This document shows positions 1 to 64,000 of a DNA stretch of 64,000 bases, piece by piece. This DNA comes from a virus. The notes under the pieces were generated by a model, which had not been told where the DNA came from, did not search any database, and was given only the letters and a program-made list of their open reading frames with translations. Where the stretch lies: positions 1 through 64,000 of IMG/VR virus record IMGVR_UViG_3300031576_000007; one strand, given 5' to 3'. Position numbers and translations under genes: made by a program. Positions within the stretch are counted from its first letter, which is position 1. The number at the start of each line of letters is the position of its first letter.

Positions 1-123
1 AATAAGCGGGGGATTGTGGGGGTAATAAGTAGTGTATTACTAAAGGTGCTATTGATTATGAATGGGTATTTAGGTGTATCTAAGTATGGATTCTTATTAG
101 ATTATAAGAAGAGGAGTGTGTGA
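1..123 (+). CDS. hypothetical protein, truncated at window start
   Basis: The frame is open from base 1 and ends at TGA 121-123, which overlaps the GTG start of the next gene in a GTGA arrangement. The true start may lie outside the window or be GTG 16. The visible part is hydrophobic (VISSVLLKVLLIMNG) and ends with basic residues (DYKKRS), like a short membrane-associated phage protein. No family is recognised. Confidence 0.4.
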   Translation, partial: NKRGIVGVISSVLLKVLLIMNGYLGVSKYGFLLDYKKRSV

Positions 124-329
124 GTGGGAACTGGTTACTACCACCTAACTCAGAGTTATACTGCCATATAAATATTATATACTACTTGGAATTCTTAGCT
201 TCTATGTACTTAATCTCTGTTATTTTAGACTTTACTTGTACGAAGGGCACTTTACTTCTGGTCCCCCAGATTTTAATTATCTTTGTTATAACCAAGTTAT
301 TTTGGGGTAAGGCACTTCATGAGAAATAA
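120..329 (+). CDS. small membrane protein, unknown function
   Basis: A 69-residue product from a GTG start overlapping the previous stop (GTGA). Two hydrophobic segments (around residues 19-38 and 45-60) predict a two-pass inner-membrane protein with a basic C-terminus (LFWGKALHEK). It overlaps the next gene by 11 nt, so the two are probably translationally coupled. No family recognised. Confidence 0.5.
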   Translation: MSGNWLLPPNSELYCHINIIYYLEFLASMYLISVILDFTCTKGTLLLVPQILIIFVITKLFWGKALHEK

Positions 330-531
330 GTTAATGGTATCCACGTTTTATGCGATATTTCATCTTTTGGCATTCAAGCTCAATACTGTTTCTTGGAAAC
401 CAACACTTTTTATTTTCTACATGTTTTTTTTTATTCAGGTTATTGATATTGTTGTGGCTTATTTTTTGGTATCCTGTAATATCAGTCACTTAGGTAATTT
501 GCAATGCTCCCGAAATGGTGTTATCTTTTAA
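319..531 (+). CDS. small membrane protein, unknown function
   Basis: A 70-residue, very hydrophobic protein with two or three predicted membrane segments and a Cys-containing C-terminal tail. ATG 319 overlaps the preceding membrane-protein gene, which suggests a translationally coupled pair. No family is recognised. Confidence 0.5.
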   Translation: MRNKLMVSTFYAIFHLLAFKLNTVSWKPTLFIFYMFFFIQVIDIVVAYFLVSCNISHLGNLQCSRNGVIF

Positions 532-533
532 TC

Positions 534-722
534 ATGACAAACGACAATATCAAGGCAATCAGAAAGATAGATAGAATCAATGGTAAGAAGTACGTACCAG
601 CTTCGGGGGTTAAGAGGGTTTCAGCCGGCACTATTACAGTCGAAATGCTGAGAAAGAAGCAAGCTCTTTTGGTAGCAATCAGAAATGGTGATACTTCAGA
701 AATCTTGAAACTAACCAGCTAA
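534..722 (+). CDS. small basic hypothetical protein
   Basis: ATG 534 is preferred to the in-frame ATG 504 because it follows the upstream stop at 531; the earlier start would add residues unlike the rest. The 62-residue product is basic (AIRKIDRINGKKYVP) with a helical C-terminal half. No family recognised. Confidence 0.5.
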   Translation: MTNDNIKAIRKIDRINGKKYVPASGVKRVSAGTITVEMLRKKQALLVAIRNGDTSEILKLTS

Positions 723-740
723 GAACAAGGAGTATCAACA

Positions 741-1025
741 ATGACAACACAAACAAAACATATTCAAGATTGTAAAAGAGTTTTTAAGAACTATGATCTA
801 AACTGTTCCAGACGCAAAGAGTTAGCTAGTAGGGCAGAAGCGAGGAGAGGTTGGAATGATGTGACGTTGAATGTCAAGAAAACCTCACACTGTAGGGGCA
901 ATATGACAAGGCAAGGTAAAGAGTATATAGCGGCAATAGTTCTAGCTGTAATCGCTTCTATGGCCATTATATACGTTGATTTTGGCGCGTTATTCATTGG
1001 GTTAATTAATTGGATAGACAAGTAA
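741..1025 (+). CDS. hypothetical protein with C-terminal membrane anchor
   Basis: A 94-residue protein preceded by AAGGAG at the right distance. The N-terminal two-thirds is basic and soluble (GWNDVTLNVKKTSH). Residues about 63-88 form one hydrophobic helix (IAAIVLAVIASMAIIYV), predicting a tail-anchored inner-membrane protein. No family is recognised. Confidence 0.55.
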   Translation: MTTQTKHIQDCKRVFKNYDLNCSRRKELASRAEARRGWNDVTLNVKKTSHCRGNMTRQGKEYIAAIVLAVIASMAIIYVDFGALFIGLINWIDK

Positions 1026-1036
1026 AGGGGGCATAT

Positions 1037-1231
1037 ATGGTGCAATGGATTAAATCAGGTATAGACTACTTCGATAATGGCAAGGCAAAAAAGCTCAATG
1101 CTGAAAAGTATAACGCTAACCTTGACTATTTAATAGATCAAATTAACAAACATCAAATAGTGTCAATCAATGGCATTCCTGGTCATGTAGTTCAGAATAG
1201 ATTGAAAAGATTAAAGCTTGACATTGAATAG
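1037..1231 (+). CDS. hypothetical protein
   Basis: ATG 1037 follows an AAAGGGGG ribosome-binding site, so it is preferred to the in-frame TTG 1010 inside the upstream gene. The 64-residue product is soluble and helical with a basic end (VVQNRLKRLKLDIE). No family recognised. Confidence 0.55.
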   Translation: MVQWIKSGIDYFDNGKAKKLNAEKYNANLDYLIDQINKHQIVSINGIPGHVVQNRLKRLKLDIE

Positions 1232-1290
1232 CTGAATTGATAGTATAAGGAATAAGACAACATAAACAATAAATGAAAGGACAAAGTACA

Positions 1291-1530
1291 ATGTTAAAAG
1301 TAAGACCATACGCAAGCAACATGACAATATTAGAAACAAGTGATAACTCTATTTTGTTTAGTTATCAAACACCAGTAGCTGCTTTTATTAGTGGTTTGGG
1401 TTTGGTTAAGACTTCCAAGAAATGGAGCGTAACCACGTCAAAGCATATCAATAAATGGGTTAACGCTGAATTTTCAGGCATGGAAGTCAAAGAAGTTGAA
1501 CAAAGCATTTTAGACAATTTGACAAAATAA
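1291..1530 (+). CDS. DUF8033-like phage protein
   Basis: ATG 1291 is chosen over ATG 1273 because AAAGGA lies about 9 nt upstream of it. The 79-residue protein reads through SYQTPVAAF and then KWSVTTSKHINKW. That pattern is shared by a widespread family of small phage proteins often labelled DUF8033. The family assignment is from memory and the function is unknown. Confidence 0.55.
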   Translation: MLKVRPYASNMTILETSDNSILFSYQTPVAAFISGLGLVKTSKKWSVTTSKHINKWVNAEFSGMEVKEVEQSILDNLTK

Positions 1531-1539
1531 AGGGATAAC

Positions 1540-1719
1540 ATGGAAAAGACAATTCTAGTTAATGTTAAAAATGTATATGGTCAAGAAAGGGTTTACCCTG
1601 TAACCTTTCAAAAGGAATTAGAGGTATTGACAAGCACTAAAACCCTATTGACTAAGCATATTGAAGCTTTAAAGGGTTTAGGGTTTACGTTTCAAATTGA
1701 AATAGTTAAATTTCTTTAA
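1540..1719 (+). CDS. hypothetical protein, 59 aa
   Basis: A short gene with AGGGATAAC just before ATG 1540. The product looks like a mixed alpha/beta small protein (MEKTILVNVKNVYGQERVYP) ending at TAA 1717-1719. It sits in a row of similar-sized accessory genes. No family recognised. Confidence 0.55.
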   Translation: MEKTILVNVKNVYGQERVYPVTFQKELEVLTSTKTLLTKHIEALKGLGFTFQIEIVKFL

Positions 1720-1732
1720 ATAGGGGGTTTAA

Positions 1733-1882
1733 ATGTACGCTTTAATATGGCATAGTAAATATGGAAAAGAAGAAATAGACGAAACGGAAGACTTGAAAAA
1801 CGCTGAATATCTAAAAAATGAATATACCCTTGCATATGGTCAAGGTTATATAGAGATTAAAAAGATTAATAGAAAGGAATAA
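1733..1882 (+). CDS. hypothetical protein, 49 aa
   Basis: ATG 1733 follows TAGGGGG. The product is small and acidic to mixed (EEIDETEDLKNAEYL, then EIKKINRKE at the end), ending at TAA 1880-1882. Short phage proteins with an N-terminal YALIWHSKYG-type start are common, but I cannot name a function. Confidence 0.5.
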   Translation: MYALIWHSKYGKEEIDETEDLKNAEYLKNEYTLAYGQGYIEIKKINRKE

Positions 1883-1887
1883 CCACA

Positions 1888-2088
1888 ATGAAAGAAGTTT
1901 TAAAAGTTTATAAGTATGCATATTTGAGAACCCCTTTATATAAATGAGTACGTGAAAACGACAAAGGGGGCAGTTTCTCAAATAGTGGCCAGTTTAGAAC
2001 TAAAAAGGTATGTTTAAACCATGCAAGGGCAATGAATGCAAACACGTTTGACACTTTGCCTATTGAATTTATTGACGTGCTAGAATAG
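1888..2088 (+). pseudogene. hypothetical protein interrupted by in-frame TGA
   Basis: From ATG 1888 the frame gives 19 residues (MKEVLKVYKYAYLRTPLYK), hits TGA at 1945-1947, then stays open for 46 more convincing codons (VRENDKGGSFSNSGQ...PIEFIDVLE) to TAG 2086-2088. The next gene starts 10 nt later. TGA is one transition from TGG (Trp) or CGA (Arg). The gene is either inactivated, read through or mis-sequenced; TGA is a normal stop elsewhere in this window. Confidence 0.6.
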
Positions 2089-2097
2089 GGGCAATAA

Positions 2098-2286
2098 ATG
2101 ACTACTCTTGAGGTACTTTGTGGAGCTTTTGGCTGGTAAGGCGGAACCATTCATCAAGCGGAAGAATATTATGATTCCCTCTCTCCAATCAAAAAGGATA
2201 TTATATGCAATAAATTACTGCAAAATCTAAGAAAAATATCTGACCCAGAAAAGACTAGATATTTCACTAGAAATAAGCTAAAGTAG
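2098..2286 (+). pseudogene. small phage protein interrupted by in-frame TAA
   Basis: ATG 2098 starts MTTLEVLCGAFGW, then TAA at 2137-2139, then GGTIHQAEEYYDSL and on to TAG 2284-2286. The string FGW(Q)GGTIHQ matches, from memory, a recurring motif of small phage proteins, so the stop appears to replace a Gln codon (CAA to TAA). The codons after the stop look fully coding. Confidence 0.65.
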
Positions 2287-2293
2287 TAATAAA

Positions 2294-2497
2294 ATGAAAA
2301 ACATATATAAAAATAGCAGAATTAAAGAGTATATTAGAAAACTGTTTTTAAACAGAGTATATGAAGACATGCAAAAAAGACGAAGTAAAGGCACTTATCG
2401 TATATTTTCTCTTCCTTCTGATGCTGTTGAAATGGAAAAAGAAATTATTGAGAAATTAAGAAAGAAAAATAATGAATTATACTCACAAATATTTTGA
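2294..2497 (+). CDS. hypothetical basic coiled protein
   Basis: A 67-residue, highly charged, mostly helical protein (YEDMQKRRSKGTYR, then EKEIIEKLRKKNNELY). Its 3' end overlaps the next gene by 26 nt. No family is recognised. Confidence 0.5.
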   Translation: MKNIYKNSRIKEYIRKLFLNRVYEDMQKRRSKGTYRIFSLPSDAVEMEKEIIEKLRKKNNELYSQIF

Positions 2498-2633
2498 CAA
2501 TATTGAAAAAAAGATGGATACTATACTAGAAGAACTTTGGTATCTGATTGCAAAAATGAGTGTAAAGATAAAAAAATATGAAGAAAGAGCTTCTAAATGC
2601 AAAAAATGTAGTAAGGAGGAAATACATGTGTAA
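2472..2633 (+). CDS. hypothetical helical protein with CxxC
   Basis: A 53-residue frame from ATG 2472 to TAA 2631-2633. It is a single predicted amphipathic helix (YFDNIEKKMDTILEELWYLI) ending with CKKC and HV. It overlaps both neighbours, and its stop overlaps the next start as ATGTGTAA. The tight coupling supports it being real. Confidence 0.5.
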   Translation: MNYTHKYFDNIEKKMDTILEELWYLIAKMSVKIKKYEERASKCKKCSKEEIHV

Positions 2634-2868
2634 ATATCATAACAACAATTCATATAATGGTTTCGCGAATAGAGAGACATGGAATGTTGCTTTATGGATT
2701 AATAATGATGAAGGATTATACCACATGTCTAAGGAGTATGATAACTACTCTCAGCTAGTCGAATTTCTTAAGGAATTGGGGATACTTGAAGCCCCTGATG
2801 GAGTAAAGTATAATGATCTTAGATTGAATATCAGAGAACTTAACGAAGTAATAAAGGGCAATAAGTAA
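2626..2868 (+). CDS. small phage protein with NRETWNVALWI motif (DUF7249-like)
   Basis: ATG 2626 is chosen because an ideal AAGGAGG lies 6 nt upstream; an in-frame ATG at 2578 would lie inside the previous gene. The 80-residue product carries GFANRETWNVALWINND near the N-terminus. That motif recurs in many phage proteins (DUF7249-type, from memory). The rest is helical. Function unknown. Confidence 0.65.
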   Translation: MCKYHNNNSYNGFANRETWNVALWINNDEGLYHMSKEYDNYSQLVEFLKELGILEAPDGVKYNDLRLNIRELNEVIKGNK

Positions 2869-2872
2869 GCAT

Positions 2873-4573
2873 ATGGCAACCTGTTATTCATGTGATAGAT
2901 CTTTAAATAAAATAGAATATAAACTTGACGGGGAATCTGTATGTAAGCGCTGTTATTTCCAAAATACAACTGAATGCTTCGAGTGCGGTAATGTGGTAAA
3001 TAATAATAATAATATTACGATGTTAGGTAATAAAAATACACCATATTGTGCTACATGTGCCGAGGATTATTTTGCGTGCGTAAAATGTGAATCGGTAAAA
3101 AACAAAGAGGAATCAATCAATGTAAATGATGATTTTCTCTGTCAAGAATGTTTTGATGAATATTATATAAACTGTGTCAGTTGTAACTTAATTTATTCAA
3201 AAAATAATTCTATTCATGTGGACACTGGAAATGTAACTGAAGGAGACTATTGTCAGGGGTGCTACTCAAGGAACCTATTCCAGTGTTTTAATTGTCAGGG
3301 TCATTTTAATCTTAATGAGAGTTATACTGACCCTGACAATAACCATAGGTGTAATAACTGTTTCAGTGATTATGTATCTATTTGTGTAAATTGTAATGGT
3401 GTATATTGGGCTGATGATAATGAAATTATGTATACCGAAAACGGTACTTTTTGCGTGGATTGCGGGGCTCCTTTCAAGTTTGAAGAGTCTTCATCATTTC
3501 AAATAAATAATTCTAAAAGATTTGTGGGCTTCGAGTTAGAGTATTTGATACCAACACAAAGAGATCCAAGCCGAATAAAAATACTCAGTAAATATGGGAA
3601 AGTACAAGACGATGGTAGTATAAGTCCAACAGGAAAGATAGGTGGATACGGTGAGGAATTCGCAAGCAATGTTTTTAGCGGTGATTTATTGCTAGAAACT
3701 ATAGATAAAGTGTGTGAAAGTCTAAGCAATAGCGGAGCAAAAATTAACAAAACTTGCGGGCTCCATGTACATTTAGATATGAGGAGAGAGACAGAAATCG
3801 CGCAAGAGAACATATTCTATGCTTGGCAAGCTTTCGAAAAGATATTTTTTGCCGTTACTTCTATTTCGAGGAGGGGTAATCATTTTTGTAGATCGATAGA
3901 TAATTCTAGAACTTACGAAATCGCCAAGGGTATGGGTAGATATAATACTCTTAATGTCACCGCCTATGACAAGCATCAAACATTTGAAATAAGACTACAC
4001 CAATCTACATTAGAACCAACAAATATAAAGAATTGGGTAATGTTTCTAATAAGATTTTTTGATACATATTCAAAAATAAAAATGACAAGAGAGCGAATAA
4101 TAGAACTTACAAAAATGTCTGACAGGGAATTATTGCTAATGTTATTTTCACAAATTAAAATGCCTTTCGGTCTCAAAAAATATATAATGAAGAGAATTGA
4201 ACGTTTTAATAAGGATTCTAAAAATCAATTACTTCCCAGGTCTTATTTTGTGATAGATGAAGAAAAAGAGGACGAAAAAATACGGCAGATAATTTTAGAA
4301 AACAAAGTAACATATACTAATTTAAATGAAAAAAACTATAATGCTCTTTCTGAATATTATTTAGAAAAGTATAACGTAAGTGCTTTACAGGAAGTTCTCA
4401 GAAATTGCCAATGTGCTAACTGTGATAAAATTATAAGTGAAGGAGCTCGTTTCCTTAGCGCAGAAAAGGGGGTATTCTTGTATGATGGTAAACTTCAAGA
4501 ATTAATATCACACACAGTTTCAGAAGCTAAATTAAAAATGTATGAATCAAAGACAGAAAACAAAGGGAGCTAA
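2873..4573 (+). CDS. Cys-rich amidoligase-family protein
   Basis: A 566-residue two-part protein. Residues 1-205 hold about six treble-clef or LIM-like CxxC...CxxC units (CKRCYF, CFECGN, CATC, CVKCES, CQECFD, CVSCN and so on), likely zinc-binding and interaction modules. From about residue 215 comes an amidoligase_2-like domain with FVGFELEYLIP, DDGSI, EEFAS and CGLHVHLD, matching the Glu/His-rich metal-ATP site of this glutamine-synthetase-like fold. Members are predicted to form amide bonds between a carboxylate and an amine on peptides or cell-wall components. The next gene, 5 nt downstream, is a glutamine amidotransferase, a known partner that could supply ammonia or modify the product. 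The substrate is unknown. Confidence 0.8.
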   Translation: MATCYSCDRSLNKIEYKLDGESVCKRCYFQNTTECFECGNVVNNNNNITMLGNKNTPYCATCAEDYFACVKCESVKNKEESINVNDDFLCQECFDEYYINCVSCNLIYSKNNSIHVDTGNVTEGDYCQGCYSRNLFQCFNCQGHFNLNESYTDPDNNHRCNNCFSDYVSICVNCNGVYWADDNEIMYTENGTFCVDCGAPFKFEESSSFQINNSKRFVGFELEYLIPTQRDPSRIKILSKYGKVQDDGSISPTGKIGGYGEEFASNVFSGDLLLETIDKVCESLSNSGAKINKTCGLHVHLDMRRETEIAQENIFYAWQAFEKIFFAVTSISRRGNHFCRSIDNSRTYEIAKGMGRYNTLNVTAYDKHQTFEIRLHQSTLEPTNIKNWVMFLIRFFDTYSKIKMTRERIIELTKMSDRELLLMLFSQIKMPFGLKKYIMKRIERFNKDSKNQLLPRSYFVIDEEKEDEKIRQIILENKVTYTNLNEKNYNALSEYYLEKYNVSALQEVLRNCQCANCDKIISEGARFLSAEKGVFLYDGKLQELISHTVSEAKLKMYESKTENKGS

Positions 4574-4578
4574 AAAAC

Positions 4579-5670
4579 ATGTGTAGCATTTCAGGCTTTA
4601 TAAGTAATAGTCCAATTGATAAAAATCTAGCCAAAAGGCTTTCAAAAGCTCTTTTGTTTTATGGTAGGGAAAGAGGAGAACAGAGCGCGGGCATATATGT
4701 AAATGGTGTTGTAACAAAACAAGCTGTTGATCCAGCCGTATTTGTAGAAACTGATAGTTTTTCTAAAGCCTTTGAAGGTAATGATCCAATAATGGTTTTG
4801 TGTCATACCCGTCAACCTACTTGCGGCGATAGAACAGATAAACAAGCTCAACCATTCAGACAAGGGGAAGTAACAACAATTCACAATGGTTGCTTTTTCA
4901 ATATAAAAGGGTTAAAGAATGAATGGAATTTAAAAAAGACTAGCGGGGTAGATTCTGAGTTAGTAACCTCATTCATTAATCAATATGGGGTACAAAAACT
5001 TCCAGAATTCATCAAATCTACTGACGGGCCTAGCGCAATAGCGGCGATTGTAAATGGGGAATTGTTTATAGCTAAAGCTGGTAATCCTTTGGTGTGCACT
5101 TCTTTAGTGTTTAAGGGGGGTCAAAGATTATTAGTTTTTGCATCAACTAAAACCATCTTAGAAAATGCACTTAAATACTGTCTACTTGTCGGTAGGATCA
5201 AAATAAAAGAGCCTGAAGATGGTGGGTTATTTAGAGTAACCCCTAAGAGATTAAAAAAGATATGTGGTGGTATGCGGCCAAATTATGGTTATGGTGATTT
5301 TGAATTTGAAGGTATTTGGAGGAAAGAATATTCAAGTCACCATAAAGGGTATTTCGATGATAATGATATATATAGAGGCAGTGAAGAAGAAGATGAAAAG
5401 GATAACGAAATGTATGATACTTATGATATGGTCACAAGATCATGGACGGACAAAAAACATAAAAGGATTCATGAAATGACTGATTTAGAGCTGGAAAAAG
5501 AAGTTACCACTATAAATTACCCTATGGTGATAAAAAAATATGAATTGAAGAAACTAGAGAATAAAATGGTGACATGCTCTGGTCCTGACGAAGAATTACA
5601 AAATATTTGGGAAGAGTACGAAAAGTTGGACAAAGAAATAAAAGAAATGGGCGGATATGATAAGAAATAA
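4579..5670 (+). CDS. class II glutamine amidotransferase
   Basis: A 363-residue Ntn-hydrolase-fold protein beginning MCSISGF. Cys2 becomes the N-terminal nucleophile after Met removal. Further hallmarks are GRERGEQSAGIY, CHTRQPTCG and TIHNGCFFN (about residue 101), as in GlmS/PurF-type glutaminase domains that release ammonia from glutamine. The C-terminal about 130 residues (after FRVTPKRLKK) are charged and match no synthase domain I know, so this is a stand-alone amidotransferase. It directly follows the amidoligase gene, so the two probably act together in a peptide- or protein-modifying reaction. The pairing is known from phage and bacterial amidoligase operons. Confidence 0.85.
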   Translation: MCSISGFISNSPIDKNLAKRLSKALLFYGRERGEQSAGIYVNGVVTKQAVDPAVFVETDSFSKAFEGNDPIMVLCHTRQPTCGDRTDKQAQPFRQGEVTTIHNGCFFNIKGLKNEWNLKKTSGVDSELVTSFINQYGVQKLPEFIKSTDGPSAIAAIVNGELFIAKAGNPLVCTSLVFKGGQRLLVFASTKTILENALKYCLLVGRIKIKEPEDGGLFRVTPKRLKKICGGMRPNYGYGDFEFEGIWRKEYSSHHKGYFDDNDIYRGSEEEDEKDNEMYDTYDMVTRSWTDKKHKRIHEMTDLELEKEVTTINYPMVIKKYELKKLENKMVTCSGPDEELQNIWEEYEKLDKEIKEMGGYDKK

Positions 5671-5836
5671 AGAAAGAAAAAGTGGAGAGGCAAAGAAGAC
5701 TCTAAAAGAGATTAGAAAACTAGATAAAGAAATAATAGCGGAAAGGTTATTAAAAAAAGTAGCGACTCTCTTAAATATTAAATTTGAACTTTTGGTAAAG
5801 TATATTCATGATCTGAGAGGGGATATGATAAACTAG
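5657..5836 (+). CDS. hypothetical basic helical protein
   Basis: A 59-residue frame from ATG 5657 (overlapping the amidotransferase end by 14 nt) to TAG 5834-5836, with the next ATG immediately after. The product is strongly helical and basic (EAKKTLKEIRKLDKEIIAERLLKKV). No family recognised. Confidence 0.5.
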   Translation: MIRNKERKSGEAKKTLKEIRKLDKEIIAERLLKKVATLLNIKFELLVKYIHDLRGDMIN

Positions 5837-6019
5837 ATGATTACTAAAGAAACAACATTCAAGATAAAAAATATTCATCAGACTTTATTGTTTAAAGTAA
5901 ATGAATATTCTGAGGTTACTATGTATAAAGTTACCAATGGTTATGAAAATTTTATCTTGGCCACAAATATAAAAACATTAGAAGAAATATTAGATAAATT
6001 GAAGGGGGCTATACAATGA
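5837..6019 (+). CDS. hypothetical protein, 60 aa
   Basis: Starts directly after the previous stop and ends in an overlap (ATGA) with the next gene. The small protein begins with a beta-rich stretch (TFKIKNIHQTLLFKV) followed by a helical end (LEEILDKLKGAI). No recognised family. Confidence 0.5.
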   Translation: MITKETTFKIKNIHQTLLFKVNEYSEVTMYKVTNGYENFILATNIKTLEEILDKLKGAIQ

Positions 6020-6258
6020 GAGGTATCGTAGTATCAAAAGAAGAGATACAAAGAGTTTTATATGGTAAAGCTGCTGTTCACGAGATTAAAAGAGTAAGAT
6101 TGTTTGTTGTCAGGAATTTGTACACAAGACCAGGAGATGATATACTAATAAGAATTAAGCAAGCTATGATTGACGCTGGGATGTGGCACTCAATTAAACG
6201 AGGACGGAAAGAAACTGTAACTAAAACACTGGAAGAAGTGAGAAAAATACTTCCATGA
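6016..6258 (+). CDS. hypothetical basic protein, 80 aa
   Basis: ATG 6016 overlaps the upstream TGA and is preceded by GAAGGGGG. The product is basic (VHEIKRVRLFVVRNLYTRPG; IKRGRKETVTKTLEEVRK), which would suit nucleic-acid contact, but no domain is recognised. Confidence 0.5.
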   Translation: MRGIVVSKEEIQRVLYGKAAVHEIKRVRLFVVRNLYTRPGDDILIRIKQAMIDAGMWHSIKRGRKETVTKTLEEVRKILP

Positions 6259-6271
6259 AAGGAGATAAAAA

Positions 6272-6355
6272 ATGATTTTATGTTTTGGGTTATGTCCATT
6301 TGAATGGGTTCTCATAGGGCTATCAGCATTAGGATTGTGGAATCTTAAAAAGTAA
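6272..6355 (+). CDS. small membrane peptide, 27 aa
   Basis: A 27-residue frame with an excellent AAAGGAGATAAAAA ribosome-binding region before ATG 6272. The product is one hydrophobic segment (WVLIGLSALGLW) with a basic tail (NLKK). It ends in TAATG, sharing a base with the next small frame. Confidence 0.45.
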   Translation: MILCFGLCPFEWVLIGLSALGLWNLKK

Positions 6356-6420
6356 TGAATAATTTTCTGTCAGTTCTGTATGATTTATTGATTGACGGTT
6401 GGTATACGTTTATTTTATAG
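6355..6420 (+). CDS. possible 21-aa peptide
   Basis: ATG 6355 overlaps the previous TAA (TAATG). The frame runs 21 codons (MNNFLSVLYDLLIDGWYTFIL) to TAG 6418-6420. It fills the gap before the kinase-like gene. It may be real by position but could be chance. Confidence 0.25.
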   Translation: MNNFLSVLYDLLIDGWYTFIL

Positions 6421-6430
6421 ATAAACAAGA

Positions 6431-7027
6431 ATGATGATAAATAAATTAGATTTATTTTCCAAATACATAGATAGTGATAAATGTAGTGAATTATTAAACA
6501 AAAAAACCCCTAAAAATGGTGGTTTTTATGGTGAATATTATGAAATTGGGAATGGGGCAGGAATAAAAGTAATTAGAGAAGCTTTTATAGATATTTCAAA
6601 GCTGCATAAATCTATAAATTGGGAGGAAGCTAGAAGAGAATTGGAATTATTAGAAATTGCTAAGTGTTCAAAACTAACCCCTAAACCTCTTAAGATTTTG
6701 GAGGTAAATATATGTAACTACACTTGGCATTCCGCCATACTAATGGAGCATGTAAAAGGGATAAAATTACGTGATTATACTAAAATAGATGATACTAAAA
6801 AGAGGATAATTTGTGATTCTCTACAATTAGTGTTACTTGAGCGTACCAATCTTTGGCATAGAGATTTATCAGATAATAATGTAATTGTTACAAGAGATTT
6901 CTTTAGAAGAAAAATGTCATTTAAAATAATAGATTTTACACCTAAATATATTGATATGATATACAACAAAAAAGATAAAGAGCAGATAATAAATCACTTA
7001 TCAAAACAAATAAGAGAAGGGTACTAA
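6431..7027 (+). CDS. protein-kinase-like phosphotransferase
   Basis: A 198-residue protein with the core of a minimal kinase fold. It has a hinge-like HSAILMEHVKGIKL, a catalytic loop LWHRDLSDNNVIV (HxDxxxxN, about residues 139-150) and a metal-binding IIDFTP in place of DFG (about residue 168). A canonical glycine-rich loop is weak (YEIGNGAGIKVI). This layout fits small RIO/APH-like kinases found in phages, which phosphorylate proteins or small molecules. The substrate is unknown. It overlaps the next gene by one base (TAATG). Confidence 0.6.
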   Translation: MMINKLDLFSKYIDSDKCSELLNKKTPKNGGFYGEYYEIGNGAGIKVIREAFIDISKLHKSINWEEARRELELLEIAKCSKLTPKPLKILEVNICNYTWHSAILMEHVKGIKLRDYTKIDDTKKRIICDSLQLVLLERTNLWHRDLSDNNVIVTRDFFRRKMSFKIIDFTPKYIDMIYNKKDKEQIINHLSKQIREGY

Positions 7028-7296
7028 TGAAATCGTCGTTTATTTATTGTGATAAAGAGTCAGGAATTGATTTTACAGTGGATATTGATTACACAGAAAT
7101 TAAGAATTTATTGTATGGGGATGATGTAGATGGTAATAGAGGTATAAGAGTATCTTATGCCGAAGATGTAGAAGTAGAAAGAATTCATTTACCAGAAAAT
7201 GAAGCTCTTTCATGGATCAATAAAGTGTCTGATAGATTATTTAATAGAATACATAAAGCTGCTATTGAGCATGCAAATAATGAGGTTAACTCATGA
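7027..7296 (+). CDS. hypothetical acidic protein, 89 aa
   Basis: ATG 7027 overlaps the kinase-like gene stop. The product is acidic with alternating beta and helical stretches (GIDFTVDIDYTEIKNLLYGDD). It ends in an ATGA overlap with a membrane-peptide gene. No family recognised. Confidence 0.5.
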   Translation: MKSSFIYCDKESGIDFTVDIDYTEIKNLLYGDDVDGNRGIRVSYAEDVEVERIHLPENEALSWINKVSDRLFNRIHKAAIEHANNEVNS

Positions 7297-7439
7297 TAGA
7301 GTTTATTATATGTTTTTTTACAACAATAATACAAATATTGGTTTCTATAATCTATTTGACTATATATTTAGGTGTATTTCTATGTGTATTATTTTTAATC
7401 GCGGCTATTTCTGTTGGTATAAAACCTAAAAAGAGATAA
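7293..7439 (+). CDS. membrane protein, 48 aa
   Basis: A 48-residue frame from ATG 7293 (ATGA overlap with the preceding stop) to TAA 7437-7439. It is almost entirely hydrophobic (IIYLTIYLGVFLCVLFLIAA) with a basic end (KPKKR), giving one or two membrane passes. It closes this gene run before the non-coding repeat region. Confidence 0.45.
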   Translation: MIEFIICFFTTIIQILVSIIYLTIYLGVFLCVLFLIAAISVGIKPKKR

Positions 7440-7723
7440 ATATAAGTTGACTTTAACTTCAATATATATTAATATATATACTTATATTAACTGATATTCT
7501 ATATTAACATATACTCTACATTAACTAATATTAAATTAACTACTAAATTAAAATATGTTGAACTATATAAGGCTCATTATTATCAGTTAACTACCGCCTA
7601 TATTAATATATATAGCGAAATATTCGGGAGTATTTCCCAAAATGGGAACTTAGATTCTCAAAATAATCAAAGAAATATTATTAGGTATAATAATTATTGT
7701 CGTAAATTATAAGAAGATATTAA
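7440..7723 (+). repeat. non-coding AT-rich repeat region, origin-like
   Basis: A 284-nt gap without a credible gene. TTAAC occurs at 7453, 7487, 7504, 7521, 7536 and 7587. Around it lie degenerate units of about 17 bp starting near 7466, 7484, 7501, 7518 and 7535, all beginning ATATTAA or close to it (the units at 7484 and 7501 match at 14 of 17 positions). A perfect 16-bp direct repeat, itself mostly alternating A/T, lies at 7465-7480 and 7599-7614. A small hairpin, TTCCCA/TGGGAA, is at 7634-7648. Iteron-like spacing and AT-richness suggest a replication origin or a multi-site protein-binding region. Confidence 0.6.
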
Positions 7724-7996
7724 ATGATAGCTAAGAAAGACTTAATAGATTTATGTTATTATGTAGGACATTGTAGAAATTCAAGAGTAGTTATGTGGGT
7801 TGAGGATAGACAAGTATTTATGTACATTAGAAGCAAGTTTGGGGTATATTTTCCTGAAACTATTAAACATCCTGATGATGAAAAAGTCTATGATGTATTC
7901 AGGCCATTTCATCGTATCGGTTTTGAGGATCTCTATGAAAAATTTAGGGAGATAACCACAATGGAAAAATATAAAGTTATTGACAGTGACTTCTAA
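7724..7996 (+). CDS. hypothetical protein, 90 aa
   Basis: The first gene after the repeat region. The 90-residue product is mixed alpha/beta and aromatic-rich (VGHCRNSRVVMWVEDRQVFMYI; FHRIGFEDLYEKFREI). A TATAAT at 7686-7691 lies upstream without a good -35. No family recognised. Confidence 0.5.
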   Translation: MIAKKDLIDLCYYVGHCRNSRVVMWVEDRQVFMYIRSKFGVYFPETIKHPDDEKVYDVFRPFHRIGFEDLYEKFREITTMEKYKVIDSDF

Positions 7997-8014
7997 TTGT
8001 GAGATAAAAGAGAT

Positions 8015-8554
8015 ATGACATACGCAGAACCTTCAGAAAGATGCAAAAGTTGTGGGTCACGTAAGTTTTGTATGAGAACAAATGGTTTATCATGCAGAGT
8101 ATGTGGGCAAATTATAAAGACGAAACCAGTTGAAAAGATTGAAGAATTTAACAATTTATTTGTTGTAAAAGGACCTAAGACTATATATTCACAGCATAAA
8201 GCATATGGTTTTTTTGTTCCAGAAGGAAAGTTTGCTATAGCCGCAGTTGAAATAGATAAGAAAGGGGCTCAAATAGAGGTATCAAGACTACCAATGGTTC
8301 TGGATAATGAATCATCAGCTAATAGTTTTGTTAAGTCTCTTAAGTTTGCTAACTTAGAAAAGCCCAAATTCTCACCAGAAGTTGAATTTGAAAAAGAAGG
8401 TACACAAGAAAAACAAGATAGAGTTTTTGAAGAGGGTCACGTAATATTTACATGTGATGAATGTTTGGGCATCTTCTCGGTTAACCCTGGTAAAATTGGA
8501 TGTTCTAGTAATTTATTAGGGTGCCCCCGCTGTGGAAATGTGATTACAAGATGA
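8015..8554 (+). CDS. protein with two zinc ribbons
   Basis: A 179-residue protein. The N-terminus has CKSCGSRKFC and CRVCG (about residues 10-31), and the C-terminus has CDECLGIFSV...CSSNLLGCPRCG, giving two zinc ribbons around a beta-rich middle. This is typical of phage nucleic-acid or protein-binding adaptors. It overlaps the next gene by four bases. No specific family. Confidence 0.55.
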   Translation: MTYAEPSERCKSCGSRKFCMRTNGLSCRVCGQIIKTKPVEKIEEFNNLFVVKGPKTIYSQHKAYGFFVPEGKFAIAAVEIDKKGAQIEVSRLPMVLDNESSANSFVKSLKFANLEKPKFSPEVEFEKEGTQEKQDRVFEEGHVIFTCDECLGIFSVNPGKIGCSSNLLGCPRCGNVITR

Positions 8555-8715
8555 ATGAAATTTTACAATTTATAGAGTATATTGGTTGCTTGGTTTGTGG
8601 TCAACATTGTATAAAGGATCGAATAGTTAAAGGCAACTTTTGTTCCACTGAATGTTTAAATGAATATAATCATATAGTGAGTGTTGATGAGCTAGAAAAA
8701 TCAGAGAAGTTGTAA
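8551..8715 (+). CDS. small Cys-rich protein
   Basis: ATG 8551 is chosen because it overlaps the preceding TGA (ATGA), giving 54 residues. The product has CLVCGQHC and CSTEC, a probable single zinc site of FCS/MYM-like layout. Function unknown. Confidence 0.5.
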   Translation: MNEILQFIEYIGCLVCGQHCIKDRIVKGNFCSTECLNEYNHIVSVDELEKSEKL

Positions 8716-8736
8716 TGTTAAAAAGGGAGTGCCAAA

Positions 8737-8793
8737 ATGATATTAATCGCAATGTTTATCATTGGTTTTGTTATAGGTAGGGTTATTCGTTGA
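8737..8793 (+). CDS. small membrane peptide, 18 aa
   Basis: Preceded by AAAGGGAG, the frame encodes MILIAMFIIGFVIGRVIR, a single hydrophobic helix with arginines. Its TGA overlaps the TTG start of the next gene (TTGA). The ribosome-binding site and coupling argue that it is translated. Confidence 0.4.
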   Translation: MILIAMFIIGFVIGRVIR

Positions 8794-9002
8794 GTTATAA
8801 AAAATGTGAAATAAGCATTTGTAGTAAACGTGCAGAAGACTTCACTATGCTAGTTGAAGATAATATAATATATCTGTGTAATTTACATTACAACGAATTA
8901 ATGAAGGAAATTGATCTGGTAAAAGATAAAGTAAGTAATATGAATGTTGATGAAATGATTGAAAGACCTAAAGAGTTAGAGGGTGGAAAAATTGTCCACT
9001 GA
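8790..9002 (+). CDS. hypothetical protein, 70 aa
   Basis: TTG 8790 overlaps the upstream TGA. The product has a Cys/His layout (CEISICSKRAEDF, YLCNLHY) that could bind zinc, then an acidic helical tail. No named family. Confidence 0.45.
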   Translation: MSYKKCEISICSKRAEDFTMLVEDNIIYLCNLHYNELMKEIDLVKDKVSNMNVDEMIERPKELEGGKIVH

Positions 9003-9011
9003 AAGGAATAA

Positions 9012-9329
9012 ATGAAGTCTAAAAAACCAGAAGTCATAGGAAGCAAATTTAATATGGGTAAACTTTCTATTGATAACTATACATTATTTGAGATGGGTTT
9101 AGTTAATATGGTTAGGATCGATGTTCTACAGCAAATAATACTTGAAGCACAACTTACTTCTGAAAAAGAATTAGCGGAAAAATTGGAATTCGGAGTTAAG
9201 CAATTAATGGAAAAAATTAAGGATGAAAAAATAAAGTTTGACGAAGAAATGAAAAAGATGATAATCAGAGTAAGAGAAGACAAGTTGAGTGAACTTCTAG
9301 AAAATGTAAAACCACAAGGGAGTTGTTAA
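9012..9329 (+). CDS. coiled-coil hypothetical protein
   Basis: A 105-residue protein after GAAAGGAATAA. Residues about 40-95 are strongly helical with heptad-like hydrophobics (KELAEKLEFGVKQLMEKIKD; FDEEMKKMIIRVRE), so a coiled coil is likely. Function unknown. Confidence 0.55.
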   Translation: MKSKKPEVIGSKFNMGKLSIDNYTLFEMGLVNMVRIDVLQQIILEAQLTSEKELAEKLEFGVKQLMEKIKDEKIKFDEEMKKMIIRVREDKLSELLENVKPQGSC

Positions 9330-9330
9330 T

Positions 9331-9831
9331 ATGAGGATAACCATCCAAAATAGGTGGGGTTTAATATTTTTGATTGTAGGAAACATTATTTTTGGGCTCC
9401 ATTATCGTGGTATAATCAAAAGGATTAGTAGTCTTGAGGATTCTATTCTATTACTTAAAAACCAAAACGTTTGTCCAGCCCCGTCAAAAGAGAATTTGAG
9501 ATCAGAAGATAATTCTTTTATTGACTTGGAACTTCTAAATGCTGTAATAATTGTAGAGAGTGGACATAACCCTAAAGCTTATAACGAGATAACGGGGGCT
9601 GTAGGATTACTACAATTAAGACCTATTGTGTATAAAACAATATGCGGCTTAACTAAAGAACAGGCTTTTGACCCCAAAATAAACATTGCTTGTGGTTCTC
9701 TTTACCTAAAACACTTACTGATTAGGTTTAAAGGTAATTTAGAAAAAGCTTTGTTATTTTATAACAACGGTGAAGTCACAATAAATGAAGATTATGCAAA
9801 AAACGTGATGGCAGTAGCAAAGAGTGATTGA
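9331..9831 (+). CDS. membrane-anchored lytic transglycosylase (SLT-like)
   Basis: A 166-residue protein with an N-terminal membrane helix (WGLIFLIVGNIIFGLH) and then an SLT domain. The catalytic Glu sits in VIIVESGHNPKAYN, followed by GAVGLLQLRP and YNNG near the end, the classic ES-GxMQ-YNxG pattern. Such enzymes cleave glycan strands of peptidoglycan, so the domain should face the periplasm. It could act in entry, cell-wall remodelling or lysis. Short for the family but all motifs are present. A promoter overlaps its 3' end. Confidence 0.8.
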   Translation: MRITIQNRWGLIFLIVGNIIFGLHYRGIIKRISSLEDSILLLKNQNVCPAPSKENLRSEDNSFIDLELLNAVIIVESGHNPKAYNEITGAVGLLQLRPIVYKTICGLTKEQAFDPKINIACGSLYLKHLLIRFKGNLEKALLFYNNGEVTINEDYAKNVMAVAKSD

Positions 9832-9856
9832 CATTTTATTAGCAAAATGATACAAT
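9828..9856 (+). promoter_or_regulatory. sigma70-type promoter for the MoxR/VWA operon
   Basis: TTGACA at 9828-9833, a 17-nt spacer, and TACAAT at 9851-9856. It straddles the end of the transglycosylase gene and lies 24 nt upstream of the MoxR-like gene, whose ATG is preceded by AGAAAGG. One mismatch to the consensus. Confidence 0.7.
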
Positions 9857-9880
9857 AAGAAACTATAAGAAAGGTATATA

Positions 9881-10999
9881 ATGGCTAGTATTTCCACTGT
9901 TATGAAAATTCTTGAAGCAAGCAGACTTTCTGGTGTGGCTATATGGGTTTGGGGGGCTCATGGTTGTGGGAAGAGTGAAACTGTTATGGGTGCAAGCGAT
10001 AAACTGCATATAAATACAATTGACATTAGATCTGCATTAACAGAAGCGGGGGATTGGCTGGGTTTACCAGCTACTTCTAGAGACTCACAAGGTAAAGCGA
10101 TTGCTGAGTATTACATGTCTTCCTTTCTCCCCCAAGATCCTAACTGGAAGGGGTTTATCTTCCTTGATGAGCTTAATAGAGCGAGACCAGATGTGTTAAA
10201 TTGTGTGTTCCAATTAGTTTTAAACCGTAGAATCATGAATCATTATATGTTACCAGCTGGTGCTACTATTGTAGCTGCTGGTAACCCCTCTGATGATGAT
10301 TATCAAGTAACTGATGTTGACCCAGCCCTTCTTAGTAGATTTTGCCATATCTCCTTAACTTCTCCCCGTGAAGAATGGCTTAGTTACGCAAAAACAAATG
10401 TCAGGGACGATATACGTTCTTTTATTTCTTCGTCTGACGCAAAGACATTAGACCACAAAGTAAAAGAGTTTGATATCAGTTTGATTACCCCAAATAGAAG
10501 AGGTTGGACTATGCTCTCAAAAATGGTTGATGCTCTTGAAAAACTAGGGTACTTAGATGAATGTTTAATTGATGTTGCTTCTGGTTTAATAGGTTCTAAC
10601 TTTGCGGTTCAGTTTGAACAATTCAGAAATTCAAGTTATGCTAGAATCGATGTTGACAAGATACTTCCTGCATACGAATCTATAAGAGATCAAGTAAAAA
10701 AGTTTGTTGAAGATGGTAGATTGCCGGAACAAGCAGAAGCAATAGAAATACTTTTTGAAAAGATCAAATTGAATGATGAAAAAGTTGTGGAGGATAACAA
10801 ACAGTTTAAAAACTTGATGATGTTTGTGACAGATATTGCTCAAGACGTAGCTTATCATGCCGCGCAAAAGATTACTGAAAGATGTCCTCATATCATGACC
10901 AAAATACTCGATGGAGTACAAAAAAAAGAAGAATACTCACTAAAGTTTTTTAATGTAATACAAGATCTACATAATATTGGAAGGGGTAAACAAAAATGA
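9881..10999 (+). CDS. MoxR-like AAA+ ATPase
   Basis: A 372-residue AAA+ protein with Walker A WGAHGCGKSE (about residues 23-33), Walker B FLDELNRA (about 93-100), a sensor-like AAGNP and VDPALLSRF. The order matches MoxR-type ATPases. These work as chaperone-like remodelling machines together with VWA-domain proteins. The VWA partner is two genes downstream and the operon has its own promoter. The C-terminal helical half is less conserved. The target is unknown. Confidence 0.85.
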   Translation: MASISTVMKILEASRLSGVAIWVWGAHGCGKSETVMGASDKLHINTIDIRSALTEAGDWLGLPATSRDSQGKAIAEYYMSSFLPQDPNWKGFIFLDELNRARPDVLNCVFQLVLNRRIMNHYMLPAGATIVAAGNPSDDDYQVTDVDPALLSRFCHISLTSPREEWLSYAKTNVRDDIRSFISSSDAKTLDHKVKEFDISLITPNRRGWTMLSKMVDALEKLGYLDECLIDVASGLIGSNFAVQFEQFRNSSYARIDVDKILPAYESIRDQVKKFVEDGRLPEQAEAIEILFEKIKLNDEKVVEDNKQFKNLMMFVTDIAQDVAYHAAQKITERCPHIMTKILDGVQKKEEYSLKFFNVIQDLHNIGRGKQK

Positions 11000-11349
11000 A
11001 AAAGACAGAGTTAGAGAATATAACTAAAGAAACTTTCAAAGGACTACTTTCAATTCTTAAATCATCAAAAAACTTTATAGTAGGGGAAGCTCCTTTAGTT
11101 GCAAAAGAAATTGTATTAGCGGAAAGGGTGAGTAGTATATTTTGGGTTACTGGTTCTTTCTTGCTTATTTCATGTGGTTATTTGATATTATATTTCACTT
11201 TTACAAGTGAGGCAAAAGAAATGGGTTTAGTAGTAGGTATAGCGATTGGTATCATAGGACCAGCTACTTTAATTCACAATTTGTATAATCTTGTACTAAC
11301 TTTCGTAGCACCGCGAATTGTAATGAATAAACATGGTGATGGATTATGA
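10996..11349 (+). CDS. hypothetical membrane protein between MoxR and VWA genes
   Basis: A 117-residue protein overlapping the ATPase stop (ATGA). Two membrane helices (SIFWVTGSFLLISCGYLILYF and GLVVGIAIGIIGPATLI) follow an amphipathic N-terminus. Its place inside the MoxR-VWA operon suggests that it tethers the complex to the membrane, but no family is recognised. Confidence 0.6.
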   Translation: MKKTELENITKETFKGLLSILKSSKNFIVGEAPLVAKEIVLAERVSSIFWVTGSFLLISCGYLILYFTFTSEAKEMGLVVGIAIGIIGPATLIHNLYNLVLTFVAPRIVMNKHGDGL

Positions 11350-11522
11350 CTCTAGAAGACTTTGAAAAAGAGTTCAGAAATATTCTTAACGAAACCCATA
11401 ACTACGATGCTCTTAGAGATGAGATGGACGTGGAATATGCTGTAACAACTGCGTGGTTAGCATTTGGAAGGCTTAATGTCAAAAGAATTGCAAAAGAAGA
11501 ATCAGACAAAAACAGAAATTGA
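11346..11522 (+). CDS. hypothetical acidic protein, 58 aa
   Basis: ATG 11346 overlaps the previous TGA (ATGA). The frame runs to TGA 11520-11522 and overlaps the next gene by 47 nt. The product is helical and acidic (MTLEDFEKEFRNILNE; VEYAVTTAWLAFGRL). The overlap is unusually long, so the C-terminal part may be fortuitous, but a start-stop overlap supports translation. Confidence 0.4.
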   Translation: MTLEDFEKEFRNILNETHNYDALRDEMDVEYAVTTAWLAFGRLNVKRIAKEESDKNRN

Positions 11523-14046
11523 AGTTCTCTTAACTGAATTTGAAAAAAAATATGAGGAAGCAAGAGAAAAGGCTAATAAATATTTAACTGCTGCTGTGTA
11601 TTCCTTACTTCAAAGTCATGCATTTATTGGTCACATACTTCAAATGCTAAACAGAAAAATAGATATGTCTGTTCCTACTGCCGCAGTAGGGGTTATAAAT
11701 AATAAATACACCCTATTCATCAATCCATTTTTTTATTCTTCATTAACTATTGAAGAAGCCATAGCAATATTGCGTCATGAATGCTATCACCTTATTTGCG
11801 ATCATTTAAAACGAATAAAAGAATGTGACCCTAATATTTGGAGTATTGCATGTTTACCCGCTGGAGAACTAATTACTGGTGTTAATAAATGTATAGAACT
11901 AGTTTCTAATAATGAGATGGTACTATCTTCAAGCGGGTATACTAGAGTTTCTAATACTATGAATAGAAACTATTCAGGAAACTTATTTACAATTAAAGCA
12001 AGTGGTTGTTTACCAATAAGAGTAACAGATGAACATCCGATAAAAGTCAAAGAGAGGAAACAAATAAAAAAATACCCTATTATATTTTCTAAAGGAGAAG
12101 TTTGGAAAGAGGCGAATAAACTAAGAGAAAAAGTTGACTACGTATTAATTCCAAAACTTAAAGGCAATACAAATATAGATAAAATTAATTTAGATGAGTT
12201 TATTATGCACTCTTCAATTAACAGAACAGAAATATCTAATAGATGTATGATTAGAGAGCTTAAGGTTGATAATGATTTAGCTTGGATATTAGGTTTATAC
12301 ACCGCTGAAGGAAGTAGAGCAACAAAAAATAACAATAGCTTAGATTTTTCTTTATCTTCTAAAGAAACAAATCTTCACGATAATATAAAAACTTATTTTT
12401 CAAATTTAGGATACAGCGTTAGATGTTATATTAGAAATAATAGTGCTAAAGTTACCGCTCAGTCTACAATACTCTCAAGAGCATTTGAAAAATGGTGTGG
12501 TAAAGGCGCTCACAATAAAAAAATTCCAGATTTCATTTTGAACCATAATGATCTTTCACTAGTTAAGTCTTTTATTGATGGGTATATAGAAGGTGATGGG
12601 TGTTATAAGAAACGAGATAGTTTTTTAAGTGGAACAGTAAGTAAAACGCTGGCTTTACAATTACAGCTATCATATGCTAGAATGGGGAAATTTGCTTCTG
12701 TTAGACAATCAAACAGAGGCGAACGATTATTAAGAGGCAAAATTCTTAAACCATACACTATTTTTGAGATAGAATATATACCTATTCATTCAAGCAAAAG
12801 ATTATTTAAAAATTATACTATAAAAAGTACAAACCATAGATGGAAAGATTTTGGTAATTATTTAGGTGTACCAATTACTTCTATTACTAGCACCCCTTTT
12901 AATGGTAGAGTTTATAATTTAGAAACAGAATCACACGAGTTTGCAGTTAGTAATTTAATCACTCACAACTGTGATATGGCAATAAATATTTTTATCCCCA
13001 ATCTGCCAAAATTTGATCACAAAACGGCGGTAGAAGATGGAATGAAGAGACACGGACTATTAGAAGAAGATATGAAGAAACATTTACCAAAACCGGATAT
13101 GGACGGTAAATGTACCTCTGCTCTTTTACCTAGACATTTTAATATGCCAGATGGTAGAACTGCTGAATGGTATTATAAAACTATAATGAATGACCCAAAA
13201 TTAAGAGATAAATTTAAATCTAAGAAGATATTAATAAAAGTATACGAACCTAATGAAGAAAATAATAGTGGGAGTAAAGAAAACCCACAAAGCCTGAAAG
13301 ATCAATTAGATAGTGGAAGAGCTATTTTGGATGTACAAAGTGATGGTGACCACAATAAATGGCAACAATGCCAGGCGCACTCTCAGCAATTGATAGATGA
13401 AGAGTTAAAAAGGATTATAAGAGAGGCAAAAGACTTAGCTCCAAAAAGCTTTTCTACTCTTCCAGGGGATATGGTAAGCACAATACAAAACTTTCTAAAA
13501 AGTAAAAATAATTGGAAAGGAGTATTAAGATCTTGGATTCAACGCGCTACTGAAGTTCTAAGAGTTAATACAAGAAAAAGACCTTCTAGGAGATATGGGA
13601 TTATTTACCCAGGTCAACGTTCAGATTTTAGGTTAAATTTATCTGTGGTTGCTGACTCTAGTGGTTCTATCTCAGATAAAGATCTAGCTCTTATGGGGGG
13701 TGAAATAAATAGATTATTCGAAACAAAGATGGCTAACATAACTGTAATCGTAGGTGATTATGTTGTACAAAAAGTAACCAAAATGACCAAACTACTTACT
13801 CCAAAAGATTTTAAGTTCCCAGGAAGGGGAGGGACAAATGCTCAACCATGGTTAGAGGAAGCTGACAAACAAAACGCTGACGCTGTTATAATATTAACTG
13901 ACGGTGAATTTGATTATAAGCTAAAACGACCAAAATGCTTGGTGTTGTGGGCTCTAACGACTCGGGGAATTGAAGAGGAGAATTTTAAATCAAGAGTCCC
14001 ATTCGGGAAAGTTATAAAACTTTCACAAGAGGAAAAAAATGGCTAA
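11476..14046 (+). CDS. DUF2201-like metallopeptidase/VWA protein precursor containing an intein
   Basis: An 856-residue precursor; 483 residues remain after removal of the 373-residue intein. The N-extein has a zinc-metallopeptidase-like HECYHLICDH (HExxH...H, about residues 100-109). The C-extein carries a VWA fold with the MIDAS motif VVADSSGSIS and later LTDGEFD, plus a linker rich in K/S. This layout matches DUF2201 proteins (putative metallopeptidase plus VWA-like domain) that pair with MoxR ATPases, as here. ATG 11476 is preferred to the in-frame TTG 11464 because GGAAGG lies 8 nt upstream. The intein interrupts IWSIA/CDMAIN just after the metal site. Confidence 0.85.
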   Translation: MSKELQKKNQTKTEIEVLLTEFEKKYEEAREKANKYLTAAVYSLLQSHAFIGHILQMLNRKIDMSVPTAAVGVINNKYTLFINPFFYSSLTIEEAIAILRHECYHLICDHLKRIKECDPNIWSIACLPAGELITGVNKCIELVSNNEMVLSSSGYTRVSNTMNRNYSGNLFTIKASGCLPIRVTDEHPIKVKERKQIKKYPIIFSKGEVWKEANKLREKVDYVLIPKLKGNTNIDKINLDEFIMHSSINRTEISNRCMIRELKVDNDLAWILGLYTAEGSRATKNNNSLDFSLSSKETNLHDNIKTYFSNLGYSVRCYIRNNSAKVTAQSTILSRAFEKWCGKGAHNKKIPDFILNHNDLSLVKSFIDGYIEGDGCYKKRDSFLSGTVSKTLALQLQLSYARMGKFASVRQSNRGERLLRGKILKPYTIFEIEYIPIHSSKRLFKNYTIKSTNHRWKDFGNYLGVPITSITSTPFNGRVYNLETESHEFAVSNLITHNCDMAINIFIPNLPKFDHKTAVEDGMKRHGLLEEDMKKHLPKPDMDGKCTSALLPRHFNMPDGRTAEWYYKTIMNDPKLRDKFKSKKILIKVYEPNEENNSGSKENPQSLKDQLDSGRAILDVQSDGDHNKWQQCQAHSQQLIDEELKRIIREAKDLAPKSFSTLPGDMVSTIQNFLKSKNNWKGVLRSWIQRATEVLRVNTRKRPSRRYGIIYPGQRSDFRLNLSVVADSSGSISDKDLALMGGEINRLFETKMANITVIVGDYVVQKVTKMTKLLTPKDFKFPGRGGTNAQPWLEEADKQNADAVIILTDGEFDYKLKRPKCLVLWALTTRGIEEENFKSRVPFGKVIKLSQEEKNG
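11851..12969 (+). mobile_element. intein with LAGLIDADG endonuclease in the VWA/metallopeptidase gene
   Basis: 373 residues from Cys1 (CLPAGELITG) to the terminal THN, followed by Cys+1 of the C-extein. Block B has VTDEHPI (TxxH) and block F/G has YNLETESHEF...LITHN. Two LAGLIDADG helices are visible, LGLYTAEGS and FIDGYIEGDG, each with an acidic residue, so the homing endonuclease looks intact. Splicing would join IWSIA to CDMAIN. Confidence 0.9.
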
Positions 14047-14371
14047 TTTTGGACCACCTAAATTTAAAAAAGAAGGAACAGAAACAGATAGATTTAGCGG
14101 AGGTGAAAAATACAACTATCCTAAACAAAGAGATCCTAGAACAGAAGCTATAGGAGTATTCAAATCTTTTGTTGTGCAAATGACACAAAAGAAAAAAAAT
14201 CCTGATGAAATTGTGGTATTCGTAAAAAATCCAACTCCCCTTAACTACGGGTTTAAAGATACAAATGAAGTAAGAGATGTAATATTCGTTCAGATATTAA
14301 AATTTACTAGCTTGGAGGAAAGATTAAAAATATTAGAAGAGCTATACGATTCTGGTAATTTAGGTTTTTAA
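14039..14371 (+). CDS. hypothetical protein of the MoxR/VWA operon
   Basis: A 110-residue soluble protein overlapping the VWA gene end by 8 nt, with GAGG in the upstream coding end as ribosome-binding site. The N-terminus is proline/charge rich and probably disordered (PPKFKKEGTETDRFSGGEKY); the rest is alpha/beta. No family recognised. Confidence 0.5.
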   Translation: MANFGPPKFKKEGTETDRFSGGEKYNYPKQRDPRTEAIGVFKSFVVQMTQKKKNPDEIVVFVKNPTPLNYGFKDTNEVRDVIFVQILKFTSLEERLKILEELYDSGNLGF

Positions 14372-14395
14372 CTGTTACAATTAGAAGGGGCTGCG

Positions 14396-14869
14396 ATGAT
14401 ATTTAGGATTATAGACCTTCGAAAAAAAACAATGTCACAAGCTCGTAAAATAATGAAAAGACTTAGACAGTTTCGTGAAGATAAACATATTACTAAACCA
14501 ATTAATTTTTTGTTACCTTCAAAACACGAGAGAAGCAGAAGAAATAAAGTATTCCAAATTGAGAAGATATACCAACGTTGCCCTTATTGTAGTAGTCCAC
14601 TTCAACAAACGGAGAGCGGGATAAAGTGCACCCAATCTAATATAAGAAAAGTTATAAGGGATATTGAAGACACAAAAAGAAGGTGGGGTAAGAATGCTGA
14701 ATTGTTCCTATCTAAAAGAGCAAATAGATTTTACGATGAATATACTTATGCTGGCAGAGATATGTCATGTGAATATGTGTTTGGTAATGAAGAGCATAGA
14801 TTTATGGTGCGACCAAGGATATTAATGAAGGGTGTGGATAGAAAAAAGATATTCGGTGGGAGTACTTAA
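14396..14869 (+). CDS. basic zinc-ribbon protein
   Basis: A 157-residue, very basic protein with RCPYCSSPL...IKCTQ, a probable zinc site, in the middle. The flanks are rich in Lys/Arg (RKIMKRLRQFRED; IRDIEDTKRRWGK), which suggests RNA or DNA contact. An inner ATG (14432) is an alternative start. Its TAA is followed at once, in the same frame, by the next gene. Confidence 0.5.
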   Translation: MIFRIIDLRKKTMSQARKIMKRLRQFREDKHITKPINFLLPSKHERSRRNKVFQIEKIYQRCPYCSSPLQQTESGIKCTQSNIRKVIRDIEDTKRRWGKNAELFLSKRANRFYDEYTYAGRDMSCEYVFGNEEHRFMVRPRILMKGVDRKKIFGGST

Positions 14870-15349
14870 TTGAAAGGGTATACTAAATTTAAAGTTGGGG
14901 ATATAGTAAGTGGAATTTACTTAGTAACTCCTGGTGCATTAGAGATCAATAAGATAGATTTAGTCAAACATGAAAAAATCTCTATTACACAGAAAGAAGC
15001 GGGGGCTAAGCTTAGAGATTTTCTAGGAGCACTGACAAAGCCTCACGGTAAGCTTATTCCAGTAGGACACAATGTTTCATTTGATATAGATCAAATTACA
15101 GGACCTAACGGTATTATTACTAAAAAAGATTGGGAACTTTATACTAGCTACCGAACTTTAGATATTGCTGTTGTAGGTAGGTTTTTAGTTATATCAGGTC
15201 TCCTTCCAGAAGCTAGTAACCTTGAATCTTATGCAAAACTTTTTAAGTTAGACACAACTAACTTGCATACAACTAAACAAGACACTCTTTTAACTATAAA
15301 TATTCTAAAAGAGATGTTTAAAAGGGTAGTATTAAAAAATGAAAAGTAG
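14870..15349 (+). CDS. DnaQ-like exonuclease lacking motif I
   Basis: A 159-residue protein from a TTG start directly after the previous stop. It matches the middle and end of DEDD 3'-5' exonucleases: ALEINKIDL, VGHNVSFDID (ExoII) and the HTTKQDTLLT end (H-x4-D, ExoIII). The N-terminal beta strand with DxE (ExoI), normally about 30 residues further upstream, is missing, and the preceding in-frame sequence is another protein ending in TAA. Either the gene is truncated and inactive, or it relies on an unusual metal site. Confidence 0.6.
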   Translation: MKGYTKFKVGDIVSGIYLVTPGALEINKIDLVKHEKISITQKEAGAKLRDFLGALTKPHGKLIPVGHNVSFDIDQITGPNGIITKKDWELYTSYRTLDIAVVGRFLVISGLLPEASNLESYAKLFKLDTTNLHTTKQDTLLTINILKEMFKRVVLKNEK

Positions 15350-15689
15350 CATAAACGACACAGAGGAGAATGAAGTAACAGTAAAGAGACTATTGTATTC
15401 AGCATTTGATGCCGAATGCGGCTGTTGTTGTTATGTATCTAAAGTCGTTCCGGTAATAAATTTTATAGACACTTCCAAGAGTATATCTACAATAGAGTTG
15501 ACAATTGGTGATTGGTGTGGTAAACAACACATACCAGGCTTAATGAGTGAAAAATTTTATCTAAGTGCCTATGAATTTATGGAAAATATTCATAACCAAT
15601 GGGGCACAACAAAATTAATATACAATACTGCCAGAACTTTGCAATTAAAAGTCTCAATGAGAGATAAAGATGAAATTAACTTGGTTTGA
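15339..15689 (+). CDS. hypothetical protein, 116 aa
   Basis: Overlaps the exonuclease-like gene by 11 nt and the next gene by 20 nt. The product is beta-rich with CGCCCYVSKVV and GDWCGKQHIPGL. It looks like a single compact domain, but I recognise no family. Confidence 0.5.
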   Translation: MKSSINDTEENEVTVKRLLYSAFDAECGCCCYVSKVVPVINFIDTSKSISTIELTIGDWCGKQHIPGLMSEKFYLSAYEFMENIHNQWGTTKLIYNTARTLQLKVSMRDKDEINLV

Positions 15690-16038
15690 TTTACATAAAA
15701 AGTATTCTATAAGTGATGAAAGATACCCTCTGTCTAAAAGGGACATATCATTAGGTAGAATAAAAGAATTAATAAATAAAGATGAAGATTATTTTCTATG
15801 CCTTAGAAATAGAAAGAGGGGTGAGATATACAGGCACAAAGGTGATGGATCTTTGTGGGCTGTATATATAAGACCTTCTAAAACTTGGAAAAAACAAAAA
15901 ACTATATGGGGTCAGATTGATAAGATGGGGTTAGAACTAAAACAAGAGAATGACGTAGAAGCGGTATGGGTATTCTCTTCCAATGTTTTTGATCAAGTGG
16001 CTTCAATATTAAAAATAAGGAAAAAGAAAGTAAAATGA
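15670..16038 (+). CDS. hypothetical protein, 122 aa
   Basis: Starts inside the end of the previous gene (GAGATAAAG ATG) and ends in an ATGA overlap. Aromatic and basic (LTWFDLHKKYSISDERYP; VYIRPSKTWKKQKTIWG), alpha/beta. No family. Confidence 0.5.
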   Translation: MKLTWFDLHKKYSISDERYPLSKRDISLGRIKELINKDEDYFLCLRNRKRGEIYRHKGDGSLWAVYIRPSKTWKKQKTIWGQIDKMGLELKQENDVEAVWVFSSNVFDQVASILKIRKKKVK

Positions 16039-16274
16039 ATAAAATTAAATGTAGTATAAATGGTTGTCGAAACGTAATGGATGTAAAATCAGGGGAAGTC
16101 AGGGGGGTTAAGTTCTACAAGAAACTTAGAGATAAAGACAATAATGTCTTTTATGAAAAAGAAGGTCATAGATTTGTTTGTATTTACCATGACTATTTAT
16201 TAAGGAAAAAGAAGATCAGACCGACATTAGATTGGGTTTATGGCAGAAAACAGACTCAACAGGATAATCAATGA
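16035..16274 (+). CDS. hypothetical protein with zinc-site layout
   Basis: A 79-residue protein with KCSINGCRN near the start and FVCIYHDYLL later. This is a CxxxxC...CxxxH pattern seen in small phage zinc-binding proteins. ATGA overlaps on both sides place it in one translational unit. Function unknown. Confidence 0.5.
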   Translation: MNKIKCSINGCRNVMDVKSGEVRGVKFYKKLRDKDNNVFYEKEGHRFVCIYHDYLLRKKKIRPTLDWVYGRKQTQQDNQ

Positions 16275-16534
16275 TATATTTCTTTGTTACCAAAGATGGG
16301 AAAGTTTGTAGACATAGAGCGAGATATGAGGAAGTAGTTGGGGGCGGTATCCTACGACAGGAACAATTAGTTAGGATTATTATCAAAACTAGTGGGGTTG
16401 ACAGTAGAATAGACTATAGTTATGATGAGCTTAATGTACGTAGGAATGAAGGTAAACAAATGATCCCTGTAGGTAACGGTGAAATAGTGAGAGTAGATAT
16501 ATTTAACCCGAAGGAGTCTTATGAAAAATTTTAA
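16271..16534 (+). CDS. hypothetical protein, 87 aa
   Basis: ATG 16271 overlaps the preceding TGA. Beta-rich small protein (YFFVTKDGKVCRHRARYEEV; IPVGNGEIVRVDIF). The end overlaps the next gene by 14 nt. No family recognised. Confidence 0.5.
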   Translation: MIYFFVTKDGKVCRHRARYEEVVGGGILRQEQLVRIIIKTSGVDSRIDYSYDELNVRRNEGKQMIPVGNGEIVRVDIFNPKESYEKF

Positions 16535-16745
16535 GGTGGGGGATATTGTGGCTCCTAGAATAAAGACAGGAAAGATCATTAGTGTTACTAGTGACTCTAT
16601 TATCGTTGAAGTACAAGATCCTTCTTCTATCTCTGGATTGCGCCATATCTCTATGACAGCAGAACAAGCGAGGCTCAGGGGTTTGACTTTAGAAAAATTG
16701 GCCGAAGAGTATTTAGTTAAAGTTATTATAGAGGGTAATAATTAA
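16521..16745 (+). CDS. hypothetical beta-barrel-like protein, 74 aa
   Basis: A good AAGGAG lies upstream of ATG 16521. Residues NFKVGDIVAPRIKTGKIISV and IIVEVQDPSS resemble small KOW/SH3-like beta barrels, but this is only a pattern impression. It ends in TAATG with the next gene. Confidence 0.5.
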   Translation: MKNFKVGDIVAPRIKTGKIISVTSDSIIVEVQDPSSISGLRHISMTAEQARLRGLTLEKLAEEYLVKVIIEGNN

Positions 16746-17203
16746 TGCAAATCAAGAAGCCTAATTATTATAATTTTAACCATGAGGGCGTAAGTAAGAA
16801 GTTTGAAGGGGGGCTTACTTTTGTAAATGAGTTTTGTGTGAAGGGGGAGTATGTCCCCGTAGCTGTTTATAGAGCAGAAAAGCCAAATAAGAAAAAAGGA
16901 CATAAAAAATATATGCTTCTTCAAATGGAATCAAAAGGTGGGTTAGTTAGGGGGATGACTGAAGAAGAGATAGGACCATTTAGGCACCAAACAGCAATTC
17001 ATTGTTTAGATTGTGATACAGTTATTTACAGCGTGCATCGTCATACAATGGAGCCTTGCGTATGTGGTAAGGTTTATATTGATGGTGGGAGAGATTATAC
17101 AAAAGTAAATTACTCTGAGGAAGCCAATTTTAAGATGGTTACTTTAGATTTATTAACTGATACAATATTTGAGATCATACCCACAGAAGGAGAAGATAAA
17201 TGA
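16745..17203 (+). CDS. hypothetical zinc-binding protein, 152 aa
   Basis: A 152-residue protein with a C-terminal Cys/His cluster: HCLDCDTVIYSVHRHTMEPCVCG followed by DGGRDYTKV. This could hold one zinc. The N-terminal half is beta-rich. It resembles conserved phage proteins of unknown function; I cannot name a family with certainty. Confidence 0.5.
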   Translation: MQIKKPNYYNFNHEGVSKKFEGGLTFVNEFCVKGEYVPVAVYRAEKPNKKKGHKKYMLLQMESKGGLVRGMTEEEIGPFRHQTAIHCLDCDTVIYSVHRHTMEPCVCGKVYIDGGRDYTKVNYSEEANFKMVTLDLLTDTIFEIIPTEGEDK

Positions 17204-17475
17204 CTGAAGAACATGCTAATTTATTAATTACAATTCTTCAACAGATTAATGATAATACCAAAGAAATTAGGGACGGGTTAAGAGTGCTTATTAATGGTGG
17301 CACAGCATTCCCATGTTCTTGCCCTTCTAATCCTGTTAGCATACCCCAGCAGTTAGAAAACATTTATAGCACTTTATATAACTTACGGACGAGCTTGATA
17401 CCCCCTGTAGTGGAAGGTTTTAAACAGGCATTAAAATCTGCTATAATCATACCGTCTGAAAACTCGGACGAATAA
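17200..17475 (+). CDS. hypothetical protein, 91 aa
   Basis: ATGA overlap with the preceding gene. Helical N-terminus (LLITILQQINDNTKEIRDGL), a central CSCPSNPV, then a second helical stretch. Possibly oligomeric. No family. Confidence 0.45.
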   Translation: MTEEHANLLITILQQINDNTKEIRDGLRVLINGGTAFPCSCPSNPVSIPQQLENIYSTLYNLRTSLIPPVVEGFKQALKSAIIIPSENSDE

Positions 17476-17476
17476 C

Positions 17477-17722
17477 GTGATTAACGAAGTTCAAAAAGAG
17501 GGGCTTTACATACTCGCTCTCAAAGAAAGATATTGGTTTTTTATTTCAGGGACATTTGTAGGCCAAGCTATTTTTGTACTGATAACTCATATACTTATTG
17601 GTCAGTTGACCCCTTTCATCTTATATGGTGTATTCATGTTAATGGGCGCTCTTGGGTCTTATCAATATAGTAATTATTTGAAAGACAAAATAAAAAATTA
17701 TCTTGAAGGACACCGAAAATGA
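17477..17722 (+). CDS. two-pass membrane protein, 81 aa
   Basis: GTG 17477 starts just after the previous stop. Two hydrophobic helices (YWFFISGTFVGQAIFVLI and FILYGVFMLMGALGS) and a basic tail (KDKIKNYLEGHRK) give an N-in/C-in membrane protein. A holin-like role is conceivable but unsupported. Confidence 0.5.
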   Translation: MINEVQKEGLYILALKERYWFFISGTFVGQAIFVLITHILIGQLTPFILYGVFMLMGALGSYQYSNYLKDKIKNYLEGHRK

Positions 17723-18006
17723 AACTTCATTTATATAAACTAGATAGAAAAAAAGACATAAACGGGAATAGTGGAATTGGAGAAGTCGCTTATGCTATTG
17801 GTATCCCTTCAGGAAAAGTTATTTTGTGGTGGACAACAGAAATTTCTTCAGTCACACTCTATGATAGTATTACAAATGCAGAAGATTTACATTCTCATAA
17901 AGGAGCAACATTAATAAAATCAATAGAAAATCCGAAGGAACTTTTAGAGTTATTCGGGTTTGATCCAGAAGCATTGTTAAGAAAACGAAAGAGAAAAACG
18001 ATATGA
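17719..18006 (+). CDS. hypothetical protein, 95 aa
   Basis: ATGA overlap with the membrane-protein gene. Beta-rich centre (IGIPSGKVILWWTTEISSVTLY) and a very basic end (LLRKRKRKTI). Resembles small phage proteins of unknown role. Confidence 0.5.
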   Translation: MKLHLYKLDRKKDINGNSGIGEVAYAIGIPSGKVILWWTTEISSVTLYDSITNAEDLHSHKGATLIKSIENPKELLELFGFDPEALLRKRKRKTI

Positions 18007-18623
18007 AGAAGAGTGATTGGATTCCCCCCGATAGTGTGGCACTAATATTTAGAATAAAAAAAGAAATTATGGACAATACTAGTGCTAAATACTTCCAATT
18101 ACGTTTATTCCGAGCATACAAGTCTGATTTGATGGTTAAATTCACAGATAACCCAGCGCTAAATACTTCGTTTCCTATTGAGGAAAAAAGAAAAGATAAT
18201 TGGGCCATAGTTAAAGCTTACTTTCCTTTAACCTCAAATATTCAGAATTTTAAAGGAGCCATGAAAAAAGATGATGGGTCCATTTATGATAGAATTGGTA
18301 TAGAAGTGCCTGATAAATTTCCTGTTGAAATTGATCTTCCTGGTATATGGTTTAAGGATCTTTGCTCTTTTTTTAGAAATCATATATTAGATAATTTAAA
18401 ATTTATGATGAGAACATTCAAGCCAAATGATGATAATAAAAGTAAACAATCCTTGGTTCTTCTAACAGATTCTAACTGGTCTGTAGCAGATAAGGAGCCT
18501 GCTCCAAACAAAACAGTAATGTACAATTTCAAAGAAGGCAAGCCAGAATCGATGTTTGCAAAAAAAACACAAGAAGACCAACAATTCAAGTCTTTGGGAA
18601 CTTTTTTAGAAAGAAAAAAATAA
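18003..18623 (+). CDS. hypothetical protein, 206 aa
   Basis: A soluble 206-residue protein in an ATGA overlap. Contains WIPPDSVALIF, a central beta-rich region (VEIDLPGIWFKDLC) and a low-complexity charged C-terminus. Cys is rare and no catalytic motif is evident. Function unknown. Confidence 0.5.
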   Translation: MKKSDWIPPDSVALIFRIKKEIMDNTSAKYFQLRLFRAYKSDLMVKFTDNPALNTSFPIEEKRKDNWAIVKAYFPLTSNIQNFKGAMKKDDGSIYDRIGIEVPDKFPVEIDLPGIWFKDLCSFFRNHILDNLKFMMRTFKPNDDNKSKQSLVLLTDSNWSVADKEPAPNKTVMYNFKEGKPESMFAKKTQEDQQFKSLGTFLERKK

Positions 18624-18889
18624 TGATATTGCGGAAAAATACGCATTGTGCGCTGTGCGGGGGCACTGAGATTAAAAGAGGACACTACACACCAGTTAAC
18701 TCTTCTGAGACATTGTTAGCTGTTTATGTTTGTGATAATTATAAATGTAACAGAGCTGAAGGAATTATATTAAAATTTGAGGGCTCACTTACTAGATTTA
18801 TAAATAGACCAGGTGATTTAGTTGGTGCTATAATTAATATTGGTAAAGATGAATTAGCAGAAAAATACAATAAAATAGAGGTAAAATGA
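18623..18889 (+). CDS. zinc-ribbon-like protein, 88 aa
   Basis: TAATG overlap with the previous gene. CALCGG near the start and CDNYKCN after a beta hairpin give a four-Cys zinc ribbon. The C-terminal half is helical. No named family. Confidence 0.5.
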   Translation: MILRKNTHCALCGGTEIKRGHYTPVNSSETLLAVYVCDNYKCNRAEGIILKFEGSLTRFINRPGDLVGAIINIGKDELAEKYNKIEVK

Positions 18890-19107
18890 AAAAAGTATAT
18901 AGTTTTGTAGTTAATTCAACCCCTTCAACATGTATGTATACAACACGGGTTAAGGCGGTTAAGGCAGCTAAAAGAGTATTTGAAAGAGACTTTATTTCTA
19001 AAGATCTTTCTAAGATTAGAGGTACTGATTTTTATAAGGAACTATCTTTAGGTGACAACGGAGCTATTGACGCTCTGGTATATGTCGATGCGTTTGTTGT
19101 AAGATAA
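18886..19107 (+). CDS. hypothetical basic protein, 73 aa
   Basis: ATGA overlap with the upstream gene. Residues TRVKAVKAAKRVFERDF form a basic helix. The product ends at TAATG shared with the next gene. Unknown function. Confidence 0.5.
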   Translation: MKKVYSFVVNSTPSTCMYTTRVKAVKAAKRVFERDFISKDLSKIRGTDFYKELSLGDNGAIDALVYVDAFVVR

Positions 19108-19424
19108 TGAAGTGGGATACCAAGATAAAGCGTGTATCTAATGGGTATCTGTTAGAAATACCAAACGAGCGTGGTAAGCTAGAGCAGGTTATATTTGAAG
19201 ATGGTGAAAGAGACATTGATGATTTTAGGCCAGGCGGGGAACAGATAGATTCTTTTGCAGGACTACTATGGTTTATACAAGAACAAATAGGACCGTGTAG
19301 TGGTAGATATGATAAGAGGCGTCTGTACATAGTAATTAAACCTGGTGATAAGCACGAAGATTTTACCGAAGAACACTCAAAAGAGATATGGGGGGGCGAT
19401 GTTACGAAGCGTGGTAAAACATAA
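19107..19424 (+). CDS. conserved phage hypothetical protein, 105 aa
   Basis: Starts at TAATG and overlaps the peptide deformylase start by 26 nt. Beta-rich N-terminus (IKRVSNGYLLEIPNERGK) followed by IEDGERD-like acidic and GPCSGRYDKRRLYI segments. It resembles a common small phage family with unknown role. Confidence 0.55.
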   Translation: MKWDTKIKRVSNGYLLEIPNERGKLEQVIFEDGERDIDDFRPGGEQIDSFAGLLWFIQEQIGPCSGRYDKRRLYIVIKPGDKHEDFTEEHSKEIWGGDVTKRGKT

Positions 19425-19872
19425 TCCTAAGAAACCACACAAAAGTCCTCTTAAAATTAATAAGTGTAGCCCGATAACTGATTTCTCTTATGAAGGAAAA
19501 ATATGGATAAAAAAATTGATATCCGATATGAAAGACACCTGTACATCTATGAAAGGGGTAGGTTTAGCCGCGAATCAGATAGGTGTTTACAGACAATTGA
19601 TTTTGATAGCTGAACCTAAGAAACCTCATATTATAATGATTAACCCTAGAGTTATAGATAGTTATGGTGATATCATAGAGGAAAAAGAAGGATGTTTATC
19701 AGTTCCTGGGGTGTACGGAATAGTTAAACGACACCAATATGTAGTTGTTGAATTTAAAGATATAAATGGGGATGATAAAACATCTATATGTTGTGGCTAT
19801 GAAGCTCGTATAGTTTCCCATGAAATAGGACATTTAAATAATGAACTTTGCATAGAAAGATTTGAGAAATGA
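19399..19872 (+). CDS. def: peptide deformylase
   Basis: A 157-residue metalloenzyme that removes the formyl group from N-terminal Met of new proteins. All three signature motifs are present: GVGLAANQIG (about residue 49), EGCLSVPG (metal-binding Cys) and HEIGH (two His ligands and catalytic Glu). The last reads HEIGH where most members have HEIDH. ATG 19399 is preferred over 19345 because a G-rich ribosome-binding site precedes it. Phage deformylases are known mainly from marine cyanophages. This copy lacks a long C-terminal helix. Confidence 0.9.
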   Translation: MLRSVVKHNPKKPHKSPLKINKCSPITDFSYEGKIWIKKLISDMKDTCTSMKGVGLAANQIGVYRQLILIAEPKKPHIIMINPRVIDSYGDIIEEKEGCLSVPGVYGIVKRHQYVVVEFKDINGDDKTSICCGYEARIVSHEIGHLNNELCIERFEK

Positions 19873-20057
19873 CAAAAAAAGAAAAAGAATATGTAGCTGA
19901 TGTTGTACAGGGTGATGGTTTCGATTATGCTTTCAGAGGTTATACTGATTCCAAAGATAAAGTAAAAGATACTAAATTCCATAAATTGCGTAAAGCTTAT
20001 ATAAAAGCAATCAAAGAATTAGAAGATTACACAGAATGTAATAAGGAAGAATATTAA
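19869..20057 (+). CDS. hypothetical charged protein, 62 aa
   Basis: ATGA overlap with the deformylase gene. Highly charged and helical (FRGYTDSKDKVKDTKFHKLRK). No family. Confidence 0.45.
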   Translation: MTKKEKEYVADVVQGDGFDYAFRGYTDSKDKVKDTKFHKLRKAYIKAIKELEDYTECNKEEY

Positions 20058-20067
20058 AAGAGGGGAA

Positions 20068-20637
20068 ATGCCAGGGTTAAATATTAAGGGAATTAGAGAT
20101 GAGTATTTCCAGGAAGATAGAACTTGGTTACGAATATTACTTGATAAAGTAGAGGAGTTTTTTTGGCCTGTAATTTATAAATTTATACAAATTAAACGAT
20201 CATTTGAATATGCTAAAGTTGGGTGGGATACCGCAGATTTTGATTCTGCCTATGCTTTGGAAGAATTCACCAATAAACTAGAGAAACTAGCTAATACAAT
20301 AGAGAAAAATAAAATACATTGTAATTATGAAGAAGATGTAAAAAATATAAAGGAAACAGTAAGACTTTTCAGGAGAGTAATGGATGATAATTACTTTTCT
20401 GAATGTGAAGAGCCTATTGATAAGAAGTATGGAGAAATGATAAGGTCATGGGAGCGGGAATACTCAAGCGGTAATAGTCGATTGAATTTCAGGAGACCTG
20501 GTGAGACTGACGAGAATAGAGAAGAGATTAGAGAGCTAGAATTAGAGGCAGTATTTAAGTCCGAGGAAATGCTTAAAGAAGACTGGAAAAAAGCTCTAAA
20601 AATAATGGAAGAACATTTTTTTGGTTGGCGGGATTGA
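20068..20637 (+). CDS. hypothetical protein, 189 aa
   Basis: Preceded by AGAGGGG. A mostly helical, soluble protein with many Glu/Lys and aromatic residues (WPVIYKFIQIKRSFEYAKVGWD). This recalls a phage family often annotated only as hypothetical. Last gene before a promoter at 20621-20649. Confidence 0.5.
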   Translation: MPGLNIKGIRDEYFQEDRTWLRILLDKVEEFFWPVIYKFIQIKRSFEYAKVGWDTADFDSAYALEEFTNKLEKLANTIEKNKIHCNYEEDVKNIKETVRLFRRVMDDNYFSECEEPIDKKYGEMIRSWEREYSSGNSRLNFRRPGETDENREEIRELELEAVFKSEEMLKEDWKKALKIMEEHFFGWRD

Positions 20638-20649
20638 GTGTGCTACAAT
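20621..20649 (+). promoter_or_regulatory. extended -10 promoter before FlbD-like gene
   Basis: TTGGTT at 20621-20626, 17-nt spacer and TACAAT at 20644-20649 preceded by TG one base away (TGCTACAAT). The -35 lies in the end of the upstream gene. It would drive the broken FlbD-like frame and the genes after it. Confidence 0.5.
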
Positions 20650-20726
20650 GCCATTTATTAACGTTTTAGGTGAATTATGCCGCCTATGAAACATTAGAAG
20701 TGAAACATTAACATAAAGGTAAAATA

Positions 20727-20925
20727 ATGAAGTTTATAAAGTTAACAAAGCTAGGGGGAGGGGGTTATTATTATTAATGTGGATAAAATCCAAACAATAA
20801 TGCGTTGGGGGTCAGATAGCACAGATATTCATCTAACTGGAGGAGATTGTTGGACTGTTCATGAATCGCCCGAAGAGATCTATGAGCTTTGTGGGGGTGT
20901 TTTGAGCCCTAGCAAAGGTAATTAA
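20727..20925 (+). pseudogene. FlbD-family-like protein with frameshift in a G run
   Basis: ATG 20727 reads MKFIKLTKLGG and stops at TAA 20775-20777. One frame over, just past GGGGGAGGGGG (20754-20764), the sequence continues IIINVDKIQTI...DIHLTGGDCWTVHESPEEI to TAA 20923-20925. The joined product resembles FlbD (IKLTRLNG, I/N-P-D-I, VKESPEE). The whole span is 199 nt, one base too long, so loss of one G would restore the frame. It may be a sequencing error, a real inactivation or +1 frameshifting. Confidence 0.65.
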
Positions 20926-20926
20926 A

Positions 20927-21127
20927 ATGAAAGAAGAACCTATGTTAGTTATACCTACAAGAATATGCTTATACAACGCTTGTAGTGATCGTTGTGATAT
21001 GATAAATTTCCTCTGTGCCTGCGGTTCCGTTCACGATATTCAAGAAATAAAAGACAAAATGAAAAAACACTCATTTCCTACAGAAGCATTTGAATTATTG
21101 GAAAAAGAAACCAAAAATGCAACATAA
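20927..21127 (+). CDS. small Cys-rich protein, 66 aa
   Basis: Begins right after the FlbD-like frame. Four or more Cys (CLYNACSDRCDMINFLCACG) suggest a metal site. The C-terminal half is helical. It overlaps the next gene by 11 nt. Unknown family. Confidence 0.5.
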   Translation: MKEEPMLVIPTRICLYNACSDRCDMINFLCACGSVHDIQEIKDKMKKHSFPTEAFELLEKETKNAT

Positions 21128-21317
21128 AAAAGATTGGGGTCCTGGCTATAGGTTTTTTAAATGTGAAAATTGTAACGTAGAGTTTAAAGAGAAAAGTAGG
21201 CATTGTCAGTCACCTAGCTTGTCTATATGTGAAACCTGTCATGATGAAGTATCTCCTATAGCTCATGAAGAGCATTATGAGTGGGGGACTGATAAATCAC
21301 AAAACTTGAAGGAGTGA
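21117..21317 (+). CDS. conserved zinc-finger phage protein (GPGYRF type)
   Basis: ATG 21117 gives 66 residues starting MQHKKDWGPGYRFFKCENC, then SRHCQSPSLSICETC. This WGPGYRF...C-x2-C...SR.C.SPS...C-x2-C pattern recurs in small phage zinc-binding proteins. An in-frame ATG 21090 lies deep in the previous gene and is less likely. Function unknown. Confidence 0.6.
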   Translation: MQHKKDWGPGYRFFKCENCNVEFKEKSRHCQSPSLSICETCHDEVSPIAHEEHYEWGTDKSQNLKE

Positions 21318-21321
21318 GATA

Positions 21322-21585
21322 GTGGAAGGTAAGGTATTAGAATTCCCCATAGATGAAGTTATAAAGAAAAAAAACTTCGATACCCAAGATGAAGCTATTG
21401 CTTTTGGACAGTCATTACATAGACCTTTCGTTTGGGGGCAGGACAAGGATACCAAAAAATGGAAGGTTTTTCCTTTCCCCGCTGGTACTCAGATAACTCT
21501 TACACCTATAGAAAAAAAAGAAGCTGAAGTTATACAGTTACACAAGCCTAAGAACCCTTCAGGAAATACTGAGGATGCCATCTAA
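21322..21585 (+). CDS. hypothetical protein, 87 aa
   Basis: GTG 21322 with GGAG upstream. N-terminal KVLEFPIDEVIKKKNF, central beta hairpin, and a low-complexity end (IQLHKPKNPSGNTED). The next gene starts immediately. No family. Confidence 0.5.
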   Translation: MEGKVLEFPIDEVIKKKNFDTQDEAIAFGQSLHRPFVWGQDKDTKKWKVFPFPAGTQITLTPIEKKEAEVIQLHKPKNPSGNTEDAI

Positions 21586-22131
21586 ATGCAGTACACGGAA
21601 CTTTCTAGCTCAATAAAAGCATGTACCAGGTGCCCACTACACCTAAGCCGAATTCAGGCTGTTTTAGGGGCTGGAAACATACATTCTGGTTTGGTGTTAA
21701 TAGGAGAGGCGCCAGGGGAAGATGAAGACAATCTAGGAACTCCATTTGTAGGTAAGTGCGGGAGATTATTGGATGATATATTAAGGTCCGTTGGTATTAG
21801 AAGAGAAGAGATATATATTTCCAATGTGGTCAAATGCCGACCACCAAATAATAGACCCCCCGCTCCAGAAGAGGCTTTCATGTGTTCGGGGCATCTGGCT
21901 AGAGAAATTAGGCTTATAAATCCACTAGTTATAGTTACATTAGGAGCGACATCAACAAAAACTATATTAGGGACAGAAGAACAAATAACTAAACTAAGAG
22001 GAAAAGTATTTGACATAGGGGGCATTAAAGTTATACCTTCTTTTCATCCCTCTTATATCTTGAGGCAAGGAAATAAAAGAAAGGACCTAGAATCAGATTT
22101 GTTATTAGCGAAGGGGATAGCTTATGTTTGA
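21586..22131 (+). CDS. uracil-DNA glycosylase, family 4
   Basis: A 181-residue enzyme that removes uracil from DNA. It has the iron-sulfur Cys pattern of family 4 (ACTRCPL near the start, then CRPPNNR and a later Cys), catalytic motif GEAPGEDED and TPFVG, and the C-terminal HPSYILR motif. Family 4 enzymes are typical of thermophiles but also occur in phages and many bacteria. Here it would counter deamination in a genome rich in A/T. It overlaps the next gene by 8 nt. Confidence 0.9.
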   Translation: MQYTELSSSIKACTRCPLHLSRIQAVLGAGNIHSGLVLIGEAPGEDEDNLGTPFVGKCGRLLDDILRSVGIRREEIYISNVVKCRPPNNRPPAPEEAFMCSGHLAREIRLINPLVIVTLGATSTKTILGTEEQITKLRGKVFDIGGIKVIPSFHPSYILRQGNKRKDLESDLLLAKGIAYV

Positions 22132-22315
22132 TCAATACATTTCAGAATGGAGAATAGTGTTTGGAGATAATGTTTGTGATGCGTTAGAAACACTATATCG
22201 TAATGCAGCTCCTGGTTGGGAACCTACAGTAATAATCAAAGAAAGGTTAAAAAGGAAGATTGGATTCTATGGTGAGTTTTCTTACCGCGTAAGATGGAGA
22301 AAATTTCCATATTGA
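22124..22315 (+). CDS. hypothetical protein, 63 aa
   Basis: Overlaps the glycosylase gene. Short, aromatic and basic (SEWRIVFGDNVCDALETLY; FSYRVRWRKFPY). No family recognised. Confidence 0.45.
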   Translation: MFDQYISEWRIVFGDNVCDALETLYRNAAPGWEPTVIIKERLKRKIGFYGEFSYRVRWRKFPY

Positions 22316-22340
22316 TTTGTAACAATAAAAATGGTTTAAT
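22312..22340 (+). promoter_or_regulatory. putative promoter, leaderless arrangement
   Basis: TTGATT at 22312-22317, a 17-nt spacer, then TTTAAT at 22335-22340 with TG just upstream (TGGTTTAAT). The ATG of the HAD gene begins 9 nt after the -10 box and has no ribosome-binding site. The transcript would therefore be nearly leaderless. Confidence 0.45.
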
Positions 22341-22348
22341 AAAATAAA

Positions 22349-22648
22349 ATGTCATTTTATAAACCAGATATAAGAAAAGCTACAAAAATTGCTTTTGACA
22401 CAGATTTAACCTTAATTGACCACCAAGATCGCCCATTATATAATAATATTAATTTGTTGAATTGGTTTATAGAAAAAGGTTATGATTGTATAATGTGGAG
22501 TGGAGGAGGAATTGATTATTGTGAAATGTGGTCTAGAAAATTAGGATTTGAAGGAAAAGTAAGGGTAATTGCTAAAGGCTCAGAGGAAGTAGATTTAGCA
22601 TTTGACGATGAATGTGTCAATTTAGGTAAAACTAATATAATTGTTTAA
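22349..22648 (+). CDS. HAD-family phosphatase-like protein
   Basis: A 99-residue small HAD fold with IAFDTDLTLID (DxDxT nucleophile motif), IMWSGGG (motif II Ser/Thr region) and DLAFDDE (acidic motif). Small stand-alone HADs in phages usually dephosphorylate nucleotides or polynucleotide ends; the substrate here is unknown. It precedes the envelope cassette. Confidence 0.7.
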   Translation: MSFYKPDIRKATKIAFDTDLTLIDHQDRPLYNNINLLNWFIEKGYDCIMWSGGGIDYCEMWSRKLGFEGKVRVIAKGSEEVDLAFDDECVNLGKTNIIV

Positions 22649-22667
22649 CAACAAAAGGGGAGAGAAG

Positions 22668-23339
22668 ATGTTAAAAAAGGTAACAGCAATTCTTGGGCTT
22701 GTTATTGCAAGTTCTATTGCTACAAATAGTAAAGCAGGAGAAGTAGCGGACAAGCTATCTGTGTATTTTGATACAGATAAAGCTTCCATTAAATCAGGAG
22801 ATGCACTAAAATTAGATGTTTTGATATTAAAAATTTTAAAGAACAAACTTGAGGTTATTGTAACAGGCCACGCGGATATGCGTGGAGCTAGGACCTACAA
22901 TCTTGATCTTGGCAAACGTAGAGCCCAAGCTGTTGTTGATTACTTAACAAGCAATGGGGTAAAAAAGGATATTTTATCAGTAAGTTACGGAGAGGAAGAT
23001 TCTGCTGCTCCTAATGATCTTAATAAATCTCATTTAGCTTTGAATCGAAGAGCAGTTATTGTGACTATTCAGTCAAATGAAAGAGTTCAAACACGAACTG
23101 AGCATATTTTTGTACCCGTTAAAATTGAGCCAAAAAAGAATAGGCTTACAATTCTTGGCGGAGCTGGGCCAACAGGATTAGTTAAGACACAACTCAGTCC
23201 TAATCAATGGAAAGTTGACCATAGCTTTTCACCAGTTGCTGGTGTTGAGTATTCTAGGCTATTTACTGAACGATGGAGTTTTAGTCTTGCAGCTTTTTCA
23301 AATGTTTCAGCTTTTGCTGGAATTGGATATAGTTTTTAA
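22668..23339 (+). CDS. OmpA-family outer-membrane or periplasmic protein
   Basis: A 223-residue protein with a signal peptide (KKVTAILGLVIASSIATNSKA, cut near AG/EV). Then comes an OmpA-like peptidoglycan-binding domain: VYFDTDKASI, VTGHADMRGA, LDLGKRRAQAVVDYL and LNRRAVI. The C-terminal 60 residues end in FAGIGYSF, with alternating hydrophobics and a terminal Phe as in outer-membrane beta-strand ends. ATG 22668 is preferred because GGGGAGAG precedes it. It resembles a host-type envelope gene carried by the phage. Confidence 0.8.
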   Translation: MLKKVTAILGLVIASSIATNSKAGEVADKLSVYFDTDKASIKSGDALKLDVLILKILKNKLEVIVTGHADMRGARTYNLDLGKRRAQAVVDYLTSNGVKKDILSVSYGEEDSAAPNDLNKSHLALNRRAVIVTIQSNERVQTRTEHIFVPVKIEPKKNRLTILGGAGPTGLVKTQLSPNQWKVDHSFSPVAGVEYSRLFTERWSFSLAAFSNVSAFAGIGYSF

Positions 23340-23358
23340 TTCAAAGGAGAATATTAAT

Positions 23359-24156
23359 ATGAAGAATTTGATTACTATCTGTCTACTTTCATTGTCTTTA
23401 ATTGCCTGTAGTACAGAACAAGTTGATTTTACTCAACAAGGAACAAGTGGTAAAGACGGGGTAAATGGGACCAATGGTGCTAACGGTGTCGATGGGCAAG
23501 ACGGAGTTGATGGGGTTAATGGAAAAGATGGCCTAAACAGTATTTTTTCAATTTCTAATTTGGAGTCAGAGCAGGAAATCTGTTATTCTGGATCAGGGAT
23601 TATGATTTCGTCAGGTCTAGATGCTGATAAGGACAATGTTCTTGACCCAGAGGAAATTAATCCTGTGTCCGTTGCTTTTCTTTGTAACGGAGCTCCTGGA
23701 CCACAAGGTCCTCAAGGAGTAGCAGGACCAGCCGGAGCGGACGGAGAAGATGGAGCTAATGGCACCAATGGAACAAATGGGAGTAATGGTTCAGACGGGC
23801 AATCCTGTACTCTCCAAGATACAGAAGAAGGAGCACTTGTTACTTGTGGGGGAACACAGACTACAATCTATGATGGTCAGAACGGACAGGATGGGCAAGA
23901 CGGAGAAGATGGTACTGATGCTAATGCTGTGTTGACTTCTTATACTCTTACTAATAGTTGCCAGAATGTAGGAAATGGTTTCTATGCTAAGAAGTTTGGG
24001 TCAAATGCCAAGATTTATGACGATAATGATTGTGGTAATGATGACCTAGTTGCATCATTGGTTGAGAATTCAGATGAAGTGTTTATGACAAGTAATATTA
24101 TGTTTGTTGTGGAGGAAGGCCCATCTAGTGTAAAGTTGTATAAAGTAGTGTTCTAA
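23359..24156 (+). CDS. collagen-like lipoprotein with EF-hand-like block
   Basis: A 265-residue lipoprotein. The signal ends in a lipobox (SLIACS) and is preceded by AAAGGAGA. Several Gly-X-Y blocks follow (GKDGVNGTNGANG; GPQGPQGVAGPAG; GQNGQDGQDGEDG), separated by a block with LDADKDNVLDPEE, which looks like a calcium-binding EF-hand loop. Similar collagen-like lipoproteins with such blocks are common in Deltaproteobacteria and Bdellovibrionota envelope genes (from memory). Its role on a phage genome could be host-surface alteration. The in-frame start 144 nt further upstream lies in the OmpA gene and is rejected. Confidence 0.8.
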   Translation: MKNLITICLLSLSLIACSTEQVDFTQQGTSGKDGVNGTNGANGVDGQDGVDGVNGKDGLNSIFSISNLESEQEICYSGSGIMISSGLDADKDNVLDPEEINPVSVAFLCNGAPGPQGPQGVAGPAGADGEDGANGTNGTNGSNGSDGQSCTLQDTEEGALVTCGGTQTTIYDGQNGQDGQDGEDGTDANAVLTSYTLTNSCQNVGNGFYAKKFGSNAKIYDDNDCGNDDLVASLVENSDEVFMTSNIMFVVEEGPSSVKLYKVVF

Positions 24157-24249
24157 CAGAAAGCATCTTCCTTTATTGAGATAGATGCGTTTGCCGAGAG
24201 AGGCTGTGTTAATGGGGTCATAGCTCCTCTATAATAATTAAAGGACAAA
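24157..24249 (+). other. intergenic region with two hairpins and a TATAAT box
   Basis: A GCATCT/AGATGC stem is at 24163-24188 and a second, bulged stem (AGAGGCTGTG with CATAGCTCCTCT) at 24199-24230. Neither is followed by a T tract, so they are weak as terminators. TATAAT lies at 24230-24235 without a good -35. The pair may insulate the envelope cassette from what follows. Confidence 0.35.
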
Positions 24250-24387
24250 ATGACAAAAGAAAAGTATACATTCGTTGTGGAATCTGATAACTTTGAGCTA
24301 TTGAAAGAATTATTAAAGAGATTAGAAGCTGAAAATATAGGGAAACTAACTTATCTAGCTGTTGGGGATAAGGCAAAAAGGGGATAA
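24250..24387 (+). CDS. hypothetical protein, 45 aa
   Basis: AAAGGACAAA precedes ATG 24250. The 45-residue product (FVVESDNFELLKELLKRLEAE) is helical and acidic. It ends one base before the exonuclease start, and its own end GGGGATAAT supplies that gene's ribosome-binding site. Confidence 0.45.
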   Translation: MTKEKYTFVVESDNFELLKELLKRLEAENIGKLTYLAVGDKAKRG

Positions 24388-24388
24388 T

Positions 24389-24994
24389 ATGAGGCTGGGC
24401 TACGACCTTGTAATTCTTGATTTAGAATTAAATAATCCTAACACGGGGCACGAATCCATAATAGAAATTGGAGCAGTAAAGCTACTAAGAGATGGTGGTA
24501 TTCATCCTTCTATGTTTCAGAGACTTATAAAAGTTCCAGAACCTATTAATCCTGAGATTGTTACTCTTTGCGGAATAACTGATGAAATGATAGCTGAGGA
24601 GGGCGTTCCCTTTCGACAAGCTATGGAAGAATTTAAAACGTGGGCTACTTCTGAGTCTAAGAACATTTTACTAGCCGCTTGGGGGAACGATGTTCCTTAT
24701 CTTATTCAATATTGCAAAGATAATTCTATTGATTTCCCTTTTCGAAGAAAAAGTATTGAATGTAAATCTATAGTCATTTGGCTTAATGCTATGTTTGACA
24801 GAAAATATAAGAGTGATGGTCTTGGGTCAAATCTTGATCAATGGCGAGTAGGTATGGATGAAACATATGGTAAGAAGCACAGAGCCCTCCCCGATTCCTG
24901 GAACACCGCGAGGCTACTTCAAGGGATATGGAACCATTTTAAAGAATATAGCGAAAATACAAAGAAGTCTTTAGCTCAATTGGGCATTAAGTGA
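24389..24994 (+). CDS. DnaQ-like 3'-5' exonuclease
   Basis: 201 residues with all three Exo motifs of DEDD exonucleases: ILDLELNN (DxE), PEIVTLCGITDEMI then AAWGNDVPYL (ExoII region) and HRALPDSWNTARLL (H-x4-D). The D-L-E-L-N wording is like ERI-1/inhibitor-of-KinA-type exonucleases (3'hExo-like), so RNA or ssDNA could be the substrate. ATG 24389 is preferred over the earlier in-frame start because GGGGATA lies just upstream. Confidence 0.8.
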   Translation: MRLGYDLVILDLELNNPNTGHESIIEIGAVKLLRDGGIHPSMFQRLIKVPEPINPEIVTLCGITDEMIAEEGVPFRQAMEEFKTWATSESKNILLAAWGNDVPYLIQYCKDNSIDFPFRRKSIECKSIVIWLNAMFDRKYKSDGLGSNLDQWRVGMDETYGKKHRALPDSWNTARLLQGIWNHFKEYSENTKKSLAQLGIK

Positions 24995-25243
24995 ATGAAT
25001 AAGTTTATTCTGGGATTTATTTCAGGAATTATTTTGTTTTATACTATTTTTAATGTAGTATTAATTATAGATACATCGAACGAATACAACACTTGTATGT
25101 ATAAGAAAAAACAAAATTAAGATAATTCAGAGCGTATTCATACACTATGTTCTAATGAAGCTGAATATACTAAAAATAGTTATGTGTACTTTATAGCGTT
25201 CCCTGCTATTTTTGTAAGAAAGGATACTTACAAATGGTTTTAA
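24995..25243 (+). pseudogene. membrane-anchored small protein interrupted by in-frame TAA
   Basis: ATG 24995 (overlap with the exonuclease stop) gives MNKFILGFISGIILFYTIFN, a membrane helix, then a Cys-containing periplasmic-type region up to KKKQN and TAA at 25118-25120. The frame continues DNSERIHTLCSNEAEY to TAA 25241-25243, overlapping the next gene. The stop is one C-to-T change from CAA (Gln). Confidence 0.55.
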
Positions 25244-25401
25244 TCAAGAGATTAACCACAATTATAGTATGGATTCCCACGGTTATAGCTTGGACTATCT
25301 TTGTTTTAGGCTTTAAACTATTAGGGCGGATCGACGGAATAGGTAGGTCATGGAGCTTTCTAGGTGTATATTCTGATGATACATATTTAGGTAAATTATG
25401 A
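25234..25401 (+). CDS. small membrane protein, 55 aa
   Basis: Overlaps the end of the interrupted gene and, through ATGA, the following gene. One membrane helix (TIIVWIPTVIAWTIFVLGF) after a basic N-terminus (VLIKRLT), then a polar tail. Unknown family. Confidence 0.45.
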   Translation: MVLIKRLTTIIVWIPTVIAWTIFVLGFKLLGRIDGIGRSWSFLGVYSDDTYLGKL

Positions 25402-25652
25402 AAACTACAAAGAAAATAGAAATAGAAGTCATTGATACTATTATTTGTAATAAATGTGGAGTAGGCACATCTAGAGAAGATTTTACAGGATTAGAAGAGG
25501 TAAAAATTAAGGGGCATTTAAGCTCCAATGTTCTAACAGATGGAGTGGTATATACATTTAGTATTTGTGAGTATTGCATTAGCGGAATATTTGCCTTTTT
25601 TCTGTATTCTGCTGAGGAAGAAGAATATAACGATTTCATTACCCACCCTTGA
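25398..25652 (+). CDS. hypothetical protein with CxxC motifs, 84 aa
   Basis: ATGA overlap. Contains IICNKCG and SICEYC, a likely zinc site, between a basic start and an acidic tail (YSAEEEEYNDFITHP). Function unknown. Confidence 0.5.
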   Translation: MKTTKKIEIEVIDTIICNKCGVGTSREDFTGLEEVKIKGHLSSNVLTDGVVYTFSICEYCISGIFAFFLYSAEEEEYNDFITHP

Positions 25653-25653
25653 T

Positions 25654-25845
25654 ATGAAATGCCCGAAAAAATATGGTTGTTATGATATTAGGATAGATGA
25701 TTGTCGTTATTGTAATGAAGGTTTACTCTATCAAACTTGCTCATGTTGTAAAAATACCCCAGCTTGTGCTGGGTGGAATGATTAAACAGGCCCAAAATGC
25801 TGTGGGTGCTACGAGTTAATACATGATCATAATTCTAAAAGTTGA
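25654..25845 (+). pseudogene. Cys-rich zinc-finger-like protein interrupted by in-frame TAA
   Basis: ATG 25654 starts MKCPKKYGCYDIRIDDCRYC, then CSCCKNTPACAGWND and TAA at 25783-25785. The same frame continues TGPKCCGCYELIHDHNS to TGA 25843-25845, four bases before the next start. The extra Cys/His residues after the stop fit the same zinc-binding design, so the stop probably replaces Gln (CAA to TAA). Confidence 0.6.
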
Positions 25846-25849
25846 TATA

Positions 25850-26101
25850 ATGCTGCCCGACCCTGGGAAACTTAAACCTTCCAGCGCAACTATACTTATT
25901 CCGTCAGGCACAAAAGTGTCAACTATAAATCCAAATTATGTGCCACAAGATACAAAAGTGTACCCTTTTAATTCTCAACTTTACGGAATAACGAAGCTTG
26001 ACAAAGAGTACTTTATATTTTATTATAGAGGGATGTTTGTAGCAGTAAGAAAAGAAGATTGTGAAATACCAAAATCTATAGATTGGGCGTATAACCTTTA
26101 A
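25850..26101 (+). CDS. hypothetical protein, 83 aa
   Basis: ATG 25850 is preferred over the earlier in-frame ATG 25823, which lies inside the preceding (interrupted) frame. The product is beta-rich (SSATILIPSGTKVSTINPNY; FIFYYRGMFVAVRKED) and resembles small SH3-like folds. No family. Confidence 0.45.
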   Translation: MLPDPGKLKPSSATILIPSGTKVSTINPNYVPQDTKVYPFNSQLYGITKLDKEYFIFYYRGMFVAVRKEDCEIPKSIDWAYNL

Positions 26102-26119
26102 AGGAGTAGTTGTATTAAT

Positions 26120-26392
26120 ATGTATTTTGAATCCCACATAACTTGTGAAATCTCTTCATTAGAAGAACGTAAGGTGTTAGAAGCATTCGGGTTATTAACA
26201 CACTGGAAAACTAGTTGTATTGATAGAGACCCCATACTTGGGGATAGAGTGTTCTTTTATTTTACAAAACATAGTAAGAGTGGGGATGAGCTTATAGCGG
26301 AAACACAGGAATTTGCTAAAACAATACCAGGAAGAGTAATCAGGGAAAAGGTAGAACAAATTATTTATGATACAAAAGTAAAGAAGAGTTAA
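26120..26392 (+). CDS. hypothetical protein, 90 aa
   Basis: AAAGGAG about 12 nt upstream. An alpha/beta small protein (ESHITCEISSLEERKVLEAF; GDELIAETQEFAKTIPGR) with a possible ferredoxin-like order. Reads like a conserved phage family without known role. Confidence 0.5.
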   Translation: MYFESHITCEISSLEERKVLEAFGLLTHWKTSCIDRDPILGDRVFFYFTKHSKSGDELIAETQEFAKTIPGRVIREKVEQIIYDTKVKKS

Positions 26393-26393
26393 T

Positions 26394-26882
26394 ATGCAAG
26401 AAATAGAAGGGGATTTGTTTGAACAAAAATGGGCTAGCGCTATATGTATCACTACCAATGGATTTATAAAAAAAAATGGTTGTGCTGTTATGGGCAGAGG
26501 ATGTGCTAAAGAAGCTAGGGAGAGATTCCCAGGTATAGATTTAAAATTAGGTACAACTATTAGTATTAAAGGAAATCACGTTAATCATTTACTTACTATT
26601 ACTACACACTTAATTGATGAATCATCAGGATGGGGCGCACAAGATATTTATTCATTTCCTGTAAAAAAATATTGGTGGGATCAGGCAGACCTAACACTTA
26701 TCGAACAAAGTGCAAAAGAACTTGTTGATATAACAAATAAAAAAGGATATACTTCAGTAGTAATCCCAAGACCTGGATGTAATAATGGTAAAAGAGATTG
26801 GGAAACAGAAGTTAAACCTATACTAAACAGATTATTAGATGATAGATTTTACATCGTGAATTATGCCAAAGAAAATAAATGA
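26394..26882 (+). CDS. macro-domain protein (ADP-ribose binding)
   Basis: A 162-residue Macro/Appr-1''-pase-like fold: IEGDLFEQ, ICITTNGFIKKNGCAVMGRG (phosphate loop with N and G), and PRPGCNNGKRDW near the end. Members bind ADP-ribose or hydrolyse its derivatives (ADP-ribose-1''-phosphate, mono-ADP-ribosyl groups). In a phage, roles in tRNA-repair by-products or in countering ADP-ribosylation- or NAD-based defence are plausible. The RNA ligase gene is close by (27.9 kb). Overlaps the next gene by 20 nt. Confidence 0.75.
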   Translation: MQEIEGDLFEQKWASAICITTNGFIKKNGCAVMGRGCAKEARERFPGIDLKLGTTISIKGNHVNHLLTITTHLIDESSGWGAQDIYSFPVKKYWWDQADLTLIEQSAKELVDITNKKGYTSVVIPRPGCNNGKRDWETEVKPILNRLLDDRFYIVNYAKENK

Positions 26883-27093
26883 CTGGAATGAGGTGTGTAG
26901 AAAGTGTAATCAAAATACAGTACCTTTAATCGGGGTGTTAAGATACTGCCCTGTGTGTGAAGGTGACGAACAGTTTAACTCTAATGATCCTTACGGATTC
27001 AAGATCATAGATCTTCCAGAAATTGGAAGCCCTTTTGATAGGGATGAAGTTACTGTACCAATAACAGGGCCATTACATGGATATAAAAAATGA
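26863..27093 (+). CDS. zinc-ribbon protein, 76 aa
   Basis: ATG 26863 lies inside the end of the macro-domain gene. CRKCNQNTV and YCPVCEG form a four-Cys zinc ribbon; the C-terminal half is acidic. ATGA overlap with the next gene. No known role. Confidence 0.5.
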   Translation: MPKKINDWNEVCRKCNQNTVPLIGVLRYCPVCEGDEQFNSNDPYGFKIIDLPEIGSPFDRDEVTVPITGPLHGYKK

Positions 27094-27410
27094 ATATTAA
27101 TGAAATAGCGGAAGAAGTTTACGAAGGAATGAAAAATAATGGTTTCTATCTTGGTGATAGAAGACCTTTAGAAGAATATGCACTATTCACTACTGAGATC
27201 GCCGAGGCAACCGAGGCTTGGAGAGGCGGTTTAGAGCCAGTGACAATTATTGATGGTAAACCAGAAGGTGAAGCTATTGAATTAACTGACTGTATAATGA
27301 GAATAATGGCTTATTTTGTAGTTAATAATTGGGATTTGGAAAAGATTCTTATAAAGAAACACGAATATAACAAAACAAGATCTAAGAATCACGGAGGTAA
27401 AAGAATATGA
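27090..27410 (+). CDS. MazG-like NTP pyrophosphohydrolase
   Basis: A 106-residue all-helical protein with TTEIAEATEAWRGG (ExxE-type acidic helix) and AIELTDCIMRIMAYF (second acidic ExxD helix), as in MazG/iMazG-like enzymes that hydrolyse (d)NTPs to (d)NMP and PPi. It could clean the dNTP pool or lower alarmone levels. Starts by ATGA overlap. Confidence 0.7.
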   Translation: MNINEIAEEVYEGMKNNGFYLGDRRPLEEYALFTTEIAEATEAWRGGLEPVTIIDGKPEGEAIELTDCIMRIMAYFVVNNWDLEKILIKKHEYNKTRSKNHGGKRI

Positions 27411-27637
27411 AAAGCATTAAAGAGCGTGAAGCAAAAGGAACCGAAGGGTTTCTTATGAACGAAGTTGGGGATAAACCATATTTTAGAGTGTATAAAAGTA
27501 ACGGCGAATTTGTAGATTATGATATTTTTCATAGTGACCTTCAAATAACCGTTACTGATGATGATGCCTTTTTTAAAGGAGAAGATATAGCTGAACCTTA
27601 CTTAGATTACTCCAATAAAACGTTGGGGGAAGATTAA
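27407..27637 (+). CDS. hypothetical acidic protein, 76 aa
   Basis: ATGA overlap with the MazG-like gene. Acidic, beta-rich (PYFRVYKSNGEFVDYDIFHSD), like several conserved phage proteins. Its TAA overlaps the first base of the likely ATT start of the next frame. Confidence 0.5.
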   Translation: MKSIKEREAKGTEGFLMNEVGDKPYFRVYKSNGEFVDYDIFHSDLQITVTDDDAFFKGEDIAEPYLDYSNKTLGED

Positions 27638-27831
27638 TTAAAAATATACATAATGTAGATACTCTTCCGAATGAGTGCCAAAATGATCCTAATCATGAAT
27701 ATTTCTTCAATGATGGAGATAATTATGATATTATAGAGAAGATAAATTACATGAATAATCTAGAAGGTATATTAGGTGTTGCTGGGTGTTACAATTGCGG
27801 GCATACTTGGTATATTCCTTATAAGGACTAA
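27637..27831 (+). CDS. hypothetical protein with possible ATT start
   Basis: A 64-residue coding frame (NIHNVDTLPNECQNDPNHEY ... GVAGCYNCGHTWYIPY) with a C-x2-C-x-H zinc-like end but no ATG, GTG or TTG at its head. ATT 27637 overlaps the previous TAA exactly as ATG would in TAATG, and GGGGGA lies 7 nt upstream. Either AUU is used as start, or a G-to-T change has broken the gene. The protein pattern is convincing. Confidence 0.5.
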   Translation: MKNIHNVDTLPNECQNDPNHEYFFNDGDNYDIIEKINYMNNLEGILGVAGCYNCGHTWYIPYKD

Positions 27832-27864
27832 AAACAATGGTTTCTATTTTTTGGAGGAGGATTT

Positions 27865-29904
27865 ATGGATATAGAATGGAAGAGATACCCGCATATCGAA
27901 CGACTTGATAGTCAAGAAGTAGAAGGTTTATTATTACTTCCAGAAATTTGGGTAGAGCCTAAAATCGACGGTTGTTTTGAATATGACACAAAAATTCTTC
28001 TTTCAGATGGTTCTTATAAAAACATAGGAACTATAGTAAATAAAAACTTAAATGTAGATGTTTTAAGTTATGATATAACTAAAAAAGAGCTTGTCCCACA
28101 AAAAATTATTGGTAAATTTAAATATAAGGCTGAACCATACGATTGGATGACCATAAAAGTTAAAGGAATTGTTGGTGATTTACAAAGTGGTGGCGGTAGG
28201 GATAAACACTTACGATGTACAAAAAATCATAAATTCATAACAAGTTTGACCCCCTTCCAAGAAACTATGGCTAAAGATTTAAAAAATAATGACGAAGTTT
28301 TTATTCCCCAAAAGTTCCCTTCTATGGTTCAATCTCAAGTAATACTGGGAACTTTATTGGGAGATGGCTTTGCTTATCCTAATAATAAAAACATTTATTG
28401 TAATGGAATTTGTTTTAGCCACAGCATAAAACAATTAGAATATTTAAAATTTAAAAAAACACTCCTTGGCGGGCTCTGGAAAACAGGAAAAGGGTATATA
28501 AGCAGGTATGGGTCAATCGTTATTAGATCTACTACAAAATGTAATAAAATTACTCAATTTCTCTATGAAAAGGTATACTTAAATAATAAAAAAAATATAA
28601 CTAAAAAATTATTATTAAACTTAAATTCTCTTGGATTGGCTATTTGGTACATGGATGACGGTTCGTTAGCCCATAGTCCTGCTCAACAGGACAGAGCGAT
28701 ATTCCATACCTCTGGTTTTCTTGATGATGAACAAAATATCATATGCCAATATTTTAATGATCATGGGTATAGGTCTAGTATACAAAATGCAGATGGGTAT
28801 AAAATTATTGTGCTAGACTCTATTGGAACTCAAAATTTATTTTCCGATATTGGACAATATATTATTCCAAGTATGCAATATAAATTATCTAAAAACTTTA
28901 GAGATCGATTTACCCCTATTAAAGATACTGAAAAAATTAATCCAAGCGGGTTAATAAAAAGAAAAATTATTGAAATAAAACCATATATTCTACCAGGGTA
29001 TAAACCAAAATCTAAATATAAATATGATTTAGAAATTGAAAATACACATCTTTATTTTGCTAACAATGTTTTGGTACACAATTCTAACGCGTCAGTATTA
29101 AGAAAGAACGGTTCTTTAAATGTTGCAAAAAGAAGCCAAATAATTGGAGAAGGTGATGATTTTAGAGGTCTCAAAACTCATATACAAACTAATGCCAACA
29201 ATTTCAATAAGTTTTTTGATAAACATCCTAATACTATAGTATACGGCGAATTTTTAATAAAACATACAATTGGCTTCTATCGTCCCCAGGCCTTTAACAA
29301 ATTTTATGCTTTTGATATTTTAGATTTAGAAACTAATAGATTTCTGAGGCCCGATACTAGAGTAGAGTTCCTTAAAGAATTTGATATAAATCTAGTCCCA
29401 CCCCTTGCAAAAATTAAAGGCCCTATTTCTGGCGATGATCACATAGAACGATTACAACAAATGGCTAATTCGAATAAATATCTTATTGATGAAACTGATA
29501 AAGTTGGAGAAGGTATCGTAATAAAGAGCTTCAATAATGATATTCCTTATACTAATAAGTATGGTAGAACTACTTGGGGTAAAATTGTTAGGCAGGAATT
29601 TAAAGAGGCCCACTCAGTTGAAATGGGTGTAGCAGATTTATCTTTTAAAGAACAGAAGGAACAAATTTTTTCTGAGATATTTGTAACTGAGGGTAGAATA
29701 GAAAAGATAAAGCAAAAAATAATGTTTGAGAAAGGTACTAGATGGGATTCTAAATATATTGGAGAATTATTGGGCAGAGTTTATAATGATGTGTTTACTG
29801 AAGAGCTTTGGGGATTCGTAAAAAAGGAAAAAATTGTAAATATAAATTTTAAGACCCTTAATCAAATGGTTATAATAAGAACTAAACAGATTTTAGGCTT
29901 ATAG
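27865..29904 (+). CDS. RNA ligase precursor containing an intein
   Basis: A 679-residue precursor; 309 residues after splicing. The joined extein reads EPKIDGSNASV, the nucleotidyltransferase motif I with Lys33 as AMP acceptor. It is followed by YGEFL (motif III-like), EGIVIKSF (motif IV) and WGKIVRQEF (motif V). This fits T4 Rnl2-like/DraRnl RNA ligases, which seal nicks or breaks in RNA. Starts at ATG 27865 after GGAGGAGG. The intein sits right after KIDG, inside the active-site motif. A partner polynucleotide kinase is not evident nearby. Confidence 0.85.
   Translation: MDIEWKRYPHIERLDSQEVEGLLLLPEIWVEPKIDGCFEYDTKILLSDGSYKNIGTIVNKNLNVDVLSYDITKKELVPQKIIGKFKYKAEPYDWMTIKVKGIVGDLQSGGGRDKHLRCTKNHKFITSLTPFQETMAKDLKNNDEVFIPQKFPSMVQSQVILGTLLGDGFAYPNNKNIYCNGICFSHSIKQLEYLKFKKTLLGGLWKTGKGYISRYGSIVIRSTTKCNKITQFLYEKVYLNNKKNITKKLLLNLNSLGLAIWYMDDGSLAHSPAQQDRAIFHTSGFLDDEQNIICQYFNDHGYRSSIQNADGYKIIVLDSIGTQNLFSDIGQYIIPSMQYKLSKNFRDRFTPIKDTEKINPSGLIKRKIIEIKPYILPGYKPKSKYKYDLEIENTHLYFANNVLVHNSNASVLRKNGSLNVAKRSQIIGEGDDFRGLKTHIQTNANNFNKFFDKHPNTIVYGEFLIKHTIGFYRPQAFNKFYAFDILDLETNRFLRPDTRVEFLKEFDINLVPPLAKIKGPISGDDHIERLQQMANSNKYLIDETDKVGEGIVIKSFNNDIPYTNKYGRTTWGKIVRQEFKEAHSVEMGVADLSFKEQKEQIFSEIFVTEGRIEKIKQKIMFEKGTRWDSKYIGELLGRVYNDVFTEELWGFVKKEKIVNINFKTLNQMVIIRTKQILGL
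27973..29082 (+). mobile_element. intein with LAGLIDADG endonuclease in RNA ligase
   Basis: 370 residues from Cys1 (CFEYDTKILLSDG) to terminal LVHN, with Ser+1 following. Block B CTKNHKF, block F YDLEIENTH. LAGLIDADG helices LGTLLGDGF and AIWYMDDGS both keep an acidic residue. Insertion is between KIDG and SNAS of motif I, so the ligase cannot work before splicing. Confidence 0.9.
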
Positions 29905-29912
29905 AGGAAAGA

Positions 29913-30089
29913 ATGACTAAACTAGAATTGTTGGATTTACGGATTAATGGTATGATAGAGGCTGCTAGATTTTTAGGTCAATGTGGTAAATTGACTGAAA
30001 TGAGAGGCTTTAATTATATTAGAGCTTTGGAAGATGTAAAGAACTTGCTCTATTCCCCCGAATTTGGTATAATGGATGACAGATGGTAA
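29913..30089 (+). CDS. hypothetical helical protein, 58 aa
   Basis: GAGGAAAGA precedes ATG 29913. Helical (LELLDLRINGMIEAARFLGQ; YIRALEDVKNLL), resembling a small phage family of unknown role. A promoter for the next gene overlaps its end. Confidence 0.5.
   Translation: MTKLELLDLRINGMIEAARFLGQCGKLTEMRGFNYIRALEDVKNLLYSPEFGIMDDRW
30045..30073 (+). promoter_or_regulatory. promoter upstream of LAGLIDADG endonuclease
   Basis: TTGCTC at 30045-30050, 17-nt spacer, TATAAT at 30068-30073 with TG just upstream (TGGTATAAT). It lies within the 3' end of the preceding gene and 70 nt before the endonuclease start. A mobile endonuclease gene carrying its own promoter is common. Confidence 0.5.
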
Positions 30090-30143
30090 GTATTTCCTCA
30101 TTACAAATATAAAAGATACGGAAAATAGGAGTAAGAAAAAATA

Positions 30144-30623
30144 ATGGCACATATCCTGAATGAATATTTAGCTGGGGTTGCTGATTCAGATGGATCATTT
30201 ACATTTCCGAAACATAAGCGAAGTAATAATCCAAATGGATACACATTTAGACCTGCCTTCCAGCTTACATGGAAGTATAGTGACCATTCCTTAAGTGTGT
30301 TTAAGGATTTGAAAAAAAAATATAAAGGAAGTTTTTATATTGGGAGAAGTCATTCAGGATATAATAAAACTAAATCAAAAATAATTAAATACTACGTCCA
30401 AGGACAATCTTTGATTGATTTATGCAAAGATATTGTTCCTTTTTTACGACTAAAAAAGAAACAGGCTAAATTAATTTTGGAACACTGGAAATCAGTTAAA
30501 CCGAGAGGAACGTGGAACCAGTGGCACAAAAAGCCAAAATTAATTTATAATAAAGAAAATGATTTATACAAAAAATTTTATAAATTAAATACTAAAAATA
30601 AAAGGAAAAGATATGCACACTAA
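30144..30623 (+). CDS. free-standing LAGLIDADG homing endonuclease
   Basis: A 159-residue single-motif endonuclease with YLAGVADSDGSF at residues 8-19 and a very basic C-terminal half (WKSVKPRGTWNQWHKKPK). Single-motif members act as homodimers. It is not fused to an intein. It lies just upstream of, and overlaps by 11 nt, a HAD-phosphatase gene whose frame is broken, and follows the intein-bearing RNA ligase region. AGTAAGAAAAA serves as a weak ribosome-binding site. Confidence 0.85.
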   Translation: MAHILNEYLAGVADSDGSFTFPKHKRSNNPNGYTFRPAFQLTWKYSDHSLSVFKDLKKKYKGSFYIGRSHSGYNKTKSKIIKYYVQGQSLIDLCKDIVPFLRLKKKQAKLILEHWKSVKPRGTWNQWHKKPKLIYNKENDLYKKFYKLNTKNKRKRYAH

Positions 30624-31006
30624 ATCCCCAAGCGGAGAAGAGTGGTTTTTTTTTTGATGTAGATGACACATTGGTAATGTGGCCAAAAAGAAAAGACACA
30701 AACTTTAAACCTGATGTTACGATTAGGAATCCTTATTACACTGGTGACCCCTACACGCTAGATAAACCAGAGTTTGCCCTAAAAAGACACAAAAAACACA
30801 TTGAAGAGTTAAAATCTTTTAAGCTACAAGGTAATACTGTGGTAGTATGGTCAAAGGGAGGACGCCCTTGGGCACTAGAAGTCATAAAAGCACTTGAACT
30901 AGAGGCATTTGTGGATCATGTTCTCCAGAAACCAGATATTCTTTATGATGATGAACACCATAAATACTGGTTTCCAATGCTTCCTAGATGGCGTAAGGAT
31001 GAGTAA
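30613..31006 (+). pseudogene. HAD-family protein with frameshift in a T10 run
   Basis: ATG 30613 reads MHTKSPSGEEWFFF and stops at TGA 30655-30657. In the other frame, after ten T (30646-30655), the sequence is DVDDTLVMWPKRKD (HAD DxDxT motif), VVVWSKGG (motif II) and ILYDDEHH, to TAA 31006. Nine T would give WFFFDVDDTLVMW in one frame. The product would be a nucleotidase-like HAD of about 130 residues. Frameshift, sequencing error or slippage are all possible. Confidence 0.65.
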
Positions 31007-31027
31007 ATTTAAAGAAGAGGATACTAA

Positions 31028-31327
31028 ATGAAGATTAAAGAATTTCTTAAAAATATTGAAGGTATAAATCCTGAAACGGAACTTTCTTTTTTACAAGATG
31101 ATGGTTGTTGCGGGGATATCTTTGAGTTAGGAGACCTGTATGAAATTGATCATTTGGATCTCCATAAAAATCCTGAAAAAAATAATGTTTCTGTAAGGTT
31201 TTACCCGTATGATTTTACAGCTTCTTGTATAGGTTCTAGCGCGGCAAAACAAGCAGGCAATTCCCGCCCTTTAAAATATGAAGTAGAAAAATTAAACAAA
31301 ATTGAAAAGATATGTAAAAATGAGTAA
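31028..31327 (+). CDS. hypothetical acidic protein, 99 aa
   Basis: GAAGAGGATACTAA precedes ATG 31028. Acidic with [16 protein letters not shown] and later [12 protein letters not shown]. Recalls small phage proteins of unknown role. Its end overlaps the ThyX start. Confidence 0.5.
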
Positions 31328-31985
31328 TGTAAGACTAATTTCGATAACAAAACCAGAAATAACTCTTAATGATAAACATCTTACACCAGAAGACTTAATA
31401 GTGTATTGTGCTAGAGTATCTAGCCCCAAAAATCAAGAGAATACAGGAACGGGGCAGAAGTTATTAGAGTATTGTATATCCAACAAGCATTGGTCTATAT
31501 TTGAGATGGTTAATATGTGTGTAGAAATTATAACTAGCAGGGCTATATCTGCACAGATATTGAGGCATAAATCTTTCTCCTTCCAAGAGGCTAGCCAAAG
31601 GTATTCAGAAGTTCAAAATTTTGAAATTTATGAAGCCAGACGACAGGACCTAAAAAATAGACAAAATAGTGTGGATAATCTATCTGTAGAAACAAAAGAG
31701 TGGTTTGATAAAGCTCAAAATGATATAATAATTAAGTCTAATGAGTTATATTCAGAAGCTTTAAATAAAGGCATAGCTAAAGAGTGTGCAAGATTTCTTC
31801 TTCCTCTAAATACTAAAACAAAACTCTACATGAATGGTAGTATAAGGAGCTGGATTCATTACTTAGATCTAAGAACAAGTAATGGGACGCAGCTTGAACA
31901 TAAAGACATTGCTGAAGAGATAAAAGAGATATTTATTATTAATTTCCCACTTATTTCGAAAGGGTTAAAATGGGAGACACGGTAG
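31320..31985 (+). CDS. thyX: flavin-dependent thymidylate synthase
   Basis: A 221-residue ThyX. The signature RHRx7S is represented by [17 protein letters not shown] (about residues 82-98). Upstream are CARVSSP and [10 protein letters not shown]; downstream are [23 protein letters not shown] and [10 protein letters not shown], with the substrate-binding Arg and Ser. The enzyme makes dTMP from dUMP with FAD and methylene-folate. ATG 31320 sits 8 nt before the upstream stop. It fits with the class II reductase and dNMP kinase in one dTTP supply line. Confidence 0.9.
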
Positions 31986-32143
31986 AAAAAATTCAATTAG
32001 AAAAACTAATAATTTTTCTGGTGTCAAAAGGAATAGTATCTCAAGGGAAATTATCTAGTATTGTGGGAATTTCACGTTCTGAATTCATATAAAAATATTC
32101 TAATTGTATTGCTCTTGTAGAGGAACAATTAAGTAGTGAATGA
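31970..32143 (+). pseudogene. HTH-like small protein interrupted by in-frame TAA
   Basis: ATG 31970 overlaps the thyX end. It encodes 40 residues ([35 protein letters not shown]), stops at TAA 32090-32092, and continues KYSNCIALVEEQLSSE to TGA 32141-32143, overlapping the next GTG. The internal stop is one transition from CAA (Gln). The stretch SQGKLSSIVGISRSEF looks like a short helix-turn-helix. Confidence 0.5.
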
Positions 32144-32819
32144 ATATAAATTTAAAAGTAAATACAAAAAAAATGTGTGTTTGGATTGCCCTAAGAGAAT
32201 CCCCTGTGCCTCGGCGGATTCTATATGCGATCTGATTTCTCCATGTCAAGTGTGTGAAATAAAAGATATATGCACCTCTTTATGTGATCAAATGGGGGGA
32301 TATCTTAATAGAGGAAAAACAAAAACAGTAAAAACTGTTTCTATAGAGAATGAAAGATTAGAGAGTCTTTATTCTTTTAAAGTTGCGCAGAGGAAACAAG
32401 AGAAAACTATAGTAAGAGAAAAGTTTTCATTTATAGACATCCCTTGGGATGTTATTTCAAAAAGAGATAAAGAAATAGTCCAAAAACATTTCATAGAAGA
32501 TAAGAGCTACGAAGATATAGCCAAAGAATTTAATCTTGGGTCTCAAGCTACTGTTTATGAGATAATTCATGGGACGGGGGATAAACACTCAAGAGGAGCT
32601 TTAAGAAAGTTACAAGAATTTGCCGAGTATAGAAGATTATTAAGAAAATATGGAAGATTTCTATCTACCTCCGTGTATAATACTCTGACAAGTTATTATA
32701 CTAATTGTTTCTCTATAGAAGAAACAAGAATAGCTGATGAAAGCTATAAACAGGCGTATAATAGATTTTTGAAGGCTAAAAAATTAATAGACAAGTTTAA
32801 AGGAGTTGAACGTGACTAA
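32136..32819 (+). CDS. sigma-like helix-turn-helix protein with N-terminal Cys cluster
   Basis: A 227-residue protein from GTG 32136. Residues 14-50 hold CLDCPKRIPC and CQVCEIKDICTSLC, a likely zinc or Fe-S cluster site. Residues about 106-150 read ISKRDKEIVQKHFIEDKSYEDIAKEFNL, typical of a sigma70 region 4 / LuxR-type HTH. The C-terminal half is helical and basic. It may be a phage transcription regulator or sigma-like factor; no region 2 is visible. Confidence 0.6.
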   Translation: MNEYKFKSKYKKNVCLDCPKRIPCASADSICDLISPCQVCEIKDICTSLCDQMGGYLNRGKTKTVKTVSIENERLESLYSFKVAQRKQEKTIVREKFSFIDIPWDVISKRDKEIVQKHFIEDKSYEDIAKEFNLGSQATVYEIIHGTGDKHSRGALRKLQEFAEYRRLLRKYGRFLSTSVYNTLTSYYTNCFSIEETRIADESYKQAYNRFLKAKKLIDKFKGVERD

Positions 32820-33045
32820 AGTGGAGTTTACTGAATTTCTTGCTGAGCTAATTACAGAAGTTAAGGAATTAGATACAGTTGATGAAGTGATTGATCTTTT
32901 GAATGAGAGATTAGATGCAGATATAGAAGATATAGGTATACAAAAGGAACTTAAATTCAGAGAGTCATTATCTAGAGAAAATGAAGATCCAGACTATGAA
33001 TCAGAACTTGAATCAATAGAAAAAGATTTTGAGAATGATTTTTAA
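32812..33045 (+). CDS. hypothetical acidic protein, 77 aa
   Basis: GTG 32812 with AAGGAG 7 nt upstream is preferred to TTG 32806. Very acidic (ELITEVKELDTVDEVIDLLNE; YESELESIEKDFENDF), helical, possibly a protein-binding or DNA-mimic type. No family. Confidence 0.5.
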   Translation: MTKVEFTEFLAELITEVKELDTVDEVIDLLNERLDADIEDIGIQKELKFRESLSRENEDPDYESELESIEKDFENDF

Positions 33046-33063
33046 TAATATTCGGGGGATTTA

Positions 33064-35895
33064 ATGTCTTATCCTTTTAGAAATGAACTATCAGAATTCG
33101 TGTTCTATCGGACCTATGCGAGGTGGTTAGATAGAGAAAAACGAAGAGAAACTTGGGATGAAGTTACAGAAAGATATTTTAACAATGTAATAAATAAGCA
33201 TAAGGACACAGTTCCTAGAAAGATACAGGCAGAAATAAAAGATAATATTTTTAAAATGGCTTCCATGCCCTCTATGAGAGGGTTGTGGTGTGCTGGTCCA
33301 GCTCTAGATATATCGAATGTGTGCTTGTTTAATTGCTCATATTTGCCTATAAAAGATTTATTTTCATTTGCTGAAATGTTGTATATACTATGCTGCGGGA
33401 CAGGTGTAGGTTTTAGTGTGGAAGAAGAAAACATAACCCAACTTCCTGAAATACAGAGACAAACTAGTGCAGGTGCAGGAATACACGAGGTTGAAGATTC
33501 TAAAGAAGGATGGGCGGATTCTTTAATGGCTGGTCTAGAAACGTGGTTTTCAGGTAAAGATATAGAATTTAATTATGATAAAATAAGACCTAGAGGGGCT
33601 AGACTGATAACATTCGGGGGCAGAGCTTCAGGCCCAGAACCTTTAAAGAGACTTCATGAATTTTCAAAAAAGATTATACTAGAAGCCCAAGGTAGAAAAC
33701 TAACCAGTCTTGAATGTCATGATATATGTTGTAAAATTGCCGAAATCGTTGTAGTTGGTGGGGTGAGACGTTCAAGCCTAGCAAGTTTTAGCGATTTAAA
33801 TGACGAGTTACTAATGAAAGCTAAAAATCCTCCTTTTCCTTCTCATAGGTATATGAGTAATAATTCTGCTGTCTACACTAAAAAACCAGATAGTGTTACT
33901 TTCATGAGAGAGTGGTATAATTTGGCGGCATCTGGGACAGGGGAACGGGGTATATATAATATACCTAATTTAAGTAATTATGCACCTAGAAGAATTTTTA
34001 CAGGTAAGGAGAGAAGCAATCCTTGTTTCGAAATTATATTGAAGCCATTCGAATTTTGTGTAGCCGGGGATACTCCTTTGATTCACAAAACAGGTATTTT
34101 AAATATTAAGAATGCTGTAAACAAGCCCATAGAAATATGGAATGGAGAAAAATGGAGCTTAGTAACTGTACGTAGAACCAGAAGGGACCAAAAACTAGTA
34201 CGAGTAACCTTAACTGATGGTTCTTACTTAGACTGCACTCCAGATCATAGGTTTTCAGTTAAAACAAGATTTATGAAATATTTTAAAGAAGTTCCTGCAA
34301 GTAGACTATTAAATAGCGATTATTCTTTACAATGTGAAAATTTTTCAATAGATAATATAGGAGGAATTAGAGCAGAAGACGCATATGATATTGGATTCTC
34401 CGTTGGGGACGGTTTTATACAAAAAAATATGGTGTATGCTAACTTATATGGAGAAAAAGATAAAAAATGCCCAATTAAGGGGATTCGTTATAAAGAATAT
34501 CTTCCTAAAGGATATAGTGTGTCTAAAATAAGAATTAAAACAGGTTTAGACGCTACACTCATTTCTTCGCTTAAAACAGATTCTAATGCTAGTGATATTT
34601 TATTTACATGGGATAGGCCCTCTGTTTTGAAATTTATAGCTGGTTTAGCTGACGCTGATGGATCAGAAACAAAAACAGGTGGCATACGCATTTATATAAG
34701 TGACGAAAAAAGAGTACGAAAGTTTCAACTTCTATTAACTAAAAATGGTATTAGATCTTCTGTTAATCTTTTACAGAAAAAAGGAACCAGAACCAATTTA
34801 TCAGTCCGTAAAAAAGATTTATGGTACTTACAGATTACAGAGTGCAATGAAATTCCTTGTTTTAGATTAGATACTTCGGGGGGGCATAAAACTAAATATA
34901 AAGGAAAATACCAAAATATAAAATCAGTTGTTTTATTGAGGGGGTTACATGATACATATTGTTTTAATGAACCAGAAAAACACAAAGGAGTATTTTCAAA
35001 TGTGTTAACCTATCAATGTAATCTATCAGACGTTGTTGTAAGGGCATCAGATTCATTTGATGATTTGGTAGATAAGGTTAGAGCAGCTACTTGGATCTGC
35101 GCTATCCAATCAACTTTTACTAATTTTAAATATATACGATCAGAATGGAAAAGCAACTGTGACGAAGAAAGGCTACTTGGGGTTTCATTAACAGGCCAGT
35201 TAGATAATCCAAAACTACTTAGCGAGGAAAAATTACAGATATTGAAAGAATATTCTATAAAAACAGCTAAAAAAGCAGCGGAAGCACTAAAGATAAATTT
35301 ATCGGCAGCTATAACAACAACCAAACCAAGTGGCACTGTTTCTCAATTAGTTGATTCAGCATCAGGGTGTCATCCAAGATACTCTAAATTTTATACAAGA
35401 AGGGTACGAATTTCTGATACAGATCCTTTATTTAAAATGATGAGAGCGCAGGGGGTCAAATTTGAACCAGAAGTAGATCAGGACCCTAAAAATCCGGATA
35501 CCTGGGTAGTCTCTTTTCCTGTTAAATCACCTAAAAATTCTATAACTAGGGATGAGATGACGGCTATTGAACAACTTAACTGGTATAGGAAACTTCAAAA
35601 TAATTGGTCTGAGCATAATAATAGTGTTACAATTTATGTAAAAGAAAACGAATGGCCAGAAGTCGGATCATATGTTTATAAACATTTTGATGAAATAGTT
35701 GGGGTAAGTTTTTTACCTTATGATGGTGGTAAATATAAATTGGCTCCTTATGAAATGATAACTGAAGAGGAATATAACAAAAATAAGGAAAAATTCCCAA
35801 AAATAAATTATTCTGACCTTTATAAGTATGAGGAAGAAGATAATACTGAAGGAGCTAAATCATACGCTTGTATAGGAGATCGTTGCGAGATATGA
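33064..35895 (+). CDS. nrdJ: class II (B12-dependent) ribonucleotide reductase precursor with intein
   Basis: 943 residues; 623 after splicing. It has NVCLFNCSYLPI, GTGVGFS, EIVVVGGVRRSS and RGIYNIPN, then NPCFEIILKPFEF/CNLSDVVVR across the intein, then TKPSGTVSQLVDSASGCHPR, and FLPYDGGKYKLAPYE near the end. The last two blocks are typical of monomeric adenosylcobalamin-dependent ribonucleoside-triphosphate reductases. The C-terminal CIGDRC could be the redox-shuttle pair. The enzyme needs host cobalamin and no separate radical subunit. Somewhat shorter than the usual 700-740 residues. Confidence 0.9.
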   Translation: MSYPFRNELSEFVFYRTYARWLDREKRRETWDEVTERYFNNVINKHKDTVPRKIQAEIKDNIFKMASMPSMRGLWCAGPALDISNVCLFNCSYLPIKDLFSFAEMLYILCCGTGVGFSVEEENITQLPEIQRQTSAGAGIHEVEDSKEGWADSLMAGLETWFSGKDIEFNYDKIRPRGARLITFGGRASGPEPLKRLHEFSKKIILEAQGRKLTSLECHDICCKIAEIVVVGGVRRSSLASFSDLNDELLMKAKNPPFPSHRYMSNNSAVYTKKPDSVTFMREWYNLAASGTGERGIYNIPNLSNYAPRRIFTGKERSNPCFEIILKPFEFCVAGDTPLIHKTGILNIKNAVNKPIEIWNGEKWSLVTVRRTRRDQKLVRVTLTDGSYLDCTPDHRFSVKTRFMKYFKEVPASRLLNSDYSLQCENFSIDNIGGIRAEDAYDIGFSVGDGFIQKNMVYANLYGEKDKKCPIKGIRYKEYLPKGYSVSKIRIKTGLDATLISSLKTDSNASDILFTWDRPSVLKFIAGLADADGSETKTGGIRIYISDEKRVRKFQLLLTKNGIRSSVNLLQKKGTRTNLSVRKKDLWYLQITECNEIPCFRLDTSGGHKTKYKGKYQNIKSVVLLRGLHDTYCFNEPEKHKGVFSNVLTYQCNLSDVVVRASDSFDDLVDKVRAATWICAIQSTFTNFKYIRSEWKSNCDEERLLGVSLTGQLDNPKLLSEEKLQILKEYSIKTAKKAAEALKINLSAAITTTKPSGTVSQLVDSASGCHPRYSKFYTRRVRISDTDPLFKMMRAQGVKFEPEVDQDPKNPDTWVVSFPVKSPKNSITRDEMTAIEQLNWYRKLQNNWSEHNNSVTIYVKENEWPEVGSYVYKHFDEIVGVSFLPYDGGKYKLAPYEMITEEEYNKNKEKFPKINYSDLYKYEEEDNTEGAKSYACIGDRCEI
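34057..35016 (+). mobile_element. intein with LAGLIDADG endonuclease in ribonucleotide reductase, ends in Gln
   Basis: 320 residues from Cys1 (CVAGDTPLIHKTG) to LTYQ, then Cys+1. Block B CTPDHRF. Endonuclease helices IGFSVGDGF and IAGLADADGS. The last residue is Gln and the one before is Tyr, instead of the usual His-Asn, so cleavage must use Gln cyclisation, a known but rarer variant. Insertion is at the Cys of FEF/CNLSD, a highly conserved reductase site. Confidence 0.85.
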
Positions 35896-36401
35896 TAGCT
35901 GATTTTATAAAAAACTGGTGTGAAAAGCACAGTAGAAAGTTTATTATCTACGACCGAGCGCAAGGAAGTAAACAAGTATATCTTATTAGATATGTTATCT
36001 TCAAATGTAAGTGGTTTGGTGTATATTTACACGAGTTTTTTAAGTCTGATGAAGAAGTACTTCATGATCACCCTTGGGATTTCGTTACTTTAATTCTAAA
36101 AGGCTCTTATAAAGAAGAAATTTTAAGTAAAGAAAAAAAACGTTGGACTTCTGTTTACGGATGGATAAAAAAATTTAGAACTGTAAAAAAGGGTCAATTT
36201 TTATTTAGGAAAGCTAAACATATACACAGAGTTATTTTAACTGATAATAACCCAATAACTTTAAGCGTACTATTTAGGAAAAAAAGAGAATGGGGGTTCT
36301 GGGAACCGATTCCAACAGCTGAATTCCACCTACAAAACTACAAATGGAAACATTGGCGTGATTTTTTAAATATTAAAACTGGTGAAAATAAAAAACAATG
36401 A
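35892..36401 (+). CDS. cupin-fold protein
   Basis: 169 residues from ATG 35892 (overlap ATGATAG with the nrdJ stop). Contains LHDHPWDFVTLILKGSY, AKHIHRVIL and TLSVLFRKKREWGFW, the double cupin motifs with His ligands seen in phage and bacterial cupins near nucleotide genes. Enzymatic role unknown; it could be a metal-dependent dioxygenase or sugar isomerase. Confidence 0.7.
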   Translation: MIADFIKNWCEKHSRKFIIYDRAQGSKQVYLIRYVIFKCKWFGVYLHEFFKSDEEVLHDHPWDFVTLILKGSYKEEILSKEKKRWTSVYGWIKKFRTVKKGQFLFRKAKHIHRVILTDNNPITLSVLFRKKREWGFWEPIPTAEFHLQNYKWKHWRDFLNIKTGENKKQ

Positions 36402-36847
36402 ACAGAAAACTAGATAGATTTTTGGTAAAGAGATTCCAGTCTATATTTGCCCAGAGATATCAAGATATGACTACCACTGCTATGTGCTGGGGCTTCATGT
36501 GTGGTGATGGTTGGGCAAGGCTCATATATGATCTTTGCTTAAAGATAGAACTTCTAGAAAAGACTTTCGGTATAGTAATTGAAGCTAGTCAGGTTAAGGA
36601 GAAGTATGGGCTATTGTGTTTTTATGTGTATTCGGATTATACTAAAGTTTCTAATGCGAAGCTTGGTAAAATGTTATGCAGTATGGTTAGTGATTTGATT
36701 TGTTCTGCGGAAGATAGAAGTGGTCAGTTGTGCGAAGTTTGCGGGGATTACGGGCAGGTTTACCCAGGTAGCTGGATTGTAACGAGGTGCGAGGATTGTG
36801 CTTTAGAAGAAGGTAGGGTTCTTGTGGATGAAAGCGAGCTACCATAA
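36398..36847 (+). CDS. conserved phage hypothetical protein, 149 aa
   Basis: ATGA overlap. Contains MCWGFMCGDGWARLI, ASQVKEKYGLLCFYVYSD and a C-terminal zinc-type CEVCGDYG...CEDC. The CGDGW...QVKEKFG pattern recurs widely in phage genomes as a protein of unknown function. Last gene before the structured non-coding stretch. Confidence 0.65.
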   Translation: MNRKLDRFLVKRFQSIFAQRYQDMTTTAMCWGFMCGDGWARLIYDLCLKIELLEKTFGIVIEASQVKEKYGLLCFYVYSDYTKVSNAKLGKMLCSMVSDLICSAEDRSGQLCEVCGDYGQVYPGSWIVTRCEDCALEEGRVLVDESELP

Positions 36848-36850
36848 GAT

Positions 36851-37118
36851 CTTATTGGGCTGTGTACCCAATAAGTGTAGTTACTAGTTAACCTATGAAA
36901 CTAGACGTTTTAAGGAAACGTAAATTCCTGTCGGCATTGGTAGTTGGCCCAAAACTAATTACCACAGATTTAACTACTGCATCGTCAGCCTACGCGAGGA
37001 CTGTAACGGTGGCTATGCTGAAATAGCGATGTTTTACTCTTTTCCATAGTGCTATACCGAGAAAGAGACGCCAGGTACGATATGATCAAAAGAAACTAGA
37101 CAAAATTTGTATGTCTAG
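36851..37118 (+). ncRNA. candidate structured RNA (hairpin-rich non-coding segment)
   Basis: About 390 nt between genes without a convincing protein, with many consecutive stems. A 9-bp stem CTTATTGGG/CCCAATAAG is at 36851-36875. Others are CTAGTT/AACTAG at 36884-36904, ACGTTT/AAACGT at 36905-36921, TGGTAGTT/AATTACCA at 36938-36964, a branched unit GCATC/GATGT at 36979-37032 enclosing AGCC/GGCT, CTCTTTT/GAAAGAG at 37037-37067, and CTAGACA/TGTCTAG at 37096-37118. The stems are not followed by T runs. No known riboswitch, tRNA, tmRNA or group I intron core is recognised. GC content is above the surroundings. Confidence 0.45.
36895..37026 (+). CDS. possible 43-aa ORF inside the structured segment
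   Basis: ATG 36895 to TAG 37024-37026 encodes MKLDVLRKRKFLSALVVGPK and on. No ribosome-binding site, GC-richer codons than neighbours, and the same bases pair in hairpins. An RNA reading is preferred, but translation cannot be excluded. Confidence 0.15.
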   Translation: MKLDVLRKRKFLSALVVGPKLITTDLTTASSAYARTVTVAMLK

Positions 37119-37214
37119 CACATCTAACCCCGGATGCAGTAATTAATATTGAAATCAATAAGTTATAAAACCGTGCTTTACTATAAACTATAAACTATCA
37201 ACTAAAGAAATTAA

Positions 37215-37244
37215 ATGACTTTACCTAATAAAGTGTGGTATAAT
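37215..37244 (+). promoter_or_regulatory. extended -10 promoter before the recombination/replication genes
   Basis: ATGACT at 37215-37220 (four of six to consensus), 18-nt spacer, TATAAT at 37239-37244 with TG upstream (TGGTATAAT). It follows the structured segment and would transcribe the 37.3-39.3 kb genes. Confidence 0.5.
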
Positions 37245-37294
37245 AAGGAATATAAATACCAAACATAAAACTAATAGAGGACAAACAATTTAAA

Positions 37295-37546
37295 ATTTTA
37301 AGGATATTATGTAGTTGTCTAGCCCCAGAGCACACATATGACATAATAGTTGATAAAGAATTTGGTTTCACAGAGATCGCTCATAATTTAAATAAAGATC
37401 TAAATGAGCCATGTCTTAGTAGATTAAAAAATGCATTCAAGTATGTTTTAGGAAAATCATTATTGGTTTCAGGACTTGTCTTAGAAAAAGAAGATGTAGA
37501 GGAAATGATTAAGTTCTTACAAGAAAATGTAAAAGGTATGAAATGA
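37295..37546 (+). CDS. hypothetical protein with no standard start codon
   Basis: A coding-looking frame (CLAPEHTYDIIVDKEFGFTE ... EMIKFLQENVKGMK) ends at TGA 37544-37546, overlapping the next ATG. Upstream to the in-frame stop at 37253-37255 only ATA and ATT codons are available (ATT 37295; ATA 37274 or 37304). AGAGGA at 37276-37281 could serve as ribosome-binding site for ATT 37295. Either a rare start or a lost ATG. The function is unknown. Confidence 0.4.
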   Translation: MLRILCSCLAPEHTYDIIVDKEFGFTEIAHNLNKDLNEPCLSRLKNAFKYVLGKSLLVSGLVLEKEDVEEMIKFLQENVKGMK

Positions 37547-38064
37547 CTGAAGAGTTAAAAACTCCTGAAAAGGAAGAAGAAAAAGAAAAGCAGTGGACTT
37601 CTGCGGATTGGTTCTTAAACCCAGAAGTTCTTTATCTTAAGCCTGAAGAGTGTAGAGAAGTTACCCTAAACCCAGGGTATGAAGTAGAGTGGTTTAGAAA
37701 GACTTATTTAAACAAAGGGGAATTAGTTCTTACCAAGAAGGAGTATAGATCAGATCTTCCTAGAAATCTTAAAGGCAAGATCATAGCTGTCACAGCTGCT
37801 CCTATTATAAGGAAAGACGATTTTAACAGAATGGTTGAACGACAACCATATATAAGTTTACAAAAGTTTCTTAAACCTAAACCGCTTGGCAAGTATTATG
37901 AGCTGTTTAAAGCTGATACTAGTGAGTATCAAGAATGGGTTGGCCCGCATGAGTATATCGAAGATAGACGAAAAAATAAAAAAGTACATAGAACTTCTGA
38001 TGAAAACAAGAGTGGATCTAGAAAACCTCAAGAAAGAGCCTTCCTCGTTGTTAAGATTAAGTAA
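37543..38064 (+). CDS. hypothetical protein, 173 aa
   Basis: ATGA overlap with the preceding frame. Very acidic and Lys-rich start (ELKTPEKEEEKEKQW), then a mixed alpha/beta body (EVTLNPGYEVEWFRKTYL; GKIIAVTAAPIIR). The last 116 nt overlap the next gene in another frame, which is unusual here; the C-terminal tail (RTSDENKSGSRKPQ) may not be functional. No family. Confidence 0.5.
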   Translation: MTEELKTPEKEEEKEKQWTSADWFLNPEVLYLKPEECREVTLNPGYEVEWFRKTYLNKGELVLTKKEYRSDLPRNLKGKIIAVTAAPIIRKDDFNRMVERQPYISLQKFLKPKPLGKYYELFKADTSEYQEWVGPHEYIEDRRKNKKVHRTSDENKSGSRKPQERAFLVVKIK

Positions 38065-38158
38065 AGGAATGGCAACTCTCCCAGAATTAAAAGAAAGAGT
38101 AGTTAATTATAGAACTTTTTTAGCAGATCTTATAGAAATAAAGAAAAAAGATGAGTGA
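37949..38158 (+). CDS. hypothetical coiled protein, 69 aa
   Basis: ATG 37949 begins MSISKIDEKIKKYIELLMKT, a strongly helical coiled-coil-like protein. It overlaps the previous gene by 116 nt and the nuclease gene by 8 nt. An in-frame ATG at 37886 is less likely. The overlap could indicate an unrecognised frameshift joining both frames. Confidence 0.5.
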   Translation: MSISKIDEKIKKYIELLMKTRVDLENLKKEPSSLLRLSKGMATLPELKERVVNYRTFLADLIEIKKKDE

Positions 38159-39296
38159 AATAAAAAAATATACTATGTCCCACAGCCGAGCTTCCACTTG
38201 GCTTGAGTGCCCTGAAAAAGAGCATCTTAGATATGTTGAACACGTAGAACCTAAAGAATATGGGTCTAGCTTGGCTTTTGGTATAGCCATAGACATTGCT
38301 GTAAGTCATCTTCTTAAACTACACAAAGAAGGTAAAACACAGGAGGGTATTAACTCACTAAAAAGTATTTTTCTTGACGATAAAGAAAAAGGGTGGAAAT
38401 TATCTTTTTCGGCTCCTGGAATAAAATTTACAAAAACTGATTTAGATATGTCTGTGTTAGTATCTAAGGAAGATAAAGATTTAATTGAGTTTTGGGAAAC
38501 ATCTCTCAATACAAAGCTAGAAGATGCTGTAACTGCAAAAAGACAACAAGAATACAAAGAAATGACTGAAGAAGAGATTACTATTCTTCATCATGCAACT
38601 TGGTTGTCCTTGAGGAATAAAGGATATTTGATGCTAGATGCATTTGTTAGAGAGGTACTACCAAAAATAAAGAAAGTCATAGCAATTCAACATAAAATTG
38701 AGGGGACTATCGAGGGAGATAAGGATGCAAAGGGGTATATTGATTTTATTGTTGAGTTTGATGGTCATAGTACCCCAGTGGTTTTTGATCTCAAAACTTC
38801 TGCTTACTTTTATGATAGTAATGCAGTATTTCTTTCACCACAGCTCACACTTTATGCTAGTGCTGTAGGAAGTTCATTGGGCACAGAATTAGCTGGATTC
38901 ATAGTTTTATTGAAAAGTATGGGGGGCACGTCAGTATGTGAAAAATGTCTCTATAAAAAAGAAAAAGGAAGTAGATTTAAGTCATGTAATAGGATCATTC
39001 CTTTAGATGTAGATACTAATGTCGGGGAAAGATGTAATGGGGTTTGGATAGAAATACCTGAAGCAAATGTGCAGATTTTAGTAGATAAAGTTCCTGTTAA
39101 ACGCCAAGATCAGTATTTAAACAGCTTTGTTAATTTAACAACATTGGCTAGTCAGGGCCTCAGAATTCAAAATTGGAATTCATGTAAAGGAAAATTTGGA
39201 ATATGTGATTTCTACAGACTTTGTCATTTTTCCGATACTTCAGATTATAAATTTGCGGATAAGGAATCAGAAGAGCGGGTAAAACATAGAACATGA
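38151..39296 (+). CDS. RecB/Cas4-like PD-(D/E)XK nuclease
   Basis: 381 residues. N-terminal SHSRASTWLECPEKEHLRYVE (motif QS/xxC type) and AFGIAIDIAV. Catalytic core KGYIDFIVEFDG...VVFDLKTSAYFYD with D and DxK, and QLTLYASAVG (QxxxY). C-terminal Cys pairs (CEKCLYKK, CNRI, CDFYRLC) suggest an iron-sulfur cluster as in AddB/Cas4. It would process DNA ends alongside the Erf annealing protein downstream. Confidence 0.8.
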   Translation: MSEIKKYTMSHSRASTWLECPEKEHLRYVEHVEPKEYGSSLAFGIAIDIAVSHLLKLHKEGKTQEGINSLKSIFLDDKEKGWKLSFSAPGIKFTKTDLDMSVLVSKEDKDLIEFWETSLNTKLEDAVTAKRQQEYKEMTEEEITILHHATWLSLRNKGYLMLDAFVREVLPKIKKVIAIQHKIEGTIEGDKDAKGYIDFIVEFDGHSTPVVFDLKTSAYFYDSNAVFLSPQLTLYASAVGSSLGTELAGFIVLLKSMGGTSVCEKCLYKKEKGSRFKSCNRIIPLDVDTNVGERCNGVWIEIPEANVQILVDKVPVKRQDQYLNSFVNLTTLASQGLRIQNWNSCKGKFGICDFYRLCHFSDTSDYKFADKESEERVKHRT

Positions 39297-40089
39297 ATTT
39301 TAAAAAATGTAATAAATGCGAAAAAGTTAAAGAATATTCTTTTTTTTATAAGTCTAAAACACTTAAAGAGGGGGGGGGAGTTCTTGCAAAAAATGTCTTA
39401 AAATATATAGAAAACTTGGTTATTTTATAAATAGTGCGGGAAACCATATAATAAAACGCAGGAAAACTAAAAAATGTGGGATTTGTAAAAAACACCAAAA
39501 AATATATCAATTTTACATTAGAAATGTTAAATATAAATCTAAAAAAGATGGAAATATAAAGATTTACAAAGCTCGTGTTTCTTATTGTAATACATGCCAC
39601 AAGTTAGGAATTAAAAAACATCATTACAAAGTATGGAGAAAAGAGTACAAAAAAGCTATAACTGCTAAATGACCCATAGCTCGAAGAAACGCAAGAGTTA
39701 GTAATCATGGTTGGTATCTTTCAAAACAGCAATATTTCGAGCTTATGGCAAAAATGTGTTATTATTGCGAAGGTAAGTTGCCTGTTTATGGAACTGGCTT
39801 AGATAGACTAAACAGCTCAAAAGGATATGAAAATACAAATGTTGTACCTTGTTGCACAGCTTGTAATAGAGTAAGAGGGGCTGTCCTATCAGTAGATAAT
39901 ATGTTAGAAATTAAACAATTTCTAATAAGGTGGAGACTAGAGAGGGAAGAATTAATTGCTGAGCAGATAGTTAAAAAAACTGAAGTTGAGCATACAATAA
40001 CTCAAGAGATTCTACAACAGAAGAGCACAGAGAAATTGTATGATGAATCTTATACATATATGGGTAATTTAGGCTCTATCGTTTATTAA
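39293..40089 (+). pseudogene. HNH endonuclease gene with poly-G frameshift and in-frame TGA
   Basis: ATG 39293 starts NFKKCNKCEKVKEY (zinc finger CxxC). Nine G at 39370-39378 shift the frame; the right frame continues SSCKKCLKIYRKLGYF and on through CGICKKH and CNTCHKL to TGA 39670-39672, then IARRNARVSNHGWYL to a clear HNH end (CYYCEG, LDRLNSSKGYENTNVVPCCTAC) and TAA 40087-40089. Whole, it would be an about 264-residue phage HNH endonuclease. TGA may replace Trp or Arg. The last 115 codons still form an open frame from ATG 39745. Confidence 0.7.
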
Positions 40090-40202
40090 TGTAGATAGTC
40101 TGAAAAGTAGTATTAGAACATCAAATAGCAGCTTTTTTTATATATATAGGAATCGCCGCTATTATTAGTGCTATATTTAATAAATATGGTTGTGACGATT
40201 GA
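40089..40202 (+). pseudogene. degraded small membrane-peptide gene
   Basis: ATG 40089 overlaps the HNH stop (TAATG), but codon 2 is TAG (40092-40094) and codon 5 TGA (40101-40103). After them the frame reads KVVLEHQIAAFFIYIGIAAI to TGA 40200-40202. It looks like a lost membrane peptide. It is weak evidence alone, but matches the pattern of other stops here. Confidence 0.3.
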
Positions 40203-40227
40203 CACAAACAATGAACACTGATATAAT
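40199..40227 (+). promoter_or_regulatory. consensus sigma70 promoter for the erf-primase-polymerase genes
   Basis: A perfect TTGACA at 40199-40204, exactly 17 nt, then a perfect TATAAT at 40222-40227. A start near 40234 leaves a short leader with AAGGAG before GTG 40247. This is the best promoter in the window and would drive the replication operon. Confidence 0.85.
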
Positions 40228-40246
40228 GATTATTCAAGGAGAAAAA

Positions 40247-40918
40247 GTGGAAAATTCTAATTTATATAAGAAACTGTTAAATATTTCAAAGGAAATGGGC
40301 CGTCTTCCTAAGAATGGAAGAAATGATTTTCATAAATATGACTACGTTACCGAAGCTGATGCTCTAGATAAGTTTAGAGAACTTTGTGTAAAGGAAAATA
40401 TTTTTGTTGTACCAGATACTACTTCTATAAATAAAGAAGGTGATTTAACCACAGTAAACGTTAAATATACAGTTATTGATGTAGAAACAGGGGATTCTGT
40501 TGTTCTTAACGTGCCTGGGCAAGGTCAAGATAAGGGGGATAAGGGTGTTTATAAAGCTGCAACTGGATCTTATAAGTATTTTATTCTAAAGGGATTTATG
40601 GTCCCAACTGGGGATGACCCAGAAAGGGACAATAATAGTCATAGGAATGAAAAAGTTGAGAATGAAGCCCCAGCGATAGCTCCTAATACATATAATATGA
40701 GCAGTGCTAGATTTGCTCCATCATCAGGATTTAAACCGGCTGCTAAGACAGTTTCTAGTAGAGTAGAAGAAGCTGATAAAATAGATGAGAAAAAACCTGA
40801 AGAGGTAATTGAAACTTCTCCCATAGTTCCGCCTACACAGAAAACTAAACCGCGTGTTTCTTTTAAGGACAGCCCTTTTATGAAACAGTTTCAACAAGAT
40901 AAGGTTAATAATGGATGA
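40247..40918 (+). CDS. Erf-family single-strand annealing protein
   Basis: 223 residues from GTG 40247 (AAGGAG 5 nt upstream). The N-terminal 130 residues match Erf: KKLLNISKEMG, DYVTEADALDKFRE, GQGQDKGDKGVYKAATGSYKYF and PTGDDPERD. The C-terminal 80 residues are low complexity. Erf proteins anneal complementary single strands in RecA-independent phage recombination. Earlier in-frame starts would overlap the promoter and are rejected. Confidence 0.85.
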   Translation: MENSNLYKKLLNISKEMGRLPKNGRNDFHKYDYVTEADALDKFRELCVKENIFVVPDTTSINKEGDLTTVNVKYTVIDVETGDSVVLNVPGQGQDKGDKGVYKAATGSYKYFILKGFMVPTGDDPERDNNSHRNEKVENEAPAIAPNTYNMSSARFAPSSGFKPAAKTVSSRVEEADKIDEKKPEEVIETSPIVPPTQKTKPRVSFKDSPFMKQFQQDKVNNG

Positions 40919-41381
40919 GACGCAAAAAACAATCTCCCAAGAACAAATTTGTGAAGAAGTAAAAAAACTAGAAGAAGAGGATAAAAAAGAAGCTGATACT
41001 TTTGTCACTAGTGAAGCTAAACTAAAGGAGCAAGGTGCAAAGATTCCTCAGTTGACACAAGAACAAAGAATTATGATTGCTGGCAGAAACCATATCGATG
41101 GTCTTAGGGTTTTACAAGAGAGCTGGAGTAAATTAAGTGTCAGAGGTTCAAGAAGAGTGATGGTTGCTTTGTTACAACTACCTGAAGAAGGCATGAAGTC
41201 AGCCCTTCAAGGAGATTTAGAAAGACAACTATTCCAAATAGGACAAATGGTGCTTAATTCAAGATCAATGCTTGTTAACCACGCAATAATACAAGAATAT
41301 TTAAGGCAACAAGCAGAGACTAAAGAAAAAAATAAAGAAAATAAGGAGGAAATTAATGTCAACGAACAACCAAAACAATAA
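40911..41381 (+). CDS. hypothetical helical protein of the replication operon
   Basis: 156 residues, overlapping erf by 8 nt. Predominantly helical, charged (EEVKKLEEEDKKEADTF; LQGDLERQLFQIGQMVL) with a low-complexity C-terminus. Perhaps an accessory of recombination or replication. No family. Confidence 0.5.
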   Translation: MDETQKTISQEQICEEVKKLEEEDKKEADTFVTSEAKLKEQGAKIPQLTQEQRIMIAGRNHIDGLRVLQESWSKLSVRGSRRVMVALLQLPEEGMKSALQGDLERQLFQIGQMVLNSRSMLVNHAIIQEYLRQQAETKEKNKENKEEINVNEQPKQ

Positions 41382-41640
41382 TAATAAAAACAACAACTCA
41401 ATTCAATTAGGCGCTGGTTGGGAACGAGTTAATAAAAAAGGTAATGAGTACATTTCATTAAGATTCAATGGGAGTCGTGATAAAGACGAATATGAAGTTG
41501 TTGTACGTCAAAAGTCCACTGGTCAGGAACTTGCTCTGCATGAAACTGCCGTTATCCTACAAAGGAATGCAAAAAAGAAAAGTGAGGATAGCCCTGACTT
41601 TTATTTGACTACTTTTTATGGTGGAGATAATAATTCTTAA
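41356..41640 (+). CDS. DUF736-like small protein, possible ssDNA-binding role
   Basis: 94 residues. An Asn-rich leader (NNQNNNNKNNN) precedes GAGWERVNKKGNEYISLRF and ends with KKKSEDSPDFYLTTFYG, which recalls the DUF736 pattern (strand, K-G-x-Y-ISL; SPDF). Position between erf and the helicase gene suggests a nucleic-acid job. The assignment is tentative. AAGGAGG lies upstream. Confidence 0.5.
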   Translation: MSTNNQNNNNKNNNSIQLGAGWERVNKKGNEYISLRFNGSRDKDEYEVVVRQKSTGQELALHETAVILQRNAKKKSEDSPDFYLTTFYGGDNNS

Positions 41641-41687
41641 CTAAAACGCTTCTTTAATTAAAATTAATCAATAAAATTGAGGTTGAG

Positions 41688-43670
41688 TTGAAAAAGTATG
41701 TAGAACTTAGAGTAACTCTTTCTGGGTCTCTAAGAAATAATATAGTTCCATTAACGGATCTATCTAAACATGTAGATCCCTGGAAGGATTGTTATAGAAG
41801 TGTGTTCTACTTCGACGACAATATGCTAAAATATGTTGCTGAGAATGGGTCTGTTGGTAAGTATCCTGGTAAAGTTGGTGTTGACCGGATAGCTTGGGAT
41901 CTTGATAGTCATCCTCTTGAACAGGCCCAGAAGGATGCCATTAAGATAGTTGATAGACTAGTCACTAGTTATGGAGTTAAAGAAGAAGAAATATCAGTCG
42001 CTTTTAGTGGTAGAAAAGGATTTGGTATCGAAATAAAAGTAGAGGGCATACCTTATTTCGATAATTTGTTCACTGAAAATGTTCCACTATACATAGGCCA
42101 TTTTTGCAAAGAAGTAGCTAAAGATTTAACAATTGATACATCAATTTATAGCAAAGTATTTTTATACAGAATTATTGGGACCCTCCATGATAAAGAAAGT
42201 GAAGTAGGGGGAGGGAACTTTCAGTTATTTAAAACTAATATCTCAATTAAGATGCTTCGGGACTCAACAATTGAAGAGATTAAAAAATATTGTATTGAAT
42301 ACAGAATTCCAGAGGTTTTCCCAACTATTTCCAATAGCTCAAAAATAAGCAAATCATTAGACAATATTATCAATAATTTTGATAAGATTATTAGAGAATT
42401 GCCTATTTGTAATACACCAACAGGGGGGATGCTCCATGAGGATTTAGCTCCTAAAGGACAAAAAACCTGCATTGTGAGATTATGCCAAGGAACTTATACT
42501 GAGGGACGAGATAATGCCCTTCTTAGGATAGCAGATCATGAAAAGAAGATAGGGATGCCTCCTGAAGTAGTGAAAGCAAAACTGATAGGTGTTCTTGAGC
42601 TTATGAATAAGAATGACCCAAGAAAAGCAGCTATTGACCCTATTACAGACACTGATTTAAATAGGCTAATTAATCAAATATTTTCAGGAGATTACGATTA
42701 CGGATGTTATGACGCAGTGCTTCATTCTCAGTGCAGTAAGAAGTGTTATTTAGCTTCTAGGAAGTTTAAAGAATCAACTTTAGACACAGTTTCACTAGGA
42801 GAGGCTTACCAGAGATCAAAACCATTCTTCAATAAGTATTATGAAAATATTGCCTTAACAGGGATAAAAGGAATAGATGAAAGTATGCCTCTATTCTTTG
42901 GCACATTCAACTTAATTGTTGGCAAGGCCGGAACCGGAAAAACTAGTATCATGTTGAATATATTGAAGAATTCTATAAAACAAGATATCCCAACATTATT
43001 TTTTAGTCTAGATATGAGTGAAGAAATGTTAATTCAAAGATTCGCTCCAATTCTTCTAGCTCAAGAGAGTAAACGGTTAATAAGTGGCAAAGAGTTTATG
43101 CAAGCTCATGCTAGAGGATTTAAGGATATAATAAATCAAGCCGATGACGAATTTAGTAAAGCGTCAGAAACAGTTAAGATTTCATCTAAACGTGGTCTTA
43201 CGGTTAGTATGATAAGAGATGAGATAGAACGACAAGAAGCTCTCTGGGGCAAGAAAGTAAAATTAGCTATTATAGATTATGTTCAACTATTAACTTCTGA
43301 TAAAGAGGGATTCGCCAATCATACCTTTAATGCTGAGGGCATCACTGAGTTAGCCAAGGATAAAAAAATATGTATACTAGGTCTTTCACAAGCTACAGGG
43401 GGATATAACGATCCTAATATTCTGGCTAAAGGTTCAAGAGCCTGGGAAGAGCAGACATCAACACAAGTTAATTGTTACAGACCATTTAAGGATAAGTATC
43501 CAGAGTATGATTGGACTATAGTAATGGTTATGGCTAAAAATAGATTGGGTCCATCTGATAAAGTTGAGTTATTTTTCCACGGGCCTTCAGGCATAGTTAG
43601 AGATCTAACAGAGGAAGAAAAAGAAGTTCTTATAGGTTTAAAAGATCGTTTAGAGTATGAAAACGAGTAA
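41688..43670 (+). CDS. AEP primase-DnaB helicase fusion
   Basis: 660 residues from TTG 41688 (GAGG upstream). The N-terminal half is an archaeo-eukaryotic-type primase: VDRIAWDLDSH (DxD-like metal site), SVAFSGRKGFGIEI (SxKG) and VFLYRIIGTLHDKE. The C-terminal half is a DnaB/RecA-like helicase with Walker A VGKAGTGKTS (about residue 409), Walker B LAIIDYVQLL and a polyglutamate-free arginine region (GSRAWEEQ, MAKNR). One protein could both prime and unwind at the fork. Confidence 0.8.
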   Translation: MKKYVELRVTLSGSLRNNIVPLTDLSKHVDPWKDCYRSVFYFDDNMLKYVAENGSVGKYPGKVGVDRIAWDLDSHPLEQAQKDAIKIVDRLVTSYGVKEEEISVAFSGRKGFGIEIKVEGIPYFDNLFTENVPLYIGHFCKEVAKDLTIDTSIYSKVFLYRIIGTLHDKESEVGGGNFQLFKTNISIKMLRDSTIEEIKKYCIEYRIPEVFPTISNSSKISKSLDNIINNFDKIIRELPICNTPTGGMLHEDLAPKGQKTCIVRLCQGTYTEGRDNALLRIADHEKKIGMPPEVVKAKLIGVLELMNKNDPRKAAIDPITDTDLNRLINQIFSGDYDYGCYDAVLHSQCSKKCYLASRKFKESTLDTVSLGEAYQRSKPFFNKYYENIALTGIKGIDESMPLFFGTFNLIVGKAGTGKTSIMLNILKNSIKQDIPTLFFSLDMSEEMLIQRFAPILLAQESKRLISGKEFMQAHARGFKDIINQADDEFSKASETVKISSKRGLTVSMIRDEIERQEALWGKKVKLAIIDYVQLLTSDKEGFANHTFNAEGITELAKDKKICILGLSQATGGYNDPNILAKGSRAWEEQTSTQVNCYRPFKDKYPEYDWTIVMVMAKNRLGPSDKVELFFHGPSGIVRDLTEEEKEVLIGLKDRLEYENE

Positions 43671-46600
43671 AAATTACGTAATTGCTAAAAACGTAGAAGA
43701 ACATTTGAGTGTTCTAGACTATCTTCTAAGTAATCCTGGGGTAATGGCTGTTGATACTGAGACCACAGGTAGTAATCCTTTTACTTGCAAACTTATCGGG
43801 GTGTCCTTCTCTGTTGATGAAGGTGAGGCATTTTATCTAGCTTTACAAAAATATAATAAAGAATTAGACACCTTAGAATCTTTATTAACAGAAGATGAGT
43901 GGTTTAAAGTAAGGATAAAGTTAATAGAAGTAATAGAGCATAATGAGAATCAGCTGCTCATGCACAATAGTCCATTTGACGTTATAGTTATAGAACGAGA
44001 AGTAGGAGCTAATGCCTTATTAAGATTAAGAGCAGACACCCTACTATTAAAACACACTGTTGACGAAAGAAGACCACATGGGCTTAAGAAAGTGTCCGTA
44101 TCTATTTTAGGCCCCGAATGGGCTAACGAACAAGAAGATCTTAAGAAATCCGTAATAGAAAATGGAGGAAAATGGACTGAAGAATTAAAAGAAATGTACA
44201 AGGCTGATTTAGATATATTAGGCAAATATGCTAATGCTGATGCCGATATGACCAGGAGAATCTTTTTCTTTTTAGAGCATGATTTAGAAACACAAGGGCT
44301 TAGTCGATTTTTTTATGAAAAAGAAGTAATGCCCTTGAACGAAGTTACAATTAGTATGATTAAGACTGGCATAAGGTGTGATCTTGATTATTTCAATAAG
44401 CTTAAGAGTGATTTAGAAAAAGAAGCAGTTCAGTTAGAAGATGAGGCTCACAAAGAATTAAGTGCCAAATTTCAAAAACACTATGATCAATTTGAGAAAG
44501 AATTACTAGACTCTGAATTTCCATTAACCGAATCAGGTCTCATGTTTGCAAAACTTTATGAAGAACAAAATTTACCAATTATATTAAACCAGAAAACTGG
44601 TAAACCAACTTTTTCATCAAAGGTTTTAAGAGAAGTATTTGATCTTTATTTAGATAGCACTGTTCTACAATGGAAAATGGAGTTATTAACTAGAGAAGAA
44701 TTTGTAAAGAAAGAAAAAGACTTAATAACTAAATCACAAAGGGAATTATATTTAGATAAAGAAAAAACTAAACATGTTATAAACTTAAGTTCTAGTAAGC
44801 AGCTGTCTGCAATACTATTTGGTTTCCTTGGCGAAACCCCGATAAAAAAAACAGATACTGGAAAACCCCAAGTTGATGAAGAAGTACTGGAGCATTTTGC
44901 TCCGCAATATTCTTTTATTAACTCCTTATTAAAACTTAGAAAAGTTAATAAATTACTTTTTACTTATGTAGAAGGAATCTTGAGTCACAATATTGATGAT
45001 ATAGTTCGCCCTGGATGGCAGCAATATGGAACAGATTCGGGCAGGTATTCGTGTATATCAGAAGGTCAGATTATTACTATGCCGGGGGGGGATAAGCCTA
45101 TAGAACAAGTATCAATGGGCGATCTTGTATATTGTTTCTTGAAAGATGGAAAACCAACAGTTTCAAAAGTTACTAGGGTTTATAACAACGGGCTTAGAGA
45201 TTGTATAAAAATACAATGGAAGAGTAAAGGATCACACAGAATAGGGGAATTAATTTGTACCCCTGACCATCTGATAAAAACTAGAGAAGATAAATGGGTT
45301 AAAGCAGTAGATTTAGAGAAGGGTGCTAGAATTTATCATTTAAGAAGAGCAAAAAATCTATTAAATGGAAGAGTAAGAGTATATGGTCCTAAATATTTTT
45401 ATAAAACAGAAGAACAGCTTTTAAAAGAAGAGTATTACAAATTTCCTAAAAATTATCACGCTCACCACATTAATCATAATAAATCTGATAATAGAGTAGA
45501 GAATGTACAAATACTTAACCCTTTTGATCATTTAAGTTCTCATGGCAAAGAAAATGCGAGTCTAGGAAAAATAAAATGGAGGCACTTAACACTAAAAGAG
45601 AATAGGCCGTTAAGATTAAAAGGACCAAAAAATCCTAATTGGATCAGCATTACAAGATATCAACTTTTAAAAAATATAGCTAGAAATAAAGGCATTCTTA
45701 CGTCAATTAATATGGATTTTCAAACACTAAAGAATAAAATAAAATATTTAGGAATTGATGTAAATAGTATAAAGTTAAAATATAACTCCAGAGGTGATTA
45801 TCTCAGCAGAGGATTCATTAAAAATATATTAATTAAATCTAGACATAAAAAAGAAGCTATAAAATTAAGTGGAGTAAATTATTATAAATTTAATAAATTA
45901 TTAGACTTATATGGTCTAGAGGAGAACCATACTGTAATTTCTATAGCTTCCGTGGGTAAAAGGCAAGTTTATGATCTTGAGATAGAAAATCACCACAATT
46001 TCATAGCTAACGAAATCTGTGTACATAATTGTATAAATCCAAACCTCCAAAATTTACCAAGAGATGATACTAGAATAAAACATGGTATAATAGCAAGAGA
46101 TGGGTATAGTCTAGTAGGAGCGGATTATTCACAGTTGGAACCGCGCAGCTTCGCTCACTGTAGCGGAGAGCCGGCTTTAATACAACCTTATATTGATGAT
46201 AAATATACAGATCTTTATTCTGCGGCAGCTATAGATTGGTTTAATCTTGGCTGTTCATCTAAAGAAGTTAAAGCTAAACATCCTGATAAGAGAAACATAA
46301 TGAAGGCGTCTCTTTTAGCTATAACTTACGGGGCTAAAAAATGGAAATTAGCAAAAATAACTGGTAAAACGCTAGAAGAAGCTGACAAATTTATATCCGA
46401 TTATTTTAAAAAGTATTCAATATTAGATAGGTATATAGCAGGAAGACATGGATCAGCAATTAAACATGGGAAAGTACAAAGTGAGGCGGGGAGAATTAGG
46501 AGGTTCATTGATATTCGTAGACTTCAAAAATCAAGAAAAAGGGAAGAACAAGCTTTATTCAATAAGCTTCTTAATACTTCTGTTAATTTTAGTATTCAAT

Positions 46601-46839
46601 CTCTTGCCGCTAGTATTGTTAATCGTTCAATGATAGCTATAAAAAAAGCGTTTGAGGATGAAAAACTCGATGCAAGAATACTTTTACAAGTTCATGATGA
46701 AATAGTTTCAGAAGCAAGAAATGATCATGCTGAAAGAGCAAGACAGATAATGAAGGAAAAGATGGAAGGGACGTATAAACTTCGTGTACCCTTAGTTGCT
46801 GACCCTAAGATTGGATTTAGGTTAACTGAAATTAAATAA
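43657..46839 (+). CDS. polA: DNA polymerase I (family A) precursor with intein
   Basis: 1060 residues; 734 after splicing. A 3'-5' exonuclease (AVDTETTGSNPF at about 31, then NSPFDVIVIE and YANADADMTRRIFF) is followed by the polymerase domain. Motif A region reads GTDSGRYS/CINPNLQNLPR and GADYSQLEPRSFAH, motif B KRNIMKASLLAITYGAKK and motif C LQVHDEIVSEA. There is no 5'-3' exonuclease. The intein lies inside the conserved SGR(Y)S-NPNLQN segment. The gene overlaps the primase-helicase by 14 nt. Confidence 0.9.
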   Translation: MKTSKNYVIAKNVEEHLSVLDYLLSNPGVMAVDTETTGSNPFTCKLIGVSFSVDEGEAFYLALQKYNKELDTLESLLTEDEWFKVRIKLIEVIEHNENQLLMHNSPFDVIVIEREVGANALLRLRADTLLLKHTVDERRPHGLKKVSVSILGPEWANEQEDLKKSVIENGGKWTEELKEMYKADLDILGKYANADADMTRRIFFFLEHDLETQGLSRFFYEKEVMPLNEVTISMIKTGIRCDLDYFNKLKSDLEKEAVQLEDEAHKELSAKFQKHYDQFEKELLDSEFPLTESGLMFAKLYEEQNLPIILNQKTGKPTFSSKVLREVFDLYLDSTVLQWKMELLTREEFVKKEKDLITKSQRELYLDKEKTKHVINLSSSKQLSAILFGFLGETPIKKTDTGKPQVDEEVLEHFAPQYSFINSLLKLRKVNKLLFTYVEGILSHNIDDIVRPGWQQYGTDSGRYSCISEGQIITMPGGDKPIEQVSMGDLVYCFLKDGKPTVSKVTRVYNNGLRDCIKIQWKSKGSHRIGELICTPDHLIKTREDKWVKAVDLEKGARIYHLRRAKNLLNGRVRVYGPKYFYKTEEQLLKEEYYKFPKNYHAHHINHNKSDNRVENVQILNPFDHLSSHGKENASLGKIKWRHLTLKENRPLRLKGPKNPNWISITRYQLLKNIARNKGILTSINMDFQTLKNKIKYLGIDVNSIKLKYNSRGDYLSRGFIKNILIKSRHKKEAIKLSGVNYYKFNKLLDLYGLEENHTVISIASVGKRQVYDLEIENHHNFIANEICVHNCINPNLQNLPRDDTRIKHGIIARDGYSLVGADYSQLEPRSFAHCSGEPALIQPYIDDKYTDLYSAAAIDWFNLGCSSKEVKAKHPDKRNIMKASLLAITYGAKKWKLAKITGKTLEEADKFISDYFKKYSILDRYIAGRHGSAIKHGKVQSEAGRIRRFIDIRRLQKSRKREEQALFNKLLNTSVNFSIQSLAASIVNRSMIAIKKAFEDEKLDARILLQVHDEIVSEARNDHAERARQIMKEKMEGTYKLRVPLVADPKIGFRLTEIK
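45052..46029 (+). mobile_element. intein with HNH endonuclease in DNA polymerase
   Basis: 326 residues from Cys1 (CISEGQIITMPGG) to CVHN, then Cys+1. Block B CTPDHLI, block F VYDLEIENHHNFI. The endonuclease part lacks LAGLIDADG motifs and instead shows an HNH core, HAHHINHNKSDNRVENVQIL with a later HLSSHG, typical of phage HNH enzymes. It is thus a different endonuclease type from the other five inteins here. Confidence 0.85.
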
Positions 46840-46847
46840 AGGATAAT

Positions 46848-47585
46848 ATGAAACGACCAAAAACTTTAATATTTGATGTTGAGACAGCCCCAGTTTTAGC
46901 TTGGATTTGGAGAACAGGCCACAAGATAAGTGTTTCTCATGACCAGATTAAAAAAGGGCAGCGATTTGATATAATTTGTGTGTGTTATAAGTGGGCTGAC
47001 GAATCTAAAATATATTCATTAGACTGGGGGATTAATAAACAAGACTCTACAAAAATGATTGAGGAATTTTCCAAAATAATCGAGAAAGCCGATACTATTA
47101 TAGGACATAATTGCGACAGATTCGATATAAAACAGGTTAATACTCAAAGATTATTAAAAGGTATGCCACCTATTAATTGGCCTACAAGTAATGATACTTT
47201 GAAACAATTTAGAAAGTATTTTGCTTTACCTTCTTATAAACTAGATTATATAGCGAATATATTACTTAGCACAGGAAAAGACAGGATGAATTTCCAGGAT
47301 TGGATTGATATAGTAGAAGATAAGAACCCGAAAGCATTACAGAAAATGATTTCATACTGCTCGAAAGATGTGAAGCTTTTGGATTCAGTGTTTAAGAAGG
47401 CATCTAAGTTTTTTAAACCAAAAGTTCATGTTGGAGTTATGAATAGTTTACAATCTAGACTTTCATGCCCTGACTGCGGTTCTACAGAATCTAGATCAAA
47501 AGGCAGACAATACACAGCTACAAGAGTCTATCAACAAAGAGTTTGTTTAGAGTGTGGTAGGCATTATCAGGGATTACGTTTATAG
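46848..47585 (+). CDS. RNase H-fold 3'-5' exonuclease with zinc ribbon
   Basis: 245 residues. ExoI LIFDVETAPVL, ExoII IIGHNCDRFDIKQ, ExoIII YCSKDVKLL. The C-terminal CPDCGST...CLECGR forms a zinc ribbon for DNA contact. It resembles phage exonucleases encoded next to the polymerase. Starts with AAGGATAAT after polA. Confidence 0.8.
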   Translation: MKRPKTLIFDVETAPVLAWIWRTGHKISVSHDQIKKGQRFDIICVCYKWADESKIYSLDWGINKQDSTKMIEEFSKIIEKADTIIGHNCDRFDIKQVNTQRLLKGMPPINWPTSNDTLKQFRKYFALPSYKLDYIANILLSTGKDRMNFQDWIDIVEDKNPKALQKMISYCSKDVKLLDSVFKKASKFFKPKVHVGVMNSLQSRLSCPDCGSTESRSKGRQYTATRVYQQRVCLECGRHYQGLRL

Positions 47586-47606
47586 TTTTTTATAGAAAGG
47601 ATTAAT

Positions 47607-47843
47607 ATGGAGCAAACGTTACGCGGATTTTTAAATTCTAGGAGTGAGAAGGAGGAAAAATCCACTCCCGAAGTTAAGAAATTAACTCAATTTATAGATG
47701 ATTTAGTAGATTTAAAAGAGTATGTTAGGTTAATACAGAAGGAAAATGTTAATCTAAAAAGAAAAGTTAGAAAAGCTGTTAAAAACGAATTATCTGTATT
47801 TACTAAAGCGGCTAAAGAAAGAAGAGTCAGTACTAGGAGATAA
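47607..47843 (+). CDS. hypothetical basic coiled protein, 78 aa
   Basis: AAAGGATTAAT upstream. Basic helical (LVDLKEYVRLIQKENVNLKR; VFTKAAKERRVSTRR), probably a nucleic-acid-binding coiled coil. Ends two bases before the kinase gene. No family. Confidence 0.5.
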   Translation: MEQTLRGFLNSRSEKEEKSTPEVKKLTQFIDDLVDLKEYVRLIQKENVNLKRKVRKAVKNELSVFTKAAKERRVSTRR

Positions 47844-47845
47844 GA

Positions 47846-48511
47846 ATGAACAAACTGATTGGTATAGCAGGCTCAGCCGGTTCTGGAAAAGACACTTTTG
47901 CAGCCCCATTAGTTAATCGAGGATTTATTAAAGCTGCATTTGCTGATAATTTAAAAGAAATGTGTAGAGTAATATTTGGTTTATCTAAATTTCATACAGA
48001 CACTCAAGAGGGTAAGCTAACCAAGTTATCCGTGCTAATTCCTTTTACAAAAATTCACTTTAATGAAATTGTACGATGGATTGATAGAACACACGATATA
48101 AGAGAATGCGCAGCGGCTCTTTCAGAGGTGGAAAAAAAATACATAACCAACCATATAAAAAAAGAAGGAAGACCTCTATACTTTTATACCCCAAGAGAAG
48201 TACTTCAGTTTGTAGGCACAGAAATCTGTAGATCTGTCCACATTAATTATCATGCAGAAGTGCTTTATGCTAGAATTATAAGCTCAAATTTGAGGTGGGT
48301 TATAACAGATGTTAGATTTGCAAATGAAAGAGAAATGATTAAGAAATTAGGTGGTATTTTAGTCAGGCTCAAAAGAGATGGTCATATTACCCAGGGTATT
48401 AATACAGGACATCCATCAGAGTCTTCGTGGGGTGAAGATAGTGAGTATGATGTAGTGATAAATAATAGCGGCACAATTGAAGATTTACAAAAATCTACAG
48501 ATCAATTCTAG
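47846..48511 (+). CDS. deoxynucleoside monophosphate kinase
   Basis: 221 residues. The P-loop GIAGSAGSGKDTFA is followed by the lid/substrate region RPLYFYTPREVLQFVGTEICR and ITDVRFANEREMI, matching T4 gene 1-type dNMP kinases and related P-loop kinases. They phosphorylate dTMP, dGMP and (hydroxymethyl-)dCMP. Consistent with ThyX and GMP reductase here. Confidence 0.85.
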   Translation: MNKLIGIAGSAGSGKDTFAAPLVNRGFIKAAFADNLKEMCRVIFGLSKFHTDTQEGKLTKLSVLIPFTKIHFNEIVRWIDRTHDIRECAAALSEVEKKYITNHIKKEGRPLYFYTPREVLQFVGTEICRSVHINYHAEVLYARIISSNLRWVITDVRFANEREMIKKLGGILVRLKRDGHITQGINTGHPSESSWGEDSEYDVVINNSGTIEDLQKSTDQF

Positions 48512-48518
48512 GAGCATA

Positions 48519-49343
48519 ATGAGCCAGAATAAGAAGGAATTCCCAAAAGACGCTACAATTTTACAAACTACCATACAACAAGGTATTGATCTACAGCATA
48601 GGCGCATATATTTTGGGGATTTAGAATATGTAGAAGGTAGTGAAATAGAGTTTTGTTCTATTGAACTTACTCTACGGGCTATTGACAAAATGCTTGATAT
48701 TAACAATAAACCTATAGAAATATATATGAGTAGTTATGGTGGAGACCCCTATGCCATGCTAGCTCTTCATGATAAGATTCAAGAATCCCCTTGTAAATTC
48801 ATATTCTTTGGTAGAGGTATGATAATGTCCTCAGCTACTTGGGTAATGTGTTGTTGTGATGAAAGGTATCTAAGTACTAATACTACTGTTTTAGTGCATG
48901 ATGGATTCACTGATGTTGTCGATAGAAGCACTGATGCTAGAATTAATTCTGACGAAAATGAACGTCTACAACAAAGACTAGCTAAGATATATGAAGATAA
49001 CTCCTACTTAGATAGGAAATTTTGGTCTACTGTAGGAAGAAGAGATTTATATCTAACAGCCGAGGAAACTATAAAATTAGGCTTAGCTGATAAAATTACT
49101 CCATTTAGGAAAAGAGGTTTATTTAGAAAAGGCCCCAGAGAGCATACTTTTTTATCTAAACCTGACACAGAATCTATGAGAGGATTTATTTCAGAATTAT
49201 TCAAGAGAATAAAAGCTGAAGTACCACAGAATCTTCAGATAGTAGCAAATATTGACGAGTTTGAAGAAATAGATAATTATGATAATTCTGATAAAGAGCT
49301 GGAACATCTAGGTTTAAAGAAAATAGTGGCAACAAATGAATGA
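48519..49343 (+). CDS. ClpP-like serine protease (cytoplasmic)
   Basis: 274 residues from ATG 48519 (AGGAGC upstream; the earlier in-frame start lies in the kinase gene). A ClpP fold: YMSSYGGDPYAMLALHD, FFGRGMIMSSATWVM (catalytic Ser), VLVHDGFTD (catalytic His) and TAEETIKLGLADKI. About 75 extra C-terminal residues (FRKRGLFRKGPREH and an acidic tail) exceed the usual 200. In phages such proteins are often prohead or scaffold proteases, or regulators; no capsid gene is adjacent. Confidence 0.75.
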   Translation: MSQNKKEFPKDATILQTTIQQGIDLQHRRIYFGDLEYVEGSEIEFCSIELTLRAIDKMLDINNKPIEIYMSSYGGDPYAMLALHDKIQESPCKFIFFGRGMIMSSATWVMCCCDERYLSTNTTVLVHDGFTDVVDRSTDARINSDENERLQQRLAKIYEDNSYLDRKFWSTVGRRDLYLTAEETIKLGLADKITPFRKRGLFRKGPREHTFLSKPDTESMRGFISELFKRIKAEVPQNLQIVANIDEFEEIDNYDNSDKELEHLGLKKIVATNE

Positions 49344-49632
49344 TGATATAAAGCTAGGTTTGTTTGATTTCGCAAGTGAATTCTTCTTTAAAGATAATTT
49401 GAAAATCGCCTTACGCTCTAAAAAAACTGATAATTCTCCTTCTTATTGGGCTATAGTTTCAAGGGGAGGTTTAGTTTATAACAGAGATATGGAGCTTGAA
49501 TATGAGTCTTCGCCAAGTAATAGGGATGATGAATTTATAAAGAGAACTAGATTTACATTGGAGGAAGCAGTAGATTTAGTTGGAAAAATAGCTGGAGTGG
49601 TAGATTATGAAACTAATAATCGCGGGAAGTAG
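49336..49632 (+). CDS. hypothetical protein, 98 aa
   Basis: ATG 49336 overlaps the protease end. Beta-rich with YWAIVSRGGLVYNRDMELEYE and EAVDLVGKIAGVVDYE. Recalls small phage proteins; unknown role. Overlaps the next gene by 26 nt. Confidence 0.5.
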   Translation: MNDDIKLGLFDFASEFFFKDNLKIALRSKKTDNSPSYWAIVSRGGLVYNRDMELEYESSPSNRDDEFIKRTRFTLEEAVDLVGKIAGVVDYETNNRGK

Positions 49633-49981
49633 GACATTTGATAAAATTGATAGCCTAACTATTGCAGGGTTATTAAGCCAGTTTATTCCTGATTGGCCGA
49701 ACATAATAAAAGAAAGAGTAGTTGGTGGGGCCAGAGGCATAGATAACGCTGGAGAGAATTTTGCAAGAAGTGTAGGTATTCCCTTTAAATTATTCCCAGC
49801 TCAATGGGGGGAATTTGGTAAAGCAGCGGGGCCTATTAGGAATGCAGCAATGGCTACTTACGCAGACGCACTTCTACTCATTCATGGTAATAGCTGTGGT
49901 AGTTTAAATATGCGAGAACAAATGAAAGAATTAAACAAGCCTATTTATGAGGTATTACTAAGTGCGAGTAGTGCATTGTAA
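49607..49981 (+). CDS. SLOG-family (DUF2493-like) nucleotide-binding protein
   Basis: 124 residues. IIAGSRTF, VVGGARGIDNAGENFA, FPAQWGEFGKAAGPIRN and YADALLLIHG form the Rossmann-like SLOG fold of DprA/LOG/DUF2493 proteins, which bind nucleotides or NAD derivatives. Coupled with the DUF4326-like gene next door. Possible ligand sensing, or processing in counter-defence. Confidence 0.75.
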   Translation: MKLIIAGSRTFDKIDSLTIAGLLSQFIPDWPNIIKERVVGGARGIDNAGENFARSVGIPFKLFPAQWGEFGKAAGPIRNAAMATYADALLLIHGNSCGSLNMREQMKELNKPIYEVLLSASSAL

Positions 49982-50243
49982 AAAAGAAAAATTTGATCAC
50001 TATCTCGGGAGACCTTTTGTATTTGGTAATCCATTCAGCCATAAAGAGGGGGCTTTAGCTATATTTAAAGTAGATACAGTTGAAGAGGCAGTTGCTAAAT
50101 ATAGAGAATGGATTTTAAATCAACCAGAATTAATTATAAGAGTAAAAAGAGAACTTAAAAGGAAAGTAATCGGATGTTGGTGTAAAGTAAAAGGAAATGA
50201 ACCTTGTCATGGGGATGTACTTTTGGAGATAGCAAATGAATAA
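49962..50243 (+). CDS. DUF4326-like protein
   Basis: 93 residues from a GTG overlapping the SLOG gene end. VVHCKKEKFDHYLGRPFVFGNPFSH, then VAKYREWI and GCWCKVKGNEPCHGDVLLE, the Cys/His pattern of DUF4326. This family often sits beside SLOG/DUF2493 proteins in phages. Role unknown; a zinc- or nucleotide-linked enzyme is likely. Confidence 0.75.
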   Translation: MRVVHCKKEKFDHYLGRPFVFGNPFSHKEGALAIFKVDTVEEAVAKYREWILNQPELIIRVKRELKRKVIGCWCKVKGNEPCHGDVLLEIANE

Positions 50244-50853
50244 AATCGAATACCTAGGTGATTGTAAAAATCTATTTTTAGACATTTCATCAAGCTGTAC
50301 TGGGTGGGTTGTTGCTGGGATGGATTCCCGTACTAGGGAAATTACTATATATAAGGCGGGGGTAATGTGGTTTGGTGATGATACACCACATGGTAAAAAA
50401 TATAATATACTCTCTAATTTTGTTTTGGATACCGCGTATGTAGCATACCATATACAAAATGTAATAGCAGAAGGTTATATGGTCAATATGAACAGAGTAA
50501 TGGGTACTCTTGTTATCCCAGAAGCACAGGGGTCCATAAAGTCAGCTTGTTTCGAAACTGTCCCTCCTTTGGGATTCTATAATGTTTACCCCCAAACCTG
50601 GAGAGCTGCTTTAAGTATTAAAAAAGACACAAAGTTTACTTCGTCTAAAGCCTGGAAGGAACCCACTAAAAAAAGAGTAGAAGAGTTGCTGGGTCAAAAA
50701 TTACCTCCAAAAATTAGAAGTAATGTAACAGGAAAAGATAGACCTATTCCATATGACATTTTCGATGCTCTAGGGGTAGCTCTAGCCTGGTATATGAAGG
50801 AACCTAATAGTTGTGTAAAGATCAATGTAGATAAAAACTTCTTGATTAGCTAA
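50236..50853 (+). CDS. RuvC-like Holliday junction nuclease
   Basis: 205 residues. RNase H fold with acidic sites: LFLDISSSCTGWVV (Asp), VIAEGYMVNMN (Glu) and YDIFDALGVALAWY (Asp, Asp). RuvC-like enzymes resolve branched DNA. Recombination partners are RecA (54.6 kb) and Erf (40.2 kb). Ends before a clear promoter. Confidence 0.7.
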   Translation: MNKIEYLGDCKNLFLDISSSCTGWVVAGMDSRTREITIYKAGVMWFGDDTPHGKKYNILSNFVLDTAYVAYHIQNVIAEGYMVNMNRVMGTLVIPEAQGSIKSACFETVPPLGFYNVYPQTWRAALSIKKDTKFTSSKAWKEPTKKRVEELLGQKLPPKIRSNVTGKDRPIPYDIFDALGVALAWYMKEPNSCVKINVDKNFLIS

Positions 50854-50870
50854 TTAAAAAATGGTATAAT
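50842..50870 (+). promoter_or_regulatory. promoter with leaderless-type spacing
   Basis: TTGATT at 50842-50847, 17-nt spacer, perfect TATAAT at 50865-50870 with TG upstream (TGGTATAAT). The expected start site, about 50877, is the ATG of the next gene, which has no ribosome-binding site, so the mRNA may be leaderless. Confidence 0.65.
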
Positions 50871-50876
50871 CATGAT

Positions 50877-51095
50877 ATGATACCTCAGTTTAATCACACA
50901 GTAGATACGATCATAGTCAGCGTGGCGCTTATTGTCTCTGCTACTATATTAGGGCTTATTATAAGTAAACATCTAAAAGGTGTGGTATTTCAATTAGTTT
51001 ATATACAATATGCTCTGAATTACTTAAACGAATTCTTTTCAGAGGAAAGTACAATAAAAAAAGAGGAGAAAGAAGATGGGGTTTTGGATCAATAA
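50877..51095 (+). CDS. small membrane protein, 72 aa
   Basis: ATG 50877 at the predicted transcription start. One long hydrophobic helix (IIVSVALIVSATILGLIIS) and a charged C-terminal tail (SEESTIKKEEKEDGV). Overlaps the next gene. Could belong to a lysis or membrane module. Confidence 0.5.
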   Translation: MIPQFNHTVDTIIVSVALIVSATILGLIISKHLKGVVFQLVYIQYALNYLNEFFSEESTIKKEEKEDGVLDQ

Positions 51096-51351
51096 TCCTA
51101 GCACCGGGCGTGATGACACCATGCTCACTTGTGCTGTAGCGGGGTTTATAATTAGCAGCATGATAGTTGTAGCCCAGTTTGTAGCCAGTCTTTATATTGA
51201 AAAGATTACTATGGGTGACATCTCATTAGTAATAGGTGCTATACTTACACCTACAGTAGCGGCATATACAGCTAGACGGTACACAGACTTAAAACATAGT
51301 AATAATGGGAATTGCCATTCAAAAGTGGATCAGCCTACAAATGGAGATTAA
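51076..51351 (+). CDS. membrane protein, 91 aa
   Basis: AGGAGAAAGAAG precedes ATG 51076. Two membrane helices (LTCAVAGFIISSMIVVAQFVA and ISLVIGAILTPTVAAYTA) and a polar tail (KHSNNGNCHSKVDQ). Two short helices with a charged tail would suit a holin, but this is only by layout. Confidence 0.5.
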   Translation: MGFWINNPSTGRDDTMLTCAVAGFIISSMIVVAQFVASLYIEKITMGDISLVIGAILTPTVAAYTARRYTDLKHSNNGNCHSKVDQPTNGD

Positions 51352-51363
51352 AGAAAGGAAAAT

Positions 51364-52092
51364 ATGAAGTTTTTAACAAGTTTTTTTATTTTATGTTCGT
51401 TGATGTTTAAAGCTAATTTAAGAGCAGAAGTAATATTAGTAGCTACCAAGCCTATTGCTACTAATATTGTTGTAAAGATGGTAGACCAGATTAATATAGA
51501 TGAAAAAAGACTATTAGTTATACGAGATGATGTTAACGAAGGTGTCATAGATCCACTTATTATTAAGATGAATAAATTAGATAAAGAAAAAAAAGACCCA
51601 ATATATCTGATTATTAATACCAGGGGTGGACAGATTGATTCTGGTATGTCACTAGTTACAACTATTACTTCTATTAAAAGTCCAGTAATTTGTATTATAG
51701 ATAATAAAGCCTACTCAATGGGGGCTGTAATTGCAACTTATTGCCCAAAAACTTATATTCATAAATATGCGACAGTTATGTTCCATTATGCTGCTTATGG
51801 TGTTAGAGGACCTGAAAACATTGTTCCTTCAAGATTAGCTATTATCCAGAAAGAATTAAAGAAACTTCATCTAGAAGTAGCTTCAAACCTGGGGATTACT
51901 TATGATCAATATATAGAAAAAATTAGAAATGAATGGTGGATGACTGCTGAAGAGGCTGTTTCTAATAAGGTTGCAGACGTGTTGATTAATAAGCTTAGTT
52001 ACACATTTGAACAAAAAGTAGAAATAATGCCGTTTATATTTGGTTTGACTTACTACACAGACAAGTTTGTGTTTGATGTAAGGATGAAATAA
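51364..52092 (+). CDS. secreted ClpP-fold serine protease
   Basis: 242 residues with an N-terminal signal peptide (KFLTSFFILCSLMFKANLRA, cut near RAE). The ClpP/crotonase-like core follows: IYLIINTRGGQIDSGMSLV, IIDNKAYSMGAVIATY (catalytic Ser in the AYSMG segment), VMFHYAAYG (His) and WWMTAEEAVSNKVADVLI. The signal peptide would place a ClpP-type protease in the periplasm, unlike the cytoplasmic paralogue at 48.5 kb. AAAGGAAAAT lies upstream. The substrate is unknown. Confidence 0.75.
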   Translation: MKFLTSFFILCSLMFKANLRAEVILVATKPIATNIVVKMVDQINIDEKRLLVIRDDVNEGVIDPLIIKMNKLDKEKKDPIYLIINTRGGQIDSGMSLVTTITSIKSPVICIIDNKAYSMGAVIATYCPKTYIHKYATVMFHYAAYGVRGPENIVPSRLAIIQKELKKLHLEVASNLGITYDQYIEKIRNEWWMTAEEAVSNKVADVLINKLSYTFEQKVEIMPFIFGLTYYTDKFVFDVRMK

Positions 52093-52094
52093 AA

Positions 52095-52397
52095 ATGTTA
52101 AAATGGTTGAAGGGTAACTTCTGGGCAGTAACCGGGGTAATTGTAGGTATTGTGCTGCTTATCTTCATCAAAGATATTGAGAGACTTAAGGAAATTGAAT
52201 CATTTTTTAGAAGGAAAAAAGTAGAAGACGAAGTTAATCAACTTAAGTCTACTTTAAGTTCTAGTAAGGTCCATATAGATTCGAATGATGAAAAGCTAGT
52301 TTTACTGGCCGAAGATCTAAAGAATAGAAAGATTAAAGTTTCTAATTTGTCTGAAGATGAAGTTAAGATTTTTTACGATGATTTTTTTAGTAGTTAA
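52095..52397 (+). CDS. membrane-anchored coiled protein, 100 aa
   Basis: N-terminal membrane helix (NFWAVTGVIVGIVLLIFI) followed by a helical charged domain (ESFFRRKKVEDEVNQLKSTL). Overlaps the next gene by 41 nt. Could be an inner-membrane spanin-like subunit, but no family is recognised. Confidence 0.5.
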   Translation: MLKWLKGNFWAVTGVIVGIVLLIFIKDIERLKEIESFFRRKKVEDEVNQLKSTLSSSKVHIDSNDEKLVLLAEDLKNRKIKVSNLSEDEVKIFYDDFFSS

Positions 52398-52890
52398 AGG
52401 ATTGAATCAAGTGAATTATAATTACGCCGCAAATATACAACCTTATACTACTCCCTCTGGGGGTACAAACTCACAAGAAAAAACTGGAGTTAAGCTATAT
52501 AGTGAAACATTTAATGGTCTTGAATTTGATAGTTTTCACATTGCTATGTTACAAGAGGAAGAAACAGACAAGAAGTTATTAGAGCTATCTAAAGAGTTTT
52601 CTCCTAGATCTACTTCTTTAAAAGAATTTGTAGATAAGATTTCTTTAGGAACTAATTTCAATAGTCTTGCTCTAGTTGATCTTAGTTCCAAGAAATTTAT
52701 ATGTTCTTTTAAAAAATGTACTGTAATTATATTTGATGTTAACTCTTCTTATGAGACTGCTTTCTCCTCTATAGAAAAAAGACACAACATAATAACTCTA
52801 AAATTAAGATTTTCGTTTAGTGAATTAAGCTGTGATGCTACTACCGAAGTTTACTATAATAACATGCTACAGATGAGTAAAAGCGAATGA
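52357..52890 (+). CDS. probable exported protein, 177 aa
   Basis: From ATG 52357 the start (KLRFFTMIFLVVKGLNQVN) is weakly signal-like; a GTG at 52411 with AAAGGA upstream is an alternative. The body is beta-rich (YSETFNGLEFDSFHIAML; FICSFKKCTVIIFDV) with a pair of Cys that could form a disulfide. Overlaps the next gene by 4 nt. Unknown. Confidence 0.45.
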   Translation: MKLRFFTMIFLVVKGLNQVNYNYAANIQPYTTPSGGTNSQEKTGVKLYSETFNGLEFDSFHIAMLQEEETDKKLLELSKEFSPRSTSLKEFVDKISLGTNFNSLALVDLSSKKFICSFKKCTVIIFDVNSSYETAFSSIEKRHNIITLKLRFSFSELSCDATTEVYYNNMLQMSKSE

Positions 52891-53324
52891 AAAAACTAAT
52901 ATCGCTATTGTTGTGCATAGTCTGTGTGTTACCATCAACAATATATGCTAAAGATGATCTAAAAATAGAAATCGTAGAAGTTGAAAGGTTTCCTTTTAGT
53001 TTTAAAACTGATATTACGTATAAGTTTAAATTAGACGGCTGGGCGTTTACTCTAGATCAAGAAAAGAAGCTAAGATTTAGACTACTTGATGCAGACTATC
53101 TTGAAAAAGAGAACAAGCTCCTTAAAGATAATATAGAACAATATAAGAAGATGCTAGAAATAGAGAAGGAGATATCTAATAAGTACAAGGAAACATGGCT
53201 CCAATCTGACGAGCAATTAACAAAGGTGCTGAAAAGAGAAAGTAGAGCAAAACTGTGGTATTTGATACTAGGCATAGGTTTGACAATTGGGGCTGGAGCA
53301 GCTATAAGTCATGTAGGGAGATAA
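52887..53324 (+). CDS. exported coiled-coil protein with C-terminal anchor
   Basis: 145 residues: signal peptide (KKLISLLLCIVCVLPSTIYAK), a beta-rich part, a coiled coil (YLEKENKLLKDNIEQYKKML) and a C-terminal membrane helix (LWYLILGIGLTIGAGAAI). An envelope-spanning arrangement, perhaps part of a lysis or injection apparatus. ATGA overlap with the preceding gene. Confidence 0.5.
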   Translation: MKKLISLLLCIVCVLPSTIYAKDDLKIEIVEVERFPFSFKTDITYKFKLDGWAFTLDQEKKLRFRLLDADYLEKENKLLKDNIEQYKKMLEIEKEISNKYKETWLQSDEQLTKVLKRESRAKLWYLILGIGLTIGAGAAISHVGR

Positions 53325-53325
53325 A

Positions 53326-53877
53326 GTGATTTTGGAAGTATTATTTGGTACTGTTGCAATTATATTACTTTATATTTTATTATTAAAATATAGATTTAAT
53401 AATGAGAGAGACTTATATATTGACAATGAAATAGTAAGATTAAGGCAAGAAACCCAAGCCTTGACTAATAATATTGGTGGTTTAGAGATGTTATTAGGCA
53501 GCAAGGAGAAAGAGCTTTCTGAACTCGCTAGACAGAAACAAGAATATAAAGATTTATTAGATCAGGAACTACAAAAGAATAAGAGTATAATTAGTCAAAA
53601 AAAAAGCAGTGAGATAAGGACAGGATTCATAGCCGAACAATTAGCTCCTTATATGATGCCTAAATATGACCCTAAAAATATAAAGTTTATAGGAGCTCCA
53701 ATAGATATGATAATCTTTTGCCCCGATGAAATTGTCTTTTTAGAAGTAAAAACTGGTGGATCGCACCTATCTTTTAATCAGAAGAGGATAAGACAATTAG
53801 TTCAACAACGTAAAGTTCGTTGGGAAGAATTTAGATTACGGAATAGCAGGAGTAACAAGAATGATAAATCTAATTAA
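53326..53877 (+). CDS. membrane-anchored Holliday-junction-resolvase-like nuclease
   Basis: 183 residues from GTG 53326. One N-terminal membrane helix (LFGTVAIILLYILLL), then a coiled coil (KEKELSELARQKQEYKDLLD), then an Endonuc_Holl-like PD-(D/E)XK core: FIGAPIDMIIFCPDEIVFLEVKTG and LSFNQKRIRQLV. This order is a known family of membrane-tethered nucleases in bacteria and phages. Role in recombination or DNA uptake unclear. Confidence 0.7.
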   Translation: MILEVLFGTVAIILLYILLLKYRFNNERDLYIDNEIVRLRQETQALTNNIGGLEMLLGSKEKELSELARQKQEYKDLLDQELQKNKSIISQKKSSEIRTGFIAEQLAPYMMPKYDPKNIKFIGAPIDMIIFCPDEIVFLEVKTGGSHLSFNQKRIRQLVQQRKVRWEEFRLRNSRSNKNDKSN

Positions 53878-54208
53878 GAGTCTACCTAAAGGCCTGTTAA
53901 AATATGTTTTAGCATTTAACGGGTTCAATGTATTGGATGCTATTATGACACTATTTGTATTATCTCATGGAGGAAGAGAACTTAATCCTATAATGGTTTT
54001 TTTAATAAATTCTCATCCTATATTTTTTGTATTGACTAAGTTATCATTAGCTGGTATAATGACTGTTTATTGGATTAAAAAAGGGCACTGGAAAAGCATA
54101 AAGTTGTGCGCCTTAGCTTTTTATAGTGTATGTGTTTGGAATTCAGCTATGATTTTCTCAATTATAGAAAGAGCAGTACAAGTAGGGAGAGCAGCCAGTG
54201 GAAATTAA
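53861..54208 (+). CDS. DUF5658-like membrane protein
   Basis: 115 residues with three membrane helices. FNGFNVLDAIMTLFVLSHGGRELNPIM is the typical DUF5658 start (helix, D, then G-x-E-x-NP). Overlaps both neighbours. Role unknown. Confidence 0.6.
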   Translation: MINLIKSLPKGLLKYVLAFNGFNVLDAIMTLFVLSHGGRELNPIMVFLINSHPIFFVLTKLSLAGIMTVYWIKKGHWKSIKLCALAFYSVCVWNSAMIFSIIERAVQVGRAASGN

Positions 54209-54572
54209 GTCAGTTTCAGATATGACTATCGAAGAATTAGCGGAACAAAAATTTGAGGCTGGTAAAACATGGGTGGACGCTTGTGCTATTCACCATCGTA
54301 TGAACATTGGGTATGACAGTGGGGAAAAGCTACGAAAAATTATGGCTAAAATAAGATCTTCTCAACAACCCCCAAATGGGAAAAAAACCTGGACTCATGA
54401 CGAATTGCGCGATGCAGCGTTGGCTACAGATGAATATACCACATTCCTTAATCAGCTTAATGAAGCATACCAAGCTATGTTGGATACAGTCAATGAAAGG
54501 GATAAATGGGAAAATTTATTCGAAGGCCGGAGATCTCAGATGTCGTATGAAAAGAGCATGCTAAAATCATGA
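54198..54572 (+). CDS. hypothetical protein upstream of recA
   Basis: 124 residues from GTG 54198. Helical (MTIEELAEQKFEAGKTWVDAC; ELRDAALATDEYTTFLNQLNE) with a Cys-His pair near ACAIHHR. Overlaps recA by 4 nt (ATGA), so it may be coupled to recombination. No family. Confidence 0.5.
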   Translation: MEIKSVSDMTIEELAEQKFEAGKTWVDACAIHHRMNIGYDSGEKLRKIMAKIRSSQQPPNGKKTWTHDELRDAALATDEYTTFLNQLNEAYQAMLDTVNERDKWENLFEGRRSQMSYEKSMLKS

Positions 54573-56575
54573 ATAAGAAGTTAAAAGAGCTTAAAGAATC
54601 TGTGGATAAGCAATTTGGTAAAGGTTCTGTTATACTTTTTGGGGAGGATTCAGATCTTTTTAATATTAAAGTAATCCCCACAGGAATTTTTAGTTTGGAT
54701 AGATCTCTGGGAATAGGTGGGATACCTAGAGGAAGAATGATTGAAATATATGGCCCGAATAGTACTGGAAAAACTACACTAGCTTTATACGTTGCTGCAT
54801 CAGCACAGAAACAAGGAGAAATTGTAGCTTACTTAGATTTGGAAAATAGTTTAGATAGAAATTTAGCCAATGACTTAGGAGTAAATGTTGATTCATTATT
54901 ATTCTCTCAACCTGATTGCGCAGAGAATGCCTTAGAAATTTTAGAGTATCTTGTAAGAAGTGGTGAAGTTGGTTTAATTGTAGTAGATTCTGTAGCAGCT
55001 CTTGTGCCTAGGGCTGAGTTGAGCGGGGAAATGGGGGATAGCGTTTCTTCTGACACCCCTGTTTTTATTAGGCACAAAACTAAAAAATATACAGATATAG
55101 TACCTATAGAAGATTTATATGGCGGTGGGGATAATTTTCTAGGAAAACAAAGAATTTATAAAAAAACAAAAAATATAGAAATACTTACACATAATGGTTG
55201 GAAACCTCTTTTAGCTGTGATTAAGAAAAAAAATGACACTAAAAAGAATCTATCATTAATTAGAACAACAACAGGTTATATAAAAACTACTGAAGATCAC
55301 TCTTTATTTCAAGATGGAAAAGAAGTATCACCAAAAGAGTTAAATATTTTCGATAGAATAGACGTTCATAATACGAATGATTTTAATTTTAATTTGAGTG
55401 GGGTTAATAAAAATATTGCTTGGTTATTAGGATTCTGGTGTGCAGAAGGTTCAACGAATAACAATGATTGTAAAAAGAACAGATTTGAAGTTTGTAATAT
55501 AAATTTAAATTTGATAAATAAATGCAAAGAAATCATTGATTCTAATTTTCCAACCATTGGGAAAATTAGAAGACCAAAATCAAAAGATTCAAGAAATTTA
55601 TTATATATTTTGACTTGTAATGCTGATTCTGATCTAGGATTTTTAATAGAAGAATGCAGAACTAAAAAATCATCCTTAAAAAAGGTTCCTTCTTTAATAT
55701 TAAATGCGTCTTCTGAAATTAAAGAAAGTTTTCTTGATGGTTTTTTTCAAGGAGATGGTTCACATGGTAATAAACACGGGAAAATTTATTATTATAATAA
55801 CTCATTACCTATGATTGCTGGAATTCAATATCTTTTACATAGTTTAAACAGGAAAACTGCAATTAGATTAGATAGAAAAAGACCTGAACAACTTATTTTA
55901 GAACAAGTAGAAAGCTTATTCCATAGAGAAAATGAAATCCGAGATAAGATTACATTAGATCCTCCTAATTTTTTGTATGACGTTTCAACCGAGTCGGGAA
56001 CTTTTGTGGCAGCTATCGGGAATATAGTTTGTCATAATAGCCATATGGGTCTCCAAGCACGTCTAATGTCCCAAGCGATGAGGAAATTAGTAGGGGTAAC
56101 TAACAAAACTGGTACAACAGTAATATGGATTAACCAGACAAGACAAAATATAGGTCAATTTTATGGTCCTAATGAAGTTACTTCTGGGGGTAATGCTTTA
56201 AAGTTTTACTCTAGCATAAGATTAGAAGTCCGAAAAGGTGAAACTCTAAAAGAAAAAGATACTGTGATAGGGCACTCTCTCAAAATAAAAGTTGTAAAAA
56301 ATAAACTATCCTCCCCTTTTACTACGTCAGAATGCAGCTTGATTTATGGCAAAGGTATCGATATCGCAGGAGATTTGTTTGATACTGCAATAATATCAGA
56401 TATTATAAAAAAGAGTGGGAGTTGGTATAGTTATGATGACAAAAGATTAGGTCAAGGACGAGATCAATCTATTCAATTTTTAATAGAGCAAGGATTACTG
56501 GATGAGATTACTAAAAAATTACAGAAACAAGAACCACCAAGCGCTGTACCCGAAGAAGTGAAATCAACAAAATGA
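54569..56575 (+). CDS. recA: RecA recombinase precursor with intein
   Basis: 668 residues; 335 after splicing, normal RecA size. Walker A EIYGPNSTGKTTLALYVAA, Walker B GLIVVDSVAALVPRAELSGEMGD, then after the intein SHMGLQARLMSQAMRKL (L2-near) and INQTRQNIGQFYG. All core residues for strand exchange are present. The intein splits GEMGD/SHMGL. Works with the RuvC-like and Erf proteins. Confidence 0.92.
   Translation: MNKKLKELKESVDKQFGKGSVILFGEDSDLFNIKVIPTGIFSLDRSLGIGGIPRGRMIEIYGPNSTGKTTLALYVAASAQKQGEIVAYLDLENSLDRNLANDLGVNVDSLLFSQPDCAENALEILEYLVRSGEVGLIVVDSVAALVPRAELSGEMGDSVSSDTPVFIRHKTKKYTDIVPIEDLYGGGDNFLGKQRIYKKTKNIEILTHNGWKPLLAVIKKKNDTKKNLSLIRTTTGYIKTTEDHSLFQDGKEVSPKELNIFDRIDVHNTNDFNFNLSGVNKNIAWLLGFWCAEGSTNNNDCKKNRFEVCNINLNLINKCKEIIDSNFPTIGKIRRPKSKDSRNLLYILTCNADSDLGFLIEECRTKKSSLKKVPSLILNASSEIKESFLDGFFQGDGSHGNKHGKIYYYNNSLPMIAGIQYLLHSLNRKTAIRLDRKRPEQLILEQVESLFHRENEIRDKITLDPPNFLYDVSTESGTFVAAIGNIVCHNSHMGLQARLMSQAMRKLVGVTNKTGTTVIWINQTRQNIGQFYGPNEVTSGGNALKFYSSIRLEVRKGETLKEKDTVIGHSLKIKVVKNKLSSPFTTSECSLIYGKGIDIAGDLFDTAIISDIIKKSGSWYSYDDKRLGQGRDQSIQFLIEQGLLDEITKKLQKQEPPSAVPEEVKSTK
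55040..56038 (+). mobile_element. intein with Ser1 and LAGLIDADG endonuclease in RecA
   Basis: 333 residues from Ser1 (SVSSDTPVFIRHK) to VCHN, then Ser+1. Block B TTEDHSLF. Endonuclease helices LGFWCAEGS and FLDGFFQGDGS keep acidic residues. Block F lacks the usual His (DVSTESGTFVAA). Most inteins start with Cys; Ser at position 1 is a minority type. Confidence 0.88.
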
Positions 56576-56607
56576 TAGTATTTTGGCCAAAATAACGGGG
56601 CGATTAG

Positions 56608-57225
56608 ATGAAACGACCTAAACCTAAGGTAGTGTGCAAACAATGCAAAAACCCTATAAAAAAGGGCCGAAAACACGCAACGTCAGGGGTTCCCGCTAAG
56701 GTTTGCTCTGTTAATTGCGCCTTTAAGTTAAAGTATAGCAAAACTGTAGCAAAATTGGAGAATAAACTCAATTTATGTAAAAATACAGAAACCAAATTAG
56801 TAAAATTATGTATTAATGCACAAAGAATTAATACCCCAGGAGGGCTTTCTAAGAGTCAAATCAAGAGGTTAACTACACAGACTGAAGATTTAATAAAGAA
56901 ACCCCTAAATAAAGAAGATTTCGATAGAGATGATAATTACCTGACTTTTGTAAGAACCCTCCCTTGCATTGTTGATAGTTGTACTGTTAAACCTATCCAT
57001 GCTCATCACGTTGAGAGAGGTGGTATGGGTATTAAAGGGTCAGACTACTCCGTTGTGGCTTTATGTCATGAACATCATACATCAGGGTCTGATGCTATAC
57101 ATAATTTAGGAGTATCTGAGTTTGAGAAGACCCATGCCATCGATTTGGTAGTTGAACAGTTATATACTATCAGGCAATATGTAAGGTTGTTAAAATATGC
57201 AAAAGTTTCCTTGTCAAGTATTTAG
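56608..57225 (+). CDS. NinG/DUF968-like HNH recombination nuclease
   Basis: 205 residues. The N-terminal VVCKQCKNPIKKGRKHATSG and CSVNCAFK recall lambda NinG/Rap zinc fingers. The C-terminal LPCIVDSCTVKPIHAHHVERGG and YSVVALCHEHHTSGSDAIHNLG is the HNH-like core of DUF968/Rap proteins. These enzymes cut recombination intermediates. Located next to recA, consistent with that role. Confidence 0.75.
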   Translation: MKRPKPKVVCKQCKNPIKKGRKHATSGVPAKVCSVNCAFKLKYSKTVAKLENKLNLCKNTETKLVKLCINAQRINTPGGLSKSQIKRLTTQTEDLIKKPLNKEDFDRDDNYLTFVRTLPCIVDSCTVKPIHAHHVERGGMGIKGSDYSVVALCHEHHTSGSDAIHNLGVSEFEKTHAIDLVVEQLYTIRQYVRLLKYAKVSLSSI

Positions 57226-57562
57226 TGATAATACCACCCCCAAATTTAAAAATGGATATGTAATATCTACTATAAAAGATCATTATTCTTGTATCTGTGA
57301 TTTTATAGCTAAATACGCAAACATAGTGGATAATATAATTAGAACTGGAGCCCACAAAGATGGCTTAAACATTAAATATAGGGTACATTATTTTGATGAG
57401 GCAAAAAGAGAATATCACTTAAATTTAGAGCTTATAGATAATACTTTAGGGTATCCGGGCGGGCCAAGAAGGGTATTAATAGCCCCTCAGAGTCAGATTG
57501 AATACCATTGTGAAATTCAAGTTGCAGAAACATTTATGGAGATGGCTAATGACAACAATTAG
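57197..57562 (+). CDS. hypothetical protein, 121 aa
   Basis: Overlaps the HNH gene by 29 nt. Alpha/beta protein (YVISTIKDHYSCICDFIAKY; IKYRVHYFDEAKREYHLNLEL). Ends inside the next gene. No family. Confidence 0.5.
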   Translation: MQKFPCQVFSDNTTPKFKNGYVISTIKDHYSCICDFIAKYANIVDNIIRTGAHKDGLNIKYRVHYFDEAKREYHLNLELIDNTLGYPGGPRRVLIAPQSQIEYHCEIQVAETFMEMANDNN

Positions 57563-57875
57563 AAAAGGGCAAGTGTACAGACCTACTAATAATTTTGCAA
57601 TCGGGGACCCATCCACCCCAAGTAAAGGTTCAGTATATATAAAGTCTGCTATTCATTTTATTGAGGTAGTAGAAGTTGGGTACAAAGGTAAAGAAGATTC
57701 AATTAAAATTTATTTAGATCATATAGATTCCTTTTTTGGGGAAAGACCTAAATGCTCAGAGAAAGGTATGTACGTTATACCAACTAAAATGTTGGAAGAT
57801 GATTGTGTATTGGGCGTTGCCCTTACCTTGAAATTAGGTAAGTGGTATATGGAGCACGAAAAAAATGAATTTTAA
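57549..57875 (+). CDS. hypothetical protein, 108 aa
   Basis: ATG 57549 (ATGAC) is preferred to the upstream in-frame start, being at the 3' end of the previous gene. Beta-rich (KGQVYRPTNNFAIGDP; IKIYLDHIDSFFGERPKC). No family. Confidence 0.5.
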   Translation: MTTIRKGQVYRPTNNFAIGDPSTPSKGSVYIKSAIHFIEVVEVGYKGKEDSIKIYLDHIDSFFGERPKCSEKGMYVIPTKMLEDDCVLGVALTLKLGKWYMEHEKNEF

Positions 57876-57885
57876 AACTATTCTA

Positions 57886-57894
57886 TGATATAAT
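57886..57894 (+). promoter_or_regulatory. extended -10 box with leaderless-type spacing
   Basis: TGATATAAT ends at 57894, with perfect TATAAT (57889-57894) and TG upstream; the -35 is poor. The GTG start of the HNH endonuclease gene begins 7 nt later at 57901, the expected start of transcription, and has no ribosome-binding site. Confidence 0.5.
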
Positions 57895-57900
57895 AATACA

Positions 57901-58485
57901 GTGGACAGAAAAAAGTGTATAAAATGTAATAATATTAAAGATATAATAAAGTTCTATTTACGTTCAGATACTAAAAAGTATCGTAAGGAATGCAAGATAT
58001 GCTCTAAAGAATTTCACAGCAGTATCTATATTAAAAATATCAATAAGTATAAAAAACACAATAAAAATTATTACATTTCTAATAAAGATAAAGTACTAAA
58101 GCAACAAAAAGAATGGTATAAAGAAAACAAGGAACTTATAGCACAAAGAAGATTAGAATATCAAAGAAACAATCCAGAAGGACACTGTAAGAGGAATAAA
58201 ATATATAGAGATAGATACCCTAAAAGAAGACTATATTTAACACGAAAAAGACAGCTAGAAAAGCTTCAAAGAACACCAGTGGGGGCAAACTTAGATATAA
58301 TAAAAATCTTTTATGAAAACTGTCAACAAGGATATGAAGTAGACCATATTATTCCTCTAAAAGGAAAAACTGTAAGTGGCCTTCATATAAGGAGTAATCT
58401 ACAATATTTATTGCCAGAGGATAATTTGAAAAAAAGAAACAAGTTTGATTTTACTTTAGAAAACATTGGATGGAAAAATGGGTGA
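57901..58485 (+). CDS. free-standing HNH homing endonuclease
   Basis: 194 residues from GTG 57901. N-terminal zinc fingers (RKKCIKCNNIKDI; CKIC), a very basic helical middle, and C-terminal HNH: YEVDHIIPLKGKTVSGLHIRSNLQYLLPEDNLKKRN. This is a common phage group. It overlaps by 8 nt the start of the intein-containing GMP reductase gene, so the two mobile elements sit side by side. Confidence 0.85.
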   Translation: MDRKKCIKCNNIKDIIKFYLRSDTKKYRKECKICSKEFHSSIYIKNINKYKKHNKNYYISNKDKVLKQQKEWYKENKELIAQRRLEYQRNNPEGHCKRNKIYRDRYPKRRLYLTRKRQLEKLQRTPVGANLDIIKIFYENCQQGYEVDHIIPLKGKTVSGLHIRSNLQYLLPEDNLKKRNKFDFTLENIGWKNG

Positions 58486-60700
58486 CAGAAGATTATACAC
58501 GTTTTCAGATGTTCTTATAGAACCTCGTTTTTCTACAATTAAAAGTAGAAGAGATGTTGATTTAACAACTACTTTAGGTGATATTAAACTACACTTACCC
58601 ATCATAAGTGCTAACATGTCAACCATTACTGGTGAGGAGATGGCTTTAGTTATGGCTAAAAATGGCGGTATGGGCATACTTCATCGTTTTATGTCTATAG
58701 AAGATAATGTTGAAATGTGGAATAAAGTGTTCATGTCATTAAAGAACAGAGAAGTTGATACTGGTGGAAATATAAATGTCGGGGTTTCAATAGGGATATC
58801 AGACGAGGAAAAAGATCGAGCAGTAGCCCTCTATGATGACGATGCCTTCATATTCTGTATCGATGTAGCTCATGGTGCTCAGATGTCAGTTGTTAAACAA
58901 GTAAAGTGGATGAGGGAGAAATTTAAAGATAATGTATTTATTATTGTGGGGAATTTTGCTACCAGTCAATCTATAAATGATTTTGTTAATCATGCAGGGG
59001 GCAGGAGTATGCCGGACGCATTTAAAATTGGGATCGGGCCAGGTTGTCTTGCAGCGGGCACAAGGATATTGATGGCAAATGGTACTTATAAGAACATCGA
59101 AGACATCAAGCTACACGATAGAGTAATAAATCAAAATGGGGATGCGGTATCTGTAATTGGAACTAAGTTCTCAGGATATAAGAAAGTAGTAAAATATAAA
59201 AGTAATTTATGGTATGATTATACATATGCAACTCCTGACCACAAACATTTTGTAGGTAATTACAGTGGTATAAAAGATATCAATCAGTGTGTACTTAGAG
59301 TAGTCTTAGACAAAAGAACAAGATCAGGTAAAAGTAAGTATAGTTGGGAAGAACTAGGCACACTAAAAAATCATACATTTTTAATGCCAAAAAATATTAA
59401 ATTTGAGTTATCAGACTCTTTCTCAATAAAATTGTCTGATTTTTTTACAGCTAGACGAAGTATGAGTGGTTTTAGAGAAGATACGAATTTAACAATAGAG
59501 CCCTCGTATGAGCTTGGATATGTATTTGGTACTTTTTTAGGAGACGGGCATAGCAGCATTTCAAAGTCTATTAGAAGTACTGGTCGCTTGAATACAAGTG
59601 CTTTAACCACTTGGTATTTTGGTTTGCAAGAACAGTATATTTCTGATAAATTGGTGAAATGTTTAAAGTCTACTCTAAAAGTAGAAGCTAGTACAAAAAA
59701 GAGTAAAAACATGACCATTGTAATTTTGCGTAATAATTTTATTAGTAGATTTTTCAAAAGCTTTGGTACTAGAACCAATAAACATTTACCGGAACAATAC
59801 TTGTGTAATAATAAAGACTACCTAAAAGGTATATTAGATGGATTAGTAGATAGTGATGGCTACTATAAAAACGATGGTAGAGTTTGTTTTAGTAATACTA
59901 GCCGCAAGTTGGTTGAACTGTTTAATTTTGTATTTTTCCAAATAAATAACTATTTCCCAAGTCAACAATATAAAACCCCCTCTGCCGGGGGGTTAAAAAA
60001 TTGTCTTACTGATAACTGCAATCCTTCTTATGTGTCAAGAGGGATAAAAAATCCTACTTTTAATATGACTAAAGATCATTATGTAAATAGAATAATAGAA
60101 ATTCAGGATGAATCCGAATTATTAGTGCCTACTTATGACCTACAAGTGGATTGTAACACACATAGTTTTATAGCCAATCACATGATTGTTCATAATTCAA
60201 CTTGTACCACTAGGGTAAAAACTGGCGTAGGAGTCTCTCAGCTCAGCGCTATTCTTGATTGTTCTCATAATACTTCTTTCCCTATTATAGCAGATGGTGG
60301 AATGAGAACACCAGGAGATATTTCAAAGGCTCTAGCAGCAGGAGCAAAAGCAGTTATGCTAGGTGGTATGCTAGCAGGTACGAATGAAACTCCAGGTAGT
60401 TTCTTAGAAAAGAACTCGTTTGAGAGTGCTGTACTTGGGGGTCCTTGGGATAAATTTAAAAAGTACAAAGGATCAGCTTCAGAAGGCTATGGTAATGGTT
60501 GGAAAACTTCAGAAGGAGTTGAATTCTTGGTTCCTTCTAAAGGCCCAGTTGAGGTAATCCTTAAAGATATTGAAGGAGGACTTAGGTCTGCTTTTACCTA
60601 CACAGGAAGTTCCAACATAACACAATTTAGAAATAATGCTAAGCTAATATTAGTATCACAATCTACTATAATTGAAAATGGCCCACACGGAGCAAAATGA
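58478..60700 (+). CDS. guaC: GMP reductase (IMPDH family) precursor with intein
   Basis: 740 residues; 356 after splicing. FSDVLIEPRFSTIKSR and ISANMSTITG open an IMPDH/GMPR barrel, and the spliced catalytic loop reads KIGIGPGSTCTTRVKTGVG, then VMLGGMLAG and KGSASEGYG. CTTRxKTGVG is typical of GMP reductase, which turns GMP into IMP, rather than IMP dehydrogenase. No CBS domains. ATG 58478 is preferred to the in-frame TTG 58466. A purine-converting enzyme is rare on phages; it would pull guanine nucleotides towards adenine. Confidence 0.85.
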   Translation: MGDRRLYTFSDVLIEPRFSTIKSRRDVDLTTTLGDIKLHLPIISANMSTITGEEMALVMAKNGGMGILHRFMSIEDNVEMWNKVFMSLKNREVDTGGNINVGVSIGISDEEKDRAVALYDDDAFIFCIDVAHGAQMSVVKQVKWMREKFKDNVFIIVGNFATSQSINDFVNHAGGRSMPDAFKIGIGPGCLAAGTRILMANGTYKNIEDIKLHDRVINQNGDAVSVIGTKFSGYKKVVKYKSNLWYDYTYATPDHKHFVGNYSGIKDINQCVLRVVLDKRTRSGKSKYSWEELGTLKNHTFLMPKNIKFELSDSFSIKLSDFFTARRSMSGFREDTNLTIEPSYELGYVFGTFLGDGHSSISKSIRSTGRLNTSALTTWYFGLQEQYISDKLVKCLKSTLKVEASTKKSKNMTIVILRNNFISRFFKSFGTRTNKHLPEQYLCNNKDYLKGILDGLVDSDGYYKNDGRVCFSNTSRKLVELFNFVFFQINNYFPSQQYKTPSAGGLKNCLTDNCNPSYVSRGIKNPTFNMTKDHYVNRIIEIQDESELLVPTYDLQVDCNTHSFIANHMIVHNSTCTTRVKTGVGVSQLSAILDCSHNTSFPIIADGGMRTPGDISKALAAGAKAVMLGGMLAGTNETPGSFLEKNSFESAVLGGPWDKFKKYKGSASEGYGNGWKTSEGVEFLVPSKGPVEVILKDIEGGLRSAFTYTGSSNITQFRNNAKLILVSQSTIIENGPHGAK
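59045..60196 (+). mobile_element. intein with LAGLIDADG endonuclease in GMP reductase
   Basis: 384 residues from Cys1 (CLAAGTRILMANG) to MIVHN, then Ser+1. Block B ATPDHKHF, block F YDLQVDCNTHSF. Endonuclease helices FGTFLGDGH and LDGLVDSDGY. It is inserted between GIGPG and STCTTR, two residues before the catalytic Cys, so the enzyme needs splicing. Confidence 0.9.
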
Positions 60701-60972
60701 GTAGAATATTAGATGCATTATTTATACTATTTAAAGGGAGAAAGGCACTAGTGGCAAAAGATAAAAATAAACTACCCACAACATTCGCTAAGGAAACTGA
60801 AAAATATTTTCATGAAGATATTGAAGGTGTAGCTAAAGAAGAACTTGATTTCGATACCTTCCAAACCGTTAGTCTGCCTAACAGCAATAAGCTTGTAACA
60901 GCTAGGAATAAGAAGACAAAAGAGATCCAAGGTGTTAGGATGTTGATTAAAAAAGAGGAAAAAAAGAAATGA
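60697..60972 (+). CDS. hypothetical protein, 91 aa
   Basis: ATGA overlap with guaC. N-terminal RILDALFILFKGRKALVAKDK, then an acidic, Thr-rich middle (FHEDIEGVAKEELDFDTFQT) and a basic end. No family. Confidence 0.5.
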   Translation: MSRILDALFILFKGRKALVAKDKNKLPTTFAKETEKYFHEDIEGVAKEELDFDTFQTVSLPNSNKLVTARNKKTKEIQGVRMLIKKEEKKK

Positions 60973-61292
60973 CTTTAAAAACTATTTCAGAAAAAATACA
61001 AAAATTATTCGGTAAGTTCCCATACTACCTTTGTTCAGGAACTGCTGGTAATGAGTACTTATTTTGTAGAGAATTAACTCATTTTATTGGTGGAGTTATT
61101 ATAGGACTGATTCCTGCTTTAACAAGTTCTGTACTTTTTAGTATTCTAGCTGGTTGGCTAATATTTATAATAATTGTATTAAAAGAAATATCAGAAGACA
61201 ACAAGAGTCAGTCTAGATTTAAAACAATAATTGATGTGCTATCCTGGACCATAGGGTTTCTTACCCCAACTCTTATAAAATTTGTTCTTTAG
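60969..61292 (+). CDS. membrane protein, 107 aa
   Basis: ATGA overlap. Amphipathic start (SEKIQKLFGKFPYYL), CRELTH, two or three membrane helices (GGVIIGLIPALTSSVLF; GWLIFIIIVL; IGFLTPTLIKFVL). Unknown family. Confidence 0.5.
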   Translation: MTLKTISEKIQKLFGKFPYYLCSGTAGNEYLFCRELTHFIGGVIIGLIPALTSSVLFSILAGWLIFIIIVLKEISEDNKSQSRFKTIIDVLSWTIGFLTPTLIKFVL

Positions 61293-61301
61293 AAAGGTTT
61301 T

Positions 61302-61472
61302 ATGATTAGATTTCAAAAATTAGGACTATTAGAAATATTTTTATCTGGGCTAATAATTGGGTTTATTCCAATAAATTTCTTAATCAATACTAAAGGCATG
61401 ATTTTAGTTGATTTAGCTGCGGCTTCAATTTGTTTGTGGTTTGGTTATAGAGATCTGAAAGATCCAGAGTAA
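61302..61472 (+). CDS. small membrane protein, 56 aa
   Basis: AGAAAGG precedes ATG 61302. Two hydrophobic helices (FLSGLIIGFIPINFLI and ILVDLAAASICLWFGY) and a charged tail (RDLKDPE). It follows another membrane protein and precedes mazG. Unknown. Confidence 0.45.
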   Translation: MIRFQKLGLLEIFLSGLIIGFIPINFLINTKGMILVDLAAASICLWFGYRDLKDPE

Positions 61473-61488
61473 ACTGTAGGGGAGAAAA

Positions 61489-61845
61489 ATGAGCAATAAG
61501 AATTCATTTGATGCATATCAAGAAACGGCAGCAGAAACAGCGGTATTTCCTAGAAAGTCACAGTTAGAAACATTGATGTATTTGGGATTAGGACTTACGG
61601 GAGAATCTGGGGAATCAGCGGAAAAAATAAAGAAACTATACAGGGATTATAATGGAGTAATAACAGAAGAATTTCGAGACAACTTAATTAAGGAGCTAGG
61701 GGATATTATTTGGTATGCCTCCCAAATTGCCCTAGAACTTGGTGTTAATTTTAGCGAGGTAGCTGAGAGAAATATAGAAAAGTTGCAGAGTAGAATGAAA
61801 CAAAATAAAATTCAAGGTAGTGGGGATAACAGAGAGAATCAATAA
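61489..61845 (+). CDS. mazG: MazG-family NTP pyrophosphohydrolase
   Basis: 118 residues with GLTGESGESAEKIKKLYRD and LIKELGDIIWYASQIALELG, the two acidic helices (ExxE and ExxD) of MazG. The enzyme hydrolyses non-canonical or excess (d)NTPs, or ppGpp, to monophosphates. Second MazG-like gene here (also 27.1 kb). AGGGGAGAAAA upstream. Confidence 0.8.
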   Translation: MSNKNSFDAYQETAAETAVFPRKSQLETLMYLGLGLTGESGESAEKIKKLYRDYNGVITEEFRDNLIKELGDIIWYASQIALELGVNFSEVAERNIEKLQSRMKQNKIQGSGDNRENQ

Positions 61846-61846
61846 T

Positions 61847-62407
61847 ATGATAGAAAATAATAAAAAAACTACAGTAATTAATCTATTTGGAGGTCCTGGT
61901 GCTGGCAAATCTACACTTGCATGTGAATTATTCAGTTCTCTGAAACATAGAAAGGTTAACACGGAGTTGGTTAGAGAATATGTTAAAGATTGGGCTTGGG
62001 AGAGCCGTAAGATCAACCCAATCGACCAGCTTTACATTGCAGCTAAACAATTCAGAAGAGAACAGATTCTCTACGGTAAAGTAGATGTTATTATCACTGA
62101 TTCTCCTATTATTTTGAGTGCTGTTTATGAAGAAGTATATTCTAAAAACACTAGAGTTTGGGGGGTACTACCAACTTATCTTTCAGTAGATCCTAATGTT
62201 AAACACCTAAATTTCTTTATCAAAAGACATAAAGATTATGTGCAAGCTGGTAGATATGAGGATGAGTCACAAGCCAAAGAAATTGATAAAACCATAGAAT
62301 CATTCCTTATAAATAAGAACATCCCCTATACAACTATAGATTGCCTTGATAATATTAGGTCTTCTAAAATATTGGATTTTTTATTTAATGAGGGCTTTAA
62401 ACAATGA
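61847..62407 (+). CDS. P-loop kinase/ATPase (AAA_28-like)
   Basis: 186 residues from ATG 61847. Walker A LFGGPGAGKSTLACELF, NTELVREYVKDWAW, DSPIILSAVY (Walker B-like), then FIKRHKDYVQAGRYED (lid Arg residues). This is the phage AAA_28/NadR-kinase-like group, plausibly a nucleoside or ribosylnicotinamide kinase. Overlaps the next gene (ATGA). Confidence 0.7.
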   Translation: MIENNKKTTVINLFGGPGAGKSTLACELFSSLKHRKVNTELVREYVKDWAWESRKINPIDQLYIAAKQFRREQILYGKVDVIITDSPIILSAVYEEVYSKNTRVWGVLPTYLSVDPNVKHLNFFIKRHKDYVQAGRYEDESQAKEIDKTIESFLINKNIPYTTIDCLDNIRSSKILDFLFNEGFKQ

Positions 62408-62604
62408 TTAGAGGTCATGAATATTATTATGAAATGCATAATGAAATTAAAGAGCTTAAAGATTATATAAGAGAACTTACATTAACTAATGGTGTTTTGA
62501 CTAGAGATATAGAAAGACTTAATGAGCTTTTAGATAGTTGCAGAAAAATATCAGATATTAGATCAAAAGAACTAATAGAATTAAAGGAGAAATTGAATGG
62601 CTGA
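62404..62604 (+). CDS. small coiled-coil protein, 66 aa
   Basis: ATGA overlap. One long helix (EMHNEIKELKDYIRELTLTN; DIERLNELLDSCRKISDI) with heptads, a probable dimeric coiled coil. No family. Confidence 0.5.
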   Translation: MIRGHEYYYEMHNEIKELKDYIRELTLTNGVLTRDIERLNELLDSCRKISDIRSKELIELKEKLNG

Positions 62605-62779
62605 GCAAGTAATAAGTGTTTCACAAGCATCTAAATTGTCTAATGACAAGTTAGTTGGTAAGAAAAAGAAGAGTACTAAAGATAAATACCACACAAAAGC
62701 TCTTAAAGTAGTAAAGAAGGATAAAAGATTGAACAGCTTAAATAAACAGATAAAGAATAAAAATGCTAATCGCTCTTGA
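62597..62779 (+). CDS. basic protein, 60 aa
   Basis: AAGGAG precedes ATG 62597. Extremely basic C-terminus (GKKKKSTKDKYHTKALKVVKKD), probably nucleic-acid binding. Overlaps the nucleotidase gene by 17 nt. Confidence 0.5.
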   Translation: MAEQVISVSQASKLSNDKLVGKKKKSTKDKYHTKALKVVKKDKRLNSLNKQIKNKNANRS

Positions 62780-63338
62780 TATCGATGGGGTAATTTTAGA
62801 TTTCTTGGGCCATTTCCTGAAGATATACAACAACAGGAATGGTACGAGTCTTACTACAGATGATATAACTGACTTTTTGCCTTCTGGTAATCTAGATGAT
62901 TTAATAAAGAAAAAAGACTGGGATGAGAACTTCGATTTCTTTGTTGATAATGGGGGATTTTCTAGCCTACCAAGTTTTGAAGGTGCCAGGGTAGCTATAG
63001 AGAATATTATTAAAGCTGGTCATCACATAGTCTATATAACTGCTAGAGAACCAAAACTATCTGGACAGACTATTATATCATTTATATTAAATAATATCCC
63101 TCTTAAAAAGATATATTTCGCTCCTCATAGTAAAGAACAAGCACTAAAAGACCTTAATCCAGATATATTTGTTGATGATAGACTAAAACATTTAGAAGAG
63201 GCAGAAAGAGCTGGGGTTAGAAATATCTATGTTATGGATCAACCATATAATAAAAAACTGGAAGCTAAAAAATATACTCGTATCTATAATTTAATCCAAT
63301 TAGAAAGAGAAATTGCTCCAATTAAGGATGAAAAATGA
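62763..63338 (+). CDS. 5'(3')-deoxyribonucleotidase-like HAD protein
   Basis: 191 residues: LIALDIDGVILDF (DxDG nucleophile), FDFFVDNGGFSSLPSFEGA, IVYITAREPK (motif II), APHSKEQALKDLNPDIFVDDR (motif III/IV). The cap and order match NT5C-type deoxyribonucleotidases that dephosphorylate (d)NMPs. Fits the nucleotide-pool set. Confidence 0.75.
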   Translation: MLIALDIDGVILDFLGHFLKIYNNRNGTSLTTDDITDFLPSGNLDDLIKKKDWDENFDFFVDNGGFSSLPSFEGARVAIENIIKAGHHIVYITAREPKLSGQTIISFILNNIPLKKIYFAPHSKEQALKDLNPDIFVDDRLKHLEEAERAGVRNIYVMDQPYNKKLEAKKYTRIYNLIQLEREIAPIKDEK

Positions 63339-63718
63339 AAAAGACGACATTAGGAAAAGCTCTAATAAAGGCAGCCAAAGAAACTATAAAGCCCTCAAAA
63401 GAAGAAGTTAGTATCAGATATTTAGTGGTTTATACACCTAATTTCTGTGTGACTCCATTTAAAGTAGTTTATGATAGTTCAAAAAAAAAGAACTTCGCAA
63501 TTAACTCTAAGATAGAACTTAATAGTAGTGAAGCTGCTTATAAGTATTATAGAGGCTTAAAAGACGAAGACAGTGAAATTCGTATATTTAGAGTCTTTAA
63601 CTTAACTGATGAAGAGGTATTGAAATTTATGAATTGTTCAGCAGAAATGGCCGTTCCCAACTCAATGTATTGGAGCCGAACTAAGGGGTTGCGCCCTAAG
63701 AACCCCGAAGAACAGTGA
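63335..63718 (+). CDS. hypothetical protein, 127 aa
   Basis: ATGA overlap. Basic helical start (TLGKALIKAAKETIKPSK), then alpha/beta (VSIRYLVVYTPNFCVTPFKV; EDSEIRIFRVFNLTDEEVL). No family. Confidence 0.5.
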   Translation: MKKTTLGKALIKAAKETIKPSKEEVSIRYLVVYTPNFCVTPFKVVYDSSKKKNFAINSKIELNSSEAAYKYYRGLKDEDSEIRIFRVFNLTDEEVLKFMNCSAEMAVPNSMYWSRTKGLRPKNPEEQ

Positions 63719-63772
63719 ACTAAATTAAGAAGATAGTTGAAAACTTTGAGAAGAAAATACAAAGAGATAAAA

Positions 63773-64000
63773 ATGACTGAAGATACTAAAAAGAAAGAAC
63801 CAAAGTTTAGACAGTACATGGTCTTAGAAGTTGTCCAGAGTTTTGATATAATATTTGCTAATGAGGACAAACGATTAAGAAAAGAACATTTATTTGAAGG
63901 GTCTCACTTACTTATAACCAGAGGTTTTAAAGGTAATAAAGCTTATAAAAACTTTTATAGATATAACTTCTGTGAACTTTCACTAGAACAGCTGGTACTC
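63773..64000 (+). CDS. hypothetical protein, truncated at window end
   Basis: ATG 63773 after AAAGAGATAAAA opens a frame that runs off the window (76 codons seen). Charged start (TEDTKKKEPKFRQY) then VLEVVQSFDIIFANEDKRLR. No family can be judged from the part seen. Confidence 0.5.
   Translation, partial: MTEDTKKKEPKFRQYMVLEVVQSFDIIFANEDKRLRKEHLFEGSHLLITRGFKGNKAYKNFYRYNFCELSLEQLVL

Follow-up and report, generated by a model that had tools for sequence, protein, structure and literature searches.

In-frame stops in small genes of a phage known from metagenomic sequence: probably common gene decay, with assembly error as a possible alternative

Do the in-frame stop codons scattered among the small genes of this phage DNA break genes, and, if so, by what process? 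The window analyzed here covers positions 1 to 64,000 of a virus record 111,989 bp long, with a GC content of approximately 33%. An earlier note had drawn attention to 8 stops, TGA 1945, TAA 2137, TAA 25118, TAA 25783, TAA 32090, TGA 39670, TAG 40092, and TGA 40101, and had regarded all of them as interruptions of frames fitting exactly between their neighbors. All 8 are present at those positions and in the frames claimed, and their standing as interruptions ranges from strong to unsupported.

The window and its relatives

All clear genes of the window lie on the + strand. In the other 48 kb of the record, which contain the terminase and tail genes, coding is mostly on the − strand. The replication genes in the window include those for a primase-helicase, DNA polymerase, UvsX, RNA ligase, and ribonucleotide reductase (RNR). 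Genes of fewer than 100 codons make up 71 of the 134 called in the window and contribute about 13.8 of the 61.5 kb of called coding DNA. Megablast comparison of bases 1–25000 with phage isolates revealed no close relative, and the IMG/VR relatives found for the RNR are only 35% to 51% identical; searches with the RNR, amidoligase, DNA polymerase, and the proteins of the 1945 and 25118 genes returned distant relatives or none.

Several other features of the window were recorded. The phage encodes a peptide deformylase (19399–19872) and an amidoligase-like protein (2873–4573). Split family matches or LAGLIDADG, HNH, or endonuclease profiles occur at 27865–29904, 33064–35895, 43657–46839, 54569–56575, and 58466–60700, in genes for RNA ligase, RNR, DNA polymerase, UvsX, and a dehydrogenase-like protein, a pattern as in intein-carrying genes; if inteins are confirmed, the phage would be unusually intein-rich. 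An Rfam scan of the window gave no match, including in a stretch of approximately 370 bases without a convincing gene (36846–37214), which folds better than its shuffled versions (z −2.6).

Stops that interrupt genes and stops that may simply end them

The following features bear on the individual stops:

1888–2088, + strand: small gene of 66 codons cut by TGA 1945 (19 codons before, 46 after), with a coding-like extension
2098–2286, + strand: small gene of 62 codons of the GW[Q]GGTIHQ family, cut by TAA 2137, as indicated by homology
23359–24234, + strand: gene for a collagen-like lipoprotein; its stop, TAA 24154, is followed by a coding-like in-frame extension of 25 codons; candidate interruption
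24995–25243, + strand: membrane-protein-like frame of 82 codons cut by TAA 25118, with a coding-like extension
25654–25845, + strand: Cys-rich small frame with TAA 25783; interruption unsupported
31970–32143, + strand: HTH-like frame of 40 amino acids ending at TAA 32090, with a 16-codon extension (P 0.023 before multiple testing)
39293–40089, + strand: HNH/endonuclease VII-like gene with 2 lesions, a frameshift at the 9-G run 39370–39378 and TGA 39670, as indicated by homology
40089–40202, + strand: membrane-protein-like frame without a usable start, following TAG 40092 and TGA 40101, proposed from codon usage
40199–40227, + strand: predicted consensus sigma-70 promoter (TTGACA-17-TATAAT, 12/12 match) upstream of the Erf gene

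Each of 130 gene stops was scored for an in-frame extension into DNA without another assigned gene, and 5 extensions stood out, namely those at 25118 (the top coding-like score of the scan, with a log-likelihood ratio [LLR] of 14.0), 1945, 24154, 2137, and 32090. The probability that a stop-free extension in first-order Markov sequence scores equally high, before correction for the approximately 130 stops, is 0.00025 for 25118, 0.0019 for 1945, 0.0039 for 2137, 0.006 for 24154, 0.023 for 32090, and 0.20 for 25783. On composition alone and with that correction, 25118 is the only one of these 6 to survive; 39670 also stands. With unsupervised gene calls, 3 cases were observed against 0.94 expected (P 0.06), and extensions of 14 codons or more were as numerous as expected. 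Because this excess is only marginal, the fit of the frames between their neighbors, on which the earlier note had relied, is weak evidence by itself.

Homology strongly argues that TAA 2137 interrupts a gene of the GW[Q]GGTIHQ family, at a conserved residue. Two intact homologues match the 2098–2286 product over the full protein length, with 48% and 46% identity. When IMG/VR was scanned for GW[Q]GGTIHQ with the codon in question left free, 23 loci were recovered, a set from which the record itself and near-identical ones may be absent; the residue at this position was Gln in 20 loci, Thr in 2, and Lys in 1, and a stop in none. The comparison with relatives that had been suggested as a check is thus informative at 2137, and searches yielded no homologue of the 1888–2088 or the 24995–25243 product.

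The case for TGA 39670 as an interruption of an HNH/endonuclease VII-type gene is likewise strong. The match to PHROG 1035 spans the stop, 4 phage homologues continue unbroken across its position, and the halves of the gene are also matched separately; PHROG 3118 is matched as well. The sole start codon between TGA 39670 and the HNH domain, ATG 39745, has no evident ribosome-binding site. The frame change at the 9-G run splits the N-terminal zinc-ribbon-like motif of the same gene. An HNH/endonuclease VII domain gene carries inactivating lesions here, as expected of a decaying homing HNH endonuclease.

At 1945 and 25118, the extensions themselves support interruption. The gene at 1888 starts with an ATG preceded by a good Shine–Dalgarno sequence, AAAGGA, and the 46 codons following TGA 1945 are stop-free, coding-like, and free of any other gene. 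For 25118, the support comes from the extension score given above.

Beyond these 4 sites, the proposed interruptions are less secure. The 16 codons following TAA 32090 weakly suggest an interruption, and the extension at 25783 scores as noncoding and overlaps the next called gene. The status of stops 40092 and 40101 is ambiguous. In the 31 codons that follow, codon usage is coding-like and the encoded sequence resembles a membrane protein; the stops are codons 2 and 5 of a frame with no usable start, and no homology to it was found. Codon statistics may favor hydrophobic stretches in an AT-rich genome, and we therefore do not count this frame as an interrupted gene without homology. The end of the frame overlaps the predicted promoter at 40199–40227, which probably serves the Erf-like recombination gene (assigned by PHROG 155; likely start GTG 40250, behind AAGGAG).

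Some of the proposed interrupted genes could thus be real short genes whose ends merely happen to precede random open sequence, or no genes at all. For part of the sites, we consider such coincidence only a little less probable than an even bet: the unsupervised excess is marginal, the extension at 25783 is noncoding and that at 32090 short, and the 40092/40101 frame combines the lack of a start with a perfect promoter at its end. This explanation fails at the two sites with homology, 2137 and 39670, and the extension scores make it unlikely at 25118 and 1945. In general, homologues are needed before a stop between small phage genes is called a lesion.

Large essential genes had been said to carry no such stops, and this holds: the RNR, DNA polymerase, primase-helicase, UvsX, and RNA ligase genes have no interrupted frame. 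One exception among the larger genes, absent from the earlier account, is the candidate at TAA 24154 in the collagen-like lipoprotein gene.

Frame changes at homopolymer runs and the case for consensus error

Two further small genes show apparent frame changes, neither of them among the lesions first described:

20728–20925, + strand: small FlbD-like gene; the frame shifts at the GGGGGAGGGGG run, around 20754–20764, two frames being read as one
30612–31006, + strand: gene resembling those of HAD phosphatases; the frame shifts at the T10 run 30646–30655, as indicated by the motif position

Read across its frames, the FlbD-like gene matches PHROG 8458 (E 7.5e-5) and Pfam FlbD (E 7e-5). The HAD-like gene has a weak Pfam match (E 0.016), and its FFDVDDT motif lies immediately after the T10 run, in a frame different from that of the upstream ATG. 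Since these 2 genes show frame changes, the broken set does not consist of transitions only. A frameshift-tolerant gene model called many false frameshifts at gene overlaps, and for this reason its output served only to suggest candidates. At 27620, an apparent frameshift was dismissed because the product of 27407–27637, judged by its sequence, looks complete; the next frame merely lacks a standard start. Two coding-like frames, 37225–37545 and 27640–27831, have no standard start; in the former, AAGGA precedes an ATA. Outside the window, a gene of the tail/baseplate region matching PHROG 150 (baseplate hub) shows what looks like a frame change at TTTTTT near position 84655 of the record (− strand), which could reflect programmed frameshifting or a gene overlap.

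Long homopolymer runs are also where sequencing or assembly fails, and in a metagenomic contig a single wrong base or a homopolymer of the wrong length would mimic a broken gene. Such error would fit the frame changes at a G-rich run and at the 9-G and T10 runs, which are the record's longest runs of G and of T. A uniform error process, however, would also strike the approximately 48 kb of larger genes, and these are clean except for 24154; moreover, 4 A9 runs and 1 G8 run lie within called frames that stay open. With nearly all lesions in small genes, uniform consensus error, one of the causes first listed, is unlikely, and error at single sites, above all at homopolymer runs, is possible. 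Taken as a whole, we judge this explanation improbable, although it deserves more weight than deamination or recoding.

Probable decay of dispensable genes versus deamination and recoding

The earlier observation that each stop lies one C:G to T:A transition from a sense codon is true and uninformative. It follows from the structure of the code, in which TAA can arise from CAA, TAG from CAG or TGG, and TGA from CGA or TGG. Because every stop codon fits it, the pattern carries no evidential weight for deamination, and being one C-to-T step from sense must not pass as a deamination signature. C-to-T deamination by a host deaminase or DNA damage is compatible with 2137, where the nearest homologues have Gln, and 2137 is the only site at which homologues point to such a change. 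As frameshifts occur beside the nonsense lesions, we regard deamination as the source of the stops as very improbable.

Full-length products obtained by programmed read-through, by phage or host nonsense suppression, or through an alternative genetic code are just as hard to credit. The frames do stay open downstream of the stops, and widespread apparent read-through has been argued for bacteria (PMC7918605). All three codons are nonetheless ordinary terminators in this phage (TAA ends 68 genes, TGA 49, and TAG 13 of 130), and large genes are free of in-frame stops. The recommended look for suppressor tRNAs, on the phage side, yielded no tRNA gene anywhere in the 112-kb record, the window included. 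Stop reassignment and suppression by phage tRNAs are rejected on these grounds. The affected codons, TAA, TGA, and possibly TAG, share no common 3′ context, and no stop is conserved at 2137 among the 23 loci, which together with the lack of tRNAs speaks against programmed read-through as a cause. Inefficient suppression by the host or an unseen factor, giving low-level expression of small genes through the stops as dosage control, is the least probable proposal of all.

The best reading, to which we assign a probability of approximately 0.62, is that relaxed selection has recently let small accessory or mobile genes lose their function. Of the causes listed at the outset, such decay is also the best supported: the lesions are of mixed type, comprising nonsense changes in 2 or 3 codon classes and frameshifts at homopolymer runs, most of them are in small or mobile genes, and at 2137 and 39670 intact homologues are continuous across the stop. 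Nonsense mutations would recently have removed the full-length product of 4 to 7 small accessory or mobile genes, frameshifts at homopolymer runs would have disabled at least 2 further small genes, and selection would have kept the replication and large structural genes clean. The lesions would be young, because the remainder of each frame is still open, and would persist or drift because the affected genes are dispensable; their youth, their neutrality, and the lack of translation past the stops are what we infer from the DNA. If real, the lesions show which genes this uncultured phage, which has no near relatives, can do without. The finding as a whole is ordinary, probably gene decay and possibly an effect of assembly error.

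Comparison with known systems

Phages that recode stops carry the recoded codons in frame across many genes and encode suppressor tRNAs (genetic code 15 and similar; PMC9523058). The present phage resembles them in having in-frame stops in its genes, but differs in that its three stops all terminate normal genes and tRNAs are absent. Bacterial read-through genes (PMC7918605) likewise have frames open past the stop; the evidence given there is conservation with purifying selection, whereas here the sole small gene with relatives has no conserved stop.

A literature search found no surveys of phage pseudogenes. The likeness to phage pseudogenes and decaying homing-endonuclease genes lies in single nonsense or frameshift lesions within small frames that are otherwise open, the HNH gene carrying 2, and no tested feature separates the present case from ordinary examples of either. 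As a putative homing enzyme, the product of the HNH gene would fit the cycle of gain, decay, and loss of homing endonucleases (PMC2988022, PMC13405050).

Follow-up and report, generated by a model that had tools for sequence, protein, structure and literature searches.

Phage genes for an amidoligase and a class II glutamine amidotransferase (GAT) standing as a pair have been noted for more than a decade; such pairs are already annotated and have been published for LUZ24-like phages (PMC3890496), OM43 phages (PMC10580990) and RIO-1-like phages (PMC5498523), and their role in wall modification has only been guessed. The proposed function is modification of peptidoglycan, against superinfection or for lysis, for which PMC10580990, PMC5498523 and PMC11945000 refer to Iyer 2009 and Hardies 2013; the literature that we searched contained no experiment on this role. 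The cassette of SU10/phiEco32, LUZ24-like and RIO-1-like phages resembles the locus described here in combining an Amidoligase_2 protein with a class II GAT, but it adds a COOH-NH2 ligase, an ATP-grasp ligase and a gamma-glutamyl cyclotransferase, none of which we detect here, and the SU10 ligase lacks the N-terminal CxxC array of our protein. Closer in layout are the Arthrobacter phages Edmundo, Salgado and Ottawa, in which an Amidoligase_2 gene and a class II GAT gene adjoin, ordered as here (25–30% identity); their ligases, unlike ours, have no zinc array, and Edmundo-like phages have an additional cyclotransferase-like gene. Finally, EgtA/EgtC and PuuA/PuuD are cellular pairs of a GS/GCS-fold ligase and a GAT-fold hydrolase, the same partner fold classes as in the present pair. 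To our knowledge, these enzymes also carry no zinc array.

The locus studied here lies in a 111,989-base viral contig, the first 64 kb of which (64,000 nucleotides) form the window. The far half of the record encodes a terminase, confirmed by search at ~26% identity to known terminases, together with portal-like and baseplate-like proteins read from ORFs, which indicates that the record is a tailed phage distant from known ones. The two genes of the pair are intact, start with ATG and are separated by 5 bases, with the glutaminase downstream (Table 1). Overlapping the end of the GAT gene is a 59-aa ORF, a weak lead to what is perhaps a third gene common to the window and its nearest relative, L095: local alignment with the ORF at the equivalent position there (7970–8134) scored 48, against a maximum of 46 in 5000 shuffles. 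Directly before the ligase lies a gene (2626–2868) of the phage family DUF7249 (E = 7.5e-16), which was not seen upstream of the ligase in L095. A promoter/terminator scan gave a result at chance level. Neither protein matched any family among the PADLOC models, and a reading of the locus as an anti-phage defence system, lacking support from PADLOC, was rejected.

Table 1. Features of the amidoligase–GAT locus, in positions of the window
Feature	Position	Strand	Basis
ORF A / P0001, 566 aa, predicted zinc-array amidoligase, whole gene	2873..4573	+	Amidoligase_2, PHROG amidoligase families
Six four-Cys modules (aa 4–197), predicted treble-clef / LIM-like zinc modules	2882..3463	+	Cys spacing, model, Foldseek
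GS/GCS-fold ligase core (aa 210–450)	3500..4222	+	invariant residues, fold match
Ligase C-terminal region (aa 451–566), low-confidence helical, one CxxC	4223..4570	+	pLDDT mostly <60
ORF B / P0002, 363 aa, stand-alone class II glutamine amidotransferase, whole gene	4579..5670	+	GATase_6, invariant residues
Ntn glutaminase domain (aa 1–235)	4579..5283	+	model pLDDT mostly >90, fold matches
C-terminal extension (aa 236–363), low-confidence linker, then helical hairpin	5284..5667	+	model
Lys-rich helical ORF, 59 aa, possibly a third gene, overlaps GAT end	5657..5836	+	weak lead

Profiles, predicted folds and residue conservation together indicate a ligase core in P0001. The protein matches Amidoligase_2 (PF12224) at 61.3 bits (cut-off 22, E = 1.6e-16) and three PHROG amidoligase families, and the Amidoligase_2 profile matches 60/60 aligned relatives; "amidoligase" as a family name itself rests on prediction. 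Every position invariant among these 60 relatives (E221, E223, S249, E262, G296, H298, H300, R333, R356, N361, E372 and R374) is carried by P0001. An ExE, HxH, ExR pattern supplies the metal and ATP ligands of the GS fold, and, going by this pattern, the conserved residues of P0001 would be equivalent to the GS ligands. In the AlphaFold model (mean pLDDT 74, with aa 210–450 mostly at 85–98), fold comparison returned YbdK/GCS2 (Z 13.4), many glutamine synthetases (Z 12–13) and plant glutamate-cysteine ligase (Z 11.7). When the core was searched as a sequence profile against solved structures, only chance-like adhesin/coiled-coil matches and no alignment to a solved ligase came back, so the core is placed by fold comparison only.

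The partner, P0002, matches GATase_6 at 37 bits (cut-off 27, E = 4e-9) and begins with MC, which places Cys2 directly after the initiator Met. Its closest folds include PurF (Z 25.4 over 221 residues, rmsd 2.4), GlmS (Z 25.2) and EgtC (Z 21.8). Across 52 GAT relatives C2, R78, T81, H102, N103, G104 and D125 are invariant, and C2, R78, T81, N103, G104 and D125 of P0002 align with C1, R73, T76, N98, G99 and D123 of GlmS, where the glutamine-site residues bind the gamma-glutamyl group. By its residues the site is of the glutaminase type, and it would fit ammonia supply or gamma-glutamyl hydrolysis alike. The C-terminal region, already called unfamiliar in the sequence-only reading, indeed matches none of the listed families from about aa 236 to 363; its model consists of a low-confidence stretch (237–290) and then a helical hairpin (315–356), and it contains no CxxC motif, though many relatives' GATs have such motifs there.

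The Cys-rich part of P0001 precedes the core. About six CxxC zinc-type modules fused to an amidoligase had been read from the sequence, and the count holds: twelve CxxC motifs (starting at aa 4, 24, 35, 59, 69, 90, 101, 127, 138, 160, 171 and 194) form six C-x2-C-x(16-22)-C-x2-C modules with 6–7 residues between one module and the next, and a thirteenth CxxC is found at aa 514 (514–517) in the C-terminal region. When the first 200 residues were shuffled with composition kept, 20,000 trials gave a mean of 2.7 CxxC motifs and a maximum of 11. Each of the confidently modelled modules consists of a beta hairpin and a short helix, and we infer that the array binds zinc. Its nearest folds are LIM-type, a class of folds that bind proteins; Foldseek matches the array to LIM4-5 of PINCH (7lt9_B). 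The likeness extends to the repeated CxxC pairs and to a weak sequence match, but LIM fingers are separated by a 2-residue linker, as opposed to ~7 residues here, and the first LIM finger is CCHC where P0001 has four Cys. Assignment as LIM domains was rejected on the all-Cys modules, the 6–7-residue linkers and a PF00412 score of 14.8 bits, under the Pfam cut-off of 22.9. Array spacing in relatives is likewise regular, mostly C-x2-C-x(15-24)-C-x2-C-x7. An unrelated Anaerolineae protein of 413 aa (L222, 5104–6342) also carries an array of the same kind, at its C-terminus, so that the array looks like a portable module.

Scanning viral contigs with the single sequence of either P0001 or P0002 found zero relatives; relatives were obtained by alignment-based profile scans of IMG/VR, which yielded more than 500 amidoligase relatives plus a distinct Cys-rich set. 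About 45 ligases in viral contigs are Cys-rich, defined as having at least four CxxC motifs ahead of the core, a definition that takes in a few proteins with no regular array (L126 and L138, with CxxCxxC runs, and L093, with an internal insert). Among loci picked by the ligase alone, a GAT lies within 3 kb in 23/24 Cys-rich cases vs. 16/47 Cys-poor ones (P = 4.6e-7, Fisher's exact test); being related, these loci are not wholly independent of each other, and divergent GATs, more so beside Cys-poor ligases, may escape the GAT profile. The single exception, L096, does have a GAT elsewhere on its contig, in the company of three more ligases. With the ligase gene in first place, the spacing to the GAT is usually no more than a few tens of bases; with the GAT in first place, it is usually ~300 bases; no fused ligase–GAT protein was found among the relatives. 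Ligases and GATs also co-diverge (Mantel r 0.67 over 79 pairs, 0/2000 permutations), a correlation confounded by shared phage history and for that reason set aside as proof of interaction. The sequence-only reading had assigned the enzyme classes and coupled the two proteins, and it was right on both, as judged by profiles, folds and gene adjacency; it had also made its case depend on metal/ATP-site residues in a structural model, where we find a GS/GCS fold with all family-invariant residues present, and on conservation of the pair, which the counts above bear out. Judged from sequence and models, the ligase–glutaminase pair is competent-looking and conserved.

Array spacing, ligase core and adjoining GAT are alike across the IMG/VR Cys-rich loci (L095, L078, L101, L100 and others) and in L221, a Clostridia MAG in which the two genes are 3 bases apart and near recombinase-like ORFs. 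A scan of genome contigs produced two loci only, so host range is poorly sampled. L095 shares array, ligase and GAT with the window (GATs 45% identical), and the two group with support in a tree of ligase cores. In the same tree 43/45 Cys-rich rows fall into one group of 69 rows with moderate support (86), together with 26 Cys-poor rows; because the tree needs 5–7 changes of the Cys-rich label, we make no claim that the array arose only once. Many Cys-rich loci are more elaborate than the window, which has one ligase and a GAT free of CxxC: a frequent operon runs from a Cys-rich ligase through a CxxC-bearing GAT and a ~97-aa protein to a second Cys-rich ligase. In this conserved ~97-aa protein (1934–2230 in L188; also in L189, L106, L101, L114, L120 and others) NPF and W are invariant and the hydrophobic C-terminus is conserved; it belongs to no convincing Pfam or PHROG family and could be a substrate, carrier or adaptor; a search for a counterpart in the window's record gave nothing convincing. 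Gene number goes further in two viral contigs, one with seven Cys-rich ligases and one GAT (L224, G003:C1:33000-49500), the other with four ligases and one GAT. In ten ligases of these multi-ligase contigs, the acidic, His, Arg and Asn residues that are strictly invariant are all present, with one conservative E for D at the nearly invariant D247 and some T for S at 249, while the arrays vary in length.

How much of this is new differs by part. The sequence-only reading had called the locus an undescribed system, which does not apply to phage amidoligase and GAT pairs as such, since these are published; what seems undescribed so far are the zinc-array branch and the multi-ligase loci. In the literature searched, no paper joins an amidoligase with LIM domains, an earlier mention of zinc-fused members being possible, and a structure library already includes array-like viral proteins labelled "Amidoligase enzyme" and "LIM domain containing protein".

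The explanation we favor, which we rate about evenly balanced between true and false, is that P0001 and P0002 are the two subunits of a glutamine-dependent amide ligase that docks its target through the zinc array. The N-terminal Cys of P0002 would hydrolyze glutamine to release ammonia; P0001 would use ATP to activate a carboxylate (a Glu/Asp side chain, a peptide C-terminus or similar) and join the ammonia to it; and the six-module array, itself noncatalytic, would dock the target or a partner, with ligases of differing arrays sharing one glutaminase. Ammonia as the nucleophile, a physical ligase–GAT complex, target recognition by the array and a protein or peptide target are parts of this scheme that we infer. 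That the zinc modules choose the target is plausible, since array length varies and the active site does not, and the presence of one GAT gene with up to seven ligase genes, their sites intact, suggests a common donor and differing targets. The CxxC motifs on many relatives' GATs and the protein-binding, LIM-type nature of the array's nearest folds are further points in favor; points against are that EgtC, a hydrolase supplying no ammonia, has the conserved glutamine site too, and that no ligase–GAT fusion was seen.

The main rival to a two-subunit ligase is a make-and-remove pair, in which an amine would receive a gamma-glutamyl group (or another amino acid) from the ligase and lose it again to the Ntn-fold hydrolase, as in the EgtA/EgtC and PuuA/PuuD pairs, so that a protein is reversibly tagged or a metabolite protected. 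The closest ligase folds are indeed of GCS type (YbdK and the plant enzyme, Z values above), P0002 is also close to EgtC, and GAT-site residues that bind any gamma-glutamyl group are compatible with such a role. We nevertheless consider it unlikely: PurF and GlmS, true ammonia donors, outscore EgtC, by a modest margin, and one GAT gene accompanied by up to seven ligase genes suits a common donor no less than a common eraser.

Modification of peptidoglycan or another envelope precursor, against superinfection or for lysis as supposed for the phiEco32, LUZ24 and RIO-1 cassette, is to our mind improbable as well. It is the published proposal for phage amidoligase and GAT genes (PMC10580990, PMC5498523, PMC11945000), and among host enzymes MurT/GatD, a GAT working with a ligase of another fold, amidates peptidoglycan Glu (PMC3267633). 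The partners of the wall cassette, however, were not detected. The COOH-NH2 ligase profile PF14395, which matches the SU10, Leptolyngbya and Vibrio cassette phages used as controls, has no match in the record, which may be incomplete; nor do the gamma-glutamyl cyclotransferase profiles PF06094 and PF13772, whose controls matched; and searches of the record for ATP-grasp ligases, covering some of the many ATP-grasp families, were empty. These absences weaken the wall reading slightly. In a single-sequence search of the stretches at hand around the 45 Cys-rich loci, neither an ATP-grasp nor a COOH-NH2 ligase was found (0 each), and a cyclotransferase was seen at 2/45. With its other members undetected, identification of the locus as a peptidoglycan cassette was rejected. 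In addition, a small lipid-linked substrate gives the zinc array no obvious use, and a LIM-like array makes protein targets a better fit than a small wall precursor.

The case for an array that binds DNA or RNA, with a ligase that amidates a modified base or carboxylated nucleoside, draws on general precedents: nucleic-acid binding is within the reach of treble-clef fingers, and base modification is known from phages. We think this reading very improbable, given that the array's nearest relatives are LIM-type, protein-binding folds and that no base-modification gene was recognized beside the pair in an unsystematic look.

Returning to the two-subunit ligase, a broader version of it, which we put forward tentatively and regard as rather unlikely, is that phages and some integrated elements use a modular form of protein modification in which one glutaminase serves several array-targeted amide ligases. 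Arrays of different length would direct the individual ligases to separate proteins of host or phage, an adaptor logic as in ubiquitin ligases, with carboxamide or amino-acyl groups as the marks. A putative docking array, no detected wall-cassette partners and up to seven active-looking ligases per glutaminase make the question of the target directly testable, and if the target is a protein, the pair would represent a new kind of phage-directed protein modification.

Other genes of the window also merit mention. A MoxR-type AAA ATPase and, directly after it, a metallopeptidase-vWA protein (9881–14046) make up a pair reported in jumbo phages and proposed there to be a virion-assembly chaperone (PMC7824862); here it occurs in a 112-kb phage. 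Six proteins appear to contain inteins (LAGLIDADG, HNH or Hint domains), which is unusually many for a single phage window. They are encoded by the ORFs at 11464–14046, 27865–29904, 33064–35895, 43657–46839, 54569–56575 and 58466–60700, whose host proteins are the vWA/metallopeptidase, an RNA ligase, a ribonucleotide reductase, a DNA polymerase A, RecA and an IMPDH/GMP reductase. Two separate Clp-protease-like genes lie at 48477–49343 and 51364–52092, and the phage encodes a peptide deformylase at 19345–19872 (E = 3.9e-35).
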